57,193 nt of DNA from contig CADBBK010000015.1 of the NCBI GenBank assembly GCA_902792895.1, forward strand, positions 1 to 57,193, in the 5' to 3' direction. The position numbers and the translations under genes are program-made. Below the pieces are notes generated by a model that did not search any database, had not been told where the DNA came from, and saw nothing but the letters and a program-made list of their open reading frames with translations. Numbering within the stretch: position 1 is the stretch's first letter; every line of letters starts with the position of its first letter. Shown one piece after another: positions 1 to 57,193 of this stretch. Source of the stretch: an uncultured Bacteroidales bacterium. Lineage in GTDB: Bacteria; Bacteroidota; Bacteroidia; Bacteroidales; Muribaculaceae.

Positions 1-1032
1 TTATGGGTGGCGGGTGGTGCCGCGGATGACGAGGCGGGTTTTGACGATGCGTTTCTCGGCGCGGTCGGCGGGTAGGGTGCCCTCAACCAGGCCGATGAGG
101 ATTTCGGCGGCCTCTTTCCCCACTTGTGAGCCGCGCTGCTCCACGGTGGTGAGCATCGGGTCACATACCGTGGCACGGAAACCGTTGGTGAAGCCGCAGA
201 TGCTGACTTCGTCAGGTACCTGGAATCCCAGGCGCTTGACTACCGACAGGATGCCGATGGCCGTCTCGTCGTTGACGGCGAAGAAGGCGTCGGGCCGCTG
301 CTCCATGTGCATCATGGCGGGCGTGATGCGCTCGGCATCGGCACGGTTGTCGCAGATGCGCACCAACGACTCGTCGAGCGTCAGTCCGTGCTTATAGAGG
401 GCGTCGCGATAACCGTTGAAGCGGTTTTTGGCGATCATCATGCTCATCGGGGCACCGTAGAAAGCGATGCGTCGGCAGCCCGTCTCGATGAGGTGTGAAA
501 CGGCATTGAGCGTGCCCATATAGTCATCGACGACGACGCGGCTGGCATTCAGGGCGGGGCAGATGCGGTCATAGAACACCAGGGGCACCCCGGCTGCTTC
601 CAGACGTTCAAAGTGGTCGTAGCGCTCGGTGTCCTTGGCCTGGGACACGATGATGCCGCACACCTTGTTCTTCAACATCGATTCGCAGATCTGCACCTCG
701 CGCTCATAGCTCTCGTTGCTCTTGGCCACGATGAGGTGGTAGCCGCGTGCCGATGCTTCGCCCTCGATGCCGTCGAGGATTGACGAGAAATAGTAGTGCA
801 CCAGCTCGGGGACAATCACCCCGATGGCGCGCGACAGGTTGCGACGGCTGTGGCGCAGCTGCTCGGCAATCACGTTGGGGAAATAGTTGTGCTCACGGGC
901 ATATTGCTGGATGGCTTGGCGGCGCGCCCGCGAGATGCTGGGGCTGTCGCTCAAGGCACGGGACACAGTGGCTACCGACACGCCCAATTCACGGGCAATG
1001 TCCTTCATCGTCATGTGTTGGTTGTCGTTCAT
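1..1032 (-). CDS. LacI-family transcriptional regulator of the alpha-glucan regulon
   Basis: A 343-residue LacI/GalR-family DNA-binding regulator. The N-terminal helix-turn-helix is at residues 9-28, with the typical DIARELGVSVATVSRAL pattern. It is followed by a hinge and a periplasmic-binding-protein-like sugar-sensing domain (about residues 65-340), so full family length. The stop codon occupies the first three bases of the window. It is divergent from susC, with a 298-nt gap holding a LacI-type palindrome at 1127-1138. The same palindrome recurs before the alpha-amylase gene (8710) and the MFS transporter gene (25477), so I infer that this protein controls starch and malto-oligosaccharide genes. 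The sites lie well upstream of the -7 boxes, which favours activation over simple repression. The family call is firm; the ligand (maltose or a malto-oligosaccharide) is inferred from context. Confidence 0.93.
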   Translation of the reverse strand: MNDNQHMTMKDIARELGVSVATVSRALSDSPSISRARRQAIQQYAREHNYFPNVIAEQLRHSRRNLSRAIGVIVPELVHYYFSSILDGIEGEASARGYHLIVAKSNESYEREVQICESMLKNKVCGIIVSQAKDTERYDHFERLEAAGVPLVFYDRICPALNASRVVVDDYMGTLNAVSHLIETGCRRIAFYGAPMSMMIAKNRFNGYRDALYKHGLTLDESLVRICDNRADAERITPAMMHMEQRPDAFFAVNDETAIGILSVVKRLGFQVPDEVSICGFTNGFRATVCDPMLTTVEQRGSQVGKEAAEILIGLVEGTLPADRAEKRIVKTRLVIRGTTRHP

Positions 1033-1126
1033 CTTGCTCTTTTTTAAATGCTATACTTGAATTGGTCTGGTCATGCTGTATGTCACCTGAAATCAACTGC
1101 GAAATAAAGAAAAAAAACCGAATCAC

Positions 1127-1138
1127 GCAAACGATTGC
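1127..1138. promoter_or_regulatory. LacI-type operator upstream of susC and lacI-family gene
   Basis: GCAAACGATTGC, a palindrome with central CG typical of LacI-family operators. It is the exact reverse complement of the site at 8710-8721 and differs by one base from that at 25477-25488. It ends 56 nt before the susC -7 box (1195-1202) and lies 94 nt upstream of the divergent regulator's start codon. Confidence 0.75.
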
Positions 1139-1194
1139 ATTTATTTAAACAAAAATTTAACATTATATAAAAAACTATTTACAACCAAAAAACC

Positions 1195-1202
1195 TATTTT
1201 TG
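1195..1202 (+). promoter_or_regulatory. Promoter -7 box of the sus operon
   Basis: TATTTTTG matches the Bacteroidota -7 consensus TAnnTTTG. No TTTG -33 box is visible about 20 nt upstream, as expected for an activator-dependent promoter. It implies a leader of about 120 nt before susC; within this leader GCGG and CCGC arms could form a small hairpin near 1226-1240. Confidence 0.6.
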
Positions 1203-1330
1203 CAATGATTTTATTTGCCTCAAAGCGGCCATGAACCGCCTGAACGGCATTTGATTATTGACACCGATTTCCATTTAAGATTGAATAATTTATTGATTAC
1301 CAACATAATATTAACTTTAAAAATTTTAAA

Positions 1331-4300
1331 ATGAAGCAGGTAAACATCAGAATTCCGTTTAGGATTCTTACCCTCGTGATGGGACTCTTCCTGTCACTGG
1401 GCGCCTATGCACAGATTACTGTGAATGGCATTGTTAAGGATGCTACCGGCGAACCTGTCATCGGCGCGAGTGTTCGTGTCGTTGGCACCCAGCAGGGTAC
1501 AGTGACCGACTTTGACGGTCTGTTCACCCTCGAAGGTGTGCCCCAGGGCGCCAAGCTCCAGATCACGTCTATCGGCTACGAGGACCACGAGGTCACCGCA
1601 GCCAGTGACTTAGTTATCACTATGGCCGAGAGCACTCAGATGCTGCAAAATCTGGTGGTCATCGGTTATGGTGTCGTTAAGAAAAACGACTTGACCGGTT
1701 CGGTAGCGGCTCTCAAGCCCGATGCCAAGAACAAGGGTGTCGTTGTCAGCGCTCAGGACATGCTCGGCGGCAAGGTTGCCGGTGTGAGCGTGACCAGCAA
1801 CAGTGGTGAGCCTGGTGGCGGTGCAACCATCCGCGTGCGTGGTGGTTCGTCACTGAACGCCAGCAACAACCCCCTCATCGTGATCGATGGTATCGCCATG
1901 GATAACAACGGTGTGAGCGGTCTGTCCAACCCCCTGTCACTGGTTAACCCCCAGGACATCGAGAGCTTCAACGTGCTGAAGGACGCATCGGCCACCGCCA
2001 TCTACGGTAGCCGTGGTTCTAACGGTGTCATCATCATCACCACCAAGAAAGGTCGTCGTGGCCAGCGTCCCGCCGTTTCCTATAACGGTAGCGTGACCTG
2101 GAGCATGAAGAAGAAGACCATCGACGTGATGACCGGTGATGAGTACCGCGATTTCGTGAAGAAAATCTTCGAAAACAACACCCGTAAGGATAATGCACTG
2201 TCGCTGCTGGGCAATGCCAACACCGACTGGCAGAACGAGATCTACCGCACGGCACTGAGCCATGACCACAACTTGACCGTGGCCGGTTCTGTGGGCCAGA
2301 TTCTGCCTTATCGTGTTTCGCTTGGCTTCACCGATCAGCAGGGTATTCTCAAGACCTCGGACTTCAAGCGCTACACTGTAGCTGTGAACTTGAATCCCTC
2401 TTTCTTTGAGGATCACCTGACCTTTAACCTCAACGGTAAGTTGGCTTGGACCAAGTCTCGTTGGGCTGACACTGGTGCTGTGGGTAATGCCGTTCGCATG
2501 GACCCGACACAGCCCATTTACAGCAATGACCCGAAATATGCCGCTACTGGTGGCTACTTCGAGTGGATGCAGCCCAATGGTGCTGATCCCGCTTGGCCCT
2601 TCACCAAGAACACCAACGCTCCCTACAACCCCGTGGCTATGCTCGACAACCATGACAACAGTGGTAAGACCCACTCGTTCATCGGTAGCGCCGACATTGA
2701 TTACAAGATCCACGGTTTTGAGGACCTGAGACTGCACCTCACCCTGGGTGGTGACTTCACTGGCGGTAATGGCCACAACATTAGTGCCAATATCTCTAAC
2801 ACCTCCAACTATTGGGGCAATAACAGCTGGTACACCCAGAGCAAGGAGAACTTGCAGTTGAGTACCTATGCTCAGTACTACAAGGACTTCACCGACAAGC
2901 ACCACTTCGACATCATGGCCGGTTACGAGTGGCAGCACAACTGGCGCAAGGAGTTCAACGAGTCATGGGGTACCTATCCCAGCAACTCGGCGCTCCGATT
3001 CACCGAAGCCGATGTCGAGAACGGCGCACTTCAGGTCGTTCCTGGCCAGTGGATTCCCGCTGCTAACTACAACGTTGGTGACCCCAAGGCCGGTGCCATC
3101 CGTGCTGAGGGCATTTACCGTCAGAATAACGGTTTGGGTTACCGTACCGAGAATTACCTGGTATCGTTCTTCGGCCGTATGAACTACAGCTATGACAGCC
3201 GCTATCTGTTGACCTTCACCATGCGTTATGACGGTTCGTCGCGCTTCAAGAAGCACTGGGCTCTGTTCCCCTCGGCTGCTTTTGCATGGAAGATCAACGA
3301 GGAAGCCTTCATGAAGGAAGGTCCTTTCAGCGACCTCAAGTTGCGCCTCGGTTGGGGTAAGACTGGTCAGCAGGAAGGCATCGGTGACTACAACTACTTT
3401 GCCACCTACGTGATGAGCAACGGTAGCATGGGTTCCTTCTATGATATCTCTGGTGACGGTTCCAAGGCTAGGCCCAATGTTTACAACCCCGAGTTGAAGT
3501 GGGAGACCACCACGACGACCAACGTCGGTCTTGACTGGGGTATCATGAACCAGCGTCTGAGCGGTAGCATCGACTGGTACTATCGCAAGACCACCGACCT
3601 GCTGAACTGGGCCACCTTCTCGGCCATGTCCAACTTCAAGAACGCGTTCTACAAGAACATCGGTTCGCTGCGCAACACCGGTATTGAGTTCACCCTTAAC
3701 TGGAAGGCCATCTCTACCGATGACCTGTTGTGGACCATCGACTATAACCTGACCTATAACAGCAATAAGGTCCTCGAGCTCATCAGTGACGATCCCAGCT
3801 ACTTCGTGACCACTGGTAGCATCGGTATCAACGGTCCTGCTCAGGCTCACGTAGTAGGTCATCCCTCGAACAGCTTCTATGTTTACCAGCAGGTCTATGA
3901 CCAGGCCGGCAAGCCCATCGAGGGCCAGGTGGTTGACCGCAACGGTGACGGTGTGATCAGTGACGCCGACAAGTACCTGTACAAGTCGCCGTGGGCTCCT
4001 GTAACCATGGGTCTGGGTTCGCGCCTTGACTGGAAGAATTGGGACTTCGGTTTCAACCTGCGTGCCAGCATCGGCAACTACGTGTTCAACAACGTGATGC
4101 AGGGTTATCACAACGTGAGCCCCGCAGCTGTGTTCGAGGAGGTTGGTGCCTTCTATCTGAACAACCGTCCCCGCACGTCGGTTGAGATGGGCTGGCAGAC
4201 CTATAACAACCACGCTAACTTCAGCGACTACTGGGTACAGAACGCTTCGTTCCTCAAGTGTGACAACATCACCCTGGGTTACAGCTTCAACAACCTGTTC

Positions 4301-4468
4301 AAGCGTGGCAGTTACAATGGCGTCGGCGGCCGTATCTACGGTACCGTTTCCAATGTGTTCTGCATCACCAAGTATGATGGTATCGATCCCGAGGTATTCG
4401 GTGGTATCGGTGGTGACATCTTCCCCCGTCCCATCTCGTTCATCGTTGGTTTGAGCCTGAACTTCTAA
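1331..4468 (+). CDS. susC: SusC-like TonB-dependent outer-membrane transporter
   Basis: A 1045-residue SusC/RagA-type transporter that moves oligosaccharides across the outer membrane with its SusD lid. Residues 1-27 are a signal peptide ending in AYAQ. A carboxypeptidase-regulatory-like domain follows (about 28-115), then a plug domain (about 120-235, with GGSSLNASNNPLIVIDG and SATAIYGSRGSNGVI), and a beta-barrel ending in the terminal phenylalanine usual for outer-membrane proteins (LSLNF). Length is normal for the family. It heads susC-susD-susE-susF; susD begins 39 nt downstream. The amylase and glucan-binding lipoproteins downstream point to starch or malto-oligosaccharides as cargo. It is probably switched on by the divergent LacI-family regulator through the site at 1127. 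Confidence 0.96.
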   Translation: MKQVNIRIPFRILTLVMGLFLSLGAYAQITVNGIVKDATGEPVIGASVRVVGTQQGTVTDFDGLFTLEGVPQGAKLQITSIGYEDHEVTAASDLVITMAESTQMLQNLVVIGYGVVKKNDLTGSVAALKPDAKNKGVVVSAQDMLGGKVAGVSVTSNSGEPGGGATIRVRGGSSLNASNNPLIVIDGIAMDNNGVSGLSNPLSLVNPQDIESFNVLKDASATAIYGSRGSNGVIIITTKKGRRGQRPAVSYNGSVTWSMKKKTIDVMTGDEYRDFVKKIFENNTRKDNALSLLGNANTDWQNEIYRTALSHDHNLTVAGSVGQILPYRVSLGFTDQQGILKTSDFKRYTVAVNLNPSFFEDHLTFNLNGKLAWTKSRWADTGAVGNAVRMDPTQPIYSNDPKYAATGGYFEWMQPNGADPAWPFTKNTNAPYNPVAMLDNHDNSGKTHSFIGSADIDYKIHGFEDLRLHLTLGGDFTGGNGHNISANISNTSNYWGNNSWYTQSKENLQLSTYAQYYKDFTDKHHFDIMAGYEWQHNWRKEFNESWGTYPSNSALRFTEADVENGALQVVPGQWIPAANYNVGDPKAGAIRAEGIYRQNNGLGYRTENYLVSFFGRMNYSYDSRYLLTFTMRYDGSSRFKKHWALFPSAAFAWKINEEAFMKEGPFSDLKLRLGWGKTGQQEGIGDYNYFATYVMSNGSMGSFYDISGDGSKARPNVYNPELKWETTTTTNVGLDWGIMNQRLSGSIDWYYRKTTDLLNWATFSAMSNFKNAFYKNIGSLRNTGIEFTLNWKAISTDDLLWTIDYNLTYNSNKVLELISDDPSYFVTTGSIGINGPAQAHVVGHPSNSFYVYQQVYDQAGKPIEGQVVDRNGDGVISDADKYLYKSPWAPVTMGLGSRLDWKNWDFGFNLRASIGNYVFNNVMQGYHNVSPAAVFEEVGAFYLNNRPRTSVEMGWQTYNNHANFSDYWVQNASFLKCDNITLGYSFNNLFKRGSYNGVGGRIYGTVSNVFCITKYDGIDPEVFGGIGGDIFPRPISFIVGLSLNF

Positions 4469-4507
4469 TTGCCTTGACACATTAATTTATTAATTAGATA
4501 GATCACA

Positions 4508-6160
4508 ATGAATAAGTTTTTCAAATATATCATGTGTGCTGCGGTCCTGTTGATGCTGAGTGGTTTGTCCTCATGTATCAATGACTTGGACGTTGAGCCT
4601 ATTGACCCGTCACTGCAGAGCGATGTCACTCCCGAGCAGTTGCTCAACAAGTGCTATTCGGTGTTCGCCACTTCGGGTAACAACGGTGGTGATGACAATG
4701 TTGACGTTGATGGTCTTGACGGCGGTTTCCAGCACAAGTATCGCCAGATGTGGAACTCTAACGAGTTGACCACCGATGAGGCTATCTGTGGTTGGGGTGA
4801 TGAGGGTATCCCCTCCTATTGCCACAACACTTACGATGCCAGCCACCCGATGCTCCGCGGCTACTACTATGGCCTGTGTATCGGTATCACCTTCTGCAAC
4901 CAGTATCTGCAGGTGTTTAGTGACTATAATCCCACGATGACTGCCGAGGTTCGCTTCCTGCGCGCCTTCCAGTTCTATCTGTTGACCGATGCCTTCGGCA
5001 ACATTCCTTTTGCAACCACTATCTCGGGTGAGAACCCCGAGCAGTACACCCGCGCACAGGTGTGTGAGTTCATCGAGAAGGAACTGAAGGCTATCACTGG
5101 CGAGGATGCTAGCGACAATGCTACTGTCCTGAACGACCCGAAGCCCAAGAAATATGGTGAGGCTGGTTACGGCCGCGTTGACAAGGCTGCCGCCTGGATG
5201 CTGCTGTCCCGCATCTACCTGAATTCTGAGGTGTACACGGGCACTCCCCGCTGGCAAGAGGCTGCTGACTATGCCAAGAAGGTCATGGACTCCGCTTACA
5301 AGCTGCACACCGTGGGCTATGATGCCAATGGTCGCCAGTTCACGGCTTACCAGATGCTGTTCATGGGTGATAACAGCAAGACCGATGCCGCCTATGAGGC
5401 TGTGTTCCCTGTTATCCAAAATGGTACCCGCACCACCTCGTGGGGCGGTACTGACTTCCTGATCTGCTCTACTGCCGATGGTGATATGCATCCCAACCGC
5501 TACGATGAGACTGAGGTGAATGGCTTGTACAACAACAGTGCTTGGAGTGGTAACCGTGCTCGTCCCGAGCTGGTTCGCCTGTTCTTCCCCAACGATGACG
5601 CTCCTTCGGGCCATGCCTATGACATTGCCGAGATCGCTGAGGATGACCGCGCCCTGTTTGAGACCGAGGGCCGTTACCTCAATGTGGATGATGAGTCCAA
5701 CTTCAAGTATGGCTATGCTGTTGCCAAGTTCAACAACTTCATGTGCGACGGCAGCAAGGGCAGTGACATCACCTTCCCCGACTCCCACCTGTTCTACATG
5801 CGTGTGGCTGAGGCCTATCTGACCTATGCCGAGGCCCTCACCCGCATGAATGGCGATGTGGCTCCCGCCGAGGCCGTAGCAGCTATCAATGCTATCCGTG
5901 GCCGTGCCCATGCCCTGCAGCGCAACCGCTACACGCTCGACCAGATTCTCGATGAGTGGGGCCGTGAGTTCTACTTCGAGGGCCGTCGTCGTGTGGACCT
6001 GATCCGCTTCAACAAGTTTGGTGGCGACACCGGCTACGAGTGGCAATGGAAGGGTGGCGTTTACGCAGGCCGTGACTTTGAGGCATTCCGCAATGTGTTT
6101 GCTATCCCCACCGATGACCTGATTGCTAACTCCAAACTGACACAGAATCCCGGTTATTAA
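4508..6160 (+). CDS. susD: SusD-like starch-binding outer-membrane lipoprotein
   Basis: A 550-residue SusD/RagB-family surface lipoprotein that captures glycan and caps the SusC barrel. A lipoprotein signal peptide ends at Cys23 (lipobox LSSC). The SusD TPR-like core is recognisable, with FLRAFQFYLLTDAFGNIPF around residues 150-170 and the C-terminal family stretch with FNKFGG and VFAIPTDDLIANSKLTQNPGY. Length is typical of the family. It follows susC by 39 nt and is separated from susE by 128 nt that contain a heptad-repeat element (6191-6275). Substrate specificity for alpha-glucan is inferred from the surrounding amylase, pullulanase and SusE/F-like genes. Confidence 0.95.
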   Translation: MNKFFKYIMCAAVLLMLSGLSSCINDLDVEPIDPSLQSDVTPEQLLNKCYSVFATSGNNGGDDNVDVDGLDGGFQHKYRQMWNSNELTTDEAICGWGDEGIPSYCHNTYDASHPMLRGYYYGLCIGITFCNQYLQVFSDYNPTMTAEVRFLRAFQFYLLTDAFGNIPFATTISGENPEQYTRAQVCEFIEKELKAITGEDASDNATVLNDPKPKKYGEAGYGRVDKAAAWMLLSRIYLNSEVYTGTPRWQEAADYAKKVMDSAYKLHTVGYDANGRQFTAYQMLFMGDNSKTDAAYEAVFPVIQNGTRTTSWGGTDFLICSTADGDMHPNRYDETEVNGLYNNSAWSGNRARPELVRLFFPNDDAPSGHAYDIAEIAEDDRALFETEGRYLNVDDESNFKYGYAVAKFNNFMCDGSKGSDITFPDSHLFYMRVAEAYLTYAEALTRMNGDVAPAEAVAAINAIRGRAHALQRNRYTLDQILDEWGREFYFEGRRRVDLIRFNKFGGDTGYEWQWKGGVYAGRDFEAFRNVFAIPTDDLIANSKLTQNPGY

Positions 6161-6190
6161 TGCAACCGTAATGTCTAACAATTAACAAGC

Positions 6191-6275
6191 TTTTTAGCTG
6201 TTAGCCATCAGCTATTAGCAGGCATCCGCCGAAAGCTAAAAGCTAAGTGCTATAAGCTAAGTGCTAAAAACTAAA
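6191..6275. repeat. Heptad inverted-repeat element A (susD-susE gap)
   Basis: Left arm of degenerate 7-mers (TTAGCTG, TTAGCCA, TCAGCTA, TTAGCAG), a short GC-rich middle, then a right arm of 7-mers (AGCTAAA, AGCTAAG, TGCTATA, AGCTAAG, TGCTAAA, AACTAAA). The arms are roughly complementary and could form a long imperfect hairpin in the susD-susE transcript. Each unit carries a stop codon on both strands. Confidence 0.8.
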
Positions 6276-6288
6276 TGACAATAAGAAC

Positions 6289-7479
6289 ATGAAAAAGATA
6301 TTTTTATCATCACTGATGCTGCTGAGCATGGCACTCGTGTTCACGGCTTGCGAGGATGACCGTGATTCCAATCCCACGCTGGTACAGCCCTCCACGTTCA
6401 AGCTGAACAACCCCGTGAACCCGATGGTTGACCTGGCCCTGTCCACGGTCATTCCCATGGCTTGGTCACAGCCCGACTTCGGTGGCTGGCCTGCTGCCTG
6501 TGAGTATCAGCTCGAGGTTTCGCACTTAAGCGACCCTAAAGAGTGGACCGTTTCGACCGAGATGGCTGCTGCCGACACCACCGGTGCAACCATTGCCAAC
6601 TATGCTGTGCTGAAATCGGTATATGCTGCCTGCAATGGCGACATGAATGTTGAGGACCTGAACAAGGCGTTGAACCGAATCCTGGCATGGGAAGAGGACA
6701 ATGTGCCCGAGAAGCAGACGGTGTATGTACGCTGCCGTGCTATCACTGCTGGCGCAGAGCCTGTTTACTCCAATGTGGTAAGCCTGGATGTGAATCCCTA
6801 CTATGTTGACCTCAGCGCTGAGGTTAGCGAGGAGATTGAGCTGTGGTACCTCATCGGTGCTTGCATCGGTGACGGTTCATGGGGCAACGATCCCGCTAAT
6901 GTGGGTAGCGCTCTCATCCCGATGTATCCCGTTTATGACACAGATGGCAGCTTGATCCCCGGTGAGATCCAGTATGTGGGCTACTTCCCCGCCGACCAGG
7001 GCTTCAAGCTCGTTCAGGTTCCCGGCGACTGGGCTGCACAGTGGGGCCAGGGCGACGCTGGCTACGTGAAGAATGACGGTGGCAGCAGTGACATCAAGCT
7101 TCCTGCCGACGGTTACTACATGATCCACCTGAACACCGCTACCGACGTGCTCACGATTGAGCCTTACGAGGGCGCTGTGGGTGTTTATACCCAGATTGCT
7201 ATGCCTGGTGATTATCAGGGTTGGAGCACTGCCGACAACCTGTTGAATCCCATGAGCACCGTGGTTGAGAACCATGACTGGTATCTGAAGAATGTGACCT
7301 ACGAGGACACTGGTCTCAAGTTTGCTGCCGACAACGATTGGGCTGTGAACTGGGGTGGTAAAGGCTTCCCGCATGGCCAGGGTTCTCAGGACGGTCCCAA
7401 CATCAATGTTACTGCTGGTACCTACCATGTATACTTCAACGATATCTTGGGCACCTACAACTTTGTCCCTGTCCAGTAA
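6289..7479 (+). CDS. susE: SusE-like starch-binding outer-membrane lipoprotein
   Basis: A 396-residue SusE/SusF-family surface lipoprotein that binds alpha-glucan and holds it near the SusCD complex; no enzymatic activity is expected. The lipobox ends at Cys21 (FTAC). The N-terminal part (about 30-170) resembles the SusE immunoglobulin-like domain. The C-terminal part carries two carbohydrate-binding modules in tandem, the first opening with WYLIGACIGDGSWGNDP near residue 187 and the second near 300 (MPGDYQGWS, HDWYLKNVTY). The two-module C-terminal region is closely similar to that of the next gene, so the pair arose by duplication. It is part of the sus operon, flanked on both sides by heptad-repeat elements. 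Assignment as SusE rather than SusF rests on gene order and two binding modules. Confidence 0.85.
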   Translation: MKKIFLSSLMLLSMALVFTACEDDRDSNPTLVQPSTFKLNNPVNPMVDLALSTVIPMAWSQPDFGGWPAACEYQLEVSHLSDPKEWTVSTEMAAADTTGATIANYAVLKSVYAACNGDMNVEDLNKALNRILAWEEDNVPEKQTVYVRCRAITAGAEPVYSNVVSLDVNPYYVDLSAEVSEEIELWYLIGACIGDGSWGNDPANVGSALIPMYPVYDTDGSLIPGEIQYVGYFPADQGFKLVQVPGDWAAQWGQGDAGYVKNDGGSSDIKLPADGYYMIHLNTATDVLTIEPYEGAVGVYTQIAMPGDYQGWSTADNLLNPMSTVVENHDWYLKNVTYEDTGLKFAADNDWAVNWGGKGFPHGQGSQDGPNINVTAGTYHVYFNDILGTYNFVPVQ

Positions 7480-7490
7480 ATAATAACATG

Positions 7491-7563
7491 CTGTTAGCTA
7501 TTAGCGATTAGCCGTTAGCCCAGCGCTAAAGACTAAGAGCTAATAGCTAGGAGCAAAAGCTAG
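7491..7563. repeat. Heptad inverted-repeat element B (susE-susF gap)
   Basis: Left arm TTAGCTA, TTAGCGA, TTAGCCG, TTAGCCC; right arm AGCGCTA, AAGACTA, AGAGCTA, ATAGCTA and further decayed units. It has the same architecture as element A: TTAGC arm, then GCTAA arm, period 7. It ends 10 nt before the susF-like start codon. Confidence 0.8.
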
Positions 7564-7573
7564 AAAATAAATT

Positions 7574-8650
7574 ATGAAGAAGATTTTATATATTGCTGCA
7601 ATGGGCTTGTTACTGGCAAGCTGTACCGAGGATTTCAAGGACTGGGCAGAGCCCCAGAACAATCCCCAGGGCGAAGTTATCACCTTCGGAACTGGTTCGG
7701 TAACTCCTGCAGGAGCAATCGACTTTGCTGAGGTGACTGAGGAGCGCGTTCAGGTGTGCAACATCACTCCTCCCGCTACTACCGACACGACCTATCACCC
7801 TGAGTACACGATCTATCTCAACGGCCAACCCTTTGTTATGGCTTCGGACGGCACGATGGATGCTGCTGAACTTTCTAACTATGTGGTTTCGCTCTTTGGC
7901 AAGGCTCCCGAAGCTCGCGTTCTCACTGCCCATGTGATGTGCGTGATGAGCAACGGCCTCACTGCTACCACTATCATGAGCGACCCGTTTGAGATCACCG
8001 TTATTCCCGCTCCCATCGCTGTGCCCGACTTGTGGTATCTGGTGGGTTCGTGCATCGGTGACGGTTCGTGGGGCAACGATCCCGCCAACGTGGGTACCGC
8101 TCTCATCCCCATGTACTGTGAGGCTGAGGACTTCTCAATCCTGAACTATGTCGGCTTCTTCCCCGCCGGCCAGGGCTTCAAGATCATCCACCGTCCCGGC
8201 AACTGGGATGAGCAGTGGGGTCAGGGTGCTGACGGCTACGTGAAGAACGATGGCGGCAGTGGCAACATCGAGGTGCCTGCCGACGGCTATTACGTGATTA
8301 CCTACGACATGAACGCCGAGACGCTGTCAGTCGAGCCCTATGATGGCTTGGTAACTGTTCTTAGCAAGGTGACCATGCCTGGCGGTTATCAGGACTGGAA
8401 CGTCGGTGGCAACGAAATGTCGCCCATGAGCACCGTGGTCGAGAACCATGACTGGATTGCTAAGGATGTGACCTTCACCGACAACACCGAGCTCAAGTTT
8501 GCTAACGGCACTTGGGCTGTAAACTGGGGCGCAACGACCTTCCCCGTGGGTGTCGGCACCCAGGGCGGCTCCAACATTCCCGTTGAGGCAGGAACCTACA
8601 CGATTGTGTTCAACGACATCATGGGCAGGTACTACTTCATCATGCAGTAA
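7574..8650 (+). CDS. susF: SusF-like starch-binding outer-membrane lipoprotein
   Basis: A 358-residue surface lipoprotein of the SusE/SusF family. The lipobox ends at Cys17 (LLASC). After a short N-terminal beta domain (about 30-150) come two carbohydrate-binding modules, the first beginning WYLVGSCIGDGSWGNDP near residue 155, the second with MPGGYQDWN near residue 268. Both are near-copies of those in the preceding gene. The Bacteroides thetaiotaomicron SusF has three such modules; this one has two, so the symbol is by position and family only. It is followed by a strong hairpin (8677-8704) and then by an operator and promoter for the amylase gene, so the amylase unit probably has its own control. 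Confidence 0.82.
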   Translation: MKKILYIAAMGLLLASCTEDFKDWAEPQNNPQGEVITFGTGSVTPAGAIDFAEVTEERVQVCNITPPATTDTTYHPEYTIYLNGQPFVMASDGTMDAAELSNYVVSLFGKAPEARVLTAHVMCVMSNGLTATTIMSDPFEITVIPAPIAVPDLWYLVGSCIGDGSWGNDPANVGTALIPMYCEAEDFSILNYVGFFPAGQGFKIIHRPGNWDEQWGQGADGYVKNDGGSGNIEVPADGYYVITYDMNAETLSVEPYDGLVTVLSKVTMPGGYQDWNVGGNEMSPMSTVVENHDWIAKDVTFTDNTELKFANGTWAVNWGATTFPVGVGTQGGSNIPVEAGTYTIVFNDIMGRYYFIMQ

Positions 8651-8676
8651 GCACTTGCATCAGTAGATTTTCCCGG

Positions 8677-8704
8677 CGGGGGCGTGCCAGCAGGCACGTC
8701 CCCG
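8677..8704 (+). terminator. Strong hairpin after susF
   Basis: A 12-bp stem (CGGGGGCGTGCC with GGCACGTCCCCG, one G-U pair) around an AGCA loop, 26 nt past the susF stop. No U-tract follows, so it may be a processing or stability hairpin, or a weak terminator separating susCDEF from the amylase unit. Confidence 0.55.
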
Positions 8705-8709
8705 CTGTT

Positions 8710-8721
8710 GCAATCGTTTGC
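8710..8721. promoter_or_regulatory. LacI-type operator upstream of the alpha-amylase gene
   Basis: GCAATCGTTTGC, the exact reverse complement of the operator before susC. It ends 57 nt before the amylase -7 box at 8779-8786, almost the same spacing as at susC and the MFS gene (56 nt each). Confidence 0.75.
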
Positions 8722-8778
8722 ACAATGCTAATTGGTTGAGTTTTTTTGTGAAAATGTGGTGGAGTGTTAGAATTTTGC

Positions 8779-8786
8779 TATATTTG
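8779..8786 (+). promoter_or_regulatory. Promoter -7 box of the amylase-GH53 unit
   Basis: TATATTTG fits TAnnTTTG and lies 31 nt upstream of the amylase ATG. There is no good -33 box (only TGTG at 8755). This is another reason to place the amylase start at 8818, because longer in-frame starts (8764) would lie upstream of the promoter. Confidence 0.6.
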
Positions 8787-8817
8787 CGCATATATCCAAC
8801 TAAAAAACCTGAGAGCA

Positions 8818-10893
8818 ATGAAAAAGTTTCTTATTTCTTCACTTGTTGCCCTCCTGATGCCGTTGCTGTCGTCGGCACAGGGGTGGCCCGCACAATATGG
8901 CGGCGTGATGCTGCAGGGCTTCTATTGGGACTCCTTCAGCGAGACGCAGTGGACCAAGCTTGAGGCTCAAGCTGATGAGCTGTCGGAGTTTTTCAAACTC
9001 GTGTGGATACCGCAGAGCGGTTATTGCGGCGGCAAGTCGATGGGCTATGATGACCTCTTCTGGTTCATCAACTACAGCAGCTCGTTTGGCAACGAGACGC
9101 AGTTGCGGTCGATGATCAATACCTTTAAGGATAAGGGCATCGGCACGATTGCCGACGTGGTCATCAACCACCGCAAGACCATCAACGACTGGGTGACCTT
9201 CCCCATCGAGGTGTACAAGGGCAAGACCTATGAAATGAAATCGACCGATATCTGCCGCAACGACGATGGTGGCAGCACGCTGGCCTGGGCCAACCAGAAC
9301 GGCAAGGCCCTCAGTCCCAACAACGATACCGGTGAGGACTGGGGCGGCATGCGTGACCTGGACCACAAGAGCGAGAATGTGCAGACGATTGTCAAGGCCT
9401 ACCTGAAGTTCCTGCTCAACGACCTGGGCTATGTGGGCTTCCGCTATGATATGACCAAGGGTTATGCTGCTTCTTATACGGGCATGTATAACGAATATGC
9501 AGCCCCCGAGTTCTCGGTGGGAGAGTTCTGGGATGGTTATCTGCCGACGGTGAAGAGCTGGATTGACGGTACCAAGGTCAATGATGTGGTGCAGAGTGCA
9601 GCATTTGACTTCCCGTTCCGCTACACCATCCGCGACGCTGTCAATTCAAGCAAATGGAGCAACCTGGCCGGCAGTGGCAAGGGCCTGTGCCTGGATAACA
9701 ACTACAAGCGCTATGCGGTGACCTTCGTCGAGAACCACGACACGCAGTATCGTGATGCCAACAACCAGCAGGACCCCATCCGCACCAACATCGAGGCAGC
9801 CAATGCCTACCTGCTGTCGATGCCCGGCACCCCGTGCATCTTCCTCAAGCACTGGATTGATTACAAGGAGAGCATCAAGCAGATGATCTATGCCCGCCAG
9901 CTGGCAGGTATTACCAACACCAGCAATACCAACAACATGGCTAACGCCCAGGACAAGAACTACTATGTGCAGCGCACGATGGGTACCAAGGGTGCAATAT
10001 TGGCAGCCATGGGTTCAACGGCCTACAATATTCCCGCCACCTACGTGCTTGTGCTCAGTGGCAACAACTACCGTCTGGCGTTGAGTAAGACCACCGAGAC
10101 CGCTTGGGTGAGCAAGCCCAGCGGCGAGTATGCGAGTGCCATCGACGTGACCTTCACGGCCGTGAGCCAGACCGATGATGCGCAGCTCGTCTATACCCTC
10201 GACGGCAGTGAGCCCACCGCCAGCAACGGTAAGAAGGTAAACAATGGTGCCAGCATCAACATCACGGACAACTGCACGCTGAAGGCAGGTCTGCTGATCA
10301 ACGGCGCCGTGAGTGGTGTGATTACCCGCAACTATGTGGTCGGCGACCAGCCGATAGAGCCGTTTGATCCCTATGAGATCACCGTCTACCTCAAGGACCC
10401 GACCGTTGCCCCCAACAACTGGCCCCGTGTGAACTACTACACCTGGGACAGTGGTGACGTGCAGTACAACGGCAACTGGCCTGGTGAGACGATTACCGCT
10501 ACCAAGGAGGTCAATGGCGTCAAGTTCTACTATCACACCTACACAATCACGAGCAAGGACTACTACATGAATTTCGTGTTCAGCCAGGGCGGCAGCACGG
10601 CTGGCAACAACCAGACCGAGGACGTTACCCATGTGAACAAGACTTCCTTCTTCGAGGTGACCTCGCAGACCAGCAAGTACACCGTCAGGGACATTACCGA
10701 TGAGTTCTTGCCCTATGTTGAGAACAAGTGTGACGTGAACGGCGACGGTGAGGTGACGGTAGCCGACATCAATATCATCATCGACCAGATTCTCAAGGGT
10801 GGTTACGCCACCGCCAGTGATGTGAACCAAGATGGTGAAGTGACGGTAGCCGACATCAATAAGGTGATTGACTATATCCTGACTGGACATTAA
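8818..10893 (+). CDS. Secreted GH13 alpha-amylase with starch-binding module and C-terminal dockerin
   Basis: A 691-residue secreted alpha-amylase cutting internal alpha-1,4 bonds. Signal peptide: residues 1-21 (MKKFLISS...SSAQ). The GH13 barrel spans about 22-440 with the catalytic triad visible: Asp211 (GFRYDMTKG), Glu236 (VGEFWDG) and Asp308 (ENHDTQ). It is followed by a chitobiase-C-terminal-like beta domain (about 441-515, YTLDGSEPTA), a module resembling a CBM26 starch-binding domain (about 525-625), and two dockerin-type EF-hand-like repeats (from Asp639, DVNGDGEVTVADIN and DVNQDGEVTVADIN). No T9SS C-terminal sorting domain is seen. The start at 8818 is chosen because the signal peptide begins there and the promoter lies at 8779. 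The next gene starts 30 nt downstream, so both are probably co-transcribed. Confidence 0.92.
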   Translation: MKKFLISSLVALLMPLLSSAQGWPAQYGGVMLQGFYWDSFSETQWTKLEAQADELSEFFKLVWIPQSGYCGGKSMGYDDLFWFINYSSSFGNETQLRSMINTFKDKGIGTIADVVINHRKTINDWVTFPIEVYKGKTYEMKSTDICRNDDGGSTLAWANQNGKALSPNNDTGEDWGGMRDLDHKSENVQTIVKAYLKFLLNDLGYVGFRYDMTKGYAASYTGMYNEYAAPEFSVGEFWDGYLPTVKSWIDGTKVNDVVQSAAFDFPFRYTIRDAVNSSKWSNLAGSGKGLCLDNNYKRYAVTFVENHDTQYRDANNQQDPIRTNIEAANAYLLSMPGTPCIFLKHWIDYKESIKQMIYARQLAGITNTSNTNNMANAQDKNYYVQRTMGTKGAILAAMGSTAYNIPATYVLVLSGNNYRLALSKTTETAWVSKPSGEYASAIDVTFTAVSQTDDAQLVYTLDGSEPTASNGKKVNNGASINITDNCTLKAGLLINGAVSGVITRNYVVGDQPIEPFDPYEITVYLKDPTVAPNNWPRVNYYTWDSGDVQYNGNWPGETITATKEVNGVKFYYHTYTITSKDYYMNFVFSQGGSTAGNNQTEDVTHVNKTSFFEVTSQTSKYTVRDITDEFLPYVENKCDVNGDGEVTVADINIIIDQILKGGYATASDVNQDGEVTVADINKVIDYILTGH
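10732..10890 (+). repeat. Dockerin cassette, copy 1 (3' end of amylase gene)
   Basis: Encodes two dockerin-type calcium-binding repeats. The DNA is clearly similar to 11002-11160 at the 5' end of the next gene (shared runs include GAGGTGACGGTAGCCGA and AATATCATCATCGACC). The cassette is therefore duplicated at the facing ends of two neighbouring genes. Confidence 0.8.
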
Positions 10894-10923
10894 AAATAAT
10901 CTTATTGACAGGCAACTGACAAG

Positions 10924-12288
10924 ATGAGAGGAATAAAGTATTGTTTATTGTGTATAGCGATGGCGCTGACGTCTGTCAGCGCCAATGCTGCTTTGAGAGG
11001 TGACGTGAATGGCGACGGCGAGGTGACGGTAGCCGATGTGAATATCATCATCGACCGCATTCTCCAGGGTGGTTATAGTGCCGCCAGTGACGTGAACGGT
11101 GACGAGGAGGTCACTATTGCCGACGTGAATGTCGTGATAGACATCATCCTGAGGGGTGGGCACGAAGAACCGCCCTATGATGGACCGGTCGTGGGCGGTG
11201 ACATCTCGATGCTGACCAAGTATGAAGACCACCAGCGCCTGGCGGCTTCGAAATATGGCATCAGGAACGCCCATTACTATGACATGAACGGCACTGTTAT
11301 CGATGATGTCATCACGTGGACTAAGCAGCAGGGCTGGAACGCTGCACGCGTGCGCCTGTTTGTGAATCCTGAGAATGCATCGGCTGCCGATAAGGGCCAG
11401 GGCGTGATTCAGAACCTGGACACCGTAAAGGTGCTGGGTGCGCGCATCAAGGCCGCCGGCATGCAGTTCATGCTCGACTTCCATTACAGCGACAGCTGGG
11501 CTGACCCCGTGAAGCAGTTCACGCCCGCCGCGTGGGCCGACCTCGATGACGAGGCGTTGACACAGCAGGTGTATGAATACACTCGTGATTGCCTGCGTGC
11601 CCTCAAGGCTGCCGGAGCTACGCCCGACTATATCCAGACGGGTAACGAAATCAGCTACGGCATGTTGTGGGGACCGGTGGGAACGCCGACAGCCAATCTG
11701 AAGAAGTGCTATATGGGCGACGAGACCAACTGGGACCGTTTTGCCAACCTGCTCAAAGCTGCAGGCCGGGCTTGCCGCGAGGAATGCCCCAACGCTAAGA
11801 TCATCCTGCACACCGAGCGCGTCGCTAAGACCAACATCCTGCTCAATTTCTATAATCAGATGAGGAACAAGCAAGTGGACTATGACATCATCGGGTTGAG
11901 CTATTATCCCTATTTCCATGGTGACTTGGGCACCTTGGCCAATGCGCTCAACAGCGTTTCCAACAACTATCAGGACAAGGACATCATGATTGTGGAGACG
12001 GGCTATAGCTATCACTACAAGGTGGGCGACCTGGACTACTCGTCAAAGTGGCCGCTGACCCCTGAGGGACAGCGTCAGTTCACCGAGGACCTCATTGCAC
12101 GCCTCAAGCCCTATGCCCGTGTCAAGGGATTGTTCTGGTGGTTCCCCGAGGCCAACGAGTATGGCCTGGGCGGCAATTACTGGAGCGTGCTGCATGTCAA
12201 CGACGCATGGTACAACGCGGGCCTGTGGAATCACGAGACAGGCCGTTGCACGCCAGCCCTATATGAGCTGAAGTCGTTTGTAGAGTAA
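10924..12288 (+). CDS. GH53 endo-beta-1,4-galactanase with N-terminal dockerin
   Basis: A 454-residue secreted glycoside hydrolase of family 53 (arabinogalactan endo-beta-1,4-galactanase), which cuts beta-1,4-galactan side chains of pectin. A signal peptide ends near residue 23 (VSANA). Two dockerin repeats follow at about 27-80 (DVNGDGEVTVADVN, DVNGDEEVTIADVN), then the GH53 barrel at about 95-450. Visible motifs are RVRLFVNP, FHYSDSWADP, the acid/base Glu242 (TGNEISYGMLWG) and the nucleophile Glu358 (IVETGYSY). It follows the amylase gene by 30 nt. A galactanase in a starch operon is unexpected: it may open plant cell-wall material around starch, or the pair may be tied by their shared dockerin. 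The family call is strong; the exact substrate is not proven by sequence. Confidence 0.88.
   Translation: MRGIKYCLLCIAMALTSVSANAALRGDVNGDGEVTVADVNIIIDRILQGGYSAASDVNGDEEVTIADVNVVIDIILRGGHEEPPYDGPVVGGDISMLTKYEDHQRLAASKYGIRNAHYYDMNGTVIDDVITWTKQQGWNAARVRLFVNPENASAADKGQGVIQNLDTVKVLGARIKAAGMQFMLDFHYSDSWADPVKQFTPAAWADLDDEALTQQVYEYTRDCLRALKAAGATPDYIQTGNEISYGMLWGPVGTPTANLKKCYMGDETNWDRFANLLKAAGRACREECPNAKIILHTERVAKTNILLNFYNQMRNKQVDYDIIGLSYYPYFHGDLGTLANALNSVSNNYQDKDIMIVETGYSYHYKVGDLDYSSKWPLTPEGQRQFTEDLIARLKPYARVKGLFWWFPEANEYGLGGNYWSVLHVNDAWYNAGLWNHETGRCTPALYELKSFVE
11002..11160 (+). repeat. Dockerin cassette, copy 2 (5' end of GH53 gene)
   Basis: Second copy of the cassette seen at 10732-10890, here just after the signal peptide. 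The two copies are separated by only about 110 nt. Confidence 0.8.
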
Positions 12289-12311
12289 CGGTTGATACTG
12301 TAACAGAAAAT

Positions 12312-12351
12312 CAGCAGCGGGATTTCATCAGGTGATGGAGTCCCGCTGCTG
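12312..12351. terminator. Bidirectional terminator-like hairpin between GH53 and methyltransferase genes
   Basis: An 11-bp perfect stem (CAGCAGCGGGA with TCCCGCTGCTG) and an 18-nt loop, midway between two convergent genes. There is no strong U-tract on either side. Confidence 0.6.
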
Positions 12352-12372
12352 TATCTTGGTACTGTGTAGAGG

Positions 12373-13002
12373 TCAGGGCTTGTGGCCGATGACGCAGACG
12401 AAATGCCGTTCCTCGTCGTGGTGGGTGGTGATGTCGGTGAATCCGGCCTCGGCAAGGTCCTGGGTGATTTCGTTGATGGAGTACACACGCATGATTCCAG
12501 TGGCTCTCTCCAGCGCGCGGTCGCTCTCCTGCAGGCCGTCGAGCTCATTGGCGATGACCCATGTGCCGCCGGGTTTGAGTATCCTGAACGCCTCATTGGC
12601 TCCTGACAATAGTGAGGGCCAGTAGTAGATGGTCTCGAACGATGTGACCATGTTGAAAGTTTCCTTGGCTAACGGCATCTGGACCGCATTGCCGCCGATG
12701 ATGAAGCAGCGGCCGTCTACCACGGCGTGATAGTTGAGGTCACGGCTTTTATCCAGGGCTAGGGGTGAGACATCCATTCCTGTGACAATGCTCTTGGGGA
12801 ACTTCTCGAGCAGGCGGGCGATGTTGGCACCTCCGCCGCACCCAACATCAAGCACACGGCAGTCCCCGCAAGCCTCAACGAATGCCAATGCCCATGTGGG
12901 CATCGCCTCGTGCTGCTTGCTGTTCATCACTTTCAACGCACGCTTGCCCCAAAACCCATTGGGACGCCTGGAACGGTTGTAATGCTTGACGATACTTGAC
13001 AT
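12373..13002 (-). CDS. Class I SAM-dependent methyltransferase, copy 1
   Basis: A 209-residue class I SAM-dependent methyltransferase of unknown substrate. The SAM-binding glycine motif LDVGCGGGANIARLLE lies at about residues 52-67. Later family blocks include FNMVTSFETIYYWP and LKPGGTWVIANE. The start at 13002 (MSSIVKHY) is chosen over an in-frame ATG at 13044 for two reasons: it aligns with the start of the tandem paralogue (13722), and the promoter -7 box at 13025-13032 lies between the two. It is soluble, without a signal peptide. It sits between starch genes but has its own promoter, so a shared function with them is not implied. Confidence 0.85.
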   Translation of the reverse strand: MSSIVKHYNRSRRPNGFWGKRALKVMNSKQHEAMPTWALAFVEACGDCRVLDVGCGGGANIARLLEKFPKSIVTGMDVSPLALDKSRDLNYHAVVDGRCFIIGGNAVQMPLAKETFNMVTSFETIYYWPSLLSGANEAFRILKPGGTWVIANELDGLQESDRALERATGIMRVYSINEITQDLAEAGFTDITTHHDEERHFVCVIGHKP

Positions 13003-13024
13003 GATGGCTTTGCTTAGATTGCTG

Positions 13025-13032
13025 CAAAGATA
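13025..13032 (-). promoter_or_regulatory. Promoter of methyltransferase copy 1
   Basis: Reads TATCTTTG on the minus strand (TAnnTTTG), with a TTG 20 nt upstream (13053-13055). It decides the start codon of the gene below it. Confidence 0.65.
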
Positions 13033-13092
13033 CGGTTTTTTCATCGGTTAAGCAATAACCGATAACGATAATCGTAGAAAAGTAGCAGTAAT

Positions 13093-13722
13093 CTAGGGTT
13101 TGCGGCCGATGACGCAGATACGGTGTGTCTCCGCGTCATGGCGCGGGGTGACATCGGTGAATCCGGCATTGGTGAGCAGCTCGGTGAGCTCCTCTATGGT
13201 ATAGATGTACATGTGGCCGATGAGTTTGGCCCATTTCTCGCCCTCAGGGGCGATGCCGTCGGTGTCATTGCCGATGATGAACAGGCCACCTGACTTGAGC
13301 ACGCGGAGCACCTCGGCAAGGCACTCGTCGATAGCGGGCCAGTAATAGACCGTCTCAAAGGCCGTGGCCACGTCAATCGTCTCCTTGATGAACGGCAACA
13401 ACTTGGCATTGCCACCCACAATCTTGCAACGACCGTCATTGATGGCCTTGCTGTTGACCGACCGTGCAACCTCGATGGCTGCGGGGGCGAAGTCCATACC
13501 GTAGGATTTGCCCTTAGGACAGCGTTCCAGCATCCGTGCTACGGTGGCACCTCCACCGCAGCCGATGTCGAGCGTGTGGGCATCCTCGCTGATGTCCACT
13601 CCCGTCAGTGCCCATTCGACAAGCGCTTTATGGGCTTTGCCGTTCATGCGACGAACGACATACTTGCCCAGCCGCCCTTTGGGGTGCCTGAAGTTGGCGT
13701 AGTAGTGTTTCAATAGGCTCAT
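13093..13722 (-). CDS. Class I SAM-dependent methyltransferase, copy 2
   Basis: A 209-residue paralogue of the preceding gene, same strand and same length. Both start with a KHYYxxxRxPxGxxGK-like segment, carry the SAM motif (LDIGCGGGATVARMLE, about residues 50-65) and share the TAFETVYYWP block. Both end in an almost identical tail (HAETHRICVIGRKP here, EERHFVCVIGHKP in copy 1). A tandem duplication is evident, but each copy keeps its own promoter (13751-13758 here). Substrate unknown; small-molecule or quinone-type methylation are possibilities the sequence cannot separate. Confidence 0.85.
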   Translation of the reverse strand: MSLLKHYYANFRHPKGRLGKYVVRRMNGKAHKALVEWALTGVDISEDAHTLDIGCGGGATVARMLERCPKGKSYGMDFAPAAIEVARSVNSKAINDGRCKIVGGNAKLLPFIKETIDVATAFETVYYWPAIDECLAEVLRVLKSGGLFIIGNDTDGIAPEGEKWAKLIGHMYIYTIEELTELLTNAGFTDVTPRHDAETHRICVIGRKP

Positions 13723-13750
13723 CTATACGGTCATTTTTTAAAAAGCGCCG

Positions 13751-13758
13751 CAAAGATA
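13751..13758 (-). promoter_or_regulatory. Promoter -7 box of methyltransferase copy 2
   Basis: TATCTTTG on the minus strand, 28 nt upstream of the ATG; the same -7 sequence as the paralogue's promoter. Confidence 0.6.
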
Positions 13759-13836
13759 ATGCTTTTCGGTAAAATGGCCATCAAACTCCAAAAGAAATGT
13801 TAATTTTTATATTTTTCTACGGGTGTGCTGAAAATC

Positions 13837-13870
13837 AAGCAACCCGCCGAAACGTGTCAGCGGGTTGCTT
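13837..13870 (-). terminator. Terminator of the neopullulanase gene
   Basis: An 11-bp perfect stem (AAGCAACCCGC with GCGGGTTGCTT) around a 12-nt loop, 24 nt beyond the stop codon on the minus strand, followed there by GATTTT. Confidence 0.75.
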
Positions 13871-13894
13871 GTTATGTCGCATGATGCCGTGAGG

Positions 13895-15760
13895 CTAGAA
13901 CTCAAGCACGAGGGTGCCCCTGGCCGGCAGCGTGAGTTCGCCGCTGGCAAGGTTCACGTTACGTCCGGTAGGCACGTCGCGGGCAGTGGTTGCGTTGCCC
14001 AGAACCTCTTTGTAGCGGTCCAGCTTCATCGTCTGCTGGTGCGTCGTGCCGTTGATGATGGTCAAGGCATGGCGGCCCTGGTATTCGCGGGCGATGACAT
14101 AAATGCCGTCCTTGGGGATGAACTGTGTCATCTTGCCCTTGATGATGACGTCATTGCCCTGGCGCCAGTGCAGCAGTGCGCTCAGCCAGTTGAACATGTC
14201 GTTTTGGGCTGGTGTGCGGCCCTCGGGGGTGAAGGCATTGTGCTGGTCACCGGGGAAACCACCGGGGAAGTCCTTGCGCACGTTGCCGTCGGTGATCTGC
14301 TTGGTGCCGTTCATCAATATCTCGGTGCCGTAGTACAGTTGCGGTATGCGTTTGATGGTGAGCAGCAGGGCAAGTGCCTGTTTCAGTGCGGGCACATCCT
14401 GGCCGTCGCGCAGGAAGCGGTCGGTGTCATGGTTCTCGATGAAGGCCATCACGCTCGACGGGTTGGGATAAACGTAGTCGTGGCACAGGCTGTTGTACAC
14501 CCTGTTGTAACCACGCCACCAGCCGTCGGTCTCCTCATGCTTGGCGCTGTCGATTTTCTCATAGAAAGAGAAGTCCATCACCGTGGGCAGGTAGCTCTCG
14601 GGCTTACCCATCTTGTTACCCTTCTGCCAGGCGGCGGTGTAGGCGGGATGCTCTACCCAGGTCTCGCCCACGACGTTGAAATTGGGGTACTCGGTGTTGA
14701 GCACCTTCATCCAGCGGGCCATGGCGTCGGCGTAGGCATAGGGGTAGGTGTCCATGCGGATGCCATCGATGCCTACCGTCTCAATCCACCAGATGCTGTT
14801 CTGAATCAGGTAGTTCATCACGTGGACGTTGTGATGGTTCAAGTCGGGCATGGAGGGTACAAACCAGCCCTCGACGGTCTCCTTGAGGTCAATCTCGCTG
14901 GCATAAGGGTCCATGACAGGCGTGAGCTTGTAGCTGGTCTGCAGGTAGTTGTTCTTGTAGTCGGGCTGATTGAACCAGTCATGGCTGGGCATGTCCTTGA
15001 GCCAGGGATGATAGCTGCCGCAGTGGTTGAAAATCATGTCCATCACCACCTTGAGGCCGCGGTTGTGGGCCTCGTTGCACAACAGCCGGTATTCCTCGTT
15101 GGTGCCGAAGCGCGGGTCCACCTTGTAGTAGTTGGTGGTGGCATAGCCGTGATAGGTCGAGTGGCCGTGGCCATCGGGCGAATTGTTCTCCAGCACGGGG
15201 GTGAACCAGAGTGCTGTCACGCCCAGTTGGGTGAAGTAGTCCAGGTGCTGGCGAATGCCCTCGATGTCGCCGCCATGACGCAGGCTGGGCTCTGAACGGT
15301 CATTCTTGTAGGCCTCCATGCCGGCAAGTTGGTTGTTGGCGGGATTGCCGTCGGCAAAGCGGTCGGGCATGAGCATGTAGAGCACATCGGCATTGGTGAA
15401 GCCACGGCGCTCGCTGCCGCGCATCTCACGGGCTTTGAGCTGATATTTCACGACCTTCTTGCTGCGTCCCTGTTGGAACTTGAGTTCCATCGTTCCCGGC
15501 TGGGCATTGCGTGTATCCATGTACACGAGCAGGTAGTTGGGCGAGTCCATCCTCACTACGCTGTCGATGGTCACTCCAGGATATTGTGTGGTGACCTCGG
15601 CACTGCCGATACCGTTGCCGTACACCATCAACTGTACACTGGGAACGGAGTTGATGCCTACAAACCAGTCGGTCGGCTCGATGCGGTCCACGTTCACTTT
15701 GGCCGCTTGAGCGGTAAACATCCCCATTGCCAGGGCCAGAATCAAAAATAGTTTCTTCAT
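13895..15760 (-). CDS. susA: SusA-like neopullulanase / cyclomaltodextrinase (GH13)
   Basis: A 621-residue GH13 enzyme of the neopullulanase/cyclomaltodextrinase group, expected to act in the periplasm on imported malto-oligosaccharides. A signal peptide spans residues 1-19 (MKKLFLIL...TAQA). An N-terminal beta domain (about 22-115) is typical of cyclomaltodextrinases. The catalytic triad is Asp337 (GIRMDTYPY), Glu366 (VVGETWVEHP) and Asp445 (ENHDTDRF). Length matches Bacteroides SusA (about 617). The start at 15760 is chosen because the signal peptide starts there; an in-frame ATG ten codons upstream adds only polar residues. It lies 73 nt downstream of murF on the same strand. I see no LacI-type operator and no clear promoter between them, so its regulation differs from the other starch genes or it reads through from murF. 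Confidence 0.9.
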   Translation of the reverse strand: MKKLFLILALAMGMFTAQAAKVNVDRIEPTDWFVGINSVPSVQLMVYGNGIGSAEVTTQYPGVTIDSVVRMDSPNYLLVYMDTRNAQPGTMELKFQQGRSKKVVKYQLKAREMRGSERRGFTNADVLYMLMPDRFADGNPANNQLAGMEAYKNDRSEPSLRHGGDIEGIRQHLDYFTQLGVTALWFTPVLENNSPDGHGHSTYHGYATTNYYKVDPRFGTNEEYRLLCNEAHNRGLKVVMDMIFNHCGSYHPWLKDMPSHDWFNQPDYKNNYLQTSYKLTPVMDPYASEIDLKETVEGWFVPSMPDLNHHNVHVMNYLIQNSIWWIETVGIDGIRMDTYPYAYADAMARWMKVLNTEYPNFNVVGETWVEHPAYTAAWQKGNKMGKPESYLPTVMDFSFYEKIDSAKHEETDGWWRGYNRVYNSLCHDYVYPNPSSVMAFIENHDTDRFLRDGQDVPALKQALALLLTIKRIPQLYYGTEILMNGTKQITDGNVRKDFPGGFPGDQHNAFTPEGRTPAQNDMFNWLSALLHWRQGNDVIIKGKMTQFIPKDGIYVIAREYQGRHALTIINGTTHQQTMKLDRYKEVLGNATTARDVPTGRNVNLASGELTLPARGTLVLEF

Positions 15761-15833
15761 ATTTTGGTTATCAATAATTGGTTTTAACATAGTTCAGGTG
15801 GAGTGCAGGTGTTGTGGTGGGGCAGGGCGGCTG

Positions 15834-17147
15834 TTACAGCAGTTCGGTGAGTTGGAACAGGCGGTTGCCGTTAGAACCCTTGATGAGGATGTAGCGCCCC
15901 TCGGGCCGGTTGGCCGTGATGGCAGCCTTGACCTGCTCCACGTCGTCGAATTTGCGGTAGGGACAGTCGATGCTCTTGAACTCCTCGCCCACGAGCCATA
16001 CCTCGTCGAACGGGCACTGCTTGAGTTTCTCGACCATGCGGACGTGCTCCTCGCGACTGCTCTCGCCCAGCTCGCGCATTTCGCCCAGGATGGCCATCTT
16101 GGGCGACACCTTCATCAGACTGAAGTTGTCCAGCGCTGCTGCCATCGAAGTGGGATTGGCGTTATAGGCATCGACGATGAGGTGGTTGTGCTCGGTCTCG
16201 GTGAGTTGTGAGCGGTTGTTCGAGGGTACATAGTTCTCTATTGCGTGGCAGATCTGCTCGGGTGTTACCTCAAAGTGCAGACCCACGGTCACTGCGGCCA
16301 GCACGTTGTCCAGGTTGTAACTGCCGATGAGGTGTGTCGTCACCTCATACCAGTCGCTGCCGTTGGCGCGCCATTTCAAGCGCAGGAACGGGTCGCAGGC
16401 AATCATCTGGCCGTACACGTTGGCATAAGCCTTGGCATCGTCGCAGGTGTAGTACTCGGCCTTGACTCCCTTGGGCAGAATGCCCATCAGGTACTCGTTG
16501 TCGGCATTGATAAAGATGACGCTGTCGGGCCTTGTTGCCAGGTTGTCATAGAGTTCCCCCTTGGTGCGGATAACGCCCTCGAGCGAGCCGAAACCCTGCA
16601 GATGGGCCTTGCCCACATTGGTAATCAGGCCGCAGGTGGGCTCGGCGGTCTCGGCCAGCGTCTTGATGTCGCCAGGGTGGCTGGCGCCCATCTCCACGAC
16701 AGCAATCTCGTCCATCACGCTCAGTCGAAACAGCGTTTTGGGAACGCCCACGTCGTTGTTGAAGTTGCCTTCGGTTGCCATGCCGTCATAACGTTCGGTA
16801 AGGACGGCGCGCACGAGTTCCTTGGTCGTTGTCTTGCCGTTGGTGCCCGTGATGCCGATGACGGGGATGTCGAAGCGGCGGCGGTGCTCACGCGCCATGT
16901 CCTTGTAGGCCTGCAGCGTGTCGGGTACGAGTATCATCTGCCCCGTGCCGTGATAGTCGTTATACACTTGCTCATCGCTGACGATGGCCACAGCACAACC
17001 CTTGTCAAGCGCCTGTGCTGCAAACTTGTTGCCGTCAAACAGGTCGCCCTTCAATGCGATGAAAATGCTGCCTTCAGGACAGTCGCGGCTGTCGGTGGTG
17101 ATGATGGGATGTTGCTCGTAGATCGCGTAAAGTTCCTTGCTGTTCAT
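15834..17147 (-). CDS. murF: UDP-N-acetylmuramoyl-tripeptide--D-alanyl-D-alanine ligase
   Basis: A 437-residue cytoplasmic Mur ligase that adds D-Ala-D-Ala to the UDP-MurNAc-tripeptide in peptidoglycan synthesis. The ATP-binding loop ITGTNGKTTT is at residues 99-108. Other Mur ligase blocks include VVEMGASHPGDI, ITNVGKAHLQGF, SYNLDNVLAAV and the C-terminal YNANPTSM. Length is normal. It is divergent from ddl, the enzyme that makes its D-Ala-D-Ala substrate, with both promoters in an 87-nt gap. This is a sensible functional pairing. Confidence 0.95.
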   Translation of the reverse strand: MNSKELYAIYEQHPIITTDSRDCPEGSIFIALKGDLFDGNKFAAQALDKGCAVAIVSDEQVYNDYHGTGQMILVPDTLQAYKDMAREHRRRFDIPVIGITGTNGKTTTKELVRAVLTERYDGMATEGNFNNDVGVPKTLFRLSVMDEIAVVEMGASHPGDIKTLAETAEPTCGLITNVGKAHLQGFGSLEGVIRTKGELYDNLATRPDSVIFINADNEYLMGILPKGVKAEYYTCDDAKAYANVYGQMIACDPFLRLKWRANGSDWYEVTTHLIGSYNLDNVLAAVTVGLHFEVTPEQICHAIENYVPSNNRSQLTETEHNHLIVDAYNANPTSMAAALDNFSLMKVSPKMAILGEMRELGESSREEHVRMVEKLKQCPFDEVWLVGEEFKSIDCPYRKFDDVEQVKAAITANRPEGRYILIKGSNGNRLFQLTELL

Positions 17148-17169
17148 ATTCTGATAGTTTTATTTGCTG

Positions 17170-17177
17170 CAAAATTA
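17170..17177 (-). promoter_or_regulatory. Promoter -7 box of murF
   Basis: TAATTTTG on the minus strand (TAnnTTTG), 22 nt before the murF ATG, back to back with the ddl promoter. Confidence 0.6.
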
Positions 17178-17199
17178 CAAAAATAACCGCTTTTTTGTG

Positions 17200-17207
17200 T
17201 ACTTTTG
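17200..17207 (+). promoter_or_regulatory. Promoter -7 box of ddl
   Basis: TACTTTTG (TAnnTTTG), 27 nt upstream of the ddl ATG. The predicted transcript start near 17213 leaves a leader of about 20 nt containing one five-codon open frame. Confidence 0.6.
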
Positions 17208-17220
17208 CACTCGAATTTTA

Positions 17221-17238
17221 ATGTGTGCGCAAAAATGA
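17221..17238 (+). other. Possible five-codon leader frame overlapping the ddl start
   Basis: ATG TGT GCG CAA AAA TGA encodes MCAQK. Its stop overlaps the ddl start codon as ATGA. It could couple ddl translation to re-initiation. It is short enough to be chance; no ribosome-binding signal supports it. Confidence 0.25.
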
Positions 17239-18236
17239 ATTTCACTAAAAGAACCATAGCCATCGTTTGTGGTGGCGACTCCTCGGAATATGAGGTATCC
17301 CTGCGCTCGGCACAGGGCATTGACTCGGCGTTTGACCACGAGCGTTATGACGTTTATATTGTCATGATCAGGAAGAATGACTGGCATGTGAACCTGCCCG
17401 ACGGCAGCACGCCCGTAATCGACAAGAACGACTTCTCGTTCATGAAGGGTGATGAGAAAATCTGCTTCGACTATGCCTATATCACCATCCACGGCACTCC
17501 GGGCGAGAACGGTGTGCTTCAAGGCTACTTTGACATGATTGACCTGCCTTATTCGACCTGTAATGTGCTGGTCGAGGCATTGACGTTCCACAAGTTTGCC
17601 CTGAACAACTATCTGAAGGCATTCGGCTGCTCGGTGCCCGACAGCATTCAGGTGCGCCGCGGTGTGCCCCATGGCTGGACTGCCGAGAAGGTGAAGGATT
17701 ATCTGGGCATGCCTTGCTTTGTTAAACCGACTGCCGACGGGTCGAGTTTCGGCGTAACCAAGGTGAAGAGCTGTGACCAGTTGGATGAGGCCATGGAGTT
17801 TGCGTTCAAGCAGTGCGACAACGTGATGATCGAGCGTTTCCTGGACGGCACCGAGGTTACAGTAGGGTGCTATAAGACTAAGGAAAAATCGGTTGTCTTC
17901 CCCGTGACCGAGGTGGTGACCGCCAACGAGTTCTTTGACTACGATGCCAAGTACAACGGCCAGGTGGAGGAAATTACCCCTGCACGCATCAGCGATGAAT
18001 TGACAGCCGCCCTGCAGACCGAGACGTCACGCATCTATGACATCCTGCACTGCAACGGCATCATCCGCATTGACTACATCATCACCAAGAACCCCGACGG
18101 CAGTGACCACATCAACCTGCTGGAGATTAACACCACGCCTGGCATGACCGTTACTAGCTTCATCCCCCAGCAAGTCCGCGCCGCCGGCCTCTCCCTGACC
18201 GACGTCCTCACCGACATCGTCGAGAACCAGTTCTAG
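17235..18236 (+). CDS. ddl: D-alanine--D-alanine ligase
   Basis: A 333-residue cytoplasmic ATP-grasp ligase joining two D-alanines for peptidoglycan. The N-terminal IAIVCGGDSSEYEVSL segment (family GGxSxExxVSL), the ATP-grasp stretch FVKPTADGSSFGV, the loop VTEVVTANEFFDYDAKY and the metal-binding C-terminal block LLEINTTPGMTVTSFIPQQ are all present. The start at 17235 (MNFTKR) is chosen because it fits the family N terminus and the promoter at 17200. It is divergent from murF, which uses its product. Confidence 0.95.
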   Translation: MNFTKRTIAIVCGGDSSEYEVSLRSAQGIDSAFDHERYDVYIVMIRKNDWHVNLPDGSTPVIDKNDFSFMKGDEKICFDYAYITIHGTPGENGVLQGYFDMIDLPYSTCNVLVEALTFHKFALNNYLKAFGCSVPDSIQVRRGVPHGWTAEKVKDYLGMPCFVKPTADGSSFGVTKVKSCDQLDEAMEFAFKQCDNVMIERFLDGTEVTVGCYKTKEKSVVFPVTEVVTANEFFDYDAKYNGQVEEITPARISDELTAALQTETSRIYDILHCNGIIRIDYIITKNPDGSDHINLLEINTTPGMTVTSFIPQQVRAAGLSLTDVLTDIVENQF

Positions 18237-18262
18237 TACTGAAAGGCACGAGTTTTTGACCG

Positions 18263-19324
18263 ATGGGTACTCAGCAATTTGTGGTATTTGATAAAGGCAT
18301 GACCAGTATTGTTAAAGGTTTTGCCATAATCTTTATGATGCTGTTACATTGCTATGGTCATGAAAACTATGATGTTTCATTGAACTATGATCATGCTTTG
18401 GTTGATACCTTTCGGAGTTCCTTTAAGGTGTGCGTGGGAATGTTTGTTTTTCTAGTAGGCTATGGGTATGCTTTCTCTAAGACGAAGGATTTGAAATATA
18501 GCCTACAGCACATCAAGAAGTTGCTGATACCTTTTTGGACTATACTTTTTGTCTTCACACTGCCTTTTTGTTTTGATGTCGTAATAAGTAAAGGCATCAA
18601 AATAGCCGTTTTCAATTTGTTCGGTATTGATTCTTGTTACAATTACTATAGTTGGTTTGTATATTTCTTTATCTATGCAATGTGTGTGATGCCTTTTGTC
18701 TCAAGGTTTATCAACAAGAGGCCAATACGAAATGCAATTATAGTAATAGTTCTAGCCAGTTTTTTGATGGTGCTAGTACACGAGATTCCTCGAGGTTTAG
18801 CTTTTTTTGGTATCGAGGTTCCTGATGTAGTTGATAATAAGCCCCATTTAGCTTTATTCAATTGTTTAATGATGACACCGAATATGGTAATGGGATATCT
18901 GTTTGCTCATCAGGGCTATTATGAACGAATAAAGCTCTCAGCTTTCTCAAAAGCGACGGCAATTGTGATGTGTCCGTTGGTCGTTGTTGGCTGTTTAGTA
19001 GCGAGGCACTATACATTGTTTGGATGGAATCCTTTTGATATGGATATTTTCTATGCTCCTCTTGTTATTGGTGCTATAGTTGTACTATTCAATGTTTTTA
19101 AATGGCCTATTCTCCGGAAAATAATGATTAAGGCAGGTGAAGTCAGTGTCTATATGTGGTTTTTCCATGCTTTGTTTTATACTAAAGCGGTAAGATGGTT
19201 TTATCAGCCAGCAATTACGCTATTTAACGATGTTAATCTTGTCGTTTTGTGGACGATAGTCTTTACTTTTTTTGTTTCGTGGTTGATCAAGAGTTCTGTA
19301 GATCTGGTTATAAAAAAGCTGTAA
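18263..19324 (+). CDS. Acyltransferase-3-family membrane protein (AT-rich)
   Basis: A 353-residue multi-pass membrane protein of the acyltransferase-3 family (OafA/YrhL type), which usually O-acetylates cell-surface sugars. It has about ten hydrophobic segments and the N-terminal pattern KGFAIIFMMLLHCYGH with a conserved His in the first membrane helix, followed by a second segment VCVGMFVFLVGYGYAFS. It starts 26 nt after ddl. The DNA is visibly richer in A and T than both neighbours, which suggests recent acquisition. The acceptor is unknown; placement beside ddl and murF does not prove a peptidoglycan role. Confidence 0.78.
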   Translation: MGTQQFVVFDKGMTSIVKGFAIIFMMLLHCYGHENYDVSLNYDHALVDTFRSSFKVCVGMFVFLVGYGYAFSKTKDLKYSLQHIKKLLIPFWTILFVFTLPFCFDVVISKGIKIAVFNLFGIDSCYNYYSWFVYFFIYAMCVMPFVSRFINKRPIRNAIIVIVLASFLMVLVHEIPRGLAFFGIEVPDVVDNKPHLALFNCLMMTPNMVMGYLFAHQGYYERIKLSAFSKATAIVMCPLVVVGCLVARHYTLFGWNPFDMDIFYAPLVIGAIVVLFNVFKWPILRKIMIKAGEVSVYMWFFHALFYTKAVRWFYQPAITLFNDVNLVVLWTIVFTFFVSWLIKSSVDLVIKKL

Positions 19325-19346
19325 TATCCTACTAATAAAATACAAG

Positions 19347-19387
19347 AATGCACCGCTATCAAAATACTATCTGATGGCGGTGCATTT
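19347..19387. terminator. Bidirectional terminator between acyltransferase and pullulanase genes
   Basis: A 10-bp stem (AATGCACCGC with GCGGTGCATT) lying between two convergent stop codons, with a short U-tract (ATTT) on the plus strand. Confidence 0.65.
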
Positions 19388-19403
19388 CGATTCGTGGTTG
19401 CTG

Positions 19404-21317
19404 TTAGTTGTGGAGGATGATGGCGCTTTGGGCGGGGATGGTTACCTTGCCGCCTTTGACTACGGTTAGGCCGGCCTGGTCGCACTTGATGTTGCGGCAG
19501 ACGACGGTGTAGGTGCCCTCGGGAATCTCGATGGTGCGGGCGCGCTTGTGGGCGTTGAAGGCCACATAGATGTCTCCCCACTGTTCGCCGGGCACGTTGC
19601 GTCCGTTGATGTGATAAGCAACGAGGCAATTTTGCGTCGGCAGGAAGTCGAGGTTGCGGCGCACCATGTCGGCACTGCCCATGTGGAAGGCGGGATGTGC
19701 CTTGCGCATGGCAATCAAACCCTTATAGTACTCCATTACCTGCGGGTAACACTCCAGGTTGTCCCAGTCCAGATGGTTAATGCTGTCGGGACTCTCGTAA
19801 CTGTTGTGCACACCCTTCTTGTCGCGCAGCATCTCCTCGCCGCTGAGCAGGAACGGCACGCCCTGTGAAGTCAGTACCACGGTCTGGGCCATCAGGTCCA
19901 GACGGATGAGTTCGTCGACGGTGATGCCCTTGACGCTGGCCTTGAGACGGTCCACAAGGCACATGTCGTCATGGCAACTCACGTAGGCAATCATCTGGGT
20001 GGGTTCCAGTGCATAGGGCGCCTTGCTGTAGTTCACCTGACTGTAGTCCACACCGGGATGCTGGATGGCACCCACGATGCCGAACTTGATGCTCTCTTCG
20101 TTGCCCTTGACACCGCCCAGGAAGGCAGCCTTGCTGTTGCTGTCCCACGGACCGCGCAGCGCATCGCGCATCTCGTCGCTGAAGGCGGCGATGCCCGGCA
20201 TCTTGTTGATGTTGGCCTTCATGGCCAGTTCTCCTGAGTAGGCGCAACTGCCGGCACTCCAGCCCTCACCATAGATGAAGATGTCGTTGGGCACAGCGGC
20301 GCGGATGGCGTTCATCGTCTCGACGTCATGTACGCCCATCAGGTCGAAGCGGAAACCATCGATGTGGTATTCCTCAACCCAATACTTCACGCTCTCAATC
20401 ATGAACTGACGCATGCCCTCGCGCTCGCTTGCCGTCTCGTTGCCGCAACCGCTGCCGTTGCTGTAGGATCCGTCGGCATTCTTGCGGTAGTAATAGTCGG
20501 GGCGCGTGCGCTGGAAGTTACTGCCATCAATGTTCCAGGTGTGGTTGTACACCACGTCGAGGATAACTTTGATACCGGCCTTGTGCAGGGCCTGCACCAT
20601 CTGTTTGAACTCGTTGATGCGCACCTCGGGCTTGTAGGGGTCGGTGGAGTAGCCTCCCTCGGGCACGTTGTAGTTCACGGGGTCATAGCCCCAGTTGTAC
20701 TGCGGCTCGTCAAGGCGCGTCTCATCGACCGAGGCATAGTCAAACGACGGCAGGATGTGCACTGCGTTCACACCAAGCGCCTTCAGGTGCTCGATGGCCC
20801 GCGGCTCGGTCAAGGCGAGGAATTTTCCCTTGTGCTCGATGCCGCTCGACTCATCGATGGAGAAGTCGCGGTGGTGCATCTCATAGAGAATGAGGTCTTT
20901 GGCGGGAATGACGGGGCGTCTGTCGGTTTGCCAACCTTGAGGATTGGTGCCACTCATGTCCACGATGGCGCCTCGCTTGCCGTTCACGCCCACGGCAGTG
21001 GCCCAGACACCCGGGCACTCACCGTAGAACTTGCCATTGTACTTCACATCGAAGGTGTAGAACTTACCCTTCAGGTCGCCCTTGACAGTTGTCTGCCACA
21101 GGGTACCACCCGCTTGGGCGCGCTTCATGTTGATGGTCTTGACGGGTTTGCCGCCCAAACCATCCTTGTAGATGCGCAGTTTCACCTGCTGGGCATCCTC
21201 ATTGGTCTCGACCGAGAACGCCGTCGCACCGGGGGTGTAGTCCGCACCGGTGCGGGCGTTCAGGTTTTGTGTCAAGAGAAATGCCGCCATCATCAGTAAG
21301 AGGACGAAGCGTTTCAT
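19404..21317 (-). CDS. pulA: Type I pullulanase (GH13), secreted
   Basis: A 637-residue debranching enzyme cutting alpha-1,6 bonds of pullulan and branched dextrins. A signal peptide covers residues 1-21 (MKRFVLLL...LNA), so it is probably periplasmic or surface-exposed. An N-terminal beta domain (about 25-120) is followed by the GH13 barrel. The pullulanase signature YNWGYDP is present near residue 208. Catalytic residues are Asp325 (GFRFDLMGVHD), Glu351 (IYGEGW) and Asp450 (VSCHDD). Its ATG overlaps the stop of the upstream glucanotransferase gene by one base (TAATG), indicating translational coupling. It is the last gene of the MFS-malQ-pulA operon, probably under the LacI-type operator at 25477. 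Confidence 0.93.
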   Translation of the reverse strand: MKRFVLLLMMAAFLLTQNLNARTGADYTPGATAFSVETNEDAQQVKLRIYKDGLGGKPVKTINMKRAQAGGTLWQTTVKGDLKGKFYTFDVKYNGKFYGECPGVWATAVGVNGKRGAIVDMSGTNPQGWQTDRRPVIPAKDLILYEMHHRDFSIDESSGIEHKGKFLALTEPRAIEHLKALGVNAVHILPSFDYASVDETRLDEPQYNWGYDPVNYNVPEGGYSTDPYKPEVRINEFKQMVQALHKAGIKVILDVVYNHTWNIDGSNFQRTRPDYYYRKNADGSYSNGSGCGNETASEREGMRQFMIESVKYWVEEYHIDGFRFDLMGVHDVETMNAIRAAVPNDIFIYGEGWSAGSCAYSGELAMKANINKMPGIAAFSDEMRDALRGPWDSNSKAAFLGGVKGNEESIKFGIVGAIQHPGVDYSQVNYSKAPYALEPTQMIAYVSCHDDMCLVDRLKASVKGITVDELIRLDLMAQTVVLTSQGVPFLLSGEEMLRDKKGVHNSYESPDSINHLDWDNLECYPQVMEYYKGLIAMRKAHPAFHMGSADMVRRNLDFLPTQNCLVAYHINGRNVPGEQWGDIYVAFNAHKRARTIEIPEGTYTVVCRNIKCDQAGLTVVKGGKVTIPAQSAIILHN

Positions 21318-23998
21318 TATCTTTCGTTTTGGGTGATGAGGTCTTTCACATGGCCGTTGAACTCATCGGCCTTCATCAGTTGCTCGATGGTCATGTGCAT
21401 GCGGTAGCGCCAGTAGTGACGGGGATTGGCGGGAATGTTGATGCGCTCGGCATCGGCATCTTCAAGGCGCATCTTCTCATCGATGGCCAGCCAGTCCTGC
21501 AACGAGAGCAGGCACAGCATCGACGGGCAGGCCAGGTGGGCGCGCACAATGTCATCGGCGAGCCATCCGGGCAGCGGATGGGGAGCTGCATCATTGTGCC
21601 ACAGCGCGGTGTTGTAGTAGTCCTGGGTGCGCTCCCAGTCCTCGTCCCACCACTGCCTCATCGTGGGCATGTCGTGTGTCGAGATGGTAGCCACGCTGCG
21701 GTAGGGGTTGGCGTTGAGGTTGCCGAACTTGATATGGTTGTCCTTGGGCATCGACTGGATTTCAAGGCTCAGGATGCGCAGCTCGTTCATTACCCATGCC
21801 ACGCAATCGGGCACCATGCCCAGGTCCTCGGCACACACGAGCATGCGGGTAGCCTGTACTAGGCGAGGCAGCTTCTTCATGGCCTCGTGGTACCAGAAGT
21901 CGTTGTTGCGGCGGTAGTAGTACTCGTTGTACAGCTTGTTGAAGGCAGCCTTGTCGGTCTCGTACAGTGCCTCGTAGATGAAGTCGAACTGCACCGAGAT
22001 GCGCGGATGGTACAGCGCGGGATTCTTGCGGTCACGTACGAACAGCACGTCGCTGATGAGGGCATACAGGCCGTCGCGCAGCCAGATGTCATCCTCGCTG
22101 TTCTTGCCCTCGAACGCGGCTTCAATCTTGCGTTGTGTGTCAAACTCGGGCTTCATGCGGTAGATGTCGTCATGCACACGCTCGACATACTTCTCGCGCA
22201 CAGTGTTAGCATGCGGACCGAAGATGCGGTCCAGCACCCAGTCGGCGATAAACGGCTCGGTCATCAGCTTCTCCTGGAAGTTGAGGCCGTAGCTGCGGAT
22301 TTCATCGGCGCTCATGCCCAGCGAGGGTGAGAACTGGCCCAGCAGGCCATGTACGGCGTTGATGGGAATTTCCCAAATGCGGAAGAATCCCAGCACGTGG
22401 TCGATGCGGTAGGCATCGAAGTACTGCGCCATCTTGCGGAAACGCTTCACCCACCACTGGCAGCCGTCGGCGAGCATCACGTCCCAGTTGTAGGTCGGGA
22501 AGCCCCAGTTCTGGCCGTTGGTCGAGAAGGCGTCGGGAGGAGCACCGGCCTGGCCGTTGAGGTTGAAGTACTTGGGCTCTACCCAGGCCTCCACGCTGTC
22601 GCGGCTGATGCCGATGGGGATGTCACCCTTGAGGATGACGTGCTTGCTCTGGGCATACTCGTGGGCACCGTGCATCTGCTTGTCGAGATAGAACTGCACA
22701 TAGTACCAGAAGGCAACCTCCTTAAAGGCCTTGGTGCGCGGATTGGACATCGTGGCACGTTCCTCGTCGCTGAAGGTGTGGTGTGACGGCCACTTGGAGA
22801 ACGATGCCGTGCTATACAGGTCGCGGTAGTGGCAGAAGGCGGCATAGGGTACCAGCCAGTCTTGATTGGCGTTGAAGAACTCCTTGAACTCGTCGCCCTT
22901 GAGCACCTGGGCTCCCTCTTGGTCAAACAACAGTTTCATGTACTCGAGTTTGGCGCTGTTCACGCGCTCATAGTCGATCTGCGGCAGCACGTTGAGTTCC
23001 TTGCGCAGTTTCTCAAACTCGGCGGCACGTTTCTTGTCGGCAAGTTTGGGCAGTTGGCGCAGGTCCATGTACTGCGGATGCAGGGCATAGATGCTGATGC
23101 TGTTGTAGGGATAGCTGTCGCTCCAGGTGTGAGTGATGGTGGTATCATTGATGGGCAACACCTGCAGGGCGCGCTGGCCTGTGCTTGCCACCCAGTCCAC
23201 CATCAGCTTGAGGTCACCGAAGTCGCCCACGCCGAAACTGCCCTCGCTGCGCAGCGAGAAGATGGGCACCACGGTACCCGCCAGCTTGGCGGGGTAGAGG
23301 GGGAAGTAGGCCTGTTGCAACTCATACACAATGTGCTCACCCTCGCGCAACACGGGTAACAGCACGGTGCGGTTGTCGCCGGTCTCCCAGATTGTCGGTT
23401 TGCCCTTCTCGCCCATGATGACGAACTTGAACTCGACGAAGGCTTTCTTGAACGAGACACCATCGAGCGAGATGACCCACTCGTTGTGGTTGTGCTCGGT
23501 CATCTTCAGCGCCTTGGCGTCGTCCCAATCGCCCAGGATGGGCTCATTGCCGACCACGCCCAGCGTCTCGCCGGTGCGCAGCTGCGGTGCACGCACCTTG
23601 AGCTGCACAATGGTGGAATATTTGCTCTTGGCCATGGGTTGCTTGGTACGCAGCGCCACGCAGTCGGTAAATGCCGAGCTGTACAGGTAGCTGTCGTCGG
23701 GCATGTCGTTCCAGTGGTCATAGGTGATGTAGCGGTTGGCCTTGGCGGCATTCAGGTCCAGACGGTGGGGCACAACGGTCCACTCGTGGCGCATCTGCTT
23801 GCCGTCACGTTCCACACTGTAGTAGTAATCGACTTGGCCTGCCTTGGCGGGGATATCCAGGTCACATTTCCACATCTTGTCACTGGCGGACTTCATGACA
23901 TGGCTGGTCACTTGTCCGTCCTCTCCGTTATTCACGATATTGAGCACCAGGTTCTCACCGTAAACGGTGCGGTACTCGATGTTGAATCTAACTTTCAT
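21317..23998 (-). CDS. malQ: 4-alpha-glucanotransferase (GH77) with tandem CBM20 domains
   Basis: An 893-residue cytoplasmic amylomaltase that transfers alpha-1,4-glucan segments between malto-oligosaccharides. There is no signal peptide. Two starch-binding CBM20-like domains occupy about residues 1-110 and 125-240 (the second with LGVVGNEPILGDWDDAKAL), followed by a GH77 barrel. Catalytic candidates are Asp533 (YRIDHVLGFFR), Glu724 (CAEDLGMVPDCV) and Asp776 (STHDMPTMRQWW). This long form, with N-terminal CBM20 domains, is the usual Bacteroidota type and resembles plant DPE2. It follows the MFS gene by 26 nt and overlaps pulA by one base. It would process sugars delivered by the MFS transporter. 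Confidence 0.94.
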   Translation of the reverse strand: MKVRFNIEYRTVYGENLVLNIVNNGEDGQVTSHVMKSASDKMWKCDLDIPAKAGQVDYYYSVERDGKQMRHEWTVVPHRLDLNAAKANRYITYDHWNDMPDDSYLYSSAFTDCVALRTKQPMAKSKYSTIVQLKVRAPQLRTGETLGVVGNEPILGDWDDAKALKMTEHNHNEWVISLDGVSFKKAFVEFKFVIMGEKGKPTIWETGDNRTVLLPVLREGEHIVYELQQAYFPLYPAKLAGTVVPIFSLRSEGSFGVGDFGDLKLMVDWVASTGQRALQVLPINDTTITHTWSDSYPYNSISIYALHPQYMDLRQLPKLADKKRAAEFEKLRKELNVLPQIDYERVNSAKLEYMKLLFDQEGAQVLKGDEFKEFFNANQDWLVPYAAFCHYRDLYSTASFSKWPSHHTFSDEERATMSNPRTKAFKEVAFWYYVQFYLDKQMHGAHEYAQSKHVILKGDIPIGISRDSVEAWVEPKYFNLNGQAGAPPDAFSTNGQNWGFPTYNWDVMLADGCQWWVKRFRKMAQYFDAYRIDHVLGFFRIWEIPINAVHGLLGQFSPSLGMSADEIRSYGLNFQEKLMTEPFIADWVLDRIFGPHANTVREKYVERVHDDIYRMKPEFDTQRKIEAAFEGKNSEDDIWLRDGLYALISDVLFVRDRKNPALYHPRISVQFDFIYEALYETDKAAFNKLYNEYYYRRNNDFWYHEAMKKLPRLVQATRMLVCAEDLGMVPDCVAWVMNELRILSLEIQSMPKDNHIKFGNLNANPYRSVATISTHDMPTMRQWWDEDWERTQDYYNTALWHNDAAPHPLPGWLADDIVRAHLACPSMLCLLSLQDWLAIDEKMRLEDADAERINIPANPRHYWRYRMHMTIEQLMKADEFNGHVKDLITQNER

Positions 23999-24024
23999 GA
24001 TTTACTATATTTAGATTTTGTAGG

Positions 24025-25356
24025 TTATTTGTGCTTTTTGTCCTCGATGATGAAAACACAGACGGCGCCCACTACCAGCAGAATGCCTGCAAGCAGGAGC
24101 ATGTTGCCGTTGGATTCGGGTACAAGCTTGCCTCCAACGATATTATATAATTTTTCGCTGAGTGAAGCAGCCACAATTTGTGGGAGGCAAATAGAGCAAT
24201 TGAAGATGCCAAGCACCGTCCCCATACGCTTACTTCCTTCAAATGCGTTGGTAACAAGTGTGAAAGGATAGGCCAGCATTGCTGCCCAAGCAAAGCCAAT
24301 AAGGAAATAGGGCACAAATAATAAGTACTGGTGATGTACATATGGAACCCAGGCAAAACCCGCTGCACCAATCAGTAGCGATATAATATATCCAACTTTA
24401 ATGTTCTTGAACTTGGGCAAAACCATAGCCCACAAAATACTACCTACCGACTGAACCGCAAATACGATTCCTACCCAGTTGCGAGCATTTTGGAATCCTT
24501 CACTCGCCGCATCTAAAGTGCCCCATACATTGTTCGCGATTGTGGCATTGGTGTATGTCCACATATAGGTAAAGGCAATCCAGCAGAAGAACTGAACTAT
24601 TGCCACTTCAATGAATACTTTTACAGACTTTTTGGAGTGTTTTTTGCTGGTGGCCGTTTCGTCTAAAGCGCTTTCTTCGACTAATGTTGCCTCGCGGAAT
24701 TCCATCATCTGTTGAGGACTATATTCTTTAACATTGAAGAAAGTGTAAAGAACGCAAATAACCATAATGCCTGCACCGATGTAGAAGGACCATTTTACCG
24801 AATCGGGAATCACGCCAGGAGCAGCTACATTGGCTATGCCGATTGCCGCTAAAGCAAAAGGAGCGATATTGCCAACGAACGATCCAGCATTACAAAGCAG
24901 ACTCTGTATGCTATATGCCTTGGCTTTTTGTTTCTCGTTAACCATGTCGCCCACCATCATCTTAAAGGGTTGCATCGCCATGTTAATGCTTGTATCAAGT
25001 AGCATGAACATTACGACGCAGAAGAATACAGCATTAGCAGCTAGACCTAAATTACCAGAATTTGGAAGGAAGGTCATCACAAGAATTGCGATTAAAGTAC
25101 CAACGATGAGCCAAGGCAGTCGTCTGCCGAAGCGGTTCCAAGTCTTGTCACTAAATAAACCCACCAAGGGTTGCACAATCATGCCCATTAGAGGGGGCAC
25201 AATCCAGAAATAGCCAATCTTGTCAAGGTCAACTCCCAAGGTTGAGAAGATGCCACTGATGTTAGCTTGCTGTAGTGCAAATGCAATCTGCACCCCGAAG
25301 AAGCCGAAGCTGATGTTCCACAGCTGGTTGAATTTCAAATCCGGTTTAGCTTTCAT
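24025..25356 (-). CDS. MFS sugar transporter (maltose/malto-oligosaccharide candidate)
   Basis: A 443-residue major facilitator superfamily symporter with about 12 membrane segments, of the type related to SLC45/GPH sugar transporters. The N terminus (LWNISFGFFGVQIAFALQQ) and the loop between helices 2 and 3 (GLFSDKTWNRFGRRLPW) carry family features. It leads an operon with malQ and pulA and has a LacI-type operator (25477-25488) upstream, so maltose or short malto-oligosaccharides are the likely cargo. The DNA is somewhat more AT-rich than malQ and pulA, as is common for membrane proteins, so transfer is not required to explain it. Confidence 0.88.
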   Translation of the reverse strand: MKAKPDLKFNQLWNISFGFFGVQIAFALQQANISGIFSTLGVDLDKIGYFWIVPPLMGMIVQPLVGLFSDKTWNRFGRRLPWLIVGTLIAILVMTFLPNSGNLGLAANAVFFCVVMFMLLDTSINMAMQPFKMMVGDMVNEKQKAKAYSIQSLLCNAGSFVGNIAPFALAAIGIANVAAPGVIPDSVKWSFYIGAGIMVICVLYTFFNVKEYSPQQMMEFREATLVEESALDETATSKKHSKKSVKVFIEVAIVQFFCWIAFTYMWTYTNATIANNVWGTLDAASEGFQNARNWVGIVFAVQSVGSILWAMVLPKFKNIKVGYIISLLIGAAGFAWVPYVHHQYLLFVPYFLIGFAWAAMLAYPFTLVTNAFEGSKRMGTVLGIFNCSICLPQIVAASLSEKLYNIVGGKLVPESNGNMLLLAGILLVVGAVCVFIIEDKKHK

Positions 25357-25412
25357 AATCGTTGATTTTTATGTTTATGTGATAATTTTATTCTAATTGG
25401 GTTAAGCACCTA

Positions 25413-25420
25413 CAAAAATA
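25413..25420 (-). promoter_or_regulatory. Promoter -7 box of the MFS-malQ-pulA operon
   Basis: TATTTTTG on the minus strand, identical to the susC -7 box. No TTTG -33 box is visible. The operator begins 56 nt upstream, exactly as at susC. Confidence 0.65.
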
Positions 25421-25476
25421 ACACAATAGCCTTTAATTTTATTATAAATAATGTGTCGCATGTTGAAAAAAACTAT

Positions 25477-25488
25477 GCAACCGATTGC
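25477..25488. promoter_or_regulatory. LacI-type operator upstream of the MFS-malQ-pulA operon
   Basis: GCAACCGATTGC within the wider perfect-armed palindrome ATGCAACCGATTGCAT. It differs by one base from the operators at 1127 and 8710 and is set at the same distance from its -7 box. Confidence 0.75.
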
Positions 25489-25501
25489 ATTGCCCGCTTT
25501 G

Positions 25502-25533
25502 TTTGGTGAAGTGCGGGGAAATGTCTAACTTTG
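25502..25533 (+). promoter_or_regulatory. Promoter of ychF
   Basis: TTTG at 25502-25505, 20 nt, then TAACTTTG at 25526-25533: a full match to the Bacteroidota sigma-ABfr consensus, in contrast to the operator-linked promoters that lack the -33 box. It is only 13 nt from the operator at 25477. Confidence 0.75.
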
Positions 25534-25567
25534 CAGGCTGGAATATAAACAAAACAAGATATAGACT

Positions 25568-26671
25568 ATGTCACTACAATGTGGAATCGTGGGACTGCCC
25601 AATGTGGGCAAGTCAACCCTATTTAACTGCCTGTCGAATGCCAAGGCGCAATCGGCCAATTTCCCTTTCTGCACCATCGAGCCTAACGTGGGTGTCATCA
25701 CCGTGCCCGATGAGCGCCTCAATGAACTGGCCAAGTTGGTCAACCCGGCGCGCATCGTGCCCACCACCGTCGAAATCGTCGACATCGCGGGTCTGGTTAA
25801 GGGTGCCAGCCGTGGCGAGGGCCTCGGCAACAAGTTCCTGGGCAACATCCGTGAGACCGATGCTATCATCCATGTGCTGCGCTGCTTTGATGACGACAAC
25901 GTGACGCACGTTGACGGTACTGTTGACCCCGTGCGCGACAAGGAGGTCATCGACTTGGAGTTGCAGTTGCGTGACCTCGAGACGATCGAGAGCCGCATTA
26001 GCCGTGTGCAGAAACAGGCCCAGACTGGTGGCGACCGTGAGGCCAAGGCCCAGTATGAGGTGCTGAAACGCTACAAGGAAGCCCTGGAGCAGGGCCGCAG
26101 TGCCCGCACCGTGGAACTCGTCAACAAGGATGAGGAGAAAATCGCCCATGAACTGTTCCTGCTGACCAACAAGCCTGTGCTCTATGTGTGCAACGTGGAC
26201 GACAAGAGCGCCGTGAGCGGTAACGCCTATGTCGATGCCGTGCGTGAGGCCGTCAAGGACGAGAATGCCCAGATTCTGGTGGTAGCAGCGCAGACCGAGA
26301 GCGAAATTGCCGAACTCGAGGATTATGAGGAGCGCCAGATGTTCCTGGCAGAAATCGGTCTGGAGGAGAGCGGTGTGAACCGCATCATCAAGTCGGCCTA
26401 TGCGTTGCTGAACCTCGAGACCTTCCTCACCGCCGGTCCCAAGGAGGTGCGTGCGTGGACATTCCGTCGTGGCAGCAAGGCTCCTCAGTGTGCAGGTGTC
26501 ATCCACAGCGACTTTGAGCGCGGCTTTATCCGTGCCGAGATCATCAAGTATGACGACTACATCCACTACGGCAGCGAGGCCGCTGTCAAGGAAGCCGGCA
26601 AACTGCACATCGAGGGCAAGGAGTACGTCATGCAGGACGGCGACATCGTGGTCTTTCGCTTCAACGTGTGA
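25568..26671 (+). CDS. ychF: Redox-regulated ATPase YchF (Obg family)
   Basis: A 367-residue cytoplasmic Obg-family P-loop ATPase that associates with ribosomes and stress responses. The P-loop GLPNVGKST is at residues 9-17. DIAGLVKGASRGEGLGNKFL is the G3 region. CNVDD replaces the guanine-specifying NKxD, as in YchF proteins that prefer ATP. The C-terminal TGS-like domain ends in EYVMQDGDIVVFRFNV. Length is typical. It has its own strong promoter and is followed by a hairpin of the heptad-repeat class. Confidence 0.96.
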   Translation: MSLQCGIVGLPNVGKSTLFNCLSNAKAQSANFPFCTIEPNVGVITVPDERLNELAKLVNPARIVPTTVEIVDIAGLVKGASRGEGLGNKFLGNIRETDAIIHVLRCFDDDNVTHVDGTVDPVRDKEVIDLELQLRDLETIESRISRVQKQAQTGGDREAKAQYEVLKRYKEALEQGRSARTVELVNKDEEKIAHELFLLTNKPVLYVCNVDDKSAVSGNAYVDAVREAVKDENAQILVVAAQTESEIAELEDYEERQMFLAEIGLEESGVNRIIKSAYALLNLETFLTAGPKEVRAWTFRRGSKAPQCAGVIHSDFERGFIRAEIIKYDDYIHYGSEAAVKEAGKLHIEGKEYVMQDGDIVVFRFNV

Positions 26672-26699
26672 TTTAGGCATCCGTCCCAAGTCCCTGGTT

Positions 26700-26753
26700 T
26701 TTAGCCTATGGTTAATGGTTGCCGGCTGATGTCGGCCATTAACTATTGGCTCT
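26700..26753. repeat. Inverted-repeat element C after ychF (heptad-like)
   Basis: The arms GTTAATGG (26711-26718) and CCATTAAC (26736-26743) are perfectly complementary, and outer AGCC and GGCT extend the hairpin. The left arm reads as 7-mers (TTAGCCT, ATGGTTA, ATGGTTG). It is a weaker match to the family than the others; it may also end ychF transcription. Confidence 0.6.
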
Positions 26754-26811
26754 TGTAAAATAAAATGCCTGCTGTTGCGTTATATTGATAAACGATAGCA
26801 ACGGATTGCCT

Positions 26812-28020
26812 ATGGCTAGACGCGTACTCTTGGTCAATAAGTTTTATTATCCCCGAGGCGGCGACTGTGTCGTTGTCCTCAATACCGAGGCTCTGCTCCG
26901 TGAGAACGGTGTGGAGGTTCAGGTGTTTGCCATGGAGTATCCCCAGAACTTGCCGGCCCACTATCAGGACCGGTTTGCGTCACGTGTCAACTTCGGAGGC
27001 TCTCTGGGCAACCAGTGGCGCGCCATGAAGCGCACGCTGGGCCTGGGCGATGTGCGTGAACGCTTTGAGGCGGTGCTTGACGATTTCAAGCCCGACGTGG
27101 TGCATCTGCACAACGTGCACTCCTACCTCTCGCCCGTGGTGGGCGAACTGGCCCACAGGCGCGGTATCCGTGTGGTGTGGACGTTGCACGACTACAAGTT
27201 GCTGTGCCCCCGCTATGACTGTCTGCTGGGTGGCAAGCCATGTGAGAAATGTTTCACAGGCGCCAAGTACAACGTGCTGCTCCACCGTTGCATGAAAAAC
27301 TCCCTGCCTGCCAGCGTCGTGGCATGGCTCGAAGCGACAAAGTGGGACCGCCGCACATTGGAGCGCAATACCGATATATTTGTATGCCCCAGTGAGTTCA
27401 TCGCTGGGAAGATGAGGCAGGGCGGTTTCAATCCTGACAAAATCAAGGTGCTCAACAATTTCCTCGATCCCGTCAAACTCGACCATTATAAGCGAATGGG
27501 TACGTCTGATGAGCGCGAAGATTACTACTGCTTCGTGGGACGTCTCTCGCATGAAAAGGGCGTTGAGGACCTGCTCGAGGTCGCATCGCACTTGCCTTAC
27601 CGCCTCAGGGTGGCTGGCAGCGGTGTGCTGGAGCCGGAATTGCGCATCAGGTATGCCAACAGCCCCCACATTGAATTTCTCGGGATGCAGGATGCCCAGC
27701 AGGTGGCCAAGTTGCTCGCCAGGGCCCGTTTCAGCATCATGCCCTCACAGTGCTATGACAATAACCCGTTGAGTGTTGTCGAGTCGCTATGTGCAGGCAC
27801 ACCTGTCGCCGGCTCACAGATTGGTGGCATCCCCGAACTCATCGACAGCAGTAATGGTGTTGTCTTCCAACCCTTTGACAAAGAAACACTCTCGACCGCC
27901 ATCACGATGATGATGGCACGAGAGTGGAATCATGGCGAGATTGCTGCCAAGGCCCTTGAGCGCTTTGCGCCGTCGGCCCATCTCGAGGTATTGCTCAAGG
28001 ATGTCTATTGCTTGGGCTGA
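26812..28020 (+). CDS. Glycosyltransferase family 4 protein
   Basis: A 402-residue GT-B-fold retaining glycosyltransferase. The N-terminal domain begins VLLVNKFYYPRGGD and includes VVHLHNVHSYLSP. The C-terminal GT4 domain includes YYCFVGRLSHEKGVEDLLE near residue 240 and the NNPLSVVESLCAGTPVAGS donor-binding stretch near residue 318. A cysteine-rich segment (CPRYDCLLGGKPCEKC, about 130-145) is common in a GT4 subgroup of polysaccharide loci. The ATG at 26812 is preferred over an in-frame TTG 27 nt upstream. It is convergent with the next GT4 gene, leaving only 12 nt between stops. Sugar donor and acceptor cannot be told. Confidence 0.88.
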   Translation: MARRVLLVNKFYYPRGGDCVVVLNTEALLRENGVEVQVFAMEYPQNLPAHYQDRFASRVNFGGSLGNQWRAMKRTLGLGDVRERFEAVLDDFKPDVVHLHNVHSYLSPVVGELAHRRGIRVVWTLHDYKLLCPRYDCLLGGKPCEKCFTGAKYNVLLHRCMKNSLPASVVAWLEATKWDRRTLERNTDIFVCPSEFIAGKMRQGGFNPDKIKVLNNFLDPVKLDHYKRMGTSDEREDYYCFVGRLSHEKGVEDLLEVASHLPYRLRVAGSGVLEPELRIRYANSPHIEFLGMQDAQQVAKLLARARFSIMPSQCYDNNPLSVVESLCAGTPVAGSQIGGIPELIDSSNGVVFQPFDKETLSTAITMMMAREWNHGEIAAKALERFAPSAHLEVLLKDVYCLG

Positions 28021-28032
28021 TACCGGTATCCG

Positions 28033-29127
28033 CTAGATGTTGTCGTAGATTTCAGCCACCTGATCGGCGATTTTTTCCCAATCATACTTGCTCATGTCAT
28101 AGTCCATGCGCTGCAGGGGCTTACTGATGACGGCGTCAAGTTTGGCCGCCAGTGCATCGACGTCTCCCACCTGATGGTAGCACTCGGCATCAAGGCCCAC
28201 TTCCAGGCAGGCGGGAATGGCTGATGTGATGACCGGAAGCCTGTAGCTCATCGCCTCGAGCAGGGCAATGGGCAACCCCTCATGCGAGGAAGGCAGCGAA
28301 TAGCACAGTGCCCCGCTCAACAGGGCATGCAGTTTCTTGCCGCGGACAAATCCCGTAAGTACCACACCTTTGTCTCTAGCCGTCTGTTTGAGCGTCCTTG
28401 AGTAATTGTCTTCAAAGTCGGTGTCTCCGGCCAGCACCAGTTTCATACCATTCGTCAAGCCCTTGTCCTGCAATCGGGAGAAGGCCTCTACCAGGTCATG
28501 CAGGTGTTTCTCGGGCACAAACCGGCACATGCCGAGGACGTATTTCCCTTTCTCAATGCCCAGCTCCTCAAAATACTCCGGATAGTCGATGATTTCAGGC
28601 TCAGGCACGCCATTATAGATGAGGTGAACGTTTTTCGTCCTGCCGCAGCGCTCGGCAATGAGTTTCCTGATGACATCGCTGATGACAACCACATGGTCGG
28701 CATATCGGCATCCCAGCCATTCACCCAACCGAAGCATTTTCTTGGCAACGAAACCCCACTTGTCGCGGTCGTAATCAGGTCCGTGATGGGTAAAAACCAC
28801 CTTCAGCCCCAGGAGCTTGGCATACGGTACCAGCAGGGCTGGCCCGATGGAGTGAATGTGAAGCACGTCGGCCTTCATCCGCTTGGCCTGGTTGATGGCC
28901 CTAAACGTGTGGACGATAGCCTCGAAGGACTTCTTTTTGGGTGTCGCGATATCGATGAGGTGCACACCGTTCCACTCGGTGAGCGCGTCATGCACATAGC
29001 TCTTGCGCCTGATGATGGTCACCTCATGGCCTCGCGCGGCAATCCGCGGGAAGAGCTCCTCGCAGTGAGTCTCCACGCCACCCATGACGCCGGGTATGCC
29101 TCGTGTACCTGTTACTACTATCTTCAT
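28033..29127 (-). CDS. Glycosyltransferase family 4 protein
   Basis: A 364-residue GT4 glycosyltransferase. The N terminus IVVTGTRGIPGVMGGVETH is the motif of rhamnosyl/GlcNAc-type GT4 enzymes with a DUF1972-like domain. VLHIHSIGPALLVPYAKLLG and FTHHGPDYDRDKWG follow. The C-terminal donor site includes EGLPIALLEAMSYRLPV near residue 290. It is the last gene of a minus-strand group: CotH protein, radical SAM, acyltransferase, GT4. It is separated from the acyltransferase by a heptad element (29131-29178). Confidence 0.9.
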   Translation of the reverse strand: MKIVVTGTRGIPGVMGGVETHCEELFPRIAARGHEVTIIRRKSYVHDALTEWNGVHLIDIATPKKKSFEAIVHTFRAINQAKRMKADVLHIHSIGPALLVPYAKLLGLKVVFTHHGPDYDRDKWGFVAKKMLRLGEWLGCRYADHVVVISDVIRKLIAERCGRTKNVHLIYNGVPEPEIIDYPEYFEELGIEKGKYVLGMCRFVPEKHLHDLVEAFSRLQDKGLTNGMKLVLAGDTDFEDNYSRTLKQTARDKGVVLTGFVRGKKLHALLSGALCYSLPSSHEGLPIALLEAMSYRLPVITSAIPACLEVGLDAECYHQVGDVDALAAKLDAVISKPLQRMDYDMSKYDWEKIADQVAEIYDNI

Positions 29128-29130
29128 TGT

Positions 29131-29178
29131 TTTTTAGCTCTTAGCGACGATTAACTCCTAACTCCTAACTATCTAAAG
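29131..29178. repeat. Heptad inverted-repeat element D
   Basis: TTAGCTC and TTAGCGA form the left arm; TTAACTC, CTAACTC and CTAACTA the right arm, period 7. It lies between an acyltransferase gene and a GT4 gene, both on the minus strand; its edge contains the TAG stop of the acyltransferase (29173-29175). Confidence 0.75.
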
Positions 29179-30153
29179 TCCAAAGCACATCTTCAGCCAC
29201 CTTGGGGCATATCGGTTGATGCCCATGGCTATCAGCGTCGGCACATAGAGACCGATAGCCACGCTCAGCAGCCACAATGGCACGAACAGCAGGTCGTTGT
29301 CCGTCTTCACATATAGCCATCGGATGGCCATCTGGAAGAAAATGCCCATCAGGAATATCTGGAACGTATAGTTCCTGAAACTGCTGAAAAGCTGTGGCAC
29401 AAATCTGGCTAGCATCAGGCACAGGGAGAACGAGAAGGCGATGCCTACGGCCGCTGGCACGATTTCCAGCGACTCGGGCAGCAGCCTCAGCACATTGCAG
29501 GCGACAAACAGCAGGGCTGTCAATGCCAACACCCAAATGTTGTCAAGATATCGGTGCCACTGATACTTGGAGCACAAGATGCCAGCCACAAAAAACGGCA
29601 TCATGTGGGTGAGGTTATACAGCTGGAAGTGAGTCAAGTGGGGTGGGGTGATGAGATGGAGCAGCACGGCAATGGCCAGTCCTGCTGCGGCAGCCGCCTT
29701 GCTGCTGGTCATCAGTTGATAAACCGGATAGAGCAGCATCAGCTCAAACAGCACCACGATAAACCACATTTCTCCCAATGGATTGGAACGGAACAGCACT
29801 AACGTGTTGACAATCTCCTCCATGTCCACCGGCCGGTGCATCCACTGCGGAAAAGCCAGTTTGAGCAGCGTTGTTGCCAGCGTAAAGGCCAGGAAGGGCA
29901 CAGCCAGGCGTTTGACCTTAGACACGAACATGTCCTGGTAAGGTTTTCTCCTGCCGATGCAAGTGTGGTAAAACAACCAGCCGCTGATGAAAATGAACAA
30001 CGGCATGTGGAACGTGTAAATCGTTTGCTCGATGGCGGTAGCGATGGGGGTGTTAGGGTCGCCGGGGATATTGGTCAGGCTGACATGCCCGATGACCACC
30101 AGCAGCATGCCCAGTCCCTGTACTACGGCCAGCCAATCGATTTTCTTCCCCAT
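29173..30153 (-). CDS. Acyltransferase-3-family membrane protein
   Basis: A 326-residue multi-pass membrane acyltransferase (acyltransferase-3 family), likely adding acetyl or another acyl group to a surface polysaccharide. The N terminus IDWLAVVQGLGMLLVVIGH carries the conserved His of the first helix, and FHMPLFIFISGWLFYH the second conserved block. Start at ATG 30153; a TTG two codons upstream is less likely. It lies 27 nt after the radical SAM gene on the same strand and precedes a GT4 gene, with element D between them. The stop codon is part of the repeat element's edge. Confidence 0.85.
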   Translation of the reverse strand: MGKKIDWLAVVQGLGMLLVVIGHVSLTNIPGDPNTPIATAIEQTIYTFHMPLFIFISGWLFYHTCIGRRKPYQDMFVSKVKRLAVPFLAFTLATTLLKLAFPQWMHRPVDMEEIVNTLVLFRSNPLGEMWFIVVLFELMLLYPVYQLMTSSKAAAAAGLAIAVLLHLITPPHLTHFQLYNLTHMMPFFVAGILCSKYQWHRYLDNIWVLALTALLFVACNVLRLLPESLEIVPAAVGIAFSFSLCLMLARFVPQLFSSFRNYTFQIFLMGIFFQMAIRWLYVKTDNDLLFVPLWLLSVAIGLYVPTLIAMGINRYAPRWLKMCFGL

Positions 30154-30180
30154 GCCCAAGGTCGGTTTAGTGGATGTGTT

Positions 30181-31383
30181 TTAACTGATGTTGTCATTGC
30201 CGTTTCCAGTGGCCTCGTAACCCTGTGAAACGACATCATCATCGACGATGTCCTCGCCGCGCTTGCCTTTCAGCGCCTCGCGGGAATCGTCGGACAAGCC
30301 GTCGTTAATGGTCGCCTCGAAGTCGCACGTCGAGCGTTTGTCCAGTTCCTCCTTGGTGACTTTGCCGTCGCGGTAGTCGCGGCAGATGGGCAGTTCAAAC
30401 ATCGAGTACTTCATGCCGAGCATCGATTTCAGTTTGTGTTTCACCACCCACATGGCGGGTTTGGTGATGTACTTGTGCATCGCGGGGCTCACCGACCCGA
30501 TCATCCAGCAGTTGCGGTCGCAGCAGCGCACCTTCCTGCGCACGGCTTCGGCCTCGGGCGAGTACCACAGTTCGTCCCACGTCTGCCGGTTCAGGTTGCC
30601 CATCACCTCCTTGTCCTGTGTGCCGTTACACGGCATCACGTCACCATAGGGGTCGATGAAGAAGGTGTCAAATGACATGTCGCAGGGCAGCAGTCGCGGT
30701 TGGCTGTAGATGTAGTTGATCAGTCCGTGGTTGAAGTAGGCTCGGAACCACTTTTTCGGGGAATAACTCTTGAGCAGTTCATTGACCAGGTCCTCAAAGT
30801 TCTTGGCCACCATCGGGCGGTCCTTGATGATGTTTCTGGTCTCCACAAAGTAGAACGAGTTGTGCAGCGATGCCGTGGCAAATTCCATACCCATCTCATC
30901 GGAAATGCGGTACAGGGGCACCAGGTCAGGCGCATTCTTGTCCTGGACTGTCATGCCGAAGCCCACGTCCTTCATCCCCATCTCGCGCAACTTCTTCAGC
31001 GTCGTGTAGCTGCGTTGATAGCCCTCGCTCAGGCCGCGTATCTCATCGTTGGTCTTCTCCAAACCCTCGACCGAGATGCGGATGCCTATCTGCGGAAATT
31101 CCTGGCACAGGTCGATGATGCGGTCGGTGAAGAAACCGTTGGTCGAGATGACGATGCGGTCGCTCTTCTTGTAGAGCTCGCGGACCACCTCCTTCAGGTC
31201 GGTGCGTATGAAGGGCTCCCCGCCCGTGATGTTGGTGAAATACATCTTGGGCAGTTTCCTGATGGTCTCAATCGAGATTTCCTCCTCAGGGCGGGATGGC
31301 GCTTTGAAGCGGTTGCACATTGAGCAGCGCGCGTTGCACCGGTATGTCACGATCACTGTGCCGTTGAGTTTTTTTCCTGTCAT
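30181..31383 (-). CDS. Radical SAM / SPASM-domain protein
   Basis: A 400-residue radical S-adenosylmethionine protein. The first cluster site is Cys16, Cys20, Cys23 (CNARCSMC). A GGEPF motif follows near residue 60 and STNGFF near 88. The C-terminal SPASM-like cysteines include the region near residues 230-290 (LLPCDMSF, VMPCNGTQDKE, CCDRNCWM). The acidic tail (about the last 35 residues) is unusual. The start at 31383 puts the cluster motif at the usual distance; the longer open frame overlaps the previous gene. It sits 32 nt downstream of the CotH gene and before an acyltransferase. Reaction unknown: SPASM enzymes often modify peptides, but relatives in polysaccharide loci are uncharacterised. 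Confidence 0.87.
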   Translation of the reverse strand: MTGKKLNGTVIVTYRCNARCSMCNRFKAPSRPEEEISIETIRKLPKMYFTNITGGEPFIRTDLKEVVRELYKKSDRIVISTNGFFTDRIIDLCQEFPQIGIRISVEGLEKTNDEIRGLSEGYQRSYTTLKKLREMGMKDVGFGMTVQDKNAPDLVPLYRISDEMGMEFATASLHNSFYFVETRNIIKDRPMVAKNFEDLVNELLKSYSPKKWFRAYFNHGLINYIYSQPRLLPCDMSFDTFFIDPYGDVMPCNGTQDKEVMGNLNRQTWDELWYSPEAEAVRRKVRCCDRNCWMIGSVSPAMHKYITKPAMWVVKHKLKSMLGMKYSMFELPICRDYRDGKVTKEELDKRSTCDFEATINDGLSDDSREALKGKRGEDIVDDDVVSQGYEATGNGNDNIS

Positions 31384-31415
31384 ATATCTGGTTTTTTTGT
31401 TTGCTCTTTGAGTGT

Positions 31416-32912
31416 TTAACGGCTGCCGTTTTCCGGCTCCTCGCCTTGGGTTCCCCATTGCGACTGCAGCCATTCGACTTTTTCGTGGATGAGGCGCTTG
31501 AAGTTATTGGCTCCGCCATAGATGCTGTTCACCTTCCATCGCTTGCTGTCACTATTCCAGGCTTGGCTGATGGTGGCCACATGGTTGTCGATGAACGCGT
31601 CGATGTCCAGCCCGTTGAATCCCGAGCCGTAGAAGTCCTGCCAGTGTGCCCTGACCACTTCCTGGAAATGCGGGAACTTGGCGATTTCCGCTATCCAATG
31701 GTTGTAGAAGAAGCAGGGTTCCTCGTAGAGGAAGTAATGATAGCCGTCCAAGTCGGGAAAGTAGTTTCTGCGGTGGAAAGCGTTGCCGAAGTCCCATACG
31801 GGCCCGAACACCAGTTTTGTGTCCTCTCCACGGTGCTTGTGCATATAGCAACTGCCCGTGAAACTCTCTATGTCGTCAAGAATCTCGTTGACGATATAGA
31901 AACAGGCCAGCGAGTCGATGTCGATATATTGTTCCCACTCGGTGTTGCTCTTGTCGGGAGTGTAGATGGCGGCACTGGCCGTTTCCAGCAGCTGCTGGAC
32001 GTAATCGTGTTGCTGCTGGGACAACTGCTCGGGCGAGTGCGATGTTATCCACATCCAGTCATACCAGTGCTGACCGCCGTTGCGCTCGTTGATGTAAATG
32101 GTGTTCTCGTCGGTGTTGTTGTCGATTTCCAGTAGCCAGCCGCCGGTAATCAGCGTTGAGTCGGTCTCGCCGTCACTTTGCTCCTCGATGTTGACACGGT
32201 CTTTCTCTACACGCACCTTGTCGGCAATGAAATACAGCCCGATGTACTGTCCGTTGAGCACTACCTCGACGGGCGCTTGGGTGGGCGTATAGGCCAGCCC
32301 GATGCGTCGACTCAGCTCAAAGCCCACCTCGTTCATACTCTTGGCGAAGAAGTCGTCGGCATGCGCCAACAGGCAGAAGTGGCGGTTGCTCTTCATGCCC
32401 AGCAGGGGCTGTTTCTTGTCTAGCTTGATGCGGTAAGGCTTCTTGTTGAGTGTCCAGGTGTAATTGCCGCGGCCCTTGATTTGCATGCCTTGAGGCTGCG
32501 TCGCCGAGCCGATGGAGGCCACACCTTCGATGCCCATGTTGTCGAGCCACCAGTCGGCATGGATGTAATCATCCTTGCTGTCGATGTTGTGATGCCCCTC
32601 GGTGTTGATGTACATCACTGGCAGGGTGCCCGAGAAGGTGGGCATAGGGGGCAGTGCATGGCCCAGGATGGCATTGATGATGGCATTGACGTCGGCAATG
32701 GTGATTTCTTTGTCGCCGTTGACATCGGCAGCATAGGCATATAGCGAGTGGTACTTGGCCCCGCTCATGATGGAGTCGATCACTGCATTGATGTCGCTCA
32801 CGGTGACCTCCCAGTCGCAGTTCACATCACCGCGCGGCCTAAGGCCCGACTGCGCGACAAGCAGTTGGCTGAGGCAAGTGATGGCGATGAATATGACGAC
32901 AAACTTTCTCAT
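31416..32912 (-). CDS. CotH-kinase-family surface protein with N-terminal dockerin
   Basis: A 498-residue secreted protein of the CotH (spore-coat protein H-like) kinase family. A signal peptide ends near residue 21 (LLVAQ). Two dockerin-like repeats lie at about residues 28-85 (DVNCDWEVTVSDINAVID, DVNGDKEITIADVNAIIN). The CotH domain (about 95-480) shows MQIKGRGNYTWTLNKKPYRIKL, ADDFFAKSMNEVGFELSR, GLYFIADKVRVEKDRV and VFGPVWDFGNAF. CotH proteins are atypical protein kinases in Bacillus; in gut Bacteroidota their substrate is unknown. A second dockerin family member outside the starch locus is notable. It is followed by the radical SAM gene. Confidence 0.85.
   Translation of the reverse strand: MRKFVVIFIAITCLSQLLVAQSGLRPRGDVNCDWEVTVSDINAVIDSIMSGAKYHSLYAYAADVNGDKEITIADVNAIINAILGHALPPMPTFSGTLPVMYINTEGHHNIDSKDDYIHADWWLDNMGIEGVASIGSATQPQGMQIKGRGNYTWTLNKKPYRIKLDKKQPLLGMKSNRHFCLLAHADDFFAKSMNEVGFELSRRIGLAYTPTQAPVEVVLNGQYIGLYFIADKVRVEKDRVNIEEQSDGETDSTLITGGWLLEIDNNTDENTIYINERNGGQHWYDWMWITSHSPEQLSQQQHDYVQQLLETASAAIYTPDKSNTEWEQYIDIDSLACFYIVNEILDDIESFTGSCYMHKHRGEDTKLVFGPVWDFGNAFHRRNYFPDLDGYHYFLYEEPCFFYNHWIAEIAKFPHFQEVVRAHWQDFYGSGFNGLDIDAFIDNHVATISQAWNSDSKRWKVNSIYGGANNFKRLIHEKVEWLQSQWGTQGEEPENGSR
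32658..32831 (-). repeat. Dockerin repeats in the CotH gene
   Basis: Third dockerin-type pair of the window, more diverged in DNA than the two copies at 10732 and 11002 but with the same DVNxDxExTxxDxN calcium-loop pattern. The first loop has Cys-Asp-Trp in place of Gly-Asp-Gly, which may weaken calcium binding. Confidence 0.7.
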
Positions 32913-32963
32913 GACGTAAGGGCCCAGAGATTCGCTGGGCTATATTATAGTTATAACGAAAAA

Positions 32964-32991
32964 CAGGGACTTTTATTGTAAAAAGTCCCTG
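32964..32991 (-). terminator. Intrinsic terminator after GT4 gene
   Basis: An 11-bp perfect stem (CAGGGACTTTT with AAAAGTCCCTG), followed on the minus strand by TTTTTCG, 22 nt after the GT4 stop. It ends the beta-helix/acyltransferase/GT4 unit and separates it from the CotH unit. Confidence 0.85.
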
Positions 32992-33013
32992 CTGTATATC
33001 TCTGATGGGAGTA

Positions 33014-34114
33014 TTAACGCTGGGCGACGGCAATCATCTTGCGCGCGCAGGCAACGTTGGTCAGTTCTTTACCCTCCCTGACGCAGGCCTCGTGCATCTT
33101 GTCGTAGTTGTTGATGACTTGTATCAGGTCGTTCTCGTCCCAACCGTCGCGCACGATGCCCAGGCCCCGCTCGGCAATGAACGATGCCGTGGAGGGCTTG
33201 GTGTTGGTCACCACGGGAGTGCCGCTGGTGATGGCTTCGGCGATGGTGACCATGTTCAGGTCACTGCTCGTATCGACCAGCAGGGCGAGGGAGCGCCTTA
33301 AGGGCTCGGCCAACTGCTCATGGGGCATGAAACCGTGGAAGATGATGTTGTCGCCGACGCCCAATCGGGCCACCTGCTGCTCCAGTGCGGACCGTTGGTC
33401 GCCGTCACCGATGATGTCCAGGCGGTAATCCCGGTACGGCTCCTGTGCGACAAGACGGGCAAAGCGGTCGATGATGCGGTCCACCCGCTTGCGCTCCACG
33501 AGCTGCGACACCACCACGAATGCCTTGTCGTGCTCATCGCTGGGGTAGAGCACATGGGCATCGGTGCCATGATCCACAATCGTGCTGCTCACATGGCGGC
33601 TGTAACGGCCGATGAACTGCTGTGCCGGCTGGCTGCGGGGCACGATGGTCACATCGCGCATGATCAGCGGTAGCATCACGTTGTACCAGAAGCGTGACGG
33701 CAGCCTGAATAGCAGGCGCTGGTGCCGGTCCAGTTCCTGCCACAGCAGCAGTTTGCTGGTGGGGCAGACGCGGGCGGCAATCAACGACGGCACTTGGAAC
33801 GACTCGCTGGCAATGACCAGGTCATACTCGTCGCTGTGGTGCTTGAGCCACGAATGCATTCCGCGCGGCCAGGGCAGCAGCCATGGCTTGAACACCAGCG
33901 GCCACTTGCTGGGGAAATAGATGACCTGGAAGGGCAGGTCGTCATCGCTGCCCGTCGGCTTGAAGTCGGCCGACGCCAACAGGGTGACCTGATGCCCCAG
34001 CTCAACAAAACCCCGCGCGAAATTGCTGATCATGCAATCGCTGATGGATTCCTTGGTCTTGATGATGCCATGCTCGGCAGTCGATAGTATGCAGTTGATG
34101 ATGAGTATTTTCAT
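33014..34114 (-). CDS. Glycosyltransferase family 4 protein
   Basis: A 366-residue GT4-type glycosyltransferase. The start MKILIINC at 34114 fits the family; an upstream in-frame ATG (34138) adds lysines from the heptad-element region. The N-terminal domain has FARGFVELGHQVTLLAS. The C-terminal domain has AFVVVSQLVERKRVDRIIDRFA near residue 210, NIIFHGFMPHEQL near 270 and the donor stretch NMVTIAEAITSGTPVVTN near 305. It is the last gene of the unit that starts at the beta-helix gene. Specificity unknown. Confidence 0.87.
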   Translation of the reverse strand: MKILIINCILSTAEHGIIKTKESISDCMISNFARGFVELGHQVTLLASADFKPTGSDDDLPFQVIYFPSKWPLVFKPWLLPWPRGMHSWLKHHSDEYDLVIASESFQVPSLIAARVCPTSKLLLWQELDRHQRLLFRLPSRFWYNVMLPLIMRDVTIVPRSQPAQQFIGRYSRHVSSTIVDHGTDAHVLYPSDEHDKAFVVVSQLVERKRVDRIIDRFARLVAQEPYRDYRLDIIGDGDQRSALEQQVARLGVGDNIIFHGFMPHEQLAEPLRRSLALLVDTSSDLNMVTIAEAITSGTPVVTNTKPSTASFIAERGLGIVRDGWDENDLIQVINNYDKMHEACVREGKELTNVACARKMIAVAQR

Positions 34115-34120
34115 TCTTTT

Positions 34121-34178
34121 CTTTTTAGCTGTCAGCAATTTCTAACTCCCAACTCCTAACTCCTAACTCCTAACTCTC
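34121..34178. repeat. Heptad inverted-repeat element E
   Basis: TTAGCTG and TCAGCAA are followed by TTTCTAA, CTCCCAA and three CTCCTAA units, unbroken period 7. It fills the gap between an acyltransferase and a GT4 gene; the acyltransferase stop (34170-34172) is one of the TAGs of the repeat. Confidence 0.8.
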
Positions 34179-35147
34179 CAAGGGGACATAGAACTGTCGC
34201 TTGAGGAAAATCAGACGGCTCAGCAGCAGCTTGTCGCACAGCCAGGCACTGGCCAGGCATCCACCGACGACGATGGTGAGTGCCACAACCAGGAAACTGA
34301 TGGCCGTGGGGTCAAAACTGAACCAGGGCGCCAGTTGCTTGGTGAGCACCGTGAAAATCGGCGAGAACACGACTATGGCCAGCGAATTGCGCCCTAAGTA
34401 GCGGAAGAAGTTGCTCAAGGCCCGTGGGCAGATGGCGTAGCATGCCAGGAGCAGACTGATGACCAGCACGGTGATGGCAACGCCGGCGAGCGAACCGCTG
34501 TCGTAGTTCTCGGGGAACCAGAACAGCACAATGAGCGGCAACAGGGCCAACCACGACGGGGTGATGACTTCCATGAACCGCTTGCCGAGGCGCAGGATGA
34601 ACACGCCGATGATAAAATAGATGACGTTGCTCCAAGCCAGCCCCTCGATGGCCCATGTGAGCCCGTAGAGTACCACCCCCATCAGCGCGAGCCCTCCCAT
34701 TCCGCGCAGCTTCAGGAGACGGTACACCACCCAATAGACTGCGGTGCTGATGACCAGCGTGTGCAGGTACCAGTAGGGGCCGGTGGGCTGGGTAGCGATT
34801 CTCATGAGGAAACTGCCTGCAGTCAGCTGCCCAATGGCGTTGTGCGCCCCGAGGTTGCCGCCCAGGTAATACTGGATGACGATGTATAACGCCTCGAACA
34901 GGACATAGGGGACCGCAATGCGCAAGAGCCCGTGCACAAACTGCCCCGGGCGCTTCTCGACGTTGGCCAGATAGCCCGAGATGACGAGAAATGCCGACAT
35001 GTGGAAGGTATATACGGCATTGCGCAGCACGGGATAGGTCTGTTCAATCAGTGCCAGATGGAAAATCACCATCAGCACGATGAAGATGCCCTTCAGGTAA
35101 TCCAACTGCGGTATCCGCTGCTGTGTCGTGGCGTGCTTATCGGACAT
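34170..35147 (-). CDS. Acyltransferase-3-family membrane protein
   Basis: A 325-residue multi-pass membrane acyltransferase. The N-terminal helix IPQLDYLKGIFIVLMVIFH has the conserved His, and TFHMSAFLVISGYLANVEKRP the second family block. It starts inside the 3' end of the beta-helix gene (11-nt overlap), so the two are translationally coupled. Its C terminus (PLES) and stop run into heptad element E. Probably O-acylates a sugar of the local polysaccharide. Confidence 0.86.
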   Translation of the reverse strand: MSDKHATTQQRIPQLDYLKGIFIVLMVIFHLALIEQTYPVLRNAVYTFHMSAFLVISGYLANVEKRPGQFVHGLLRIAVPYVLFEALYIVIQYYLGGNLGAHNAIGQLTAGSFLMRIATQPTGPYWYLHTLVISTAVYWVVYRLLKLRGMGGLALMGVVLYGLTWAIEGLAWSNVIYFIIGVFILRLGKRFMEVITPSWLALLPLIVLFWFPENYDSGSLAGVAITVLVISLLLACYAICPRALSNFFRYLGRNSLAIVVFSPIFTVLTKQLAPWFSFDPTAISFLVVALTIVVGGCLASAWLCDKLLLSRLIFLKRQFYVPLES

Positions 35148-36840
35148 ATCGGTTGGAACTCAAGCGGCGTTTCTTGACATTGGTGATTTTCTTAAACACG
35201 TCCTGCTCGCCCTTCACACCGCGGAAAATGTTGCCCCGCACCTCGAGGCGTTCAAACTTCATCGCGTCGGTCGAGGTCTTGCTGTAGTGGTTCAGCAACC
35301 GTCCGTCACCGGTCTTCACCGTCACGTCGTTGTTGCAGAAGGTCAACGTGCCTCGCTTGGCAAACTCCTGCAGGAAGAAGTGGGTGTCGTTGCTCACAAT
35401 CGTGTTGCCCGTGAAGTTGAGGTCGAGATATTCGATCTTGTTGCAATAGATCCTGGTGTCGCCGGTGAAGTAGTTGTTGAAGGCGTTGAGCGTGAACTGT
35501 TTAGTGCCGTTACCTGCACCGATGGTGGCCAGGCACAACACACCCTTGCACACGTTGTTGCGCATGGTGGCGCTGCCGCCCCCCTCGCCGCACCACAGCA
35601 GCTGCACTCCGGTGCCTCGGCCGGTATAGCGGTCGGTGGTCACCGTGCTCACGATCTTGTTGTCGCTCATGTCGATGTTGCCGCGCTGCATGAAGATGAA
35701 GCTGTAACCGATTGACTTCGAGGAGTTGAGCACCGAGTTGTGGTTGGTCACGGTGTTGCCCTTGATGCTGATGGTGTCCATGCCGCGGCTCTTGTCGTTG
35801 ATGTCAAAGTCGTAGCGGTAGTATTGCTTGTCGCTGTGCAGGTCCTTGTTGATAATCTGGTTGCCCTCGATCACAATGCCGTGGTGGGTATCTTTCTCCG
35901 ACAGCCTGATCAAGAAACAGCGCTTGCACTCGTCGTTGATGTAGAACTTGTTGTCCTTGATGCGCACGTTGCGCAGGGTGGTCGCCCATTCGTTGGCGGC
36001 GTCCGACTCGAGCGTCACCAGGGTGTTGTTCACCATGTCACGCGTCTTGTCCTTGCCGTCGTAGCCGTAGTAGAACTCGTTGTCCTCGACCAGAATATCG
36101 GCTCGCGTGACGTTGCCCTTGATGTCGCCCCTGATGTTGACCACGTTGCTGAACATGCTCAGTGCCTCATCGCTGCCGAACTTGTAGAACTTGTTGTGCT
36201 TCACGGTGACATTGCGCGTCTCACCCCTGAACCACAGGTTACCACCGTCCTCGCAGTTGTTGTAGTTGGTGATAATGCAGTCGGTGAAAGTCATGTTGGA
36301 GCACACACGCAGGTCAAAGTTGGTGATCACGGCGTTGGCCATACGGCTATCCACGCGGCGCACGTCAACCCGGTTGGCATGATAGATTTTCACGGCATGC
36401 TTGGGCTCGATCTTTTTCCCGTCCTTCCACCAGATGCCCTTGTGGTCCTGCAGCCTGATCGAGAGGTCGCTGATGGCTACCGACAGCGGTTGCTCCACCT
36501 TGCCCGAGAACTTGAGGAACGCGTCGTCGGTGAAGGCCTTGAAACCGCCTGAGTCTCGGGTGTTGTTCAGCACCAGGACCGACTGGCCGATGCCTGCACC
36601 CCTCACGATGGCATGGCACCTGAACTCTATCGTGCCGTTGATGTTGTATTCTCCCTTGCCCACGTTGAGGACAATGGTGTCGCTGCGGTTCACCGACTGG
36701 CACAGGCCCCGCAGGTACTGCGTCAAGTCGCCGCGCACGCTGCCCGCATCCACCGTGTGGACCCTCGCCGTGGCGGTGAACGCCGCCAGCAGAGCAAGCA
36801 TCATCAGCACACTATGTTTCATTGACTGTTTCATAATCAT
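35137..36840 (-). CDS. Secreted right-handed beta-helix protein (pectate-lyase-like fold)
   Basis: A 567-residue secreted protein with a signal peptide (MIMKQSMKHSV...TATA, about residues 1-25). The rest shows the periodic Asn/Val/Ile-rich turns of a parallel beta-helix: repeated blocks of the type NVTVKHNKFYKFG, ILVEDNEFYYG, VRIKDNKFYIND, GIVIEGNQIINKD and SIKGNTVTNHN. Such folds occur in polysaccharide lyases, hydrolases and epimerases. No catalytic set is certain from sequence, so I do not assign a reaction. It is first in a unit with acyltransferase and GT4 genes and has a full consensus promoter. It could trim or modify the exported polysaccharide. Confidence 0.78.
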   Translation of the reverse strand: MIMKQSMKHSVLMMLALLAAFTATARVHTVDAGSVRGDLTQYLRGLCQSVNRSDTIVLNVGKGEYNINGTIEFRCHAIVRGAGIGQSVLVLNNTRDSGGFKAFTDDAFLKFSGKVEQPLSVAISDLSIRLQDHKGIWWKDGKKIEPKHAVKIYHANRVDVRRVDSRMANAVITNFDLRVCSNMTFTDCIITNYNNCEDGGNLWFRGETRNVTVKHNKFYKFGSDEALSMFSNVVNIRGDIKGNVTRADILVEDNEFYYGYDGKDKTRDMVNNTLVTLESDAANEWATTLRNVRIKDNKFYINDECKRCFLIRLSEKDTHHGIVIEGNQIINKDLHSDKQYYRYDFDINDKSRGMDTISIKGNTVTNHNSVLNSSKSIGYSFIFMQRGNIDMSDNKIVSTVTTDRYTGRGTGVQLLWCGEGGGSATMRNNVCKGVLCLATIGAGNGTKQFTLNAFNNYFTGDTRIYCNKIEYLDLNFTGNTIVSNDTHFFLQEFAKRGTLTFCNNDVTVKTGDGRLLNHYSKTSTDAMKFERLEVRGNIFRGVKGEQDVFKKITNVKKRRLSSNRYVR

Positions 36841-36880
36841 CGCTGTATTGTGTAATGAATTTATCCATTAGATGAATTTA

Positions 36881-36912
36881 CAAAGGTAATGTTTATTCTT
36901 GAAAGCACCAAA
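36881..36912 (-). promoter_or_regulatory. Promoter of the beta-helix/acyltransferase/GT4 unit
   Basis: On the minus strand TTTG (36909-36912), 20 nt, TACCTTTG (36881-36888): complete Bacteroidota promoter, 40 nt before the start codon. Confidence 0.75.
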
Positions 36913-36971
36913 ATCTTACAGCGCTTGCCCGCTAGCGGCGCAAATTTTACGTCTCTACAAAAACTTTTTAC

Positions 36972-36979
36972 TACCTTTG
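36972..36979 (+). promoter_or_regulatory. Promoter -7 box of the GT2 gene
   Basis: TACCTTTG, 12 nt upstream of the first ATG of the GT2 gene, implying a very short leader if the first ATG is used. No clear -33 box. Confidence 0.55.
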
Positions 36980-36991
36980 CCGCAGTTTTAA

Positions 36992-37966
36992 ATGACAATG
37001 ACTGCCACACCAGCTATGAACCTACCCTTGATATCCATCCTCATCCCCGCCTACAATGCGGCCCCCTTCCTGAGGCGCAGTGTGGGCAGCGCCCTTGCAC
37101 AGACCTATGCCAACATCGAGGTAGTGATTGTGGACGACGGTTCGACCGACGACACCCCGGCCATTGCCGACCAGTTGGCGGCCGATGACCGGCGCATCCG
37201 CGTCGTCCACCAGGAGAACCGTGGCCTGGCCGAGGCACGCCGCAGCGGCATCAAGGCCGCCACGGCCGACTACATCTGCCATCTGGATGCCGATGACGAG
37301 CTGTTGCCCGATGCCCTCGCTTTCCTCTTTGGCAAGATGGCCGACCATCAGCTGGATATCGTGTATGGTTCGTTGATTAAGGTGATCGGTGATAAGACGT
37401 TCGAGGTGGCACACCCCATTGAGGGAGTGCTCACAGGTGACGAGTACCTGCGGTTCCTGTTTGACCAGCGCTGCATGGTCGCCCAGGGCGAATACATCTG
37501 CCGCCGTGATGCTTGGACCGACGACATCTTCCCCCCGCATGACAGGACGCTCCCAAGCGAGGATGTGCTCATCAACATCTGCCTGAGCGCACACCTCGAC
37601 AGGGTAGGGCTCTTCAACAAGCCGGTGATGAAGTATTACTATGTGCCCACGTCGCTGTCATCTACCAACAGGCTGTCAAGCATGGACAACTGGGAGAAGT
37701 ACTTCGTGTTGTTGGAAAAGAATCTGAGGGAGCGGGGAAAACTCGAGTCGCTCGAGCGCGAAGTGCTGTGCATGAAACTTGACAGGCTGGCCTTCTATGT
37801 TTATCCCCTGGACACCAGCCGCCCCTGGGTGAAGGCAGCCCTCCAGGACCGCCGCTTCAAGTTGCCGCGCCGTTATGCAGTGCTGCAATGGCTGCTGCAC
37901 TATCCCCGGTTGTGCCACTGGTGCATCGTCAACAACCGGCGTCTGAAAAAGGTTTTAAGCTTTTAG
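36992..37966 (+). CDS. Glycosyltransferase family 2 protein
   Basis: A 324-residue inverting GT-A glycosyltransferase. The classical N-terminal GT2 blocks are present: SILIPAYNAAPFLRRSVGSA, VVIVDDGSTDDTPAI, NRGLAEARRSGIKAA and the metal-binding HLDADDEL (DxD). The start may be at 36992 or eight codons later (MNLPLIS, 37016); the short predicted leader does not decide it. The last codons (KVLSF) and the TAG stop are made by the TTTTAGC units of heptad element F. It is the only plus-strand gene in the 28.0-44.1 kb stretch. Sugar unknown. Confidence 0.88.
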   Translation: MTMTATPAMNLPLISILIPAYNAAPFLRRSVGSALAQTYANIEVVIVDDGSTDDTPAIADQLAADDRRIRVVHQENRGLAEARRSGIKAATADYICHLDADDELLPDALAFLFGKMADHQLDIVYGSLIKVIGDKTFEVAHPIEGVLTGDEYLRFLFDQRCMVAQGEYICRRDAWTDDIFPPHDRTLPSEDVLINICLSAHLDRVGLFNKPVMKYYYVPTSLSSTNRLSSMDNWEKYFVLLEKNLRERGKLESLEREVLCMKLDRLAFYVYPLDTSRPWVKAALQDRRFKLPRRYAVLQWLLHYPRLCHWCIVNNRRLKKVLSF

Positions 37967-38033
37967 CTTTTAGCTTTTAGCGACCCCTAAACTTCTAACT
38001 TCTAACTCCTAACTCCTCACTGCTAACTCCTCC
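37951..38033. repeat. Heptad inverted-repeat element F between convergent genes
   Basis: Left arm TTAAGCT, TTTAGCT, TTTAGCT, TTTAGCG; right arm ACTTCTA, ACTTCTA, ACTCCTA, ACTCCTC, ACTGCTA, ACTCCTC. The left arm contains the stop of the GT2 gene (TAG, 37964-37966) and the right arm encodes the last residues and stop of the Wzy-like gene (38009-38011). Confidence 0.82.
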
Positions 38034-39337
38034 TCCTCACTGTTCTCGTCGGGCAGCCAGGAGCAGGCGACGAATCCGTAGATGATGATGGCGAAGAACG
38101 GGTCGCGCAGCGATTCGGCATAGAACAGGTTCATGCCGATGAGCAAGGCCATGAAAATCTGCAGGTTCATGTCCCTGATGGAACAGCCGTCGGGATGACG
38201 GAAGAACAGCGAGACGAGATACCCGAGGAACAGGAGCAGTCCCACGACACCCAATTGCAGATAAATATGTATCAGATAGGGCATGGTGCCGATTAGGTAC
38301 CACTCGTAATGGTCGTAGAACTCCGAGTGGTCCATCTTGGTTCCGCCCTTGAAATGGCCCACGCCGAATCCCAACGGGATATGCCCGGGGTTGTCCTCTT
38401 CAAACATGGGCAGCAACAGGAACTTGGTGAGTCGTCCGAGGTCGGCAACACCAGTCTCGTCGTTGTCCAGACTCCATTCCACATCCTCCTCGGCCTTCTC
38501 GACATCGCTCAAGACATATTCTACCAGGTAATCCTCGCTGAAGATGTCGATCTCGTCGGTCGTGCTGCTCACGTCGCCTTTATAGGTAATCTTGTATGTG
38601 GAGTAACCCAGGGCGAACAGCACCACCAATATGGGCAGCGAGATGATGGCACGCTTGTAGATGCGCTTGTCCAGGGGCATGAGCAGGATGAAGTAGATCA
38701 CGAGCAGCACAAAGCTGATTTTGGTCTCGTTGAAGAAGGTGGGCGTGAGCAGCAGCACATACTTGAAGTTGTTGATGATGGAGCCCGCAAAATCCCGCTG
38801 GTCGATGCGCTTGTGCATCAGGTAGAACGAGATGATGTAAATCAGCATCGAGATGGTGCCCGAGTACCAGTTGCCCAACGAGCCGCCGACATGGTCGTCG
38901 GCACCATAGGCGATGAACTGAAAGGCGATGCAAGGCACCTGCAGCCACAAGAAAATCTCCAGATTCTTGTCCAGCGTCTTGATGAAATGCTCACGCCGCT
39001 GGGCATCGTCCATGAAGTACCTGAAAATCGGGTAGCAGAACATCAAACCGATGAACACGCGCATACCGTTGGCGGCGAAGAACGGCGACAGGCCGTTGAA
39101 CACCACGCTGCTGCCAAAACTGATTAGCGCCAGCGAGAAGATGAACAGGATGTCGGTGCGGTGACGCAGGCACAATAGACCCAGTAGCGCCAGCATGGCG
39201 TCACAGGCCAGCATGATATAGGTGCGCACCGATTCCACCTCTGGGATGAATTCATCACAGATAAAGCCAATGGTGGCCAGTACCCAAAACACACCGAAGA
39301 AGGCGCGCTTGATGAGTATGGACTTGGTGACTCGCAT
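38009..39337 (-). CDS. Wzy-like polysaccharide polymerase / O-antigen-ligase-type membrane protein
   Basis: A 442-residue protein with about eleven membrane segments and a large extracytoplasmic loop (about residues 255-345) rich in acidic residues, the layout of Wzy polymerases and O-antigen ligases. It would join repeat units in the periplasm. Gene context (49 nt after the Wzc-like kinase gene, same strand as Wza and Wzx genes) supports polymerase. Its C terminus (EENSEEEELAVRS) is partly encoded by the GGAGTTA units of heptad element F, so the natural C terminus may once have been different. Sequence motifs of this family are weak, hence moderate confidence. Confidence 0.7.
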   Translation of the reverse strand: MRVTKSILIKRAFFGVFWVLATIGFICDEFIPEVESVRTYIMLACDAMLALLGLLCLRHRTDILFIFSLALISFGSSVVFNGLSPFFAANGMRVFIGLMFCYPIFRYFMDDAQRREHFIKTLDKNLEIFLWLQVPCIAFQFIAYGADDHVGGSLGNWYSGTISMLIYIISFYLMHKRIDQRDFAGSIINNFKYVLLLTPTFFNETKISFVLLVIYFILLMPLDKRIYKRAIISLPILVVLFALGYSTYKITYKGDVSSTTDEIDIFSEDYLVEYVLSDVEKAEEDVEWSLDNDETGVADLGRLTKFLLLPMFEEDNPGHIPLGFGVGHFKGGTKMDHSEFYDHYEWYLIGTMPYLIHIYLQLGVVGLLLFLGYLVSLFFRHPDGCSIRDMNLQIFMALLIGMNLFYAESLRDPFFAIIIYGFVACSWLPDENSEEEELAVRS

Positions 39338-39386
39338 CCTAGCCTTGTGTTACCGATTCTCGACTGTCAGCCAGCGGGTTGAGACC

Positions 39387-41711
39387 TCACTCCTTGTCCT
39401 GGCCGTAACCGTAGCCGTAGCCCTGCGACATCTTGGGATTGGTATCGTTGAGCACCACTGCCACATTGTTCAGCTGGCGACGGGCCATGGCATTGTTCAT
39501 GTAGCGGATCAGGCTGCGCTTGGTATAGTTCGAGCGGGTGACATAGACGGTGAGATTGGCAAACCGCGTCAGCGAATAGGTGTCGCTGACCATAGCGATG
39601 GGTGCCGAGTCGATGATGACGTAGTCGTAACGCTCCTTGAGCTGGTTGATGAGGTCCTCGACGCGGGTGGTCAGCAGCAGCTCCGACGGGTTGGGCGGAA
39701 TGGTGCCGCCGACGATGATGTCAAAGTTCTCCACCTCGCTGCTGTGCTGGATGACGTCATCGACCTGTACGTTGGGCTTGGCCAGGTAGGCCGTGACACC
39801 AGGCGTCTCGTTGAGGATGAGCATCTGGGCCAGCTTGGGGCTACGGATGTCCATGCCCACGAGTACCACACGCTTACCCAGTAGCGAGAATGACGAGGCC
39901 AGGTTGGAGCTGATGAACGACTTGCCCTCGCCCGAAATTGAGCTGGTGACCAGGATGACCTTGTCGTCGTCGGTGGGCAGCATGAACTGGATATTGTTGC
40001 GCAGCAGGCGGAACAATTCGACTATCGACGAGGACTTGCCCTCCTTGACCACGAGTTGTGAACGATGGCGGTTGTGGCAGATTTCGCCCACGACGGGAGC
40101 CTTGCTTATGGCCTGCAGGTCCTCCTGCGACGAGAACTTGGTAGTAAACAGGTTCTTGAAGAACAGCAGCACCATCGGCAGTATCAGGCCGGCGATGAGG
40201 GCCATGAAGTAGATCTTGAACTTTGCGGGCTTCACCGGCTGGATCGACGCATAGGCGTGGTCCACAACTTTGCCCTTGGGCGTGGTGGCAGCCAGCACCA
40301 GAGAGTTCTCCTCGCGTTTCTGCAACAGGAAGGTGTACAGGGAGTTCTGGATGCCCTGCTGGCGGTACAGGTCTTGGGCTTCGCGCTCGATGCCGGGCAC
40401 CTTGCCCATGTCGCTCTTGGTCGAACTGGTCTGGCCTTGGGCCTGGCTCAACTGCATGTTGATGCCCTTGATGGACGAGTCAACGCCCTTGATGATATTC
40501 TGGTGCATGGACTCGATCTGGTCATCGATGCGCTTGAGGGCCATGTTGTCACCCTTGGCCGACTGCTCCAGGTCCTGACGCTTGACAAGCAGGTTGTTGT
40601 AGGCCTTGATGGCTCCTGATGCCGCGCTCGAGTCAACGGCAAAGGGGATGTAGCTGTGCTTGTTGGCGGGGTCGCTGACAAACTCCTTGACCATCGTCAG
40701 CAGGCGCTTGTTGGTTTCCAGCTTGATGATGGCACGGTCAGCCATCTCCTGCTTGGCCATTGCGTCCTTCATCTGCAGCTCAACATTGATCATGTTGTTG
40801 CGGCGCCTGAAGGCTTCGATATCGGCCTCGCTGCTGGTCAGACCCTTGTAGATGAGGGCAAGACGTTCGTCGATGAACTTGGCCGTGTTGATGGCCTGTT
40901 CGTCCTTCTCCTGCTGTCCGCGCTCGTTGTACAGGTTGATGAGGGTGTTGAGCACATCTTTACCACGGCTCTTGACAGTCTCGTTGATGGTCAGGTTGAT
41001 ACCGTTGGCCTTCTTGGTGATCAGTTTGACCTTGATTTTCTTGTTCAGACTCTGGCCGCAATACTGGGTGCCCAGGAGTGTCGCCTTGATGTGGCAGGCC
41101 TTTTCGGGTTTGTATTTGTCGGTGGGGCGCACGGTGAAGGTGCCGTAGCTGGTCTTGAACGTCGCGGGCAGCTTTGCGCCCTTGATGTTAGCCAGCTTGT
41201 CACGCCCGCTCTCGGCCTTGATGTTGGCCAGTCCTTGCTTGTTCACGTCGATCTTGAACGTTACCGACGACAGCGTGTCGAACATCTCCTCGGGGGCGAT
41301 GACCTCGATGGGCGTGCTGTTGTAGTGGTCCTTGACGGGTTTGAACCACCCCTTATCCTCGGTGTAGCGGCGGTTGAGCTTGAGCTGCTTGGCCACCTCG
41401 GTGCACAGTTCCTGTGACGAGAACACGATCATCTCGTCCTCGACCTTGCCGCCGCCGTTCATGAGTTTCATGCTCTTGAGCAGGTTGGCGCCGGCGCTGG
41501 AACTGTTGTCTTCCTGTGCGACGAGGACCACGGCCGTGACTTCATAGACGCGGTTGGTGGTCTTCAAGTAGTATAATGCGAGGCAAGCACAGGCGATGAG
41601 TGACAACAGGAATAGCCACCAGTATCGTTTGTACTTGCTGAAGAAGGCGCCAAAGTCAAACGATGGCTCCTCTTGCTGTACCGGAATGTTGGTTGTATTG
41701 TTTTCTGCCAT
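39387..41711 (-). CDS. Wzc-like polysaccharide co-polymerase and tyrosine autokinase
   Basis: A 774-residue inner-membrane protein that controls chain length and export of the polysaccharide. It has an N-terminal Wzz domain with a first membrane helix near residue 30 (WWLFLLSLIACACLALYYL) and a long periplasmic coiled-coil part. A second helix lies near 500-520 (YFMALIAGLILPMVLLF). The cytoplasmic BY-kinase follows: Walker A SSISGEGKS (Lys597), Walker A' VVLVGMDIRSPKL and Walker B VIIDSAP (Asp701). The tail ends in a tyrosine cluster (QGYGYGYGQ), the usual autophosphorylation site. It lies between the Wza-like and Wzy-like genes. Confidence 0.94.
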   Translation of the reverse strand: MAENNTTNIPVQQEEPSFDFGAFFSKYKRYWWLFLLSLIACACLALYYLKTTNRVYEVTAVVLVAQEDNSSSAGANLLKSMKLMNGGGKVEDEMIVFSSQELCTEVAKQLKLNRRYTEDKGWFKPVKDHYNSTPIEVIAPEEMFDTLSSVTFKIDVNKQGLANIKAESGRDKLANIKGAKLPATFKTSYGTFTVRPTDKYKPEKACHIKATLLGTQYCGQSLNKKIKVKLITKKANGINLTINETVKSRGKDVLNTLINLYNERGQQEKDEQAINTAKFIDERLALIYKGLTSSEADIEAFRRRNNMINVELQMKDAMAKQEMADRAIIKLETNKRLLTMVKEFVSDPANKHSYIPFAVDSSAASGAIKAYNNLLVKRQDLEQSAKGDNMALKRIDDQIESMHQNIIKGVDSSIKGINMQLSQAQGQTSSTKSDMGKVPGIEREAQDLYRQQGIQNSLYTFLLQKREENSLVLAATTPKGKVVDHAYASIQPVKPAKFKIYFMALIAGLILPMVLLFFKNLFTTKFSSQEDLQAISKAPVVGEICHNRHRSQLVVKEGKSSSIVELFRLLRNNIQFMLPTDDDKVILVTSSISGEGKSFISSNLASSFSLLGKRVVLVGMDIRSPKLAQMLILNETPGVTAYLAKPNVQVDDVIQHSSEVENFDIIVGGTIPPNPSELLLTTRVEDLINQLKERYDYVIIDSAPIAMVSDTYSLTRFANLTVYVTRSNYTKRSLIRYMNNAMARRQLNNVAVVLNDTNPKMSQGYGYGYGQDKE

Positions 41712-41736
41712 GACCTAATGTGTGATAATCGGGGGA

Positions 41737-42552
41737 TTATTTGGATGCCGAAACCAGTGCGATGATCAGCGAGACGATGACCGACGCACTGCTCACTACG
41801 GTCGAGATGACCGAGAGCTTGAAAGCATTGTTTTGGTTATACTTGGAATTGTCAATCTTGATGGAGTTGGGCTCGACGTAAACAATGTCGTTCTGCTTGA
41901 GATAGAAGTAGGGATTGGCAAAGATGCCCGAATCCGACAGGTCGAGGCGCTGATAATGGCGCTGACCGTTCTCGTCGCGGATGACATACACGCGGTCGCG
42001 CTTGGCAAACTCGGTCAGGTCGCCGCAACTGGCAATCGCATCAAGCACGGTGAAATGCTCGCGGCCGGTGTGCACGCGCTGCGGGGTCTGCACCTCGCCC
42101 ATCACATCGACGCTGAAGTTGACGATGTCCACTCGCACATGCGGGTCCTTCACGTCCTTGCTGACCATTGCCGAGATGTCATGGGCAATCTGGGCCGTCG
42201 TCTTGCCTTTTACAAACAAGCGTCCCAGTACGGGCATGACAACGTAGCCCTCCTCGTCGACGATGTAGGTCTGGGTGCGGGGCTGGCTACTCGAACGGAT
42301 GGCACCCCGTGTGGCGGGGTTGTCCATCGGCAGGTTGTAGACGGCCGTTGCCTCGGGAGCAGCTGAGGTCACTGCGATAACCAGTTCGTCATCGGGTTGG
42401 ATGGTCAGTGAGTAATTGCCCGGCGTTGAGGGCAGGGTGCCGCTGGGTGCATCGGGCATGTTCTTGAAGTAGGCGAGGTTGTTATCCTTCGTCGAGGAGC
42501 ATGACAACAGCAACGCCGCTGCCATCACGGTTATAAGTAATCTTGATTTCAT
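41737..42552 (-). CDS. Wza-like polysaccharide export lipoprotein
   Basis: A 271-residue outer-membrane polysaccharide export protein. The lipobox ends at Cys18 (LLLSC). A Poly_export domain (about residues 45-130, PGNYSLTIQPDDELVIAV; GYVVMPVLGRLFVKGKT) precedes an SLBB-type beta-grasp segment (about 140-215, DVMGEVQTPQRVHTGREHF). A C-terminal membrane helix (about 245-268) is typical of the family. The start at 42552 is chosen for the lipoprotein signal; an in-frame start ten codons upstream is less likely. It lies 25 nt before the Wzc-like gene. Confidence 0.93.
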   Translation of the reverse strand: MKSRLLITVMAAALLLSCSSTKDNNLAYFKNMPDAPSGTLPSTPGNYSLTIQPDDELVIAVTSAAPEATAVYNLPMDNPATRGAIRSSSQPRTQTYIVDEEGYVVMPVLGRLFVKGKTTAQIAHDISAMVSKDVKDPHVRVDIVNFSVDVMGEVQTPQRVHTGREHFTVLDAIASCGDLTEFAKRDRVYVIRDENGQRHYQRLDLSDSGIFANPYFYLKQNDIVYVEPNSIKIDNSKYNQNNAFKLSVISTVVSSASVIVSLIIALVSASK

Positions 42553-42607
42553 ACGTTTGTGACTATAATAGTATTTATACACACTATTAAACGAGTAAGG
42601 TCGGGAA

Positions 42608-44059
42608 TTATTTTGTCAAGCCGTGTGTTTTGGTGATTTTTGATACCAGCATGTCGCGAATTTCCTTGCCGCAACTGCATGCAATCACCGCCAGTGCGGC
42701 GGCCATATATGCCAGGTCGATCCATGCCGAATGGCTGAAATAGAAGGGCAGTCCGCTCAACAGCATGACGGCAATGGGTATCAGGGTGCGGGGTGAGAAC
42801 TTGAGGATGAAATAGCGCTTCATGTCAAACCAGCGGTAGATGACCAGCACCAGGTAGGTCACCAGGATGGTAGTGATGACGCCGTAGATGCCCAACGGCT
42901 TGATGAGCAGGAAATTGAGCGTCACATTGACGGCTGCAGCGAGGGTGATGGCGGGCAGGATGCGCTTGGTGTCCTTGGCGCACTGGTAGCCCATGTCAAA
43001 GAAGGCCACCACGGCAAACACCACTGCCGACAATCCCAGCGGATAGATGTAGTTGAGACTCTCGCTGTAGGCATCGGCGACCAGCCAGCCGTAATTGACC
43101 TTGAGCATGAACACATAGCCCACCAGGATGCCCGACATCAGGAAGATGTAGCTGTTGAACATCTTGGAGAAGAAGCGGTTGCGGTCAGGACTGTTGTACT
43201 GCATGATGGCGGTTTCCTGCCATGCCTGGTAGAAGATGATGGAAATGGTGGAGATCACGCCGGTGAAGCGCACCGCAATGGCATACACGCCATTCACGTC
43301 AAGTCCCAGGAAATGGCTGATGAAGAAACGGTCGCTGCTGCCGGTGAGCCACCAGCACAACGAACCCGGCAGCAGGGGCAGGGTATAGCGCAGGATGTCG
43401 TGAGTGACCTCGCCGAAGTCGATGTGCCAGCGGGTGTTGCGGGTAATCAGGTGCACCTTTGCCTCGACGCAGACCAGGGCCAGTATCCTCGCCAGGATGT
43501 TGGACAGGAAGATGCCCTTGATGCCCCAGCCCAGTCCGGCCACAAATAGGATGCTGAACACGCCGATGCCTAGCGCCGAGATGATGCCAACAGCGACAAA
43601 GGCACGGTTGTTGCCCAGTCCGCGGAACACCTGCGAATAGACCTCCTGCAGCGACATGGCCACCAGCAGCATCAGCACATAGCCGAGATACTGGATGTTG
43701 GTGAACAGGGCCAGCGCTATGGTCACGAGGACCGAGAGCGACAATGTACTGAGCAGGGTGTGGGAAACAAAGGTGACGATGCGTTGGCGTTGCGTGTCGT
43801 TGTCCGAGTCAAGCAGGAACCTGAACGCGCCGTCGCGCAGCATCAGCGTGACAAAGGGGATGAGCAACAGGCACACCTGCAGGCAGTTCTCGTAGTAGCC
43901 GAAGTGGGAGGTGTCGTGCACAAAATAGGTGTACATCGGCGCCATCATGAAGGTGATGAGCTTGGAGCCGATGTTGCCTATAGCATAAATGCCGATGTCC
44001 TTGATAAACTTGGAACCTCGGCTGCTTTTTGACCCTGTGTCACTGTTGTTAACGGTCAT
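42608..44059 (-). CDS. Wzx-like polysaccharide flippase
   Basis: A 483-residue membrane protein with about 14 hydrophobic segments, of the polysaccharide-transporter (PST/MATE-like) family, which flips lipid-linked repeat units across the inner membrane. The N-terminal FIKDIGIYAIGNIGSKLITF and central PLLPGSLCWWLTGSSDRFFI are family-like. The start at 44059 (MTVNNSD) is set by the promoter -7 box at 44079-44086; the in-frame ATG at 44089 would lie upstream of it. It heads the minus-strand run Wzx, Wza, Wzc, Wzy, the core export machinery of the locus. Confidence 0.9.
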   Translation of the reverse strand: MTVNNSDTGSKSSRGSKFIKDIGIYAIGNIGSKLITFMMAPMYTYFVHDTSHFGYYENCLQVCLLLIPFVTLMLRDGAFRFLLDSDNDTQRQRIVTFVSHTLLSTLSLSVLVTIALALFTNIQYLGYVLMLLVAMSLQEVYSQVFRGLGNNRAFVAVGIISALGIGVFSILFVAGLGWGIKGIFLSNILARILALVCVEAKVHLITRNTRWHIDFGEVTHDILRYTLPLLPGSLCWWLTGSSDRFFISHFLGLDVNGVYAIAVRFTGVISTISIIFYQAWQETAIMQYNSPDRNRFFSKMFNSYIFLMSGILVGYVFMLKVNYGWLVADAYSESLNYIYPLGLSAVVFAVVAFFDMGYQCAKDTKRILPAITLAAAVNVTLNFLLIKPLGIYGVITTILVTYLVLVIYRWFDMKRYFILKFSPRTLIPIAVMLLSGLPFYFSHSAWIDLAYMAAALAVIACSCGKEIRDMLVSKITKTHGLTK

Positions 44060-44078
44060 TGTCCTTTTTTTGCGGGTG

Positions 44079-44086
44079 CAAAGGTA
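44079..44086 (-). promoter_or_regulatory. Promoter -7 box of the wzx-wza-wzc-wzy run
   Basis: TACCTTTG on the minus strand, 19 nt before the Wzx-like start codon; it rules out the longer reading frame. Confidence 0.65.
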
Positions 44087-44168
44087 CAAAATTATTGAGT
44101 TTTTACATGCTCTTTCGGCAAATGTTTGTAATTTCGCAAGAAAAATGAGGCTGAGTGGGCTTCAGATA

Positions 44169-44234
44169 TTAGGCTTTAGGCTTTAGATGTTAGGCTTTAG
44201 GTGGCATGCGCCATCAATGGATCTAAAGCCTAAA
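44169..44234. repeat. Heptad inverted-repeat element G
   Basis: Five left units (TTAGGCT, TTAGGCT, TTAGATG, TTAGGCT, TTAGGTG), then the right arm TCTAAAGCCTAA (44222-44233), a perfect 12-bp inverse of TTAGGCTTTAGA (44176-44187). It ends 12 nt upstream of the acyltransferase start codon at 44247. Confidence 0.82.
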
Positions 44235-44246
44235 CGGTATACTAGA

Positions 44247-45302
44247 ATGATAAGGACAATCAATTCATGGCGCGGGCTGATAGCCATCACAGTGGTCCTG
44301 TTCCACCTTGGAGAGGAATGGGTCTACAACTATTCCGTGTCGGGAGTGGTGTTCTTTTTTGTGTCTAGCACTTTCTTGCTGGCGCTGAGGCATCCGTTCA
44401 AGCAGGTGACGGCGCGGGAGTATGGCCGTTTTGTCGTGTCGCACGCCGCGAGGATTTATCCGTTGCATTGGCTGGCGCTGGCCCTGCTCGTGTTGATGGC
44501 CCTGGTGTTCCACACCGCCACGCTGGACTGGGGGCGGATAGCGTTAAGTGCCCTGTTGCTGCACGAGTGGTCGCCGGTGCATGAGGTCCACTACTATCTC
44601 AACCCCGTGTCGTGGTTCCTGGGGGCCTTGCTGTTCTGCTACCTCGCTTACCCATTTGTCGCTCAATGGATTGGCCCCTGGCGGTTGCGTTACAAGGTGC
44701 TGCTCACGGTCCTGTATGGCCTCATGCTCGCCGCAGTGTTGCTGCCGCTCAACATTCCACAACGTGAGGCTATTTTTGTCAATCCGTTGTCCCATCTGCT
44801 CGACGTGTTCTCGGGCTTGGCGCTGTTCCATGTCTACGGGATACTGAAGGACCGTTGGCCGCGCATCAGTTATGGCAAGGCCACGCTCATCGAGGTGGGT
44901 GCGCTGCTGCTGCTCGCTGCGTTCATGACGGTCAACATTGTCACCACTTGGGTAAGGCCGTGGGAGGATGACGTCTTCTGGCACATCCCGGTGGGTGCGG
45001 TGCTTCTCGCTTTTGCCCTGTTGGCAGGGCAGGAGGGCGCTGTGGGGCGTGTGCTGCTGTGGCGGCCGCTGCAATGGCTGGGGGGCATCAGTTTCGAGGT
45101 CTTCGTGCTGCATTTTTGGGTATTCCAGCTGTTCAACTATGTGGTCTCGCCCATTGCGGGACATTTCGGTCTGGCAGTCTACTCTTGGCTGTGGCTGTCG
45201 ATACCATTGCTGATACTCATCTCGTGGATTGTAAACCGCTATTTCACAAGACCTTTATTCGCTGCCATTAAACGAAAAGTTCAACATGGACAGGGCGGCT
45301 AA
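44247..45302 (+). CDS. Acyltransferase-3-family membrane protein, tandem copy 1
   Basis: A 351-residue multi-pass membrane acyltransferase. The start at 44247 (MIRTINSWRG) is chosen because it matches the next gene's start (MIKTINGWRA) and because the upstream in-frame stretch is heptad element G. The conserved helix-1 block is LIAITVVLFHLGEEW, and GVVFFFVSSTFLLALRHPF follows. A later block, NPVSWFLGALLFCYLAYPF, is almost the same in the next gene. It is one of a tandem pair between the export genes and the T9SS operon. Likely O-acetylates surface sugars; the acceptor is unknown. Confidence 0.86.
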   Translation: MIRTINSWRGLIAITVVLFHLGEEWVYNYSVSGVVFFFVSSTFLLALRHPFKQVTAREYGRFVVSHAARIYPLHWLALALLVLMALVFHTATLDWGRIALSALLLHEWSPVHEVHYYLNPVSWFLGALLFCYLAYPFVAQWIGPWRLRYKVLLTVLYGLMLAAVLLPLNIPQREAIFVNPLSHLLDVFSGLALFHVYGILKDRWPRISYGKATLIEVGALLLLAAFMTVNIVTTWVRPWEDDVFWHIPVGAVLLAFALLAGQEGAVGRVLLWRPLQWLGGISFEVFVLHFWVFQLFNYVVSPIAGHFGLAVYSWLWLSIPLLILISWIVNRYFTRPLFAAIKRKVQHGQGG

Positions 45303-45348
45303 GACTGGTCATATTTTCAATCACTGAAAAAAGAAACGTAACTGGATA

Positions 45349-46443
45349 ATGATCAAAACCATCAACGGCTGGCGCGCCGTGTTCGCGCTGATGATAGTGC
45401 TCTTTCATGTGGGCGTGGCAGGGCTCGAGGAGATGACTTGGGCCGGAGTGTCGTTTTTCTTCATGGCAAGCGGTTTCCTGCTGGCGATGAAATATCCCGT
45501 CGAGCGCCTCGACAGTGAGGGGTATGGTCGGTTTGCCTGGCGCCATGCCGCCAAGTTGTTCCCCCTGCACTGGCTCACGCTCGTGTTGTGGCTGGCAGCG
45601 ATGGCCCTGGTGGGCATGTTGGCCATCAAGTCCCTGGCGCTAGCGCTCAATGCCACGTTGCTGCACACCTGGTCGCTCTCACATTCCATCTACTTCTCCT
45701 GCAACCAGTTCTCGTGGTTCCTGGGCACCTTGCTGTTCTGCTACCTGTGCTATCCCTTGCTGGCGCGATGGCTGTCGCGGTTGCGCCTGCGTGTGCGTGT
45801 CATTATTGTTATGGTGCTCGTGGTGATTGATTTCATCCTGCTGGCCATCAATGGCACCGACGGCTACTTCCGCACTGCCCTCTACGTTTTCCCGCCCGTG
45901 CGCATCATCGACTTCATCATCGGCATGGTGCTTGCCGCTGCGTTGCCTCACATCCAGGCGCTTCCCGTCATCGGCAAGGGCAAGAACGGTACCGATGCCG
46001 AACTGGTCGCCGTGGCGCTGCTCTCGGCGGCGGTGATGTCTTACCAGGCCTATTACGATCTGCTGCTGCGCTGGAGCGATGCCCTCATCTGGTGGCTCCC
46101 TGTCGCAGTGATTCTGCTCGTGTGCTACCTCTATGATAAGCGCGAGGGTTTCATCGGCAAGGTGTTGGCGTCCAAACCGTTGCAATGGCTTGGCGACATC
46201 AGCTTCGAGATTTTCATGCTGCAAGGCCTTGCAGCGCTGGTGTTCAACTACTTGTGTGCGCCTGTGCTGGCGCACTTGGGATTTGGCCACCCGTCGCCCT
46301 ACGGCAATCCGGGTGACTTCGACCCCATGGGCATGAGCCCCTATTCCCTGATACCAGTGTTCATCCTGCCCATCGACATCCTGCTCGCTTGGGCGGTCAA
46401 CCGCCTGTTCACGCGCCCCATCTCCCGCCTGCTGTTGAAGTAG
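45349..46443 (+). CDS. Acyltransferase-3-family membrane protein, tandem copy 2
   Basis: A 364-residue paralogue of the preceding gene, 46 nt downstream. The shared blocks are WRAVFALMIVLFHVG, GVSFFFMASGFLLAMKYP, FAWRHAAKLFPLHWL, NQFSWFLGTLLFCYLCYPL and PLQWLGDISFEIFMLQ. The C-terminal region carries an extra loop (about residues 320-340, GHPSPYGNPGDFDPMG) not in copy 1, which may change substrate choice. Both have about ten membrane segments. Confidence 0.87.
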   Translation: MIKTINGWRAVFALMIVLFHVGVAGLEEMTWAGVSFFFMASGFLLAMKYPVERLDSEGYGRFAWRHAAKLFPLHWLTLVLWLAAMALVGMLAIKSLALALNATLLHTWSLSHSIYFSCNQFSWFLGTLLFCYLCYPLLARWLSRLRLRVRVIIVMVLVVIDFILLAINGTDGYFRTALYVFPPVRIIDFIIGMVLAAALPHIQALPVIGKGKNGTDAELVAVALLSAAVMSYQAYYDLLLRWSDALIWWLPVAVILLVCYLYDKREGFIGKVLASKPLQWLGDISFEIFMLQGLAALVFNYLCAPVLAHLGFGHPSPYGNPGDFDPMGMSPYSLIPVFILPIDILLAWAVNRLFTRPISRLLLK

Positions 46444-46613
46444 GGCGCATCCATTGCTGTAAATTATTGATAATGAATGGACTTGTTGCCTTTGCGGCTT
46501 GGCGTGAAGGCCCTTGTGACGTGTGGGCGGCAGGGAGCCAACGTGGGTGCCTGTGGTAACAGTTTTTTGCATTTTGAGCAATAAGCGGGAAAAAGTTGCG
46601 TTATTAAGGTTAA

Positions 46614-47360
46614 ATGGACCTGACTAGGCTAAGACATATTGCATGGATAATGCTGCTGGTGATGGGGTGCGCTCATGTGCATGCCCAGGATAATGACATG
46701 ATTCTCAACCGCCCGTATGCCGACACCAAGCGAGTACACTTCGGTTTCTCGGTGGGCATGAATTTCCAGAATCTGGCTATCACCAACAACGGCTTTGTCA
46801 CCGATGACGGTGATGAGTGGTACGCCGATGTGCCTGCTCACTCGCCGGGCTTCAGTGTGAACGTGCTGGCCGACTTGCGTCTGCACGAGCACTTTAACCT
46901 GAGGATTTCGCCGGGTCTGTACTTCGGCAACAAGGTGGTGCGTTTCCTCAACCATCGCGGCAACCCCGAGTGGGTGGAGCAGAGCCACTACAAGCAGAGC
47001 CAGAACGTCAAGTCCACCTATATCGTGGTGCCCATCGACGTGAAGATGAGCGCCAAGCGTTACCACAACATGCGCCCCTATTTCACAGGCGGCGTGATGT
47101 ATGCCCAGGACTTGGCTAAAGAGCGCAGCGAGCAACTCAAGCTCAAGCACGGTGACCTGATGCTCACGGTGGGCATGGGATGTGACTTCTACATGCCTTT
47201 CTTCAAGCTCTGTCCCGAGGTGAAGTTCTGCTTCGGCCTCAAGAACCTGCTGGACCGCAACCGTCCCGACCTGGAGGACAGCCCTGAGATGTTGCGTTTC
47301 ACCAAGAGCGTGAGCAAGGTCCAGAGCAACATGGTGGTGGTGACGTTCTACTTTGAGTAA
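46614..47360 (+). CDS. porT: PorT-like outer-membrane beta-barrel protein (T9SS)
   Basis: A 248-residue outer-membrane protein of the PorT/SprT type, needed for type IX secretion. A signal peptide ends near residue 24 (HVHAQ). NRPYADTKRVHFGFSVGMNFQ is followed by alternating beta strands through to the terminal aromatic-rich VVVTFYFE, as in a small eight-strand barrel. It lies 13 nt upstream of porP and the rest of the T9SS core, which supports the call. The family is weakly conserved, so it could be another PorT-superfamily barrel (outer membrane protein beta-barrel domain). Confidence 0.75.
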   Translation: MDLTRLRHIAWIMLLVMGCAHVHAQDNDMILNRPYADTKRVHFGFSVGMNFQNLAITNNGFVTDDGDEWYADVPAHSPGFSVNVLADLRLHEHFNLRISPGLYFGNKVVRFLNHRGNPEWVEQSHYKQSQNVKSTYIVVPIDVKMSAKRYHNMRPYFTGGVMYAQDLAKERSEQLKLKHGDLMLTVGMGCDFYMPFFKLCPEVKFCFGLKNLLDRNRPDLEDSPEMLRFTKSVSKVQSNMVVVTFYFE

Positions 47361-47373
47361 TGACAAAAAGGAT

Positions 47374-48363
47374 ATGATCTATCGCTTGCATGACATACGC
47401 CGCCTGCTTGTCGCAATGACCGCCGCTCTGGTCGTTGCGCTTGGCGCTATGGCCCAAGTCGATGCTGCGATGTCCCATTTCTGGACCGCTCAGGGCTACT
47501 ACAACCCTGCTGTAGCGGGCAACATCAATGCCATCAACCTGCAGTTGGGCAGCCGCATGCAGTGGGTGGATTTCAAGCATGCCCCGATGACGTTCTACCT
47601 CACGGCCGACATGCCTTACAAGCTGCTCGAGCAGCGCTTTGGCGTGGGTGTGAAGGCTGAGTTTGAGCGCATCGGTCTGTACACCAATACCCGAATCGGT
47701 GCCCAGATTGCCTGGAAACGCAAGTTCGGCAAGGACATGCTGCTCAGCGTGGGTGTGCAGCCTGGCGTGTTCTCGCAGACTTTCCGCGGCAAGGAGGTCA
47801 TCATGGCCGAAGACGCTGAACACCAGGAAGGTAATGATGAAGCCATTCCCAAACAGGACGTGTCGGGAACGGCGTTTGATGCCAACGTGGGCGTGTACTT
47901 CTCGCACCCCTATTTCTGGACGGGGCTTTCGGTGACGCACGTCACCTCGCCCAGCATCGAATTGAAGGTTAACCGCGAGTCCATCGACTTCTACGAATTC
48001 AAAGCGAGCCGCACCTATTATTTTATGGGTGGCGGCAATATTCCGATTAATAACACGTTATTTGATATACAACCAGCGGTTATGTTCGCCACCGACCTGA
48101 AAGCCTGGACGGCCCAGGTGGCGGGACGTGTGCGCTATAACCGCATGCTGAGCATTGGTGCCGGCTATCGCTGGAAGGACGCTGTCACAGCCTTCATCGG
48201 CGTGAACCTGAAAGATGCCTACATCGGTTATGCCTACGATTATCCCGTGTCGGCCATCAGCAAGGCCACTTTCGGTAGCCATGAGGTGTTCATTAACTAC
48301 CGAGTGAAGCTGGACAAGAACGAGAAAAACAAGAACAAACAAAAGAGCGTACGCTTAATGTAG
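47374..48363 (+). CDS. porP: PorP/SprF-family outer-membrane protein (T9SS)
   Basis: A 329-residue outer-membrane protein of the PorP/SprF family, linked to the PorK/PorN ring of the type IX secretion system. A signal peptide ends near residue 29 (ALGAMAQ). The family start QVDAAMSHFWTAQGYYNPA(V)AG and strands such as LQLGSRMQWVDFKHAPMTF and NINAINLQ are clear. ATG 47374 is chosen over an in-frame TTG at 47353 that overlaps porT. It is followed by porK after 5 nt, matching the porP-K-L-M-N order known from Porphyromonas gingivalis. Confidence 0.92.
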   Translation: MIYRLHDIRRLLVAMTAALVVALGAMAQVDAAMSHFWTAQGYYNPAVAGNINAINLQLGSRMQWVDFKHAPMTFYLTADMPYKLLEQRFGVGVKAEFERIGLYTNTRIGAQIAWKRKFGKDMLLSVGVQPGVFSQTFRGKEVIMAEDAEHQEGNDEAIPKQDVSGTAFDANVGVYFSHPYFWTGLSVTHVTSPSIELKVNRESIDFYEFKASRTYYFMGGGNIPINNTLFDIQPAVMFATDLKAWTAQVAGRVRYNRMLSIGAGYRWKDAVTAFIGVNLKDAYIGYAYDYPVSAISKATFGSHEVFINYRVKLDKNEKNKNKQKSVRLM

Positions 48364-48368
48364 AGAAT

Positions 48369-49811
48369 ATGAAGAAACTAATTTTGATACTGTTGGTCGC
48401 CGTGGCGACTGTGTCATGCTCATCCATTCGCAAGGGCGGGTCCAATGGCGGTGAGGTCACCGGCGTTGGCGCAACCGTGTTTAACGAGACCACACCTTAC
48501 GGCATGGTGCTTGTTGAAGTGGGCTCGATGCGTGAGGGTCCCAACGAGCGCGACTCGGTCTGGGGCATCGACTCGACAGCCCATGGCGTGTCGGTTGACG
48601 CGTTCTGGATGGACGAGATGGAGGTGAGCAACTCCAAGTACAAGCAGTTTGTGTATTGGGTGCGCGACTCCATTATCCGCGAGCGTCTCGCAGATCCTGC
48701 CTACGGTGGCAACGAGGAGTTCAAGATCGAGGAGGACAAGGATGGTAATCCCGTCACTCCCCACCTGGACTGGAGCAAGTCGATTCCCTGGAAGAACCCC
48801 AGCGAGGACGAGGAGCGTGCCATCGAGAGCGTTTATCGCATCAACCCCATCACGGGCGTGAAGGAACTGGATGCCGCTCAGATGAACTACCGCTACGAGA
48901 TCTATAACCTCACCGAGGCCGCCAAGCGCCGTCACCGCTTTGACCCCGAGCGTCGCGACTACAACACCGACCATGAGGTGGACTACACGGCTCCCACCAT
49001 CAGCAAGGATACCGCGTATCTCGACGACGAGGGACGCATCGTTCGCCAGACCATCACGCGTGCGCTGCAGAGCGATTACGACTTCCTTAACACCTACATT
49101 GTCAATATCTACCCCGACACCACCTGCTGGGTCAACGACTTTGAGAATGCCTATCAGGAGCCCTATGTGCGCATGTACTTCGCCAACGGCAACTACAACA
49201 ACTATCCCGTTGTCGGTGTGAGCTGGGAGCAGGCCAACGCCTTCTGCCACTGGCGCACCGAGTTCCTGAAGAAGTCACTGGGCAACCAGGGCATCTATGT
49301 AGAGCCCTTCCGCCTGCCCACCGAGGCCGAGTGGGAGTTTGCTGCCCGTGCCGGCCAGAACAAGAACAAGTACCCGTGGGAAGGCGACCTGCCCCTGACG
49401 GTGGACGAGGGTTGCTTCTATGCCAACTTCAAGCCCGATGAGGGTAACTACGTCAAGGACGGTTACATCATCTCGGCTCCCGTGGGCACCTATGAGCCCA
49501 ACGACTACGGCCTGTATGACATGGCCGGTAACGTGAGCGAGTGGACCTCCACGGCCTATACCGAGAGCATCGACCGCATGACCGATGACATCAACCCCGA
49601 GTACCGCTACTATGTCGCACAGGAGGATCCCTACAAGATGTCGCGCAAAATCGTGCGTGGCGGCTCCTGGAAAGACGTGGTGCACAACATCCGCGCCGAT
49701 CTGCGCATGTGGGAATACCAGAACGAGCAGAGGAGCTACATCGGTTTCCGCTGCGTCCGCTCCAAGGTGGGCCTGGTCAAGGGCCGCCGCAAGAACTGCT
49801 GCAAGGACTAA
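48369..49811 (+). CDS. porK: T9SS ring lipoprotein GldK/PorK
   Basis: A 480-residue outer-membrane lipoprotein forming, with PorN, the periplasmic ring of the type IX secretion system. The lipobox ends at Cys17 (TVSC). The body is a formylglycine-generating-enzyme-like (FGE/sulfatase-modifying) domain: GMVLVEVGSM near residue 40, FWMDEMEVSNSKYKQFV, RLPTEAEWEFAARAG near 316, AGNVSEWTS near 390 and RGGSWKDV near 430. In this family the domain is structural. Length is typical (gliding protein GldK about 460-490). Confidence 0.96.
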   Translation: MKKLILILLVAVATVSCSSIRKGGSNGGEVTGVGATVFNETTPYGMVLVEVGSMREGPNERDSVWGIDSTAHGVSVDAFWMDEMEVSNSKYKQFVYWVRDSIIRERLADPAYGGNEEFKIEEDKDGNPVTPHLDWSKSIPWKNPSEDEERAIESVYRINPITGVKELDAAQMNYRYEIYNLTEAAKRRHRFDPERRDYNTDHEVDYTAPTISKDTAYLDDEGRIVRQTITRALQSDYDFLNTYIVNIYPDTTCWVNDFENAYQEPYVRMYFANGNYNNYPVVGVSWEQANAFCHWRTEFLKKSLGNQGIYVEPFRLPTEAEWEFAARAGQNKNKYPWEGDLPLTVDEGCFYANFKPDEGNYVKDGYIISAPVGTYEPNDYGLYDMAGNVSEWTSTAYTESIDRMTDDINPEYRYYVAQEDPYKMSRKIVRGGSWKDVVHNIRADLRMWEYQNEQRSYIGFRCVRSKVGLVKGRRKNCCKD

Positions 49812-49884
49812 TCCGCACATTATTTATAGTACACATTATCTAGAATCCTATTCGTCACACTCATTTTTTATAGTTTAAGCCAGT

Positions 49885-50865
49885 ATGGGTAAAATCAAGA
49901 GATATAAAAAGAAAGCAGGCCGCTTCTTGAAGAGCGACAGCGGACAGCGCTTTTTCAACTTCGCCTATAGTATCGGTGCCGCAGTCGTTATCTTGGGTGC
50001 CTTGTTCAAGATCCTGCACCTGCCTTGGGGTAACACGATTCTGACCATCGGTATGGGTACCGAGGTGTTGATGTTCGTGCTCACGGCATTTGACAAGCCC
50101 GAGAAGGAATATCACTGGGAGGAAGTCTTCCCTGTGTTGGCCAGCCAGAATCCCGAGGACCGTCCCGACTTCAATACCGGCGGCGGAATCTTCATTGGCG
50201 GCTCCGGCGGCAGCGGCGAGGGCTATGAAGGCGGCGAAATCAACGTCAGTGTCTCTGAGGCCAAGAGCGCCGTGGGCCTGCCCCAAGGCGTGAACCTGAG
50301 CGAGGAGGATACCCTGTCGCTGAGCGAGAGCATCGCTAAGATGGCTGCTGCCAGCGACCAGCTGTCGCGCATGGCCGAGTTGACCGATGCCACCCAGCAG
50401 TACCTGAGCCAGATGGCTGCCATCAGCGAGCAGATGCAGAAGCTCCAGGTCACCACCACCGCACTCAACGAGGTGAGCGAGACGCTGCTGGGCAGCTACC
50501 GCGCCATTACCGACAACAGCCAGAACATCACCGAGAGCTCTACCGGTTATGTGGACCAGATGCAGGCCCTGAACCAGAACATCAGCGGCTTGAATACCAT
50601 CTATGAGATCCAGCTGAAGAGCATCTCCTCGCAGCTTGACAACATCGACCGCGTGAACCGCGGCCTGAAGGACATCCGCGACATGTACGAGAAGAGCGCT
50701 GCCGAGAGTGCCCACTACTGTGACGAGACCGAGAAGATGGCCCGCTACATGAAGCAGCTGAACAGCGTCTATGAGAAGATGATCAAGGCCATGACCGTCA
50801 ACATGTACCGTCCCATGCCCGGCATGCCCGGTATTGACCCCGAGAGCCCCGACCAGGACGCATAA
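49885..50865 (+). CDS. porL: T9SS motor protein GldL/PorL
   Basis: A 326-residue inner-membrane protein, half of the proton-driven motor of the type IX secretion system. Two N-terminal membrane helices (about residues 22-45, FFNFAYSIGAAVVILGALF, and 52-70, ILTIGMGTEVLMFVLTAF) include the conserved membrane Glu (Glu60), which in GldL is tied to proton flow. The remainder is a cytoplasmic part with glycine-rich linker (about 93-108) and a long helical region. It lies between porK and porM, as expected. Confidence 0.96.
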   Translation: MGKIKRYKKKAGRFLKSDSGQRFFNFAYSIGAAVVILGALFKILHLPWGNTILTIGMGTEVLMFVLTAFDKPEKEYHWEEVFPVLASQNPEDRPDFNTGGGIFIGGSGGSGEGYEGGEINVSVSEAKSAVGLPQGVNLSEEDTLSLSESIAKMAAASDQLSRMAELTDATQQYLSQMAAISEQMQKLQVTTTALNEVSETLLGSYRAITDNSQNITESSTGYVDQMQALNQNISGLNTIYEIQLKSISSQLDNIDRVNRGLKDIRDMYEKSAAESAHYCDETEKMARYMKQLNSVYEKMIKAMTVNMYRPMPGMPGIDPESPDQDA

Positions 50866-50932
50866 CCGTGCCCCAACCGAGATTAAACTAACGACGTCAT
50901 TCCTATTCTAACCGATAGAGAGAAACTTATAG

Positions 50933-52525
50933 ATGGCAACCTCAAAAAATAAGAGCGTCAACCGCATGTCGCCGCGAGAGAAGATGATTAACCTCATGTA
51001 CATCGTCTTGACGGCCATGCTTGCCCTGAACGTGTCGAGCGACGTGCTCAACGGCTTCAGTCAGGTGCAAGACGGTTTGACACGCTCCAACCGCACCATC
51101 ACGGCACGTAACCAGGCCCTCTATGCCCAGCTTCAGGCCTTCAACGAGAAGAACCCTGAGAAAGGCAAGGTGTGGCTTGACAAGGCGACCCAGGTGGTGG
51201 GAGAGACCGACAAACTCTACAACTATATCGATTCGCTCAAACTCCAGATCGTCAAGAACGCCGACGGCGAGGATGGTGATGTGAACAACATCCGCAGCCG
51301 CGACAATACCGAGGCCGCCAGCGTTGTCATGTTGGCACCCCAGGGCTCGCGCCAGAGTGGCAAGGGCAAGGAACTGAGAACCAACATCGACCGTTATCGC
51401 CAGTTCGTGACCTCATTCCTCGAGGATCCCGAGAAACGCAAGAACCTGGAAACCGCCCTCTCGACTGTGCCTCCAAAGGCCCGTGGCGAGGAGATGAGCA
51501 AGAAATCATGGGAAGAGACCATGTTTGACAATATGCCCTGTATCGCTGCCGTCACCCTGCTGACTAAGTTGCAGAACGACGTGCGCTATGCCGAGGGTGA
51601 GGTCTTGAACCAGATGCTGACCAACGTGGACATGGGTGACCTGCGTGTGAACCTGGTCAACGCCTTTGTCGTGCCCGACTCGCGTATCGTGATGCGCGGC
51701 ACCAAGTACAGCGCCCACATCGTGCTCGCGGCCATCGACACCACTCAGCGCCCCATCGTCTATGTCAACGGCTCCCATCTGAACAACAACACCGGTATCT
51801 ATGAGGTAGCGACCAGCAAGGCCGGCACCTATGACTATTCGGGCTGGATTGAGGTGCTTGGACGTGACGGCACGGTGACACGCCGTGACTTCAAGTCGAG
51901 CTACACCGTTATCGACCCGCTGGCTACCATCAGCGCCACGATGATGAACGTGCTCTATGCCGGCATCAACAACCCCATCAGCATCGCTGTGCCTGGTGTG
52001 CCCCAGGGTAGCATCAGCGCCACGATGACCAACGGAACGCTCACCAAGAGCGGTGACGGATGGATTGCCCATCCCACCAAGGTGGGTGCCGAGTGCGTGA
52101 TCTCGGTTACCGCTGAGATGGAGGGACAGCGCACCAACGTGGGCAGCACCACCTTCAGGGTGCGCAAACTGCCCGATCCACTGCCTTTCATTGCCTACAA
52201 GGATGCCAACGGACAGCCCGCACGCTACAAGGGCGGTAAACCCTTTGCCAAGGCGTTGCTGCTGGCTGCTCCCGGCCTGGATGCTGCCATCGACGACGAT
52301 ATTCTCAACATCGACTACAAGGTCGTGTCGTTTGAGACGGTGATCTTTGACTCGATGGGTAATGCGATTCCCGAGTTGTCCAACGGCTCGCAGTTCTCCG
52401 AGCGCCAGAAGACCGCCATCCGCCGCCTGCAGCACGGCAAGCGTTTCATGATTACCCGTGTCAAGGCAACCGGTCCCGACGGCATCACCCGTGACATTCC
52501 GGCGATCGATGTGATTGTGAACTAA
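50933..52525 (+). CDS. porM: T9SS motor/shaft protein GldM/PorM
   Basis: A 530-residue protein with one N-terminal membrane helix (about residues 17-36, MINLMYIVLTAMLALNVSSD) and a large periplasmic part of four domains that transmits motor torque to the PorKN ring. Family features are SPREKMINLMYIVLTAMLAL, the central beta domains and the C-terminal block ITRVKATGPDGITRDIPAI. Length is typical (about 515). It lies 67 nt after porL and 33 nt before porN. Confidence 0.96.
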   Translation: MATSKNKSVNRMSPREKMINLMYIVLTAMLALNVSSDVLNGFSQVQDGLTRSNRTITARNQALYAQLQAFNEKNPEKGKVWLDKATQVVGETDKLYNYIDSLKLQIVKNADGEDGDVNNIRSRDNTEAASVVMLAPQGSRQSGKGKELRTNIDRYRQFVTSFLEDPEKRKNLETALSTVPPKARGEEMSKKSWEETMFDNMPCIAAVTLLTKLQNDVRYAEGEVLNQMLTNVDMGDLRVNLVNAFVVPDSRIVMRGTKYSAHIVLAAIDTTQRPIVYVNGSHLNNNTGIYEVATSKAGTYDYSGWIEVLGRDGTVTRRDFKSSYTVIDPLATISATMMNVLYAGINNPISIAVPGVPQGSISATMTNGTLTKSGDGWIAHPTKVGAECVISVTAEMEGQRTNVGSTTFRVRKLPDPLPFIAYKDANGQPARYKGGKPFAKALLLAAPGLDAAIDDDILNIDYKVVSFETVIFDSMGNAIPELSNGSQFSERQKTAIRRLQHGKRFMITRVKATGPDGITRDIPAIDVIVN

Positions 52526-52558
52526 CCTACACTTGATTATAAAAGATCTAATAAGAAT

Positions 52559-54004
52559 ATGAAAAGTCTTAGATTGTTTATCGCAGTATTGCTGATCGGA
52601 CTGGCCGTGAGTGCTTCGGCACAGGATTCCAATACCACAGGCCTCAAGCGTGCCGACGGCGGTGACGAGAAACCGACCAAGGTCGCCAGCCGGGCTAACA
52701 ATGCCAGCAGGTCCAACGACTTGTCCGCTGGCAAGGCCACCACGCCCACTAAGCCCGATGCGCCGCAGGCTACCAAGCCTGACGCACCGCAGGACCGCCC
52801 ACAGGCTGCTAAACCCGCCTCACAGCCGGACCGTCCACAGGCTGCCAAGCCCGCTTCGCAGTCGGATCGTCAGCAGGCAGGTCAGGGTGGTGTTTCGCGC
52901 CGCAACGCAGCTGACAAGGCCCGTGGCAAGAAGGCTGCCACTGGTGGTATCTCCGACCGCCAGCAGTCGTTCTACGAGGTCAAGGAGCCCAGCGATGCCG
53001 ATTTGCAGTGGATGAAGGTCATCTACCGCTCGCTCGACCTGACCAAGGGCAAGAATCCTGCCCTGTACTATCCCGAGGAGCCCAATGCCGATGGCGAGAA
53101 CCTGTTCTTCATCATCATGCGTCTGCTCGCCAAGGGACAGATCTCGGCCTACGAGTATCTGGACGGCCGCGAGATGTTCACCGATGAGTTCAAGGTCAAG
53201 GTGGACGAGATGATGGACCGTTTCCACATCTATTACACCGAAGCCAAGGGCAGCACCGCCAAGAATCCCATCTACGAGTTTGAGAATGCCGACATCCCCA
53301 GCAACGAGGTGCTCAGCTACTTCGTCATCGAGAAGTGGGAGTTTGACACCCGCAGCAACCAGATGAAGGCCCGTGTCGAGGCCCTGTGCCCCGTGCTGCA
53401 CCGCATGGACGAGTGGGGTGGGGAAGCCGTGAAGTATCCCATGTTCTGGGTAAAACTCAACGACATCCGTCCCTACATGGCCAAGCAGTATGTCTTCACC
53501 GACGACGATAACAACCTGGCCCGTTACAGCATCGACGACTTCTTCAAGTTGAACATGTACACCGGCGAGATCTATAAGACCAAGAACCTGCGCAACCAGT
53601 CGCTCCGCCAGCTCTATCCCGAGGATGAGGCTTACAAGCATGCTCAGGACAGCATCGAGCAGCGCCTGCGCAGCTTCAACAAGGACCTGTGGGTTCCCTC
53701 GCTTGAGGTGCTCCAGGCTCGCGCCGAGGCCGAGGAGAAGGCCCGTGCCGAGGCTGAAGGCGAACTTGTTGAGGGCGAGGACGGCGAGACTGTGGAAGCC
53801 GAGGGCGATGCCCCCGCCAGCGAGGAGAAGGTGACTCGCTCCACCAAGCGTGGCAGCAAGAGCAAATCCTCGTCTAAGTCCTCCAAGGCTAAGGCCAAAG
53901 AGAAAGCCAAGGAGAAGAAGACCAAGATCAAGGAGCGCAAACCCAAGACCAGCACTCAGGCAGTCAACACCGGAATTCGTTCGGTGCGCAACCGCAGGAA
54001 GTGA
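52559..54004 (+). CDS. porN: T9SS ring protein GldN/PorN with long low-complexity ends
   Basis: A 481-residue periplasmic protein that forms the ring with PorK. A signal peptide spans residues 1-21 (VSASAQ). The GldN core lies at about 140-375 (DLQWMKVIYRSLDLTKGKNP; LFFIIMRLLAKGQISAYEY; KWEFDTRSNQMKARVEALCP; PMFWVKLNDIRPYMAKQYVF). Known GldN/PorN proteins are about 340-360 residues. The extra length here is a Pro/Ala/Lys/Gln linker with 12-residue repeats (about 62-110) and a C-terminal tail of about 90 residues that turns from acidic (EGEDGETVEAEG) to strongly basic (KSKSSSKSSKAKAKEKAKEKK). It is the last gene of the T9SS operon. Confidence 0.94.
   Translation: MKSLRLFIAVLLIGLAVSASAQDSNTTGLKRADGGDEKPTKVASRANNASRSNDLSAGKATTPTKPDAPQATKPDAPQDRPQAAKPASQPDRPQAAKPASQSDRQQAGQGGVSRRNAADKARGKKAATGGISDRQQSFYEVKEPSDADLQWMKVIYRSLDLTKGKNPALYYPEEPNADGENLFFIIMRLLAKGQISAYEYLDGREMFTDEFKVKVDEMMDRFHIYYTEAKGSTAKNPIYEFENADIPSNEVLSYFVIEKWEFDTRSNQMKARVEALCPVLHRMDEWGGEAVKYPMFWVKLNDIRPYMAKQYVFTDDDNNLARYSIDDFFKLNMYTGEIYKTKNLRNQSLRQLYPEDEAYKHAQDSIEQRLRSFNKDLWVPSLEVLQARAEAEEKARAEAEGELVEGEDGETVEAEGDAPASEEKVTRSTKRGSKSKSSSKSSKAKAKEKAKEKKTKIKERKPKTSTQAVNTGIRSVRNRRK
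52793..52864 (+). repeat. Tandem 36-nt repeat in porN
   Basis: Two copies of a 36-nt unit encoding DRPQAAKPASQP and DRPQAAKPASQS, with a decayed third start (DRQQA), inside the linker after the signal peptide. A site likely to vary in copy number between strains. Confidence 0.8.
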
Positions 54005-54026
54005 GCGTTTCAATGACGATCCTATA

Positions 54027-54067
54027 AGCAATTGCACGGAGTTTCAGCCCCGTGCAATTGCTTTTTG
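54027..54067 (+). terminator. Intrinsic terminator of the T9SS operon
   Basis: A 13-bp perfect stem (AGCAATTGCACGG with CCGTGCAATTGCT) followed by TTTTTG, 22 nt after the porN stop. Confidence 0.92.
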
Positions 54068-54113
54068 TGGGGACCAATGTAAAATCTGACAATAAAAATA
54101 TCTTGAAAAATGC

Positions 54114-54144
54114 TTGGCCATTGTGGAAATAATATGTAACTTTG
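54114..54144 (+). promoter_or_regulatory. Promoter of rpsU
   Basis: TTGG at 54114-54117, 19 nt, TAACTTTG at 54137-54144. The start codon of rpsU is 190 nt downstream of the -7 box. Confidence 0.65.
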
Positions 54145-54149
54145 CGGCG

Positions 54150-54334
54150 CTAAAAAATGAAAGGGGGTTGTTTAACCTACTGTAAGACACTGATAATCAA
54201 TACATATCAACCATAATGCACATCGCTGGCACGTGGCTCGCCGGCGGTGTGGCATCAAATGCTGAGCCGCAAACAATCATAGAAATTCAACAATTTACAA
54301 ACCAATAAAACATTAAAATCAAAACAAACTCATT
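54150..54334 (+). other. Long untranslated leader of rpsU
   Basis: About 185 nt without an open frame between the predicted transcript start and rpsU. A GC-rich middle (about 54218-54275) could fold, for example GGCTCGCC with GGCG(G)TG and GCTGAGCCGC nearby; the last 60 nt are A-rich and unstructured, with no Shine-Dalgarno sequence before the ATG. Candidate site for control of bS21 synthesis; no known leader motif is recognised. Confidence 0.4.
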
Positions 54335-54526
54335 ATGATTATTGTTCCCGTTAAGGAAGGCGACAACATCGAACGCGCCCTCAAGAAATTCAAACGTAAA
54401 TATGAGAAGACCGGTATCGTGAAAGAACTGCGCAGCCGTCAGGCTTTCCAGAAGCCTTCGGTCACCAACCGCAAGAAGATGATGAAGGCCGTGTACGTGC
54501 AGCAGCTTCGTACTCGTGAGGAGTAA
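54335..54526 (+). CDS. rpsU: Small ribosomal subunit protein bS21
   Basis: A 63-residue ribosomal protein of the 30S platform. The sequence IVPVKEGDNIERALKKFKRK and the basic remainder are typical of bS21. In Flavobacterium, bS21 together with bS6 and bS18 hides the 3' end of 16S rRNA (anti-Shine-Dalgarno), explaining why Bacteroidota use few Shine-Dalgarno sites. No Shine-Dalgarno site precedes this copy. It has its own promoter, a long leader and a following hairpin, so it is a single-gene unit. Confidence 0.96.
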   Translation: MIIVPVKEGDNIERALKKFKRKYEKTGIVKELRSRQAFQKPSVTNRKKMMKAVYVQQLRTREE

Positions 54527-54553
54527 TACCCGTTAACTCATCCACGATATGAC

Positions 54554-54587
54554 GAGGGGTGTGTCCAGCAGATTGGACGCGCCCCTC
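54554..54587 (+). terminator. Terminator-like hairpin after rpsU
   Basis: A 14-bp stem (GAGGGGTGTGTCCA with TGGACGCGCCCCTC, two G-U pairs) and GCAGAT loop, 27 nt after the rpsU stop, followed by an AT-rich palindrome (CTATTATATATAATA) rather than a pure U-tract. Confidence 0.75.
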
Positions 54588-54604
54588 AACTATTATATAT
54601 AATA

Positions 54605-54700
54605 ATGTGAGCCGTGGCCCTTCGACCCAGCACAGCTCTCTCTGGAGCCTGTCTTGCGGGCCGTACCGGTCGGGCCCTAGACAGCAAACACGCGGGAATT
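54605..54700. other. GC-rich structured segment between rpsU and xerC
   Basis: In an otherwise gene-free 341-nt gap lies a GC-rich stretch that can fold: CTGTCT (54649-54654) with AGACAG (54679-54684), enclosing GGGCC (54658-54662) with GGCCC (54673-54677). No open frame of note and no TAnnTTTG promoter directly before it. I do not recognise a known RNA family. Confidence 0.35.
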
Positions 54701-54762
54701 GTAAGTAAAAATGACAAACACACGTTAAATTGCCGCTTTTTTGATTTTTTTTTGCTTTAAAA

Positions 54763-54794
54763 TTTGCGCCAGCCAAAAATAGTTGCTATCTTTA
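54763..54794 (+). promoter_or_regulatory. Promoter of xerC-hpf
   Basis: TTTG at 54763-54766, 20 nt, then TATCTTTA at 54787-54794, one base off TAnnTTTG. Confidence 0.6.
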
Positions 54795-54867
54795 GCACCG
54801 CAAAGCAGACCCCACTCGCCGTATGACGGCGAGACACTGCTTGTCACACACAATGGAGTGTATGCCT

Positions 54868-55770
54868 ATGGACGCTACAATTGATCGATTCCTGCAATAC
54901 CTGCGACTAGAGCGCAATCTATCCCAGAGGACCGTGGACACCTACGGCCGCAATCTGGGGCAGTGGCAGGAGTATATGACGGCTGCTGGCGGGCCTCTCG
55001 ACCTGGCTACAGTCACCGCCAGCGACATCCGTGCCTGGCTGATTGAGCGCTCCACCCAAGGCGATGCGCCAGCGACTTTGCGTCTCAAGGTTCAGGCCCT
55101 GCGTGCCCTGTACCGTTACCTGCTGCGGCGTGGCGAGGTGTCAGTCAATCCGGCTGCCCAAGTCGAGCTGGCCCGCATGCCCCGCCCCCTTCCCAAGTTT
55201 GTCCGCGAGCGTACCGTTGATGAGGTCCTCGATGCCGATATCGACACGACCGACTTCGGCCAGGTGCGTGACCGTCTCATCGTGATGCTGCTCTATGAGA
55301 CGGGTATGCGCCGGAGCGAGCTCATCGGCTTGCAGGACGCTGCCGTGGATACCGCCAAGCGTGAACTCAAGGTGCGCGGCAAGCGCGACAAGGACCGCAT
55401 CGTCCCCTTCGGCGAGGAGTTGGCGGCAAGCATCGACGCCTACCGTGCGCTGCGTGACGCTACGCTGAGGGCCGAATGCGGCAACCTGCTGGTGACGGTC
55501 AAGGGGCGTCCCCTGTACCCCTCGCTGGTCTACCATGTCGTGCACGACGGCCTGGAGCAGGCAGGCGGCACGGGCAAGTTGAGCCCCCACGTGCTGCGGC
55601 ACACCTTTGCCAGCACGATGCTCAACCACGGAGCGCAGCTCAACAGCGTCAAGGAACTGCTCGGTCACGAGAGTCTGGCGGCCACCCAGGTGTACACCCA
55701 TGTGACACTTAGTGAACTACAACACAATTATGAACTCGCCCATCCACGGGCACTTAAAAAAGGAGGTTAA
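54868..55770 (+). CDS. xerC: Tyrosine recombinase XerC
   Basis: A 300-residue site-specific tyrosine recombinase, probably resolving chromosome dimers at dif. The N-terminal SAM-like DNA-binding domain begins IDRFLQYLRLERNLSQRTVD. The catalytic residues are Arg148 (TGMRRSEL), His241 and Arg244 (HVLRHTFAS), His267 (LLGHESL) and Tyr276 (QVYTHV). The start at 54868 (MDATIDRFL) fits XerC/XerD proteins; earlier in-frame ATGs (54823, 54853, 54862) add a stretch not seen in the family. Its 3' end carries the ribosome-binding site of hpf. The housekeeping context, with no adjacent integration site or element, argues against an integrase. Confidence 0.92.
   Translation: MDATIDRFLQYLRLERNLSQRTVDTYGRNLGQWQEYMTAAGGPLDLATVTASDIRAWLIERSTQGDAPATLRLKVQALRALYRYLLRRGEVSVNPAAQVELARMPRPLPKFVRERTVDEVLDADIDTTDFGQVRDRLIVMLLYETGMRRSELIGLQDAAVDTAKRELKVRGKRDKDRIVPFGEELAASIDAYRALRDATLRAECGNLLVTVKGRPLYPSLVYHVVHDGLEQAGGTGKLSPHVLRHTFASTMLNHGAQLNSVKELLGHESLAATQVYTHVTLSELQHNYELAHPRALKKGG
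55761..55766 (+). promoter_or_regulatory. Strong Shine-Dalgarno site of hpf
   Basis: AGGAGG, 5 nt before the hpf ATG at 55772, inside the last codons of xerC. It is unusual in this window, where almost all other genes lack such a site, and it decides the hpf start codon over upstream in-frame ATGs (55712, 55730). Confidence 0.8.
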
Positions 55771-55771
55771 A

Positions 55772-56065
55772 ATGGAAATTAAGATTAATGCCATCCACTT
55801 CGAAGCAACCGAGAAGCTCAATGATTTCATCAACAAGAAAATTGAAAAATTGGGCAAGTACAATGAAGAGATTGCCACTGCCGAGGTGATTCTCAAGGTC
55901 GTGAAGCCTGAGACCGCCATGAACAAGGAGGCGTCGGTGCGACTCAACGTGCCGCGCAGCGAGGACCTGTTTGCCAGCAAGGTAGCCGATACCTTTGAGG
56001 AGGCCATCGATAACTGCGCCGATGCGCTCAAACGTCAGCTCGAGAAAGGACGTCGCGACAGGTAA
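55772..56065 (+). CDS. hpf: Ribosome hibernation-promoting factor (HPF/RaiA family)
   Basis: A 97-residue short-form ribosome hibernation factor that binds the 30S decoding region and silences ribosomes in stationary phase. The beta-alpha-beta-beta-beta-alpha fold pattern is readable: IKINAIHFEATEKLNDFINK, then KLGKYNEEIATAEVILKV, VRLNVPRSEDLFASKV and EEAIDNCADALKRQLEKGR. It starts 1 nt after the xerC stop, so it is co-transcribed with xerC. It is preceded by an exact AGGAGG, in contrast to its neighbours. Confidence 0.94.
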   Translation: MEIKINAIHFEATEKLNDFINKKIEKLGKYNEEIATAEVILKVVKPETAMNKEASVRLNVPRSEDLFASKVADTFEEAIDNCADALKRQLEKGRRDR

Positions 56066-56090
56066 CCCCTCCCCGCAACCCGACATAACA

Positions 56091-56127
56091 CTCTCCCTGG
56101 GGGCTCATCTCCCGGGGAGAGATTTTT
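56091..56127 (+). terminator. Intrinsic terminator of xerC-hpf
   Basis: An 11-bp stem (CTCTCCCTGGG with CCCGGGGAGAG, one G-U pair) followed by ATTTTT, 26 nt after the hpf stop. Confidence 0.88.
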
Positions 56128-56386
56128 AACCCTCCGTGCCGTGAGCTGCTGCGATCGGTTGAGGCAACTGGGCCATGCTCGTGGCAGATGCCATTATTGG
56201 TGCCTGGATTGAGGCCCGAATGAGGGCAACGGGGGCCGTTTTTCACGGTACGGGAGTGTTAAAAGCGCAGGATGACAAATTTTTTTACATATCTTTTTGT
56301 GTGGTGTAAATCATTGTGACACAATTTATTGAATGCTATTGTGGCTGGGTTGATAAAAACTTTTTTGAAAAAAAAGTGAGAAAAAG
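56128..56386. other. Gene-free stretch before the tRNA cluster
   Basis: Between the hpf terminator and the tRNA promoter I see no credible gene. The first half is GC-rich, the second half AT-rich up to the promoter. No repeat or recognised RNA motif. Confidence 0.5.
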
Positions 56387-56417
56387 TTTGTCAGTTTGGA
56401 AAAAGGCAGTACCTTTG
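56387..56417 (+). promoter_or_regulatory. Promoter of the tRNA-tuf operon
   Basis: TTTG at 56387-56390, 19 nt, TACCTTTG at 56410-56417: full consensus, 46 nt before the first tRNA. Confidence 0.8.
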
Positions 56418-56463
56418 CATCCGCAATCGAGAACGCCCCGTATCTCATTGCACTACGATAGAT

Positions 56464-56537
56464 GCCTCTTTAGCTCAGTTGGCCAGAGCACGTGATTTGT
56501 AATCTCGGGGTCGTTGGTTCGAATCCGACAAGAGGCT
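56464..56537 (+). tRNA. tRNA-Thr (TGT)
   Basis: A 74-nt cloverleaf: acceptor GCCTCTT with AAGAGGC, D-arm AGCTCAGTTGGCCAGAGC, anticodon loop with TGT, and T-arm GTTCGAATC. CCA is not encoded. First of four tRNAs upstream of tuf. Confidence 0.96.
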
Positions 56538-56555
56538 CAAAGAACATAACACAAT

Positions 56556-56638
56556 GGGTAGATTCCAGAGTGGCCAAATGGGGCAGACTGTAAATCTGCT
56601 GCGTCATCGCTTCGGTGGTTCGAATCCATCTCTACCCA
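56556..56638 (+). tRNA. tRNA-Tyr (GTA)
   Basis: An 83-nt class II tRNA with acceptor GGGTAGA/TCTACCC, anticodon GTA in the loop CTGTAAA, and a long variable arm (about TGCGTCATCGCTTC). Follows tRNA-Thr by 18 nt. Confidence 0.96.
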
Positions 56639-56646
56639 CATGTTTT

Positions 56647-56719
56647 GCGGAAGTAGCTCAGTTGATAGAGCATCAGCCTTCCAAGCTGAGGGCCGCGGGT
56701 TTGAGCCCCGTCTTCCGCT
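56647..56719 (+). tRNA. tRNA-Gly (TCC)
   Basis: A 73-nt cloverleaf, acceptor GCGGAAG/CTTCCGC, anticodon loop CTTCCAA giving TCC, T-arm GGTTTGAGCC. Confidence 0.96.
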
Positions 56720-56738
56720 CAAGAAACAAACGAATATT

Positions 56739-56810
<72 letters not shown>

Positions 56811-56923
56811 CAACGATGTAAAATGCTGCAGGTTACAGTTATCACAAGGGGGTGGAGCGCTTTACGCAATAACAAGATAGAGTAATATTATCATTCAATT
56901 TTCAATAACAACTTACAACAGTT

Positions 56924-57193
56924 ATGGCAAAAGAGCATTTTGAAAGAACAAAGCCGCATGTTAACATCGGTACTATTGGTCACGTTGACCACGGTAAAAC
57001 TACCCTGACCGCCGCCATCACCACCGTGCTTGCTAAGGACGGTGACATCTCTGGCGAGAACGTTCGTTCGTTCGACTCGATCGACAACGCCCCCGAGGAG
57101 AAGGAGCGCGGTATTACTATCAACACCGCTCACGTTGAGTATGAGACCAAGAATCGTCACTATGCTCACGTTGACTGCCCGGGCCACGCTGAC
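56924..57193 (+). CDS. tuf: Elongation factor Tu, 5' part (cut by window end)
   Basis: The first 90 residues of EF-Tu, the GTPase that brings aminoacyl-tRNA to the ribosome. [20 protein letters not shown] is the typical Bacteroidota N terminus. The P-loop GHVDHGKTT is at residues 19-27, the effector region ([11 protein letters not shown]) at about 60-70 and the G3 motif DCPGH at 84-88. The frame is open to the last base of the window, so the gene continues beyond it. It is co-transcribed with four tRNAs, the first of which has the promoter. No ribosome-binding site is seen before the ATG. Confidence 0.97.

Follow-up and report, generated by a model that had tools for sequence, protein, structure and literature searches.

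What are the short repeats built of 7-nt units that recur at gene boundaries in this DNA, and how did they come to lie there? An earlier note, made from the letters of the whole 57,193-nt stretch analysed here (the window), had described seven such elements of one design, with a left arm of TTAG-bearing units and a right arm of CTAA-bearing units that can pair as a long imperfect hairpin. The seven lie in the window as follows.

6191..6275, plus strand: two-armed element between susD-like (4508-6160) and susE-like (6289-7479) genes
7490..7563, plus strand: two-armed TTAGC-dialect element between the susE-like and susF-like genes
26700..26753, plus strand: palindrome 3′ of the ychF stop codon, outside the unit rule for heptad arrays
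29131..29178, minus strand: two-armed element lying between two genes that both read along the minus strand, for an acyltransferase (29173-30153) and a glycosyltransferase (28033-29127)
34121..34178, minus strand: CTAACTCC heptad array between acyltransferase gene 34170-35147 (minus) and glycosyltransferase gene 33014-34114 (minus)
37951..38033, no strand assigned: two-armed element between convergent genes 36992-37966 (plus) and 38009-39337 (minus)
44149..44245, plus strand: TTAGGCT / GGCATGCGCC / CTAAAGC element in a 97-bp stretch directly 5′ of an acyltransferase start codon

Design of the heptad elements

With an element defined as at least four TTAG or CTAA units in 7-nt register, six of the seven (at 6191, 7491, 29131, 34121, 37951 and 44169) were recovered in the window, compared to a mean of 0.01 and a maximum of 1 in 100 Markov-1 shuffles, and shuffling its 4,516 intergenic bases 200 times gave the same mean and maximum. 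The 7-nt register far exceeds chance at equal composition, and the earlier count stands except for 26700-26753. The pattern TTAGNNNTTAGNNNTTAG gave 487 matches (296 + 191) in the window's own genome against 4 (3 + 1) for a reversed control, so that it holds genome-wide. At the gathering score, Rfam returned only four tRNAs in the window and no family covering the elements.

In the element at 6191-6275, a TTAGCTN arm lies to the left of a GGCATCCGC tip (6221-6229) and a GCTAANN arm to its right. The element at 29131-29178 overlaps the stop codon of acyltransferase gene 29173-30153, the array at 34121-34178 overlaps that of acyltransferase gene 34170-35147, and the element at 37951-38033 encloses the stop codons of both convergent genes. 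A GGCATCCG word lies past the ychF stop codon, immediately upstream of 26700-26753. The acyltransferase gene after 44149-44245 probably starts at ATG 44247, in frame with a longer ORF from 44187. AATGA brackets this stretch (44144-44148 and 44246-44250), a pair that could represent a 5-bp target repeat or have arisen by chance.

The TTAG/CTAA unit, although present in six window elements, proved to be only one version of a wider unit, TNAGNNN, which covers TTAG, TCAG and TAAG. By sequence the elements fall into dialects, among them TCAG, TAAG and TTAGC, and many have the tip GGCATCCGC. The dominant period of intergenic tandem repeats is 7 and its multiples. Arm polarity is fixed, as had been claimed: in eight sampled genomes (1.61 Mb), with an arm counted as at least three units of T[ACT]AG or CT[AGT]A, neighbouring arms stood in the order TNAG then CTNA 21 times and never in the reverse order, with two pairs of TNAG arms and two of CTNA arms. 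One design with paired arms is retained, but many elements depart from it under the TTAG rule, 18 of 27 having one heptad arm only. Several one-armed elements fold poorly, and very homogeneous heptad arrays also occur. Stop codons in all six frames, another feature noted earlier, received mild support: of 61 elements with a length of 20-60 nt, 41 have them, and the mean number of stop-containing frames per element is 5.1 against 3.9 in the elements' own dinucleotide shuffles. They are common, not universal. Heptads of other sequence in G028 (e.g. AATGCAC, four arrays) are stop-free in all frames as judged by eye, and a stop-codon insulator was rejected as the sole reason for the elements, since some heptads lack stops.

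Elements copied in several dialects into spacers between stop and start codons

The elements have been copied around genomes in several dialects, entering or replacing spacers from stop to start codon. Since search matches count both strands of a palindrome, copies are given as distinct places among the matches listed: the TCAG type (~78 bp) has at least 15 each in G009, G061, G036 and G077, with 15 candidates scored per genome (in G009, 15 of 121), and the TAAG type (~107 bp) at least 14 each in G007 and G009, with 14 scored per genome. Over 78 bp, TCAG copies are up to 96% identical to the query; they start with AGT and mostly finish with CTGA or similar, and the 15 aligned from G009 have sharp common ends and unrelated flanks. 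The earlier suggestion that selection maintains the pattern, instead of recent duplication producing it, is not supported, as at least two dialects are plainly copied, to at least 14-15 places per genome with unrelated flanks. The structure is kept across dialects, so that selection on shape may operate alongside copying. The flanks of 30 TCAG copies gave no sign of target-site duplication, their longest match averaging 3.70 vs. 3.67 in shuffles (p = 0.43).

Comparison of orthologous junctions, a check proposed earlier, found the same junction filled in one species and empty in relatives. The syntenic site of the 44149-44245 element is empty in G061, while the susD|susE site of 6191-6275 carries TCAG-dialect elements in G061, G036, G033, G077 and G032. 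At the junction of 7490-7563, G079 carries a copy with 89% identity and other species carry different hairpins, and the ychF-end site of 26700-26753 holds a different, heptad-like spacer in G061. Within the genus, element load ranges from hundreds of matches in some species to none in others, and G003 and G012 live with almost no elements.

A group of gut bacteria carries the heptad hairpins, usually in the gap that separates a gene's end from the start of its neighbour. With genes called mechanically as the longest non-overlapping ATG ORFs, elements numbered 0.90 per kb of spacer between co-directional genes, 0.92 between convergent and 0.28 between divergent ones, where they are about 3-fold rarer; densities in the sampled G000 and G028 stretches, picked partly for known matches, are not genome averages. 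Per junction, the depletion is weaker, at 9 of 141 divergent junctions (6.4%, five of the nine from G028) compared to 75 of 767 co-directional (9.8%) and 22 of 171 convergent (12.9%). The gene-boundary placement reported earlier is thereby borne out, with elements sitting in spacers and rarer per kb between divergent pairs, and the suggestion of a non-autonomous element that targets gene ends is supported.

Each of the 30 full TCAG copies examined, drawn from ten genomes, stands 2-20 nt 5′ of a start codon, always in one orientation; the start was set by the first-ATG rule in 27 and by the susE start in the 3 at susE, and orientation was taken as that of the better-scoring strand. The set is partly non-independent, since 7 of the 30 come from the two sus junctions in several species. 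One copy has a long frame on its other side too. A single orientation was rejected as a general rule: it holds for TCAG copies and fails for TAAG copies, of which 12 are sense and 14 antisense among 27.

Hairpin pairing at orthologous junctions and candidate explanations

Own-arm pairing averaged -30.0 kcal/mol, compared to -17.4 kcal/mol with arms swapped inside the same junction, and was of lower energy in 70 of 72 cases (67 of 72 with a re-optimised chimera control), confirming the proposed hairpin: an element's two arms pair together, not with the arms of other elements. Four junctions were read in 30 genomes each, out of 59 and 55 genomes with a match, less those in which the neighbour gene or anchor was missing (one at hbd|bcd, one at bcd|etfB, five at susD|susE, none at susE|susF). 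Long spacers were found in 24/30 at susE|susF, 26/29 at hbd|bcd, 17/29 at bcd|etfB and 6/25 at susD|susE, the other 19 of the 25 species with a readable anchor having fewer than 50 nt there (chi-square p = 2e-6, a test whose independence is overstated because the species are related). Among spacers of at least 50 nt, folding at z <= -3 was seen in 24/24, 20/26, 14/17 and 6/6, respectively, vs. 35/120 control spacers, the apparent conservation being inflated because all four junctions were chosen for a known element in some genome. Median pairwise spacer identity was 0.56-0.57 at susE|susF, hbd|bcd and bcd|etfB, the dialect varies widely among species at three of the four junctions, and unrelated hairpins can occupy a given junction in different species. 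GGAGG is present in 9 of 12 short bcd|etfB spacers and in none of 17 long ones.

We consider it probable that these are REP- or MITE-like mobile palindromes that persist as intercistronic hairpins valued for shape and place. Palindromes with arms of 7-nt units, TNAGNNN on the left and complementary NNNCTNA on the right, often around the GGCATCCGC tip, enter or take over stop-to-start spacers, mostly between co-directional genes, and would be moved by a trans-acting enzyme, most likely of a type that leaves no target duplication. Transcripts would carry them as intercistronic RNA hairpins. Some junctions would be under selection to keep a hairpin of whatever dialect, since shape and place would be what matters; possible benefits are separate translation of the neighbouring cistrons and the marking or protection of an RNA end after partial termination or processing. 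Sense and antisense RNA folds show no clear difference (54 vs. 41 of 95, p = 0.22; Wilcoxon 0.054), so that selection at the RNA level is inferred. More tentatively, at somewhat less than even confidence, operon junctions of this genus may include a part that is conserved in position and interchangeable in sequence: selection would demand a hairpin between certain genes, which mobile heptad families would repeatedly supply or replace, displacing a short spacer with a Shine-Dalgarno-like motif (GGAGG). Mobile repeats would then be a permanent store of interchangeable parts for tuning operons, whose shape and place, and not their sequence, would fix the ratio of neighbouring proteins.

The palindromes might instead be purely selfish repeats without host function that survive where they do least harm, past stop codons and off promoters, which we judge rather unlikely. 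The depletion per kb of divergent, promoter-holding spacers, the range from hundreds of matches to none in one genus and the insertion of the TAAG type in both orientations agree with this, whereas simple tolerance predicts neither the very uneven junction occupancy, nor unrelated hairpins at one junction across species, nor the persistence of arm pairing from dialect to dialect, although hot spots of insertion could produce similar patterns. Growth in situ as heptanucleotide microsatellites, by slippage and with arms copied over by template switching, would suit the dominance of period 7 and the one-armed and very homogeneous arrays, but appears improbable given that unrelated sites hold similar 78-bp copies sharing one tip, that orthologous sites can be empty and that polarity is fixed at 21 to 0. 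Once an element is inserted, slippage may nonetheless change its number of units, and it may account for the one-armed arrays.

A protein that recognises heptad RNA units is a doubtful reading, hard to reconcile with a unit sequence that varies from species to species and, within one genome, from junction to junction. It draws on the TCAG right arm (AACTGAN units), which lies 2-20 nt 5′ of start codons in one orientation, on a similar placement in most TAACTGA sets that the published account describes for one Beggiatoaceae genome, where S1, cold-shock and CsrA proteins are named as candidate binders (PMC4679880), and on one TCAG copy, L217, that contains TAACTGATAACTGA. RRM-type proteins (PF00076), considered as readers of UNAG units, were rejected: none of 20 genomes from this genus has one, against matches in 2 of 14 controls. 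Reading the elements as intrinsic transcription terminators, perhaps bidirectional, is likewise improbable: the hairpins are strong and convergent gene pairs carry elements, yet the AT-rich arms are followed by A-rich sequence and a start codon with no U tract by eye, and most elements lie between co-directional genes.

If mobile palindromes are indeed kept as intercistronic hairpins, what is maintained in operon-spacer hairpins would be their place and shape, even as one sequence is exchanged for an entirely different one, and ordinary sequence-conservation searches would therefore miss them. The old question of whether extragenic palindromes are junk or parts would become directly testable, as sister species naturally offer one junction empty or with several unrelated hairpins. 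A link would also be drawn between REP-like repeats and the start-codon heptamer repeats of Beggiatoaceae, Cyanobacteria and Bacteroidetes. Word and phrase searches of open-licence PMC returned no title or abstract on paired heptad hairpins in Bacteroidales.

Relation to known repeats

Cyanobacterial STRR sequences are 7-nt tandem intergenic repeats, like the heptad elements, and to our knowledge are not described as paired hairpin arms. GTTAGGC units also resemble the GTTRRRY of integron attC sites. The elements combine MITE-type traits (terminal inverted repeats, non-coding, multi-copy) with REP-type traits (palindromic, high-copy, extragenic).

As described in the accounts cited, REP sequences (GTAG/CGTC) with their RAYT transposases are likewise short, high-copy extragenic palindromes close to stop codons (PMC3733652, PMC6006769), mainly between co-directional or convergent genes and sometimes supplying a TAG stop codon (PMC3733652), and the lack of a visible target duplication here is a further likeness. 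The described length of REPs is 20-40 bp vs. about 78-107 bp here. Unlike REPs, the elements have arms of 7-nt units, several dialects per genus and a downstream edge that is also near a start codon, with no GTAG/CGTC foot by eye in 15 aligned and 30 listed TCAG copies and no transposase found beside them. Of 12 Y1 (PF01797) loci inspected together with ~1.5 kb of flanking DNA, one (L162) has a heptad array under the TNAG rule and 11 have none, and the 321-aa Y1 gene of G000, of which 137 kb served only for Y1-gene inspection and TCAG/TAAG copy searches, is flanked by its own GC-rich hairpin; a Y1/RAYT transposase adjoining the elements is not supported in these loci. TnpA-REP subclass 2.6, with 'atypical secondary structures', shares the Bacteroidetes and repeated structures without a GT[AG]G foot (PMC6006769), whereas the heptad elements, compared by that description only, lie off Y1 genes in the loci inspected, except at L162.

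The BrickBuilt MITE of Porphyromonas gingivalis, as far as its report describes it, is also an intergenic Bacteroidales element with a tandem repeat inside inverted repeats; it differs in its 23-nt unit, its distance of 49-591 nt from coding sequences and its 19 copies in ATCC 33277 (PMC4596501). The TAACTGA repeats of Beggiatoaceae, Cyanobacteria and some Bacteroidetes are 7-nt intergenic repeats, mostly a few nt 5′ of start codons in the main genome of the study cited (PMC4679880), and the TCAG-type right arm is nearly their heptamer. By that account, they are direct repeats, mainly of one sequence and with no predicted secondary structure alone, and other heptamers adjoin some of them (PMC4679880). 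The heptad elements share with this class the 7-nt intergenic tandem repeat, whereas they are not single unstructured arrays but pair their arms, one-armed arrays also being present.

Period, unit and tip of the elements

An earlier note on this DNA had described seven palindromic hairpin elements in the window, starting at 6191, 7491, 26700, 29131, 34121, 37951 and 44169, with arms built of TTAG- or CTAA-bearing 7-nt units. Six of the seven contain at least four such units in 7-nt register, but the element at 26700 does not; shuffled sequence yielded 0.01 such elements compared to the six seen in the window. Across the whole genome of origin (G000; 3.2 Mb in 58 contigs, window GC 0.55), the pattern TTAGNNNTTAGNNNTTAG gave 487 matches versus 4 for the reversed control pattern. 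The genus of G000 is represented by more than 60 genomes, and among the 60 relatives surveyed, matches per genome ranged from 0 to 614 in 36 genomes of the same genus and from 0 to 24, many close to control counts, in 24 genomes from other families of the order. The best 80 relatives of the window's YchF in named genomes were mostly from Bacteroidales, the top one being uncultured Bacteroidales RUG12782 (86%).

Tandem Repeats Finder was used on sampled DNA of G000 and of genomes G028, G033 and G035, and the commonest short tandem period was 7.

Period-7 arrays (Tandem Repeats Finder)
G000: 26, all intergenic
G028: 36, of which 34 intergenic
G033: 9, all 9 intergenic
G035: 10, all 10 intergenic

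Lag self-similarity in the intergenic DNA of these four genomes gave 31-107 segments per 100 kb at lag 7, with segments also at lags 14 and 21 and none at lags 3-6 and 8-10 in G000, G033 and G035; the exception was G028, with 4, 16 and 8 segments per 100 kb at lags 6, 8 and 9. For 78 named loci, mostly from Bacteroidales, lag 7 gave 11.4 and no other lag from 3 to 13 exceeded 5.4, and a lag-7 segment was present in 12 of the 80 loci of the named set. Arrays of 7-nt units, among them (ACTAATC)n and (TCAATGG)n, were also seen in other Bacteroidales (Prevotellaceae and Bacteroides sp. MAGs; loci L125:53-244 and L092:11105-14526).

The heptad unit is best written as TNAGNNN, in sequence versions, or dialects, that vary from genome to genome and also among elements within one genome. 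Adjacent opposite arms followed the order TNAG to CTNA 21 times and the opposite order never, while like arm followed like arm four times. Among GC-rich words near elements, the top 9-mer was the tip word between the two arms, GCGGATGCC/GGCATCCGC, with 15 occurrences, tied with the heptad word CCTAACCCC. Per 100 kb, it occurred 103 times close to elements, 6.3 times in the remaining intergenic DNA and 3.2 times in coding DNA; it accompanies several dialects and is also present in non-coding stretches without clear heptads.

Genomic location and dispersed copies

In eight sampled genomes, elements occurred at 0.90 per kb of co-directional, 0.92 of convergent and 0.28 of divergent spacer (9.8%, 12.9% and 6.4% of junctions, respectively), and two lag-7 segments, both in G028, lay within ORFs. 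This placement is the same in kind as the REP pattern described in PMC3733652.

Two gene groups of the window were assigned as follows:
1331-8650, starch-utilisation-like operon with SusC, SusD, SusE and SusF homologues (Pfam)
48369-54004, genes that we take to be probably GldK/L/M/N-like, judged from gene order and protein starts only

With an 80-bp TCAG element of G061 as the query, matches were found in 44 of 61 genomes. Among the matches listed, G009, G061, G036 and G077 each had at least 15 separate places, and the top copy outside G061 and G036 was in G009 (96% identity over 78 bp); some genomes with many matches scored weaker, and in G015 and G011 the listed matches were confined to the right arm. 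In G009, 15 copies could be aligned over their full length, each in an unrelated sequence context. A profile search of the loci read gave 30 unique full copies in ten genomes, 7 of them at the susD|susE and susE|susF junctions. A start codon lies 2-20 nt downstream of all 30, in a single orientation (27 placed by a first-ATG rule, 3 at susE by the susE start), and the upstream gene's stop codon lies at -2 to +27 nt in 26 of the 28 having an upstream gene within 300 nt. No target duplication was visible at the 30 full copies, and one has an additional long open frame upstream on the other strand. Comparison of copies (e.g., loci L244, L247 and L249) shows two variable positions in the left-arm heptads AGTYNTC, unlike the right-arm heptads ACTGAAA, which are almost constant.

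A 107-bp TAAG element of G006 matched in 40 of 61 genomes, with at least 14 separate places each in G007 and G009 and at least 7 in G000 among the matches listed. An open frame of at least 80 codons begins within 40 nt on one side of 25 of the 27 TAAG copies in the loci read (12 on the sense side and 14 on the other, one copy counted twice) and on neither side of two. The window's TTAGC-type element at 7490-7563 matched in 7 of 61 genomes; the sole close full-length copy among the matches listed was at the same junction in G079 (89%), yet the SusE of G079 is merely 63-65% identical.

Empty sites and arm pairing at orthologous junctions

Four orthologous junctions were selected because an element was known there in some genome. 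At susD|susE, an element was present at one place in 6 of 25 readable species, and the spacer was shorter than 50 nt in 19. At susE|susF, 24 of 30 spacers were at least 50 nt long, all 24 with fold z of -3 or lower; eight of these species had GC-rich hairpins and the others heptad hairpins of TAAG, TCAG or TTAGC type. Long spacers were found in 26 of 29 species at hbd|bcd (20 of 26 with z of -3 or lower) and in 17 of 29 at bcd|etfB (14 of 17), where the remaining 12 were 15-43 nt and GGAGG was present in 9 of 12 short versus 0 of 17 long spacers. Hairpins are generally common in co-directional spacers of 60-180 nt, since 35 of 120 controls (such spacers without lag-7 arrays, 120 tested of 188) also had z of -3 or lower. 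Long spacers were unequally frequent across the four junctions (p = 2e-6, species treated as independent), and their median identity to each other within a junction was 0.56-0.57, except for susD|susE (0.86). For the window element at 44169, the counterpart site is empty in a syntenic G061 contig.

The GC-rich susE|susF hairpins (e.g., GGGCGGGC..GCCCGCCC) lie at the junction that holds heptad hairpins in other species; they were seen in G082, G025, G033, G032, G073, G063, G071 and G001 (loci L058, L062, L060, L065, L066, L076, L077 and L078). At bcd|etfB of G017 (L317), a 16-nt GGAGG-motif spacer is duplicated, giving a 43-nt spacer.

In 72 spacers of at least 60 nt at the four junctions, own-arm pairing averaged -30.0 kcal/mol, compared to -17.4 when arms were exchanged among species within a junction and -16.7 across junctions, and in 70 of 72 spacers the own arms had the lower energy. 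When chimeras with a re-optimised centre served as the control, the mean was -20.0, and own arms were lower in 67 of 72. This advantage indicates that pairing is preserved across dialects, which fits the DNA or the RNA level, and selection or inheritance from the element's origin, alike and does not show which; no clear stability advantage of sense over antisense RNA was seen (54 vs 41 of 95).

Proposed mobilisation and relation to known repeats

The best supported reading is that the elements are REP/MITE-like palindromes, moving now or formerly, that persist as intercistronic hairpins. Copying, empty sites, pairing and location were demonstrated; the elements would be transcribed within operon mRNA, may have a role at the chosen junctions and would be mobilised by an enzyme. 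Y1 transposases were present in 19 of 20 genomes searched, element-rich or element-poor alike, and a TNAG heptad array was absent within ~1.5 kb at 11 of 12 Y1 transposase loci inspected. RRM proteins were found in none of 20 genomes. On contig C30 of G000 (L231:2400-3560), a 321-aa Y1 (DHLH..YIHDNP) transposase-like gene has the same GC-rich palindrome, GGCCGCGGCAGAGCCGCAGCAC..., on both sides; it is likely a REP-transposase unit with its own repeat.

In the accessible open-licence PMC texts, the nearest known systems are REP elements, Bacteroidetes 'atypical' REP-like structures, TAACTGA heptamer repeats and the BrickBuilt MITE, and heptad arms, dialects and stop-to-start placement were not found together in those texts. 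By tag and length, the elements fall outside REP, and by target duplication outside MITEs; the likeness in behaviour holds.
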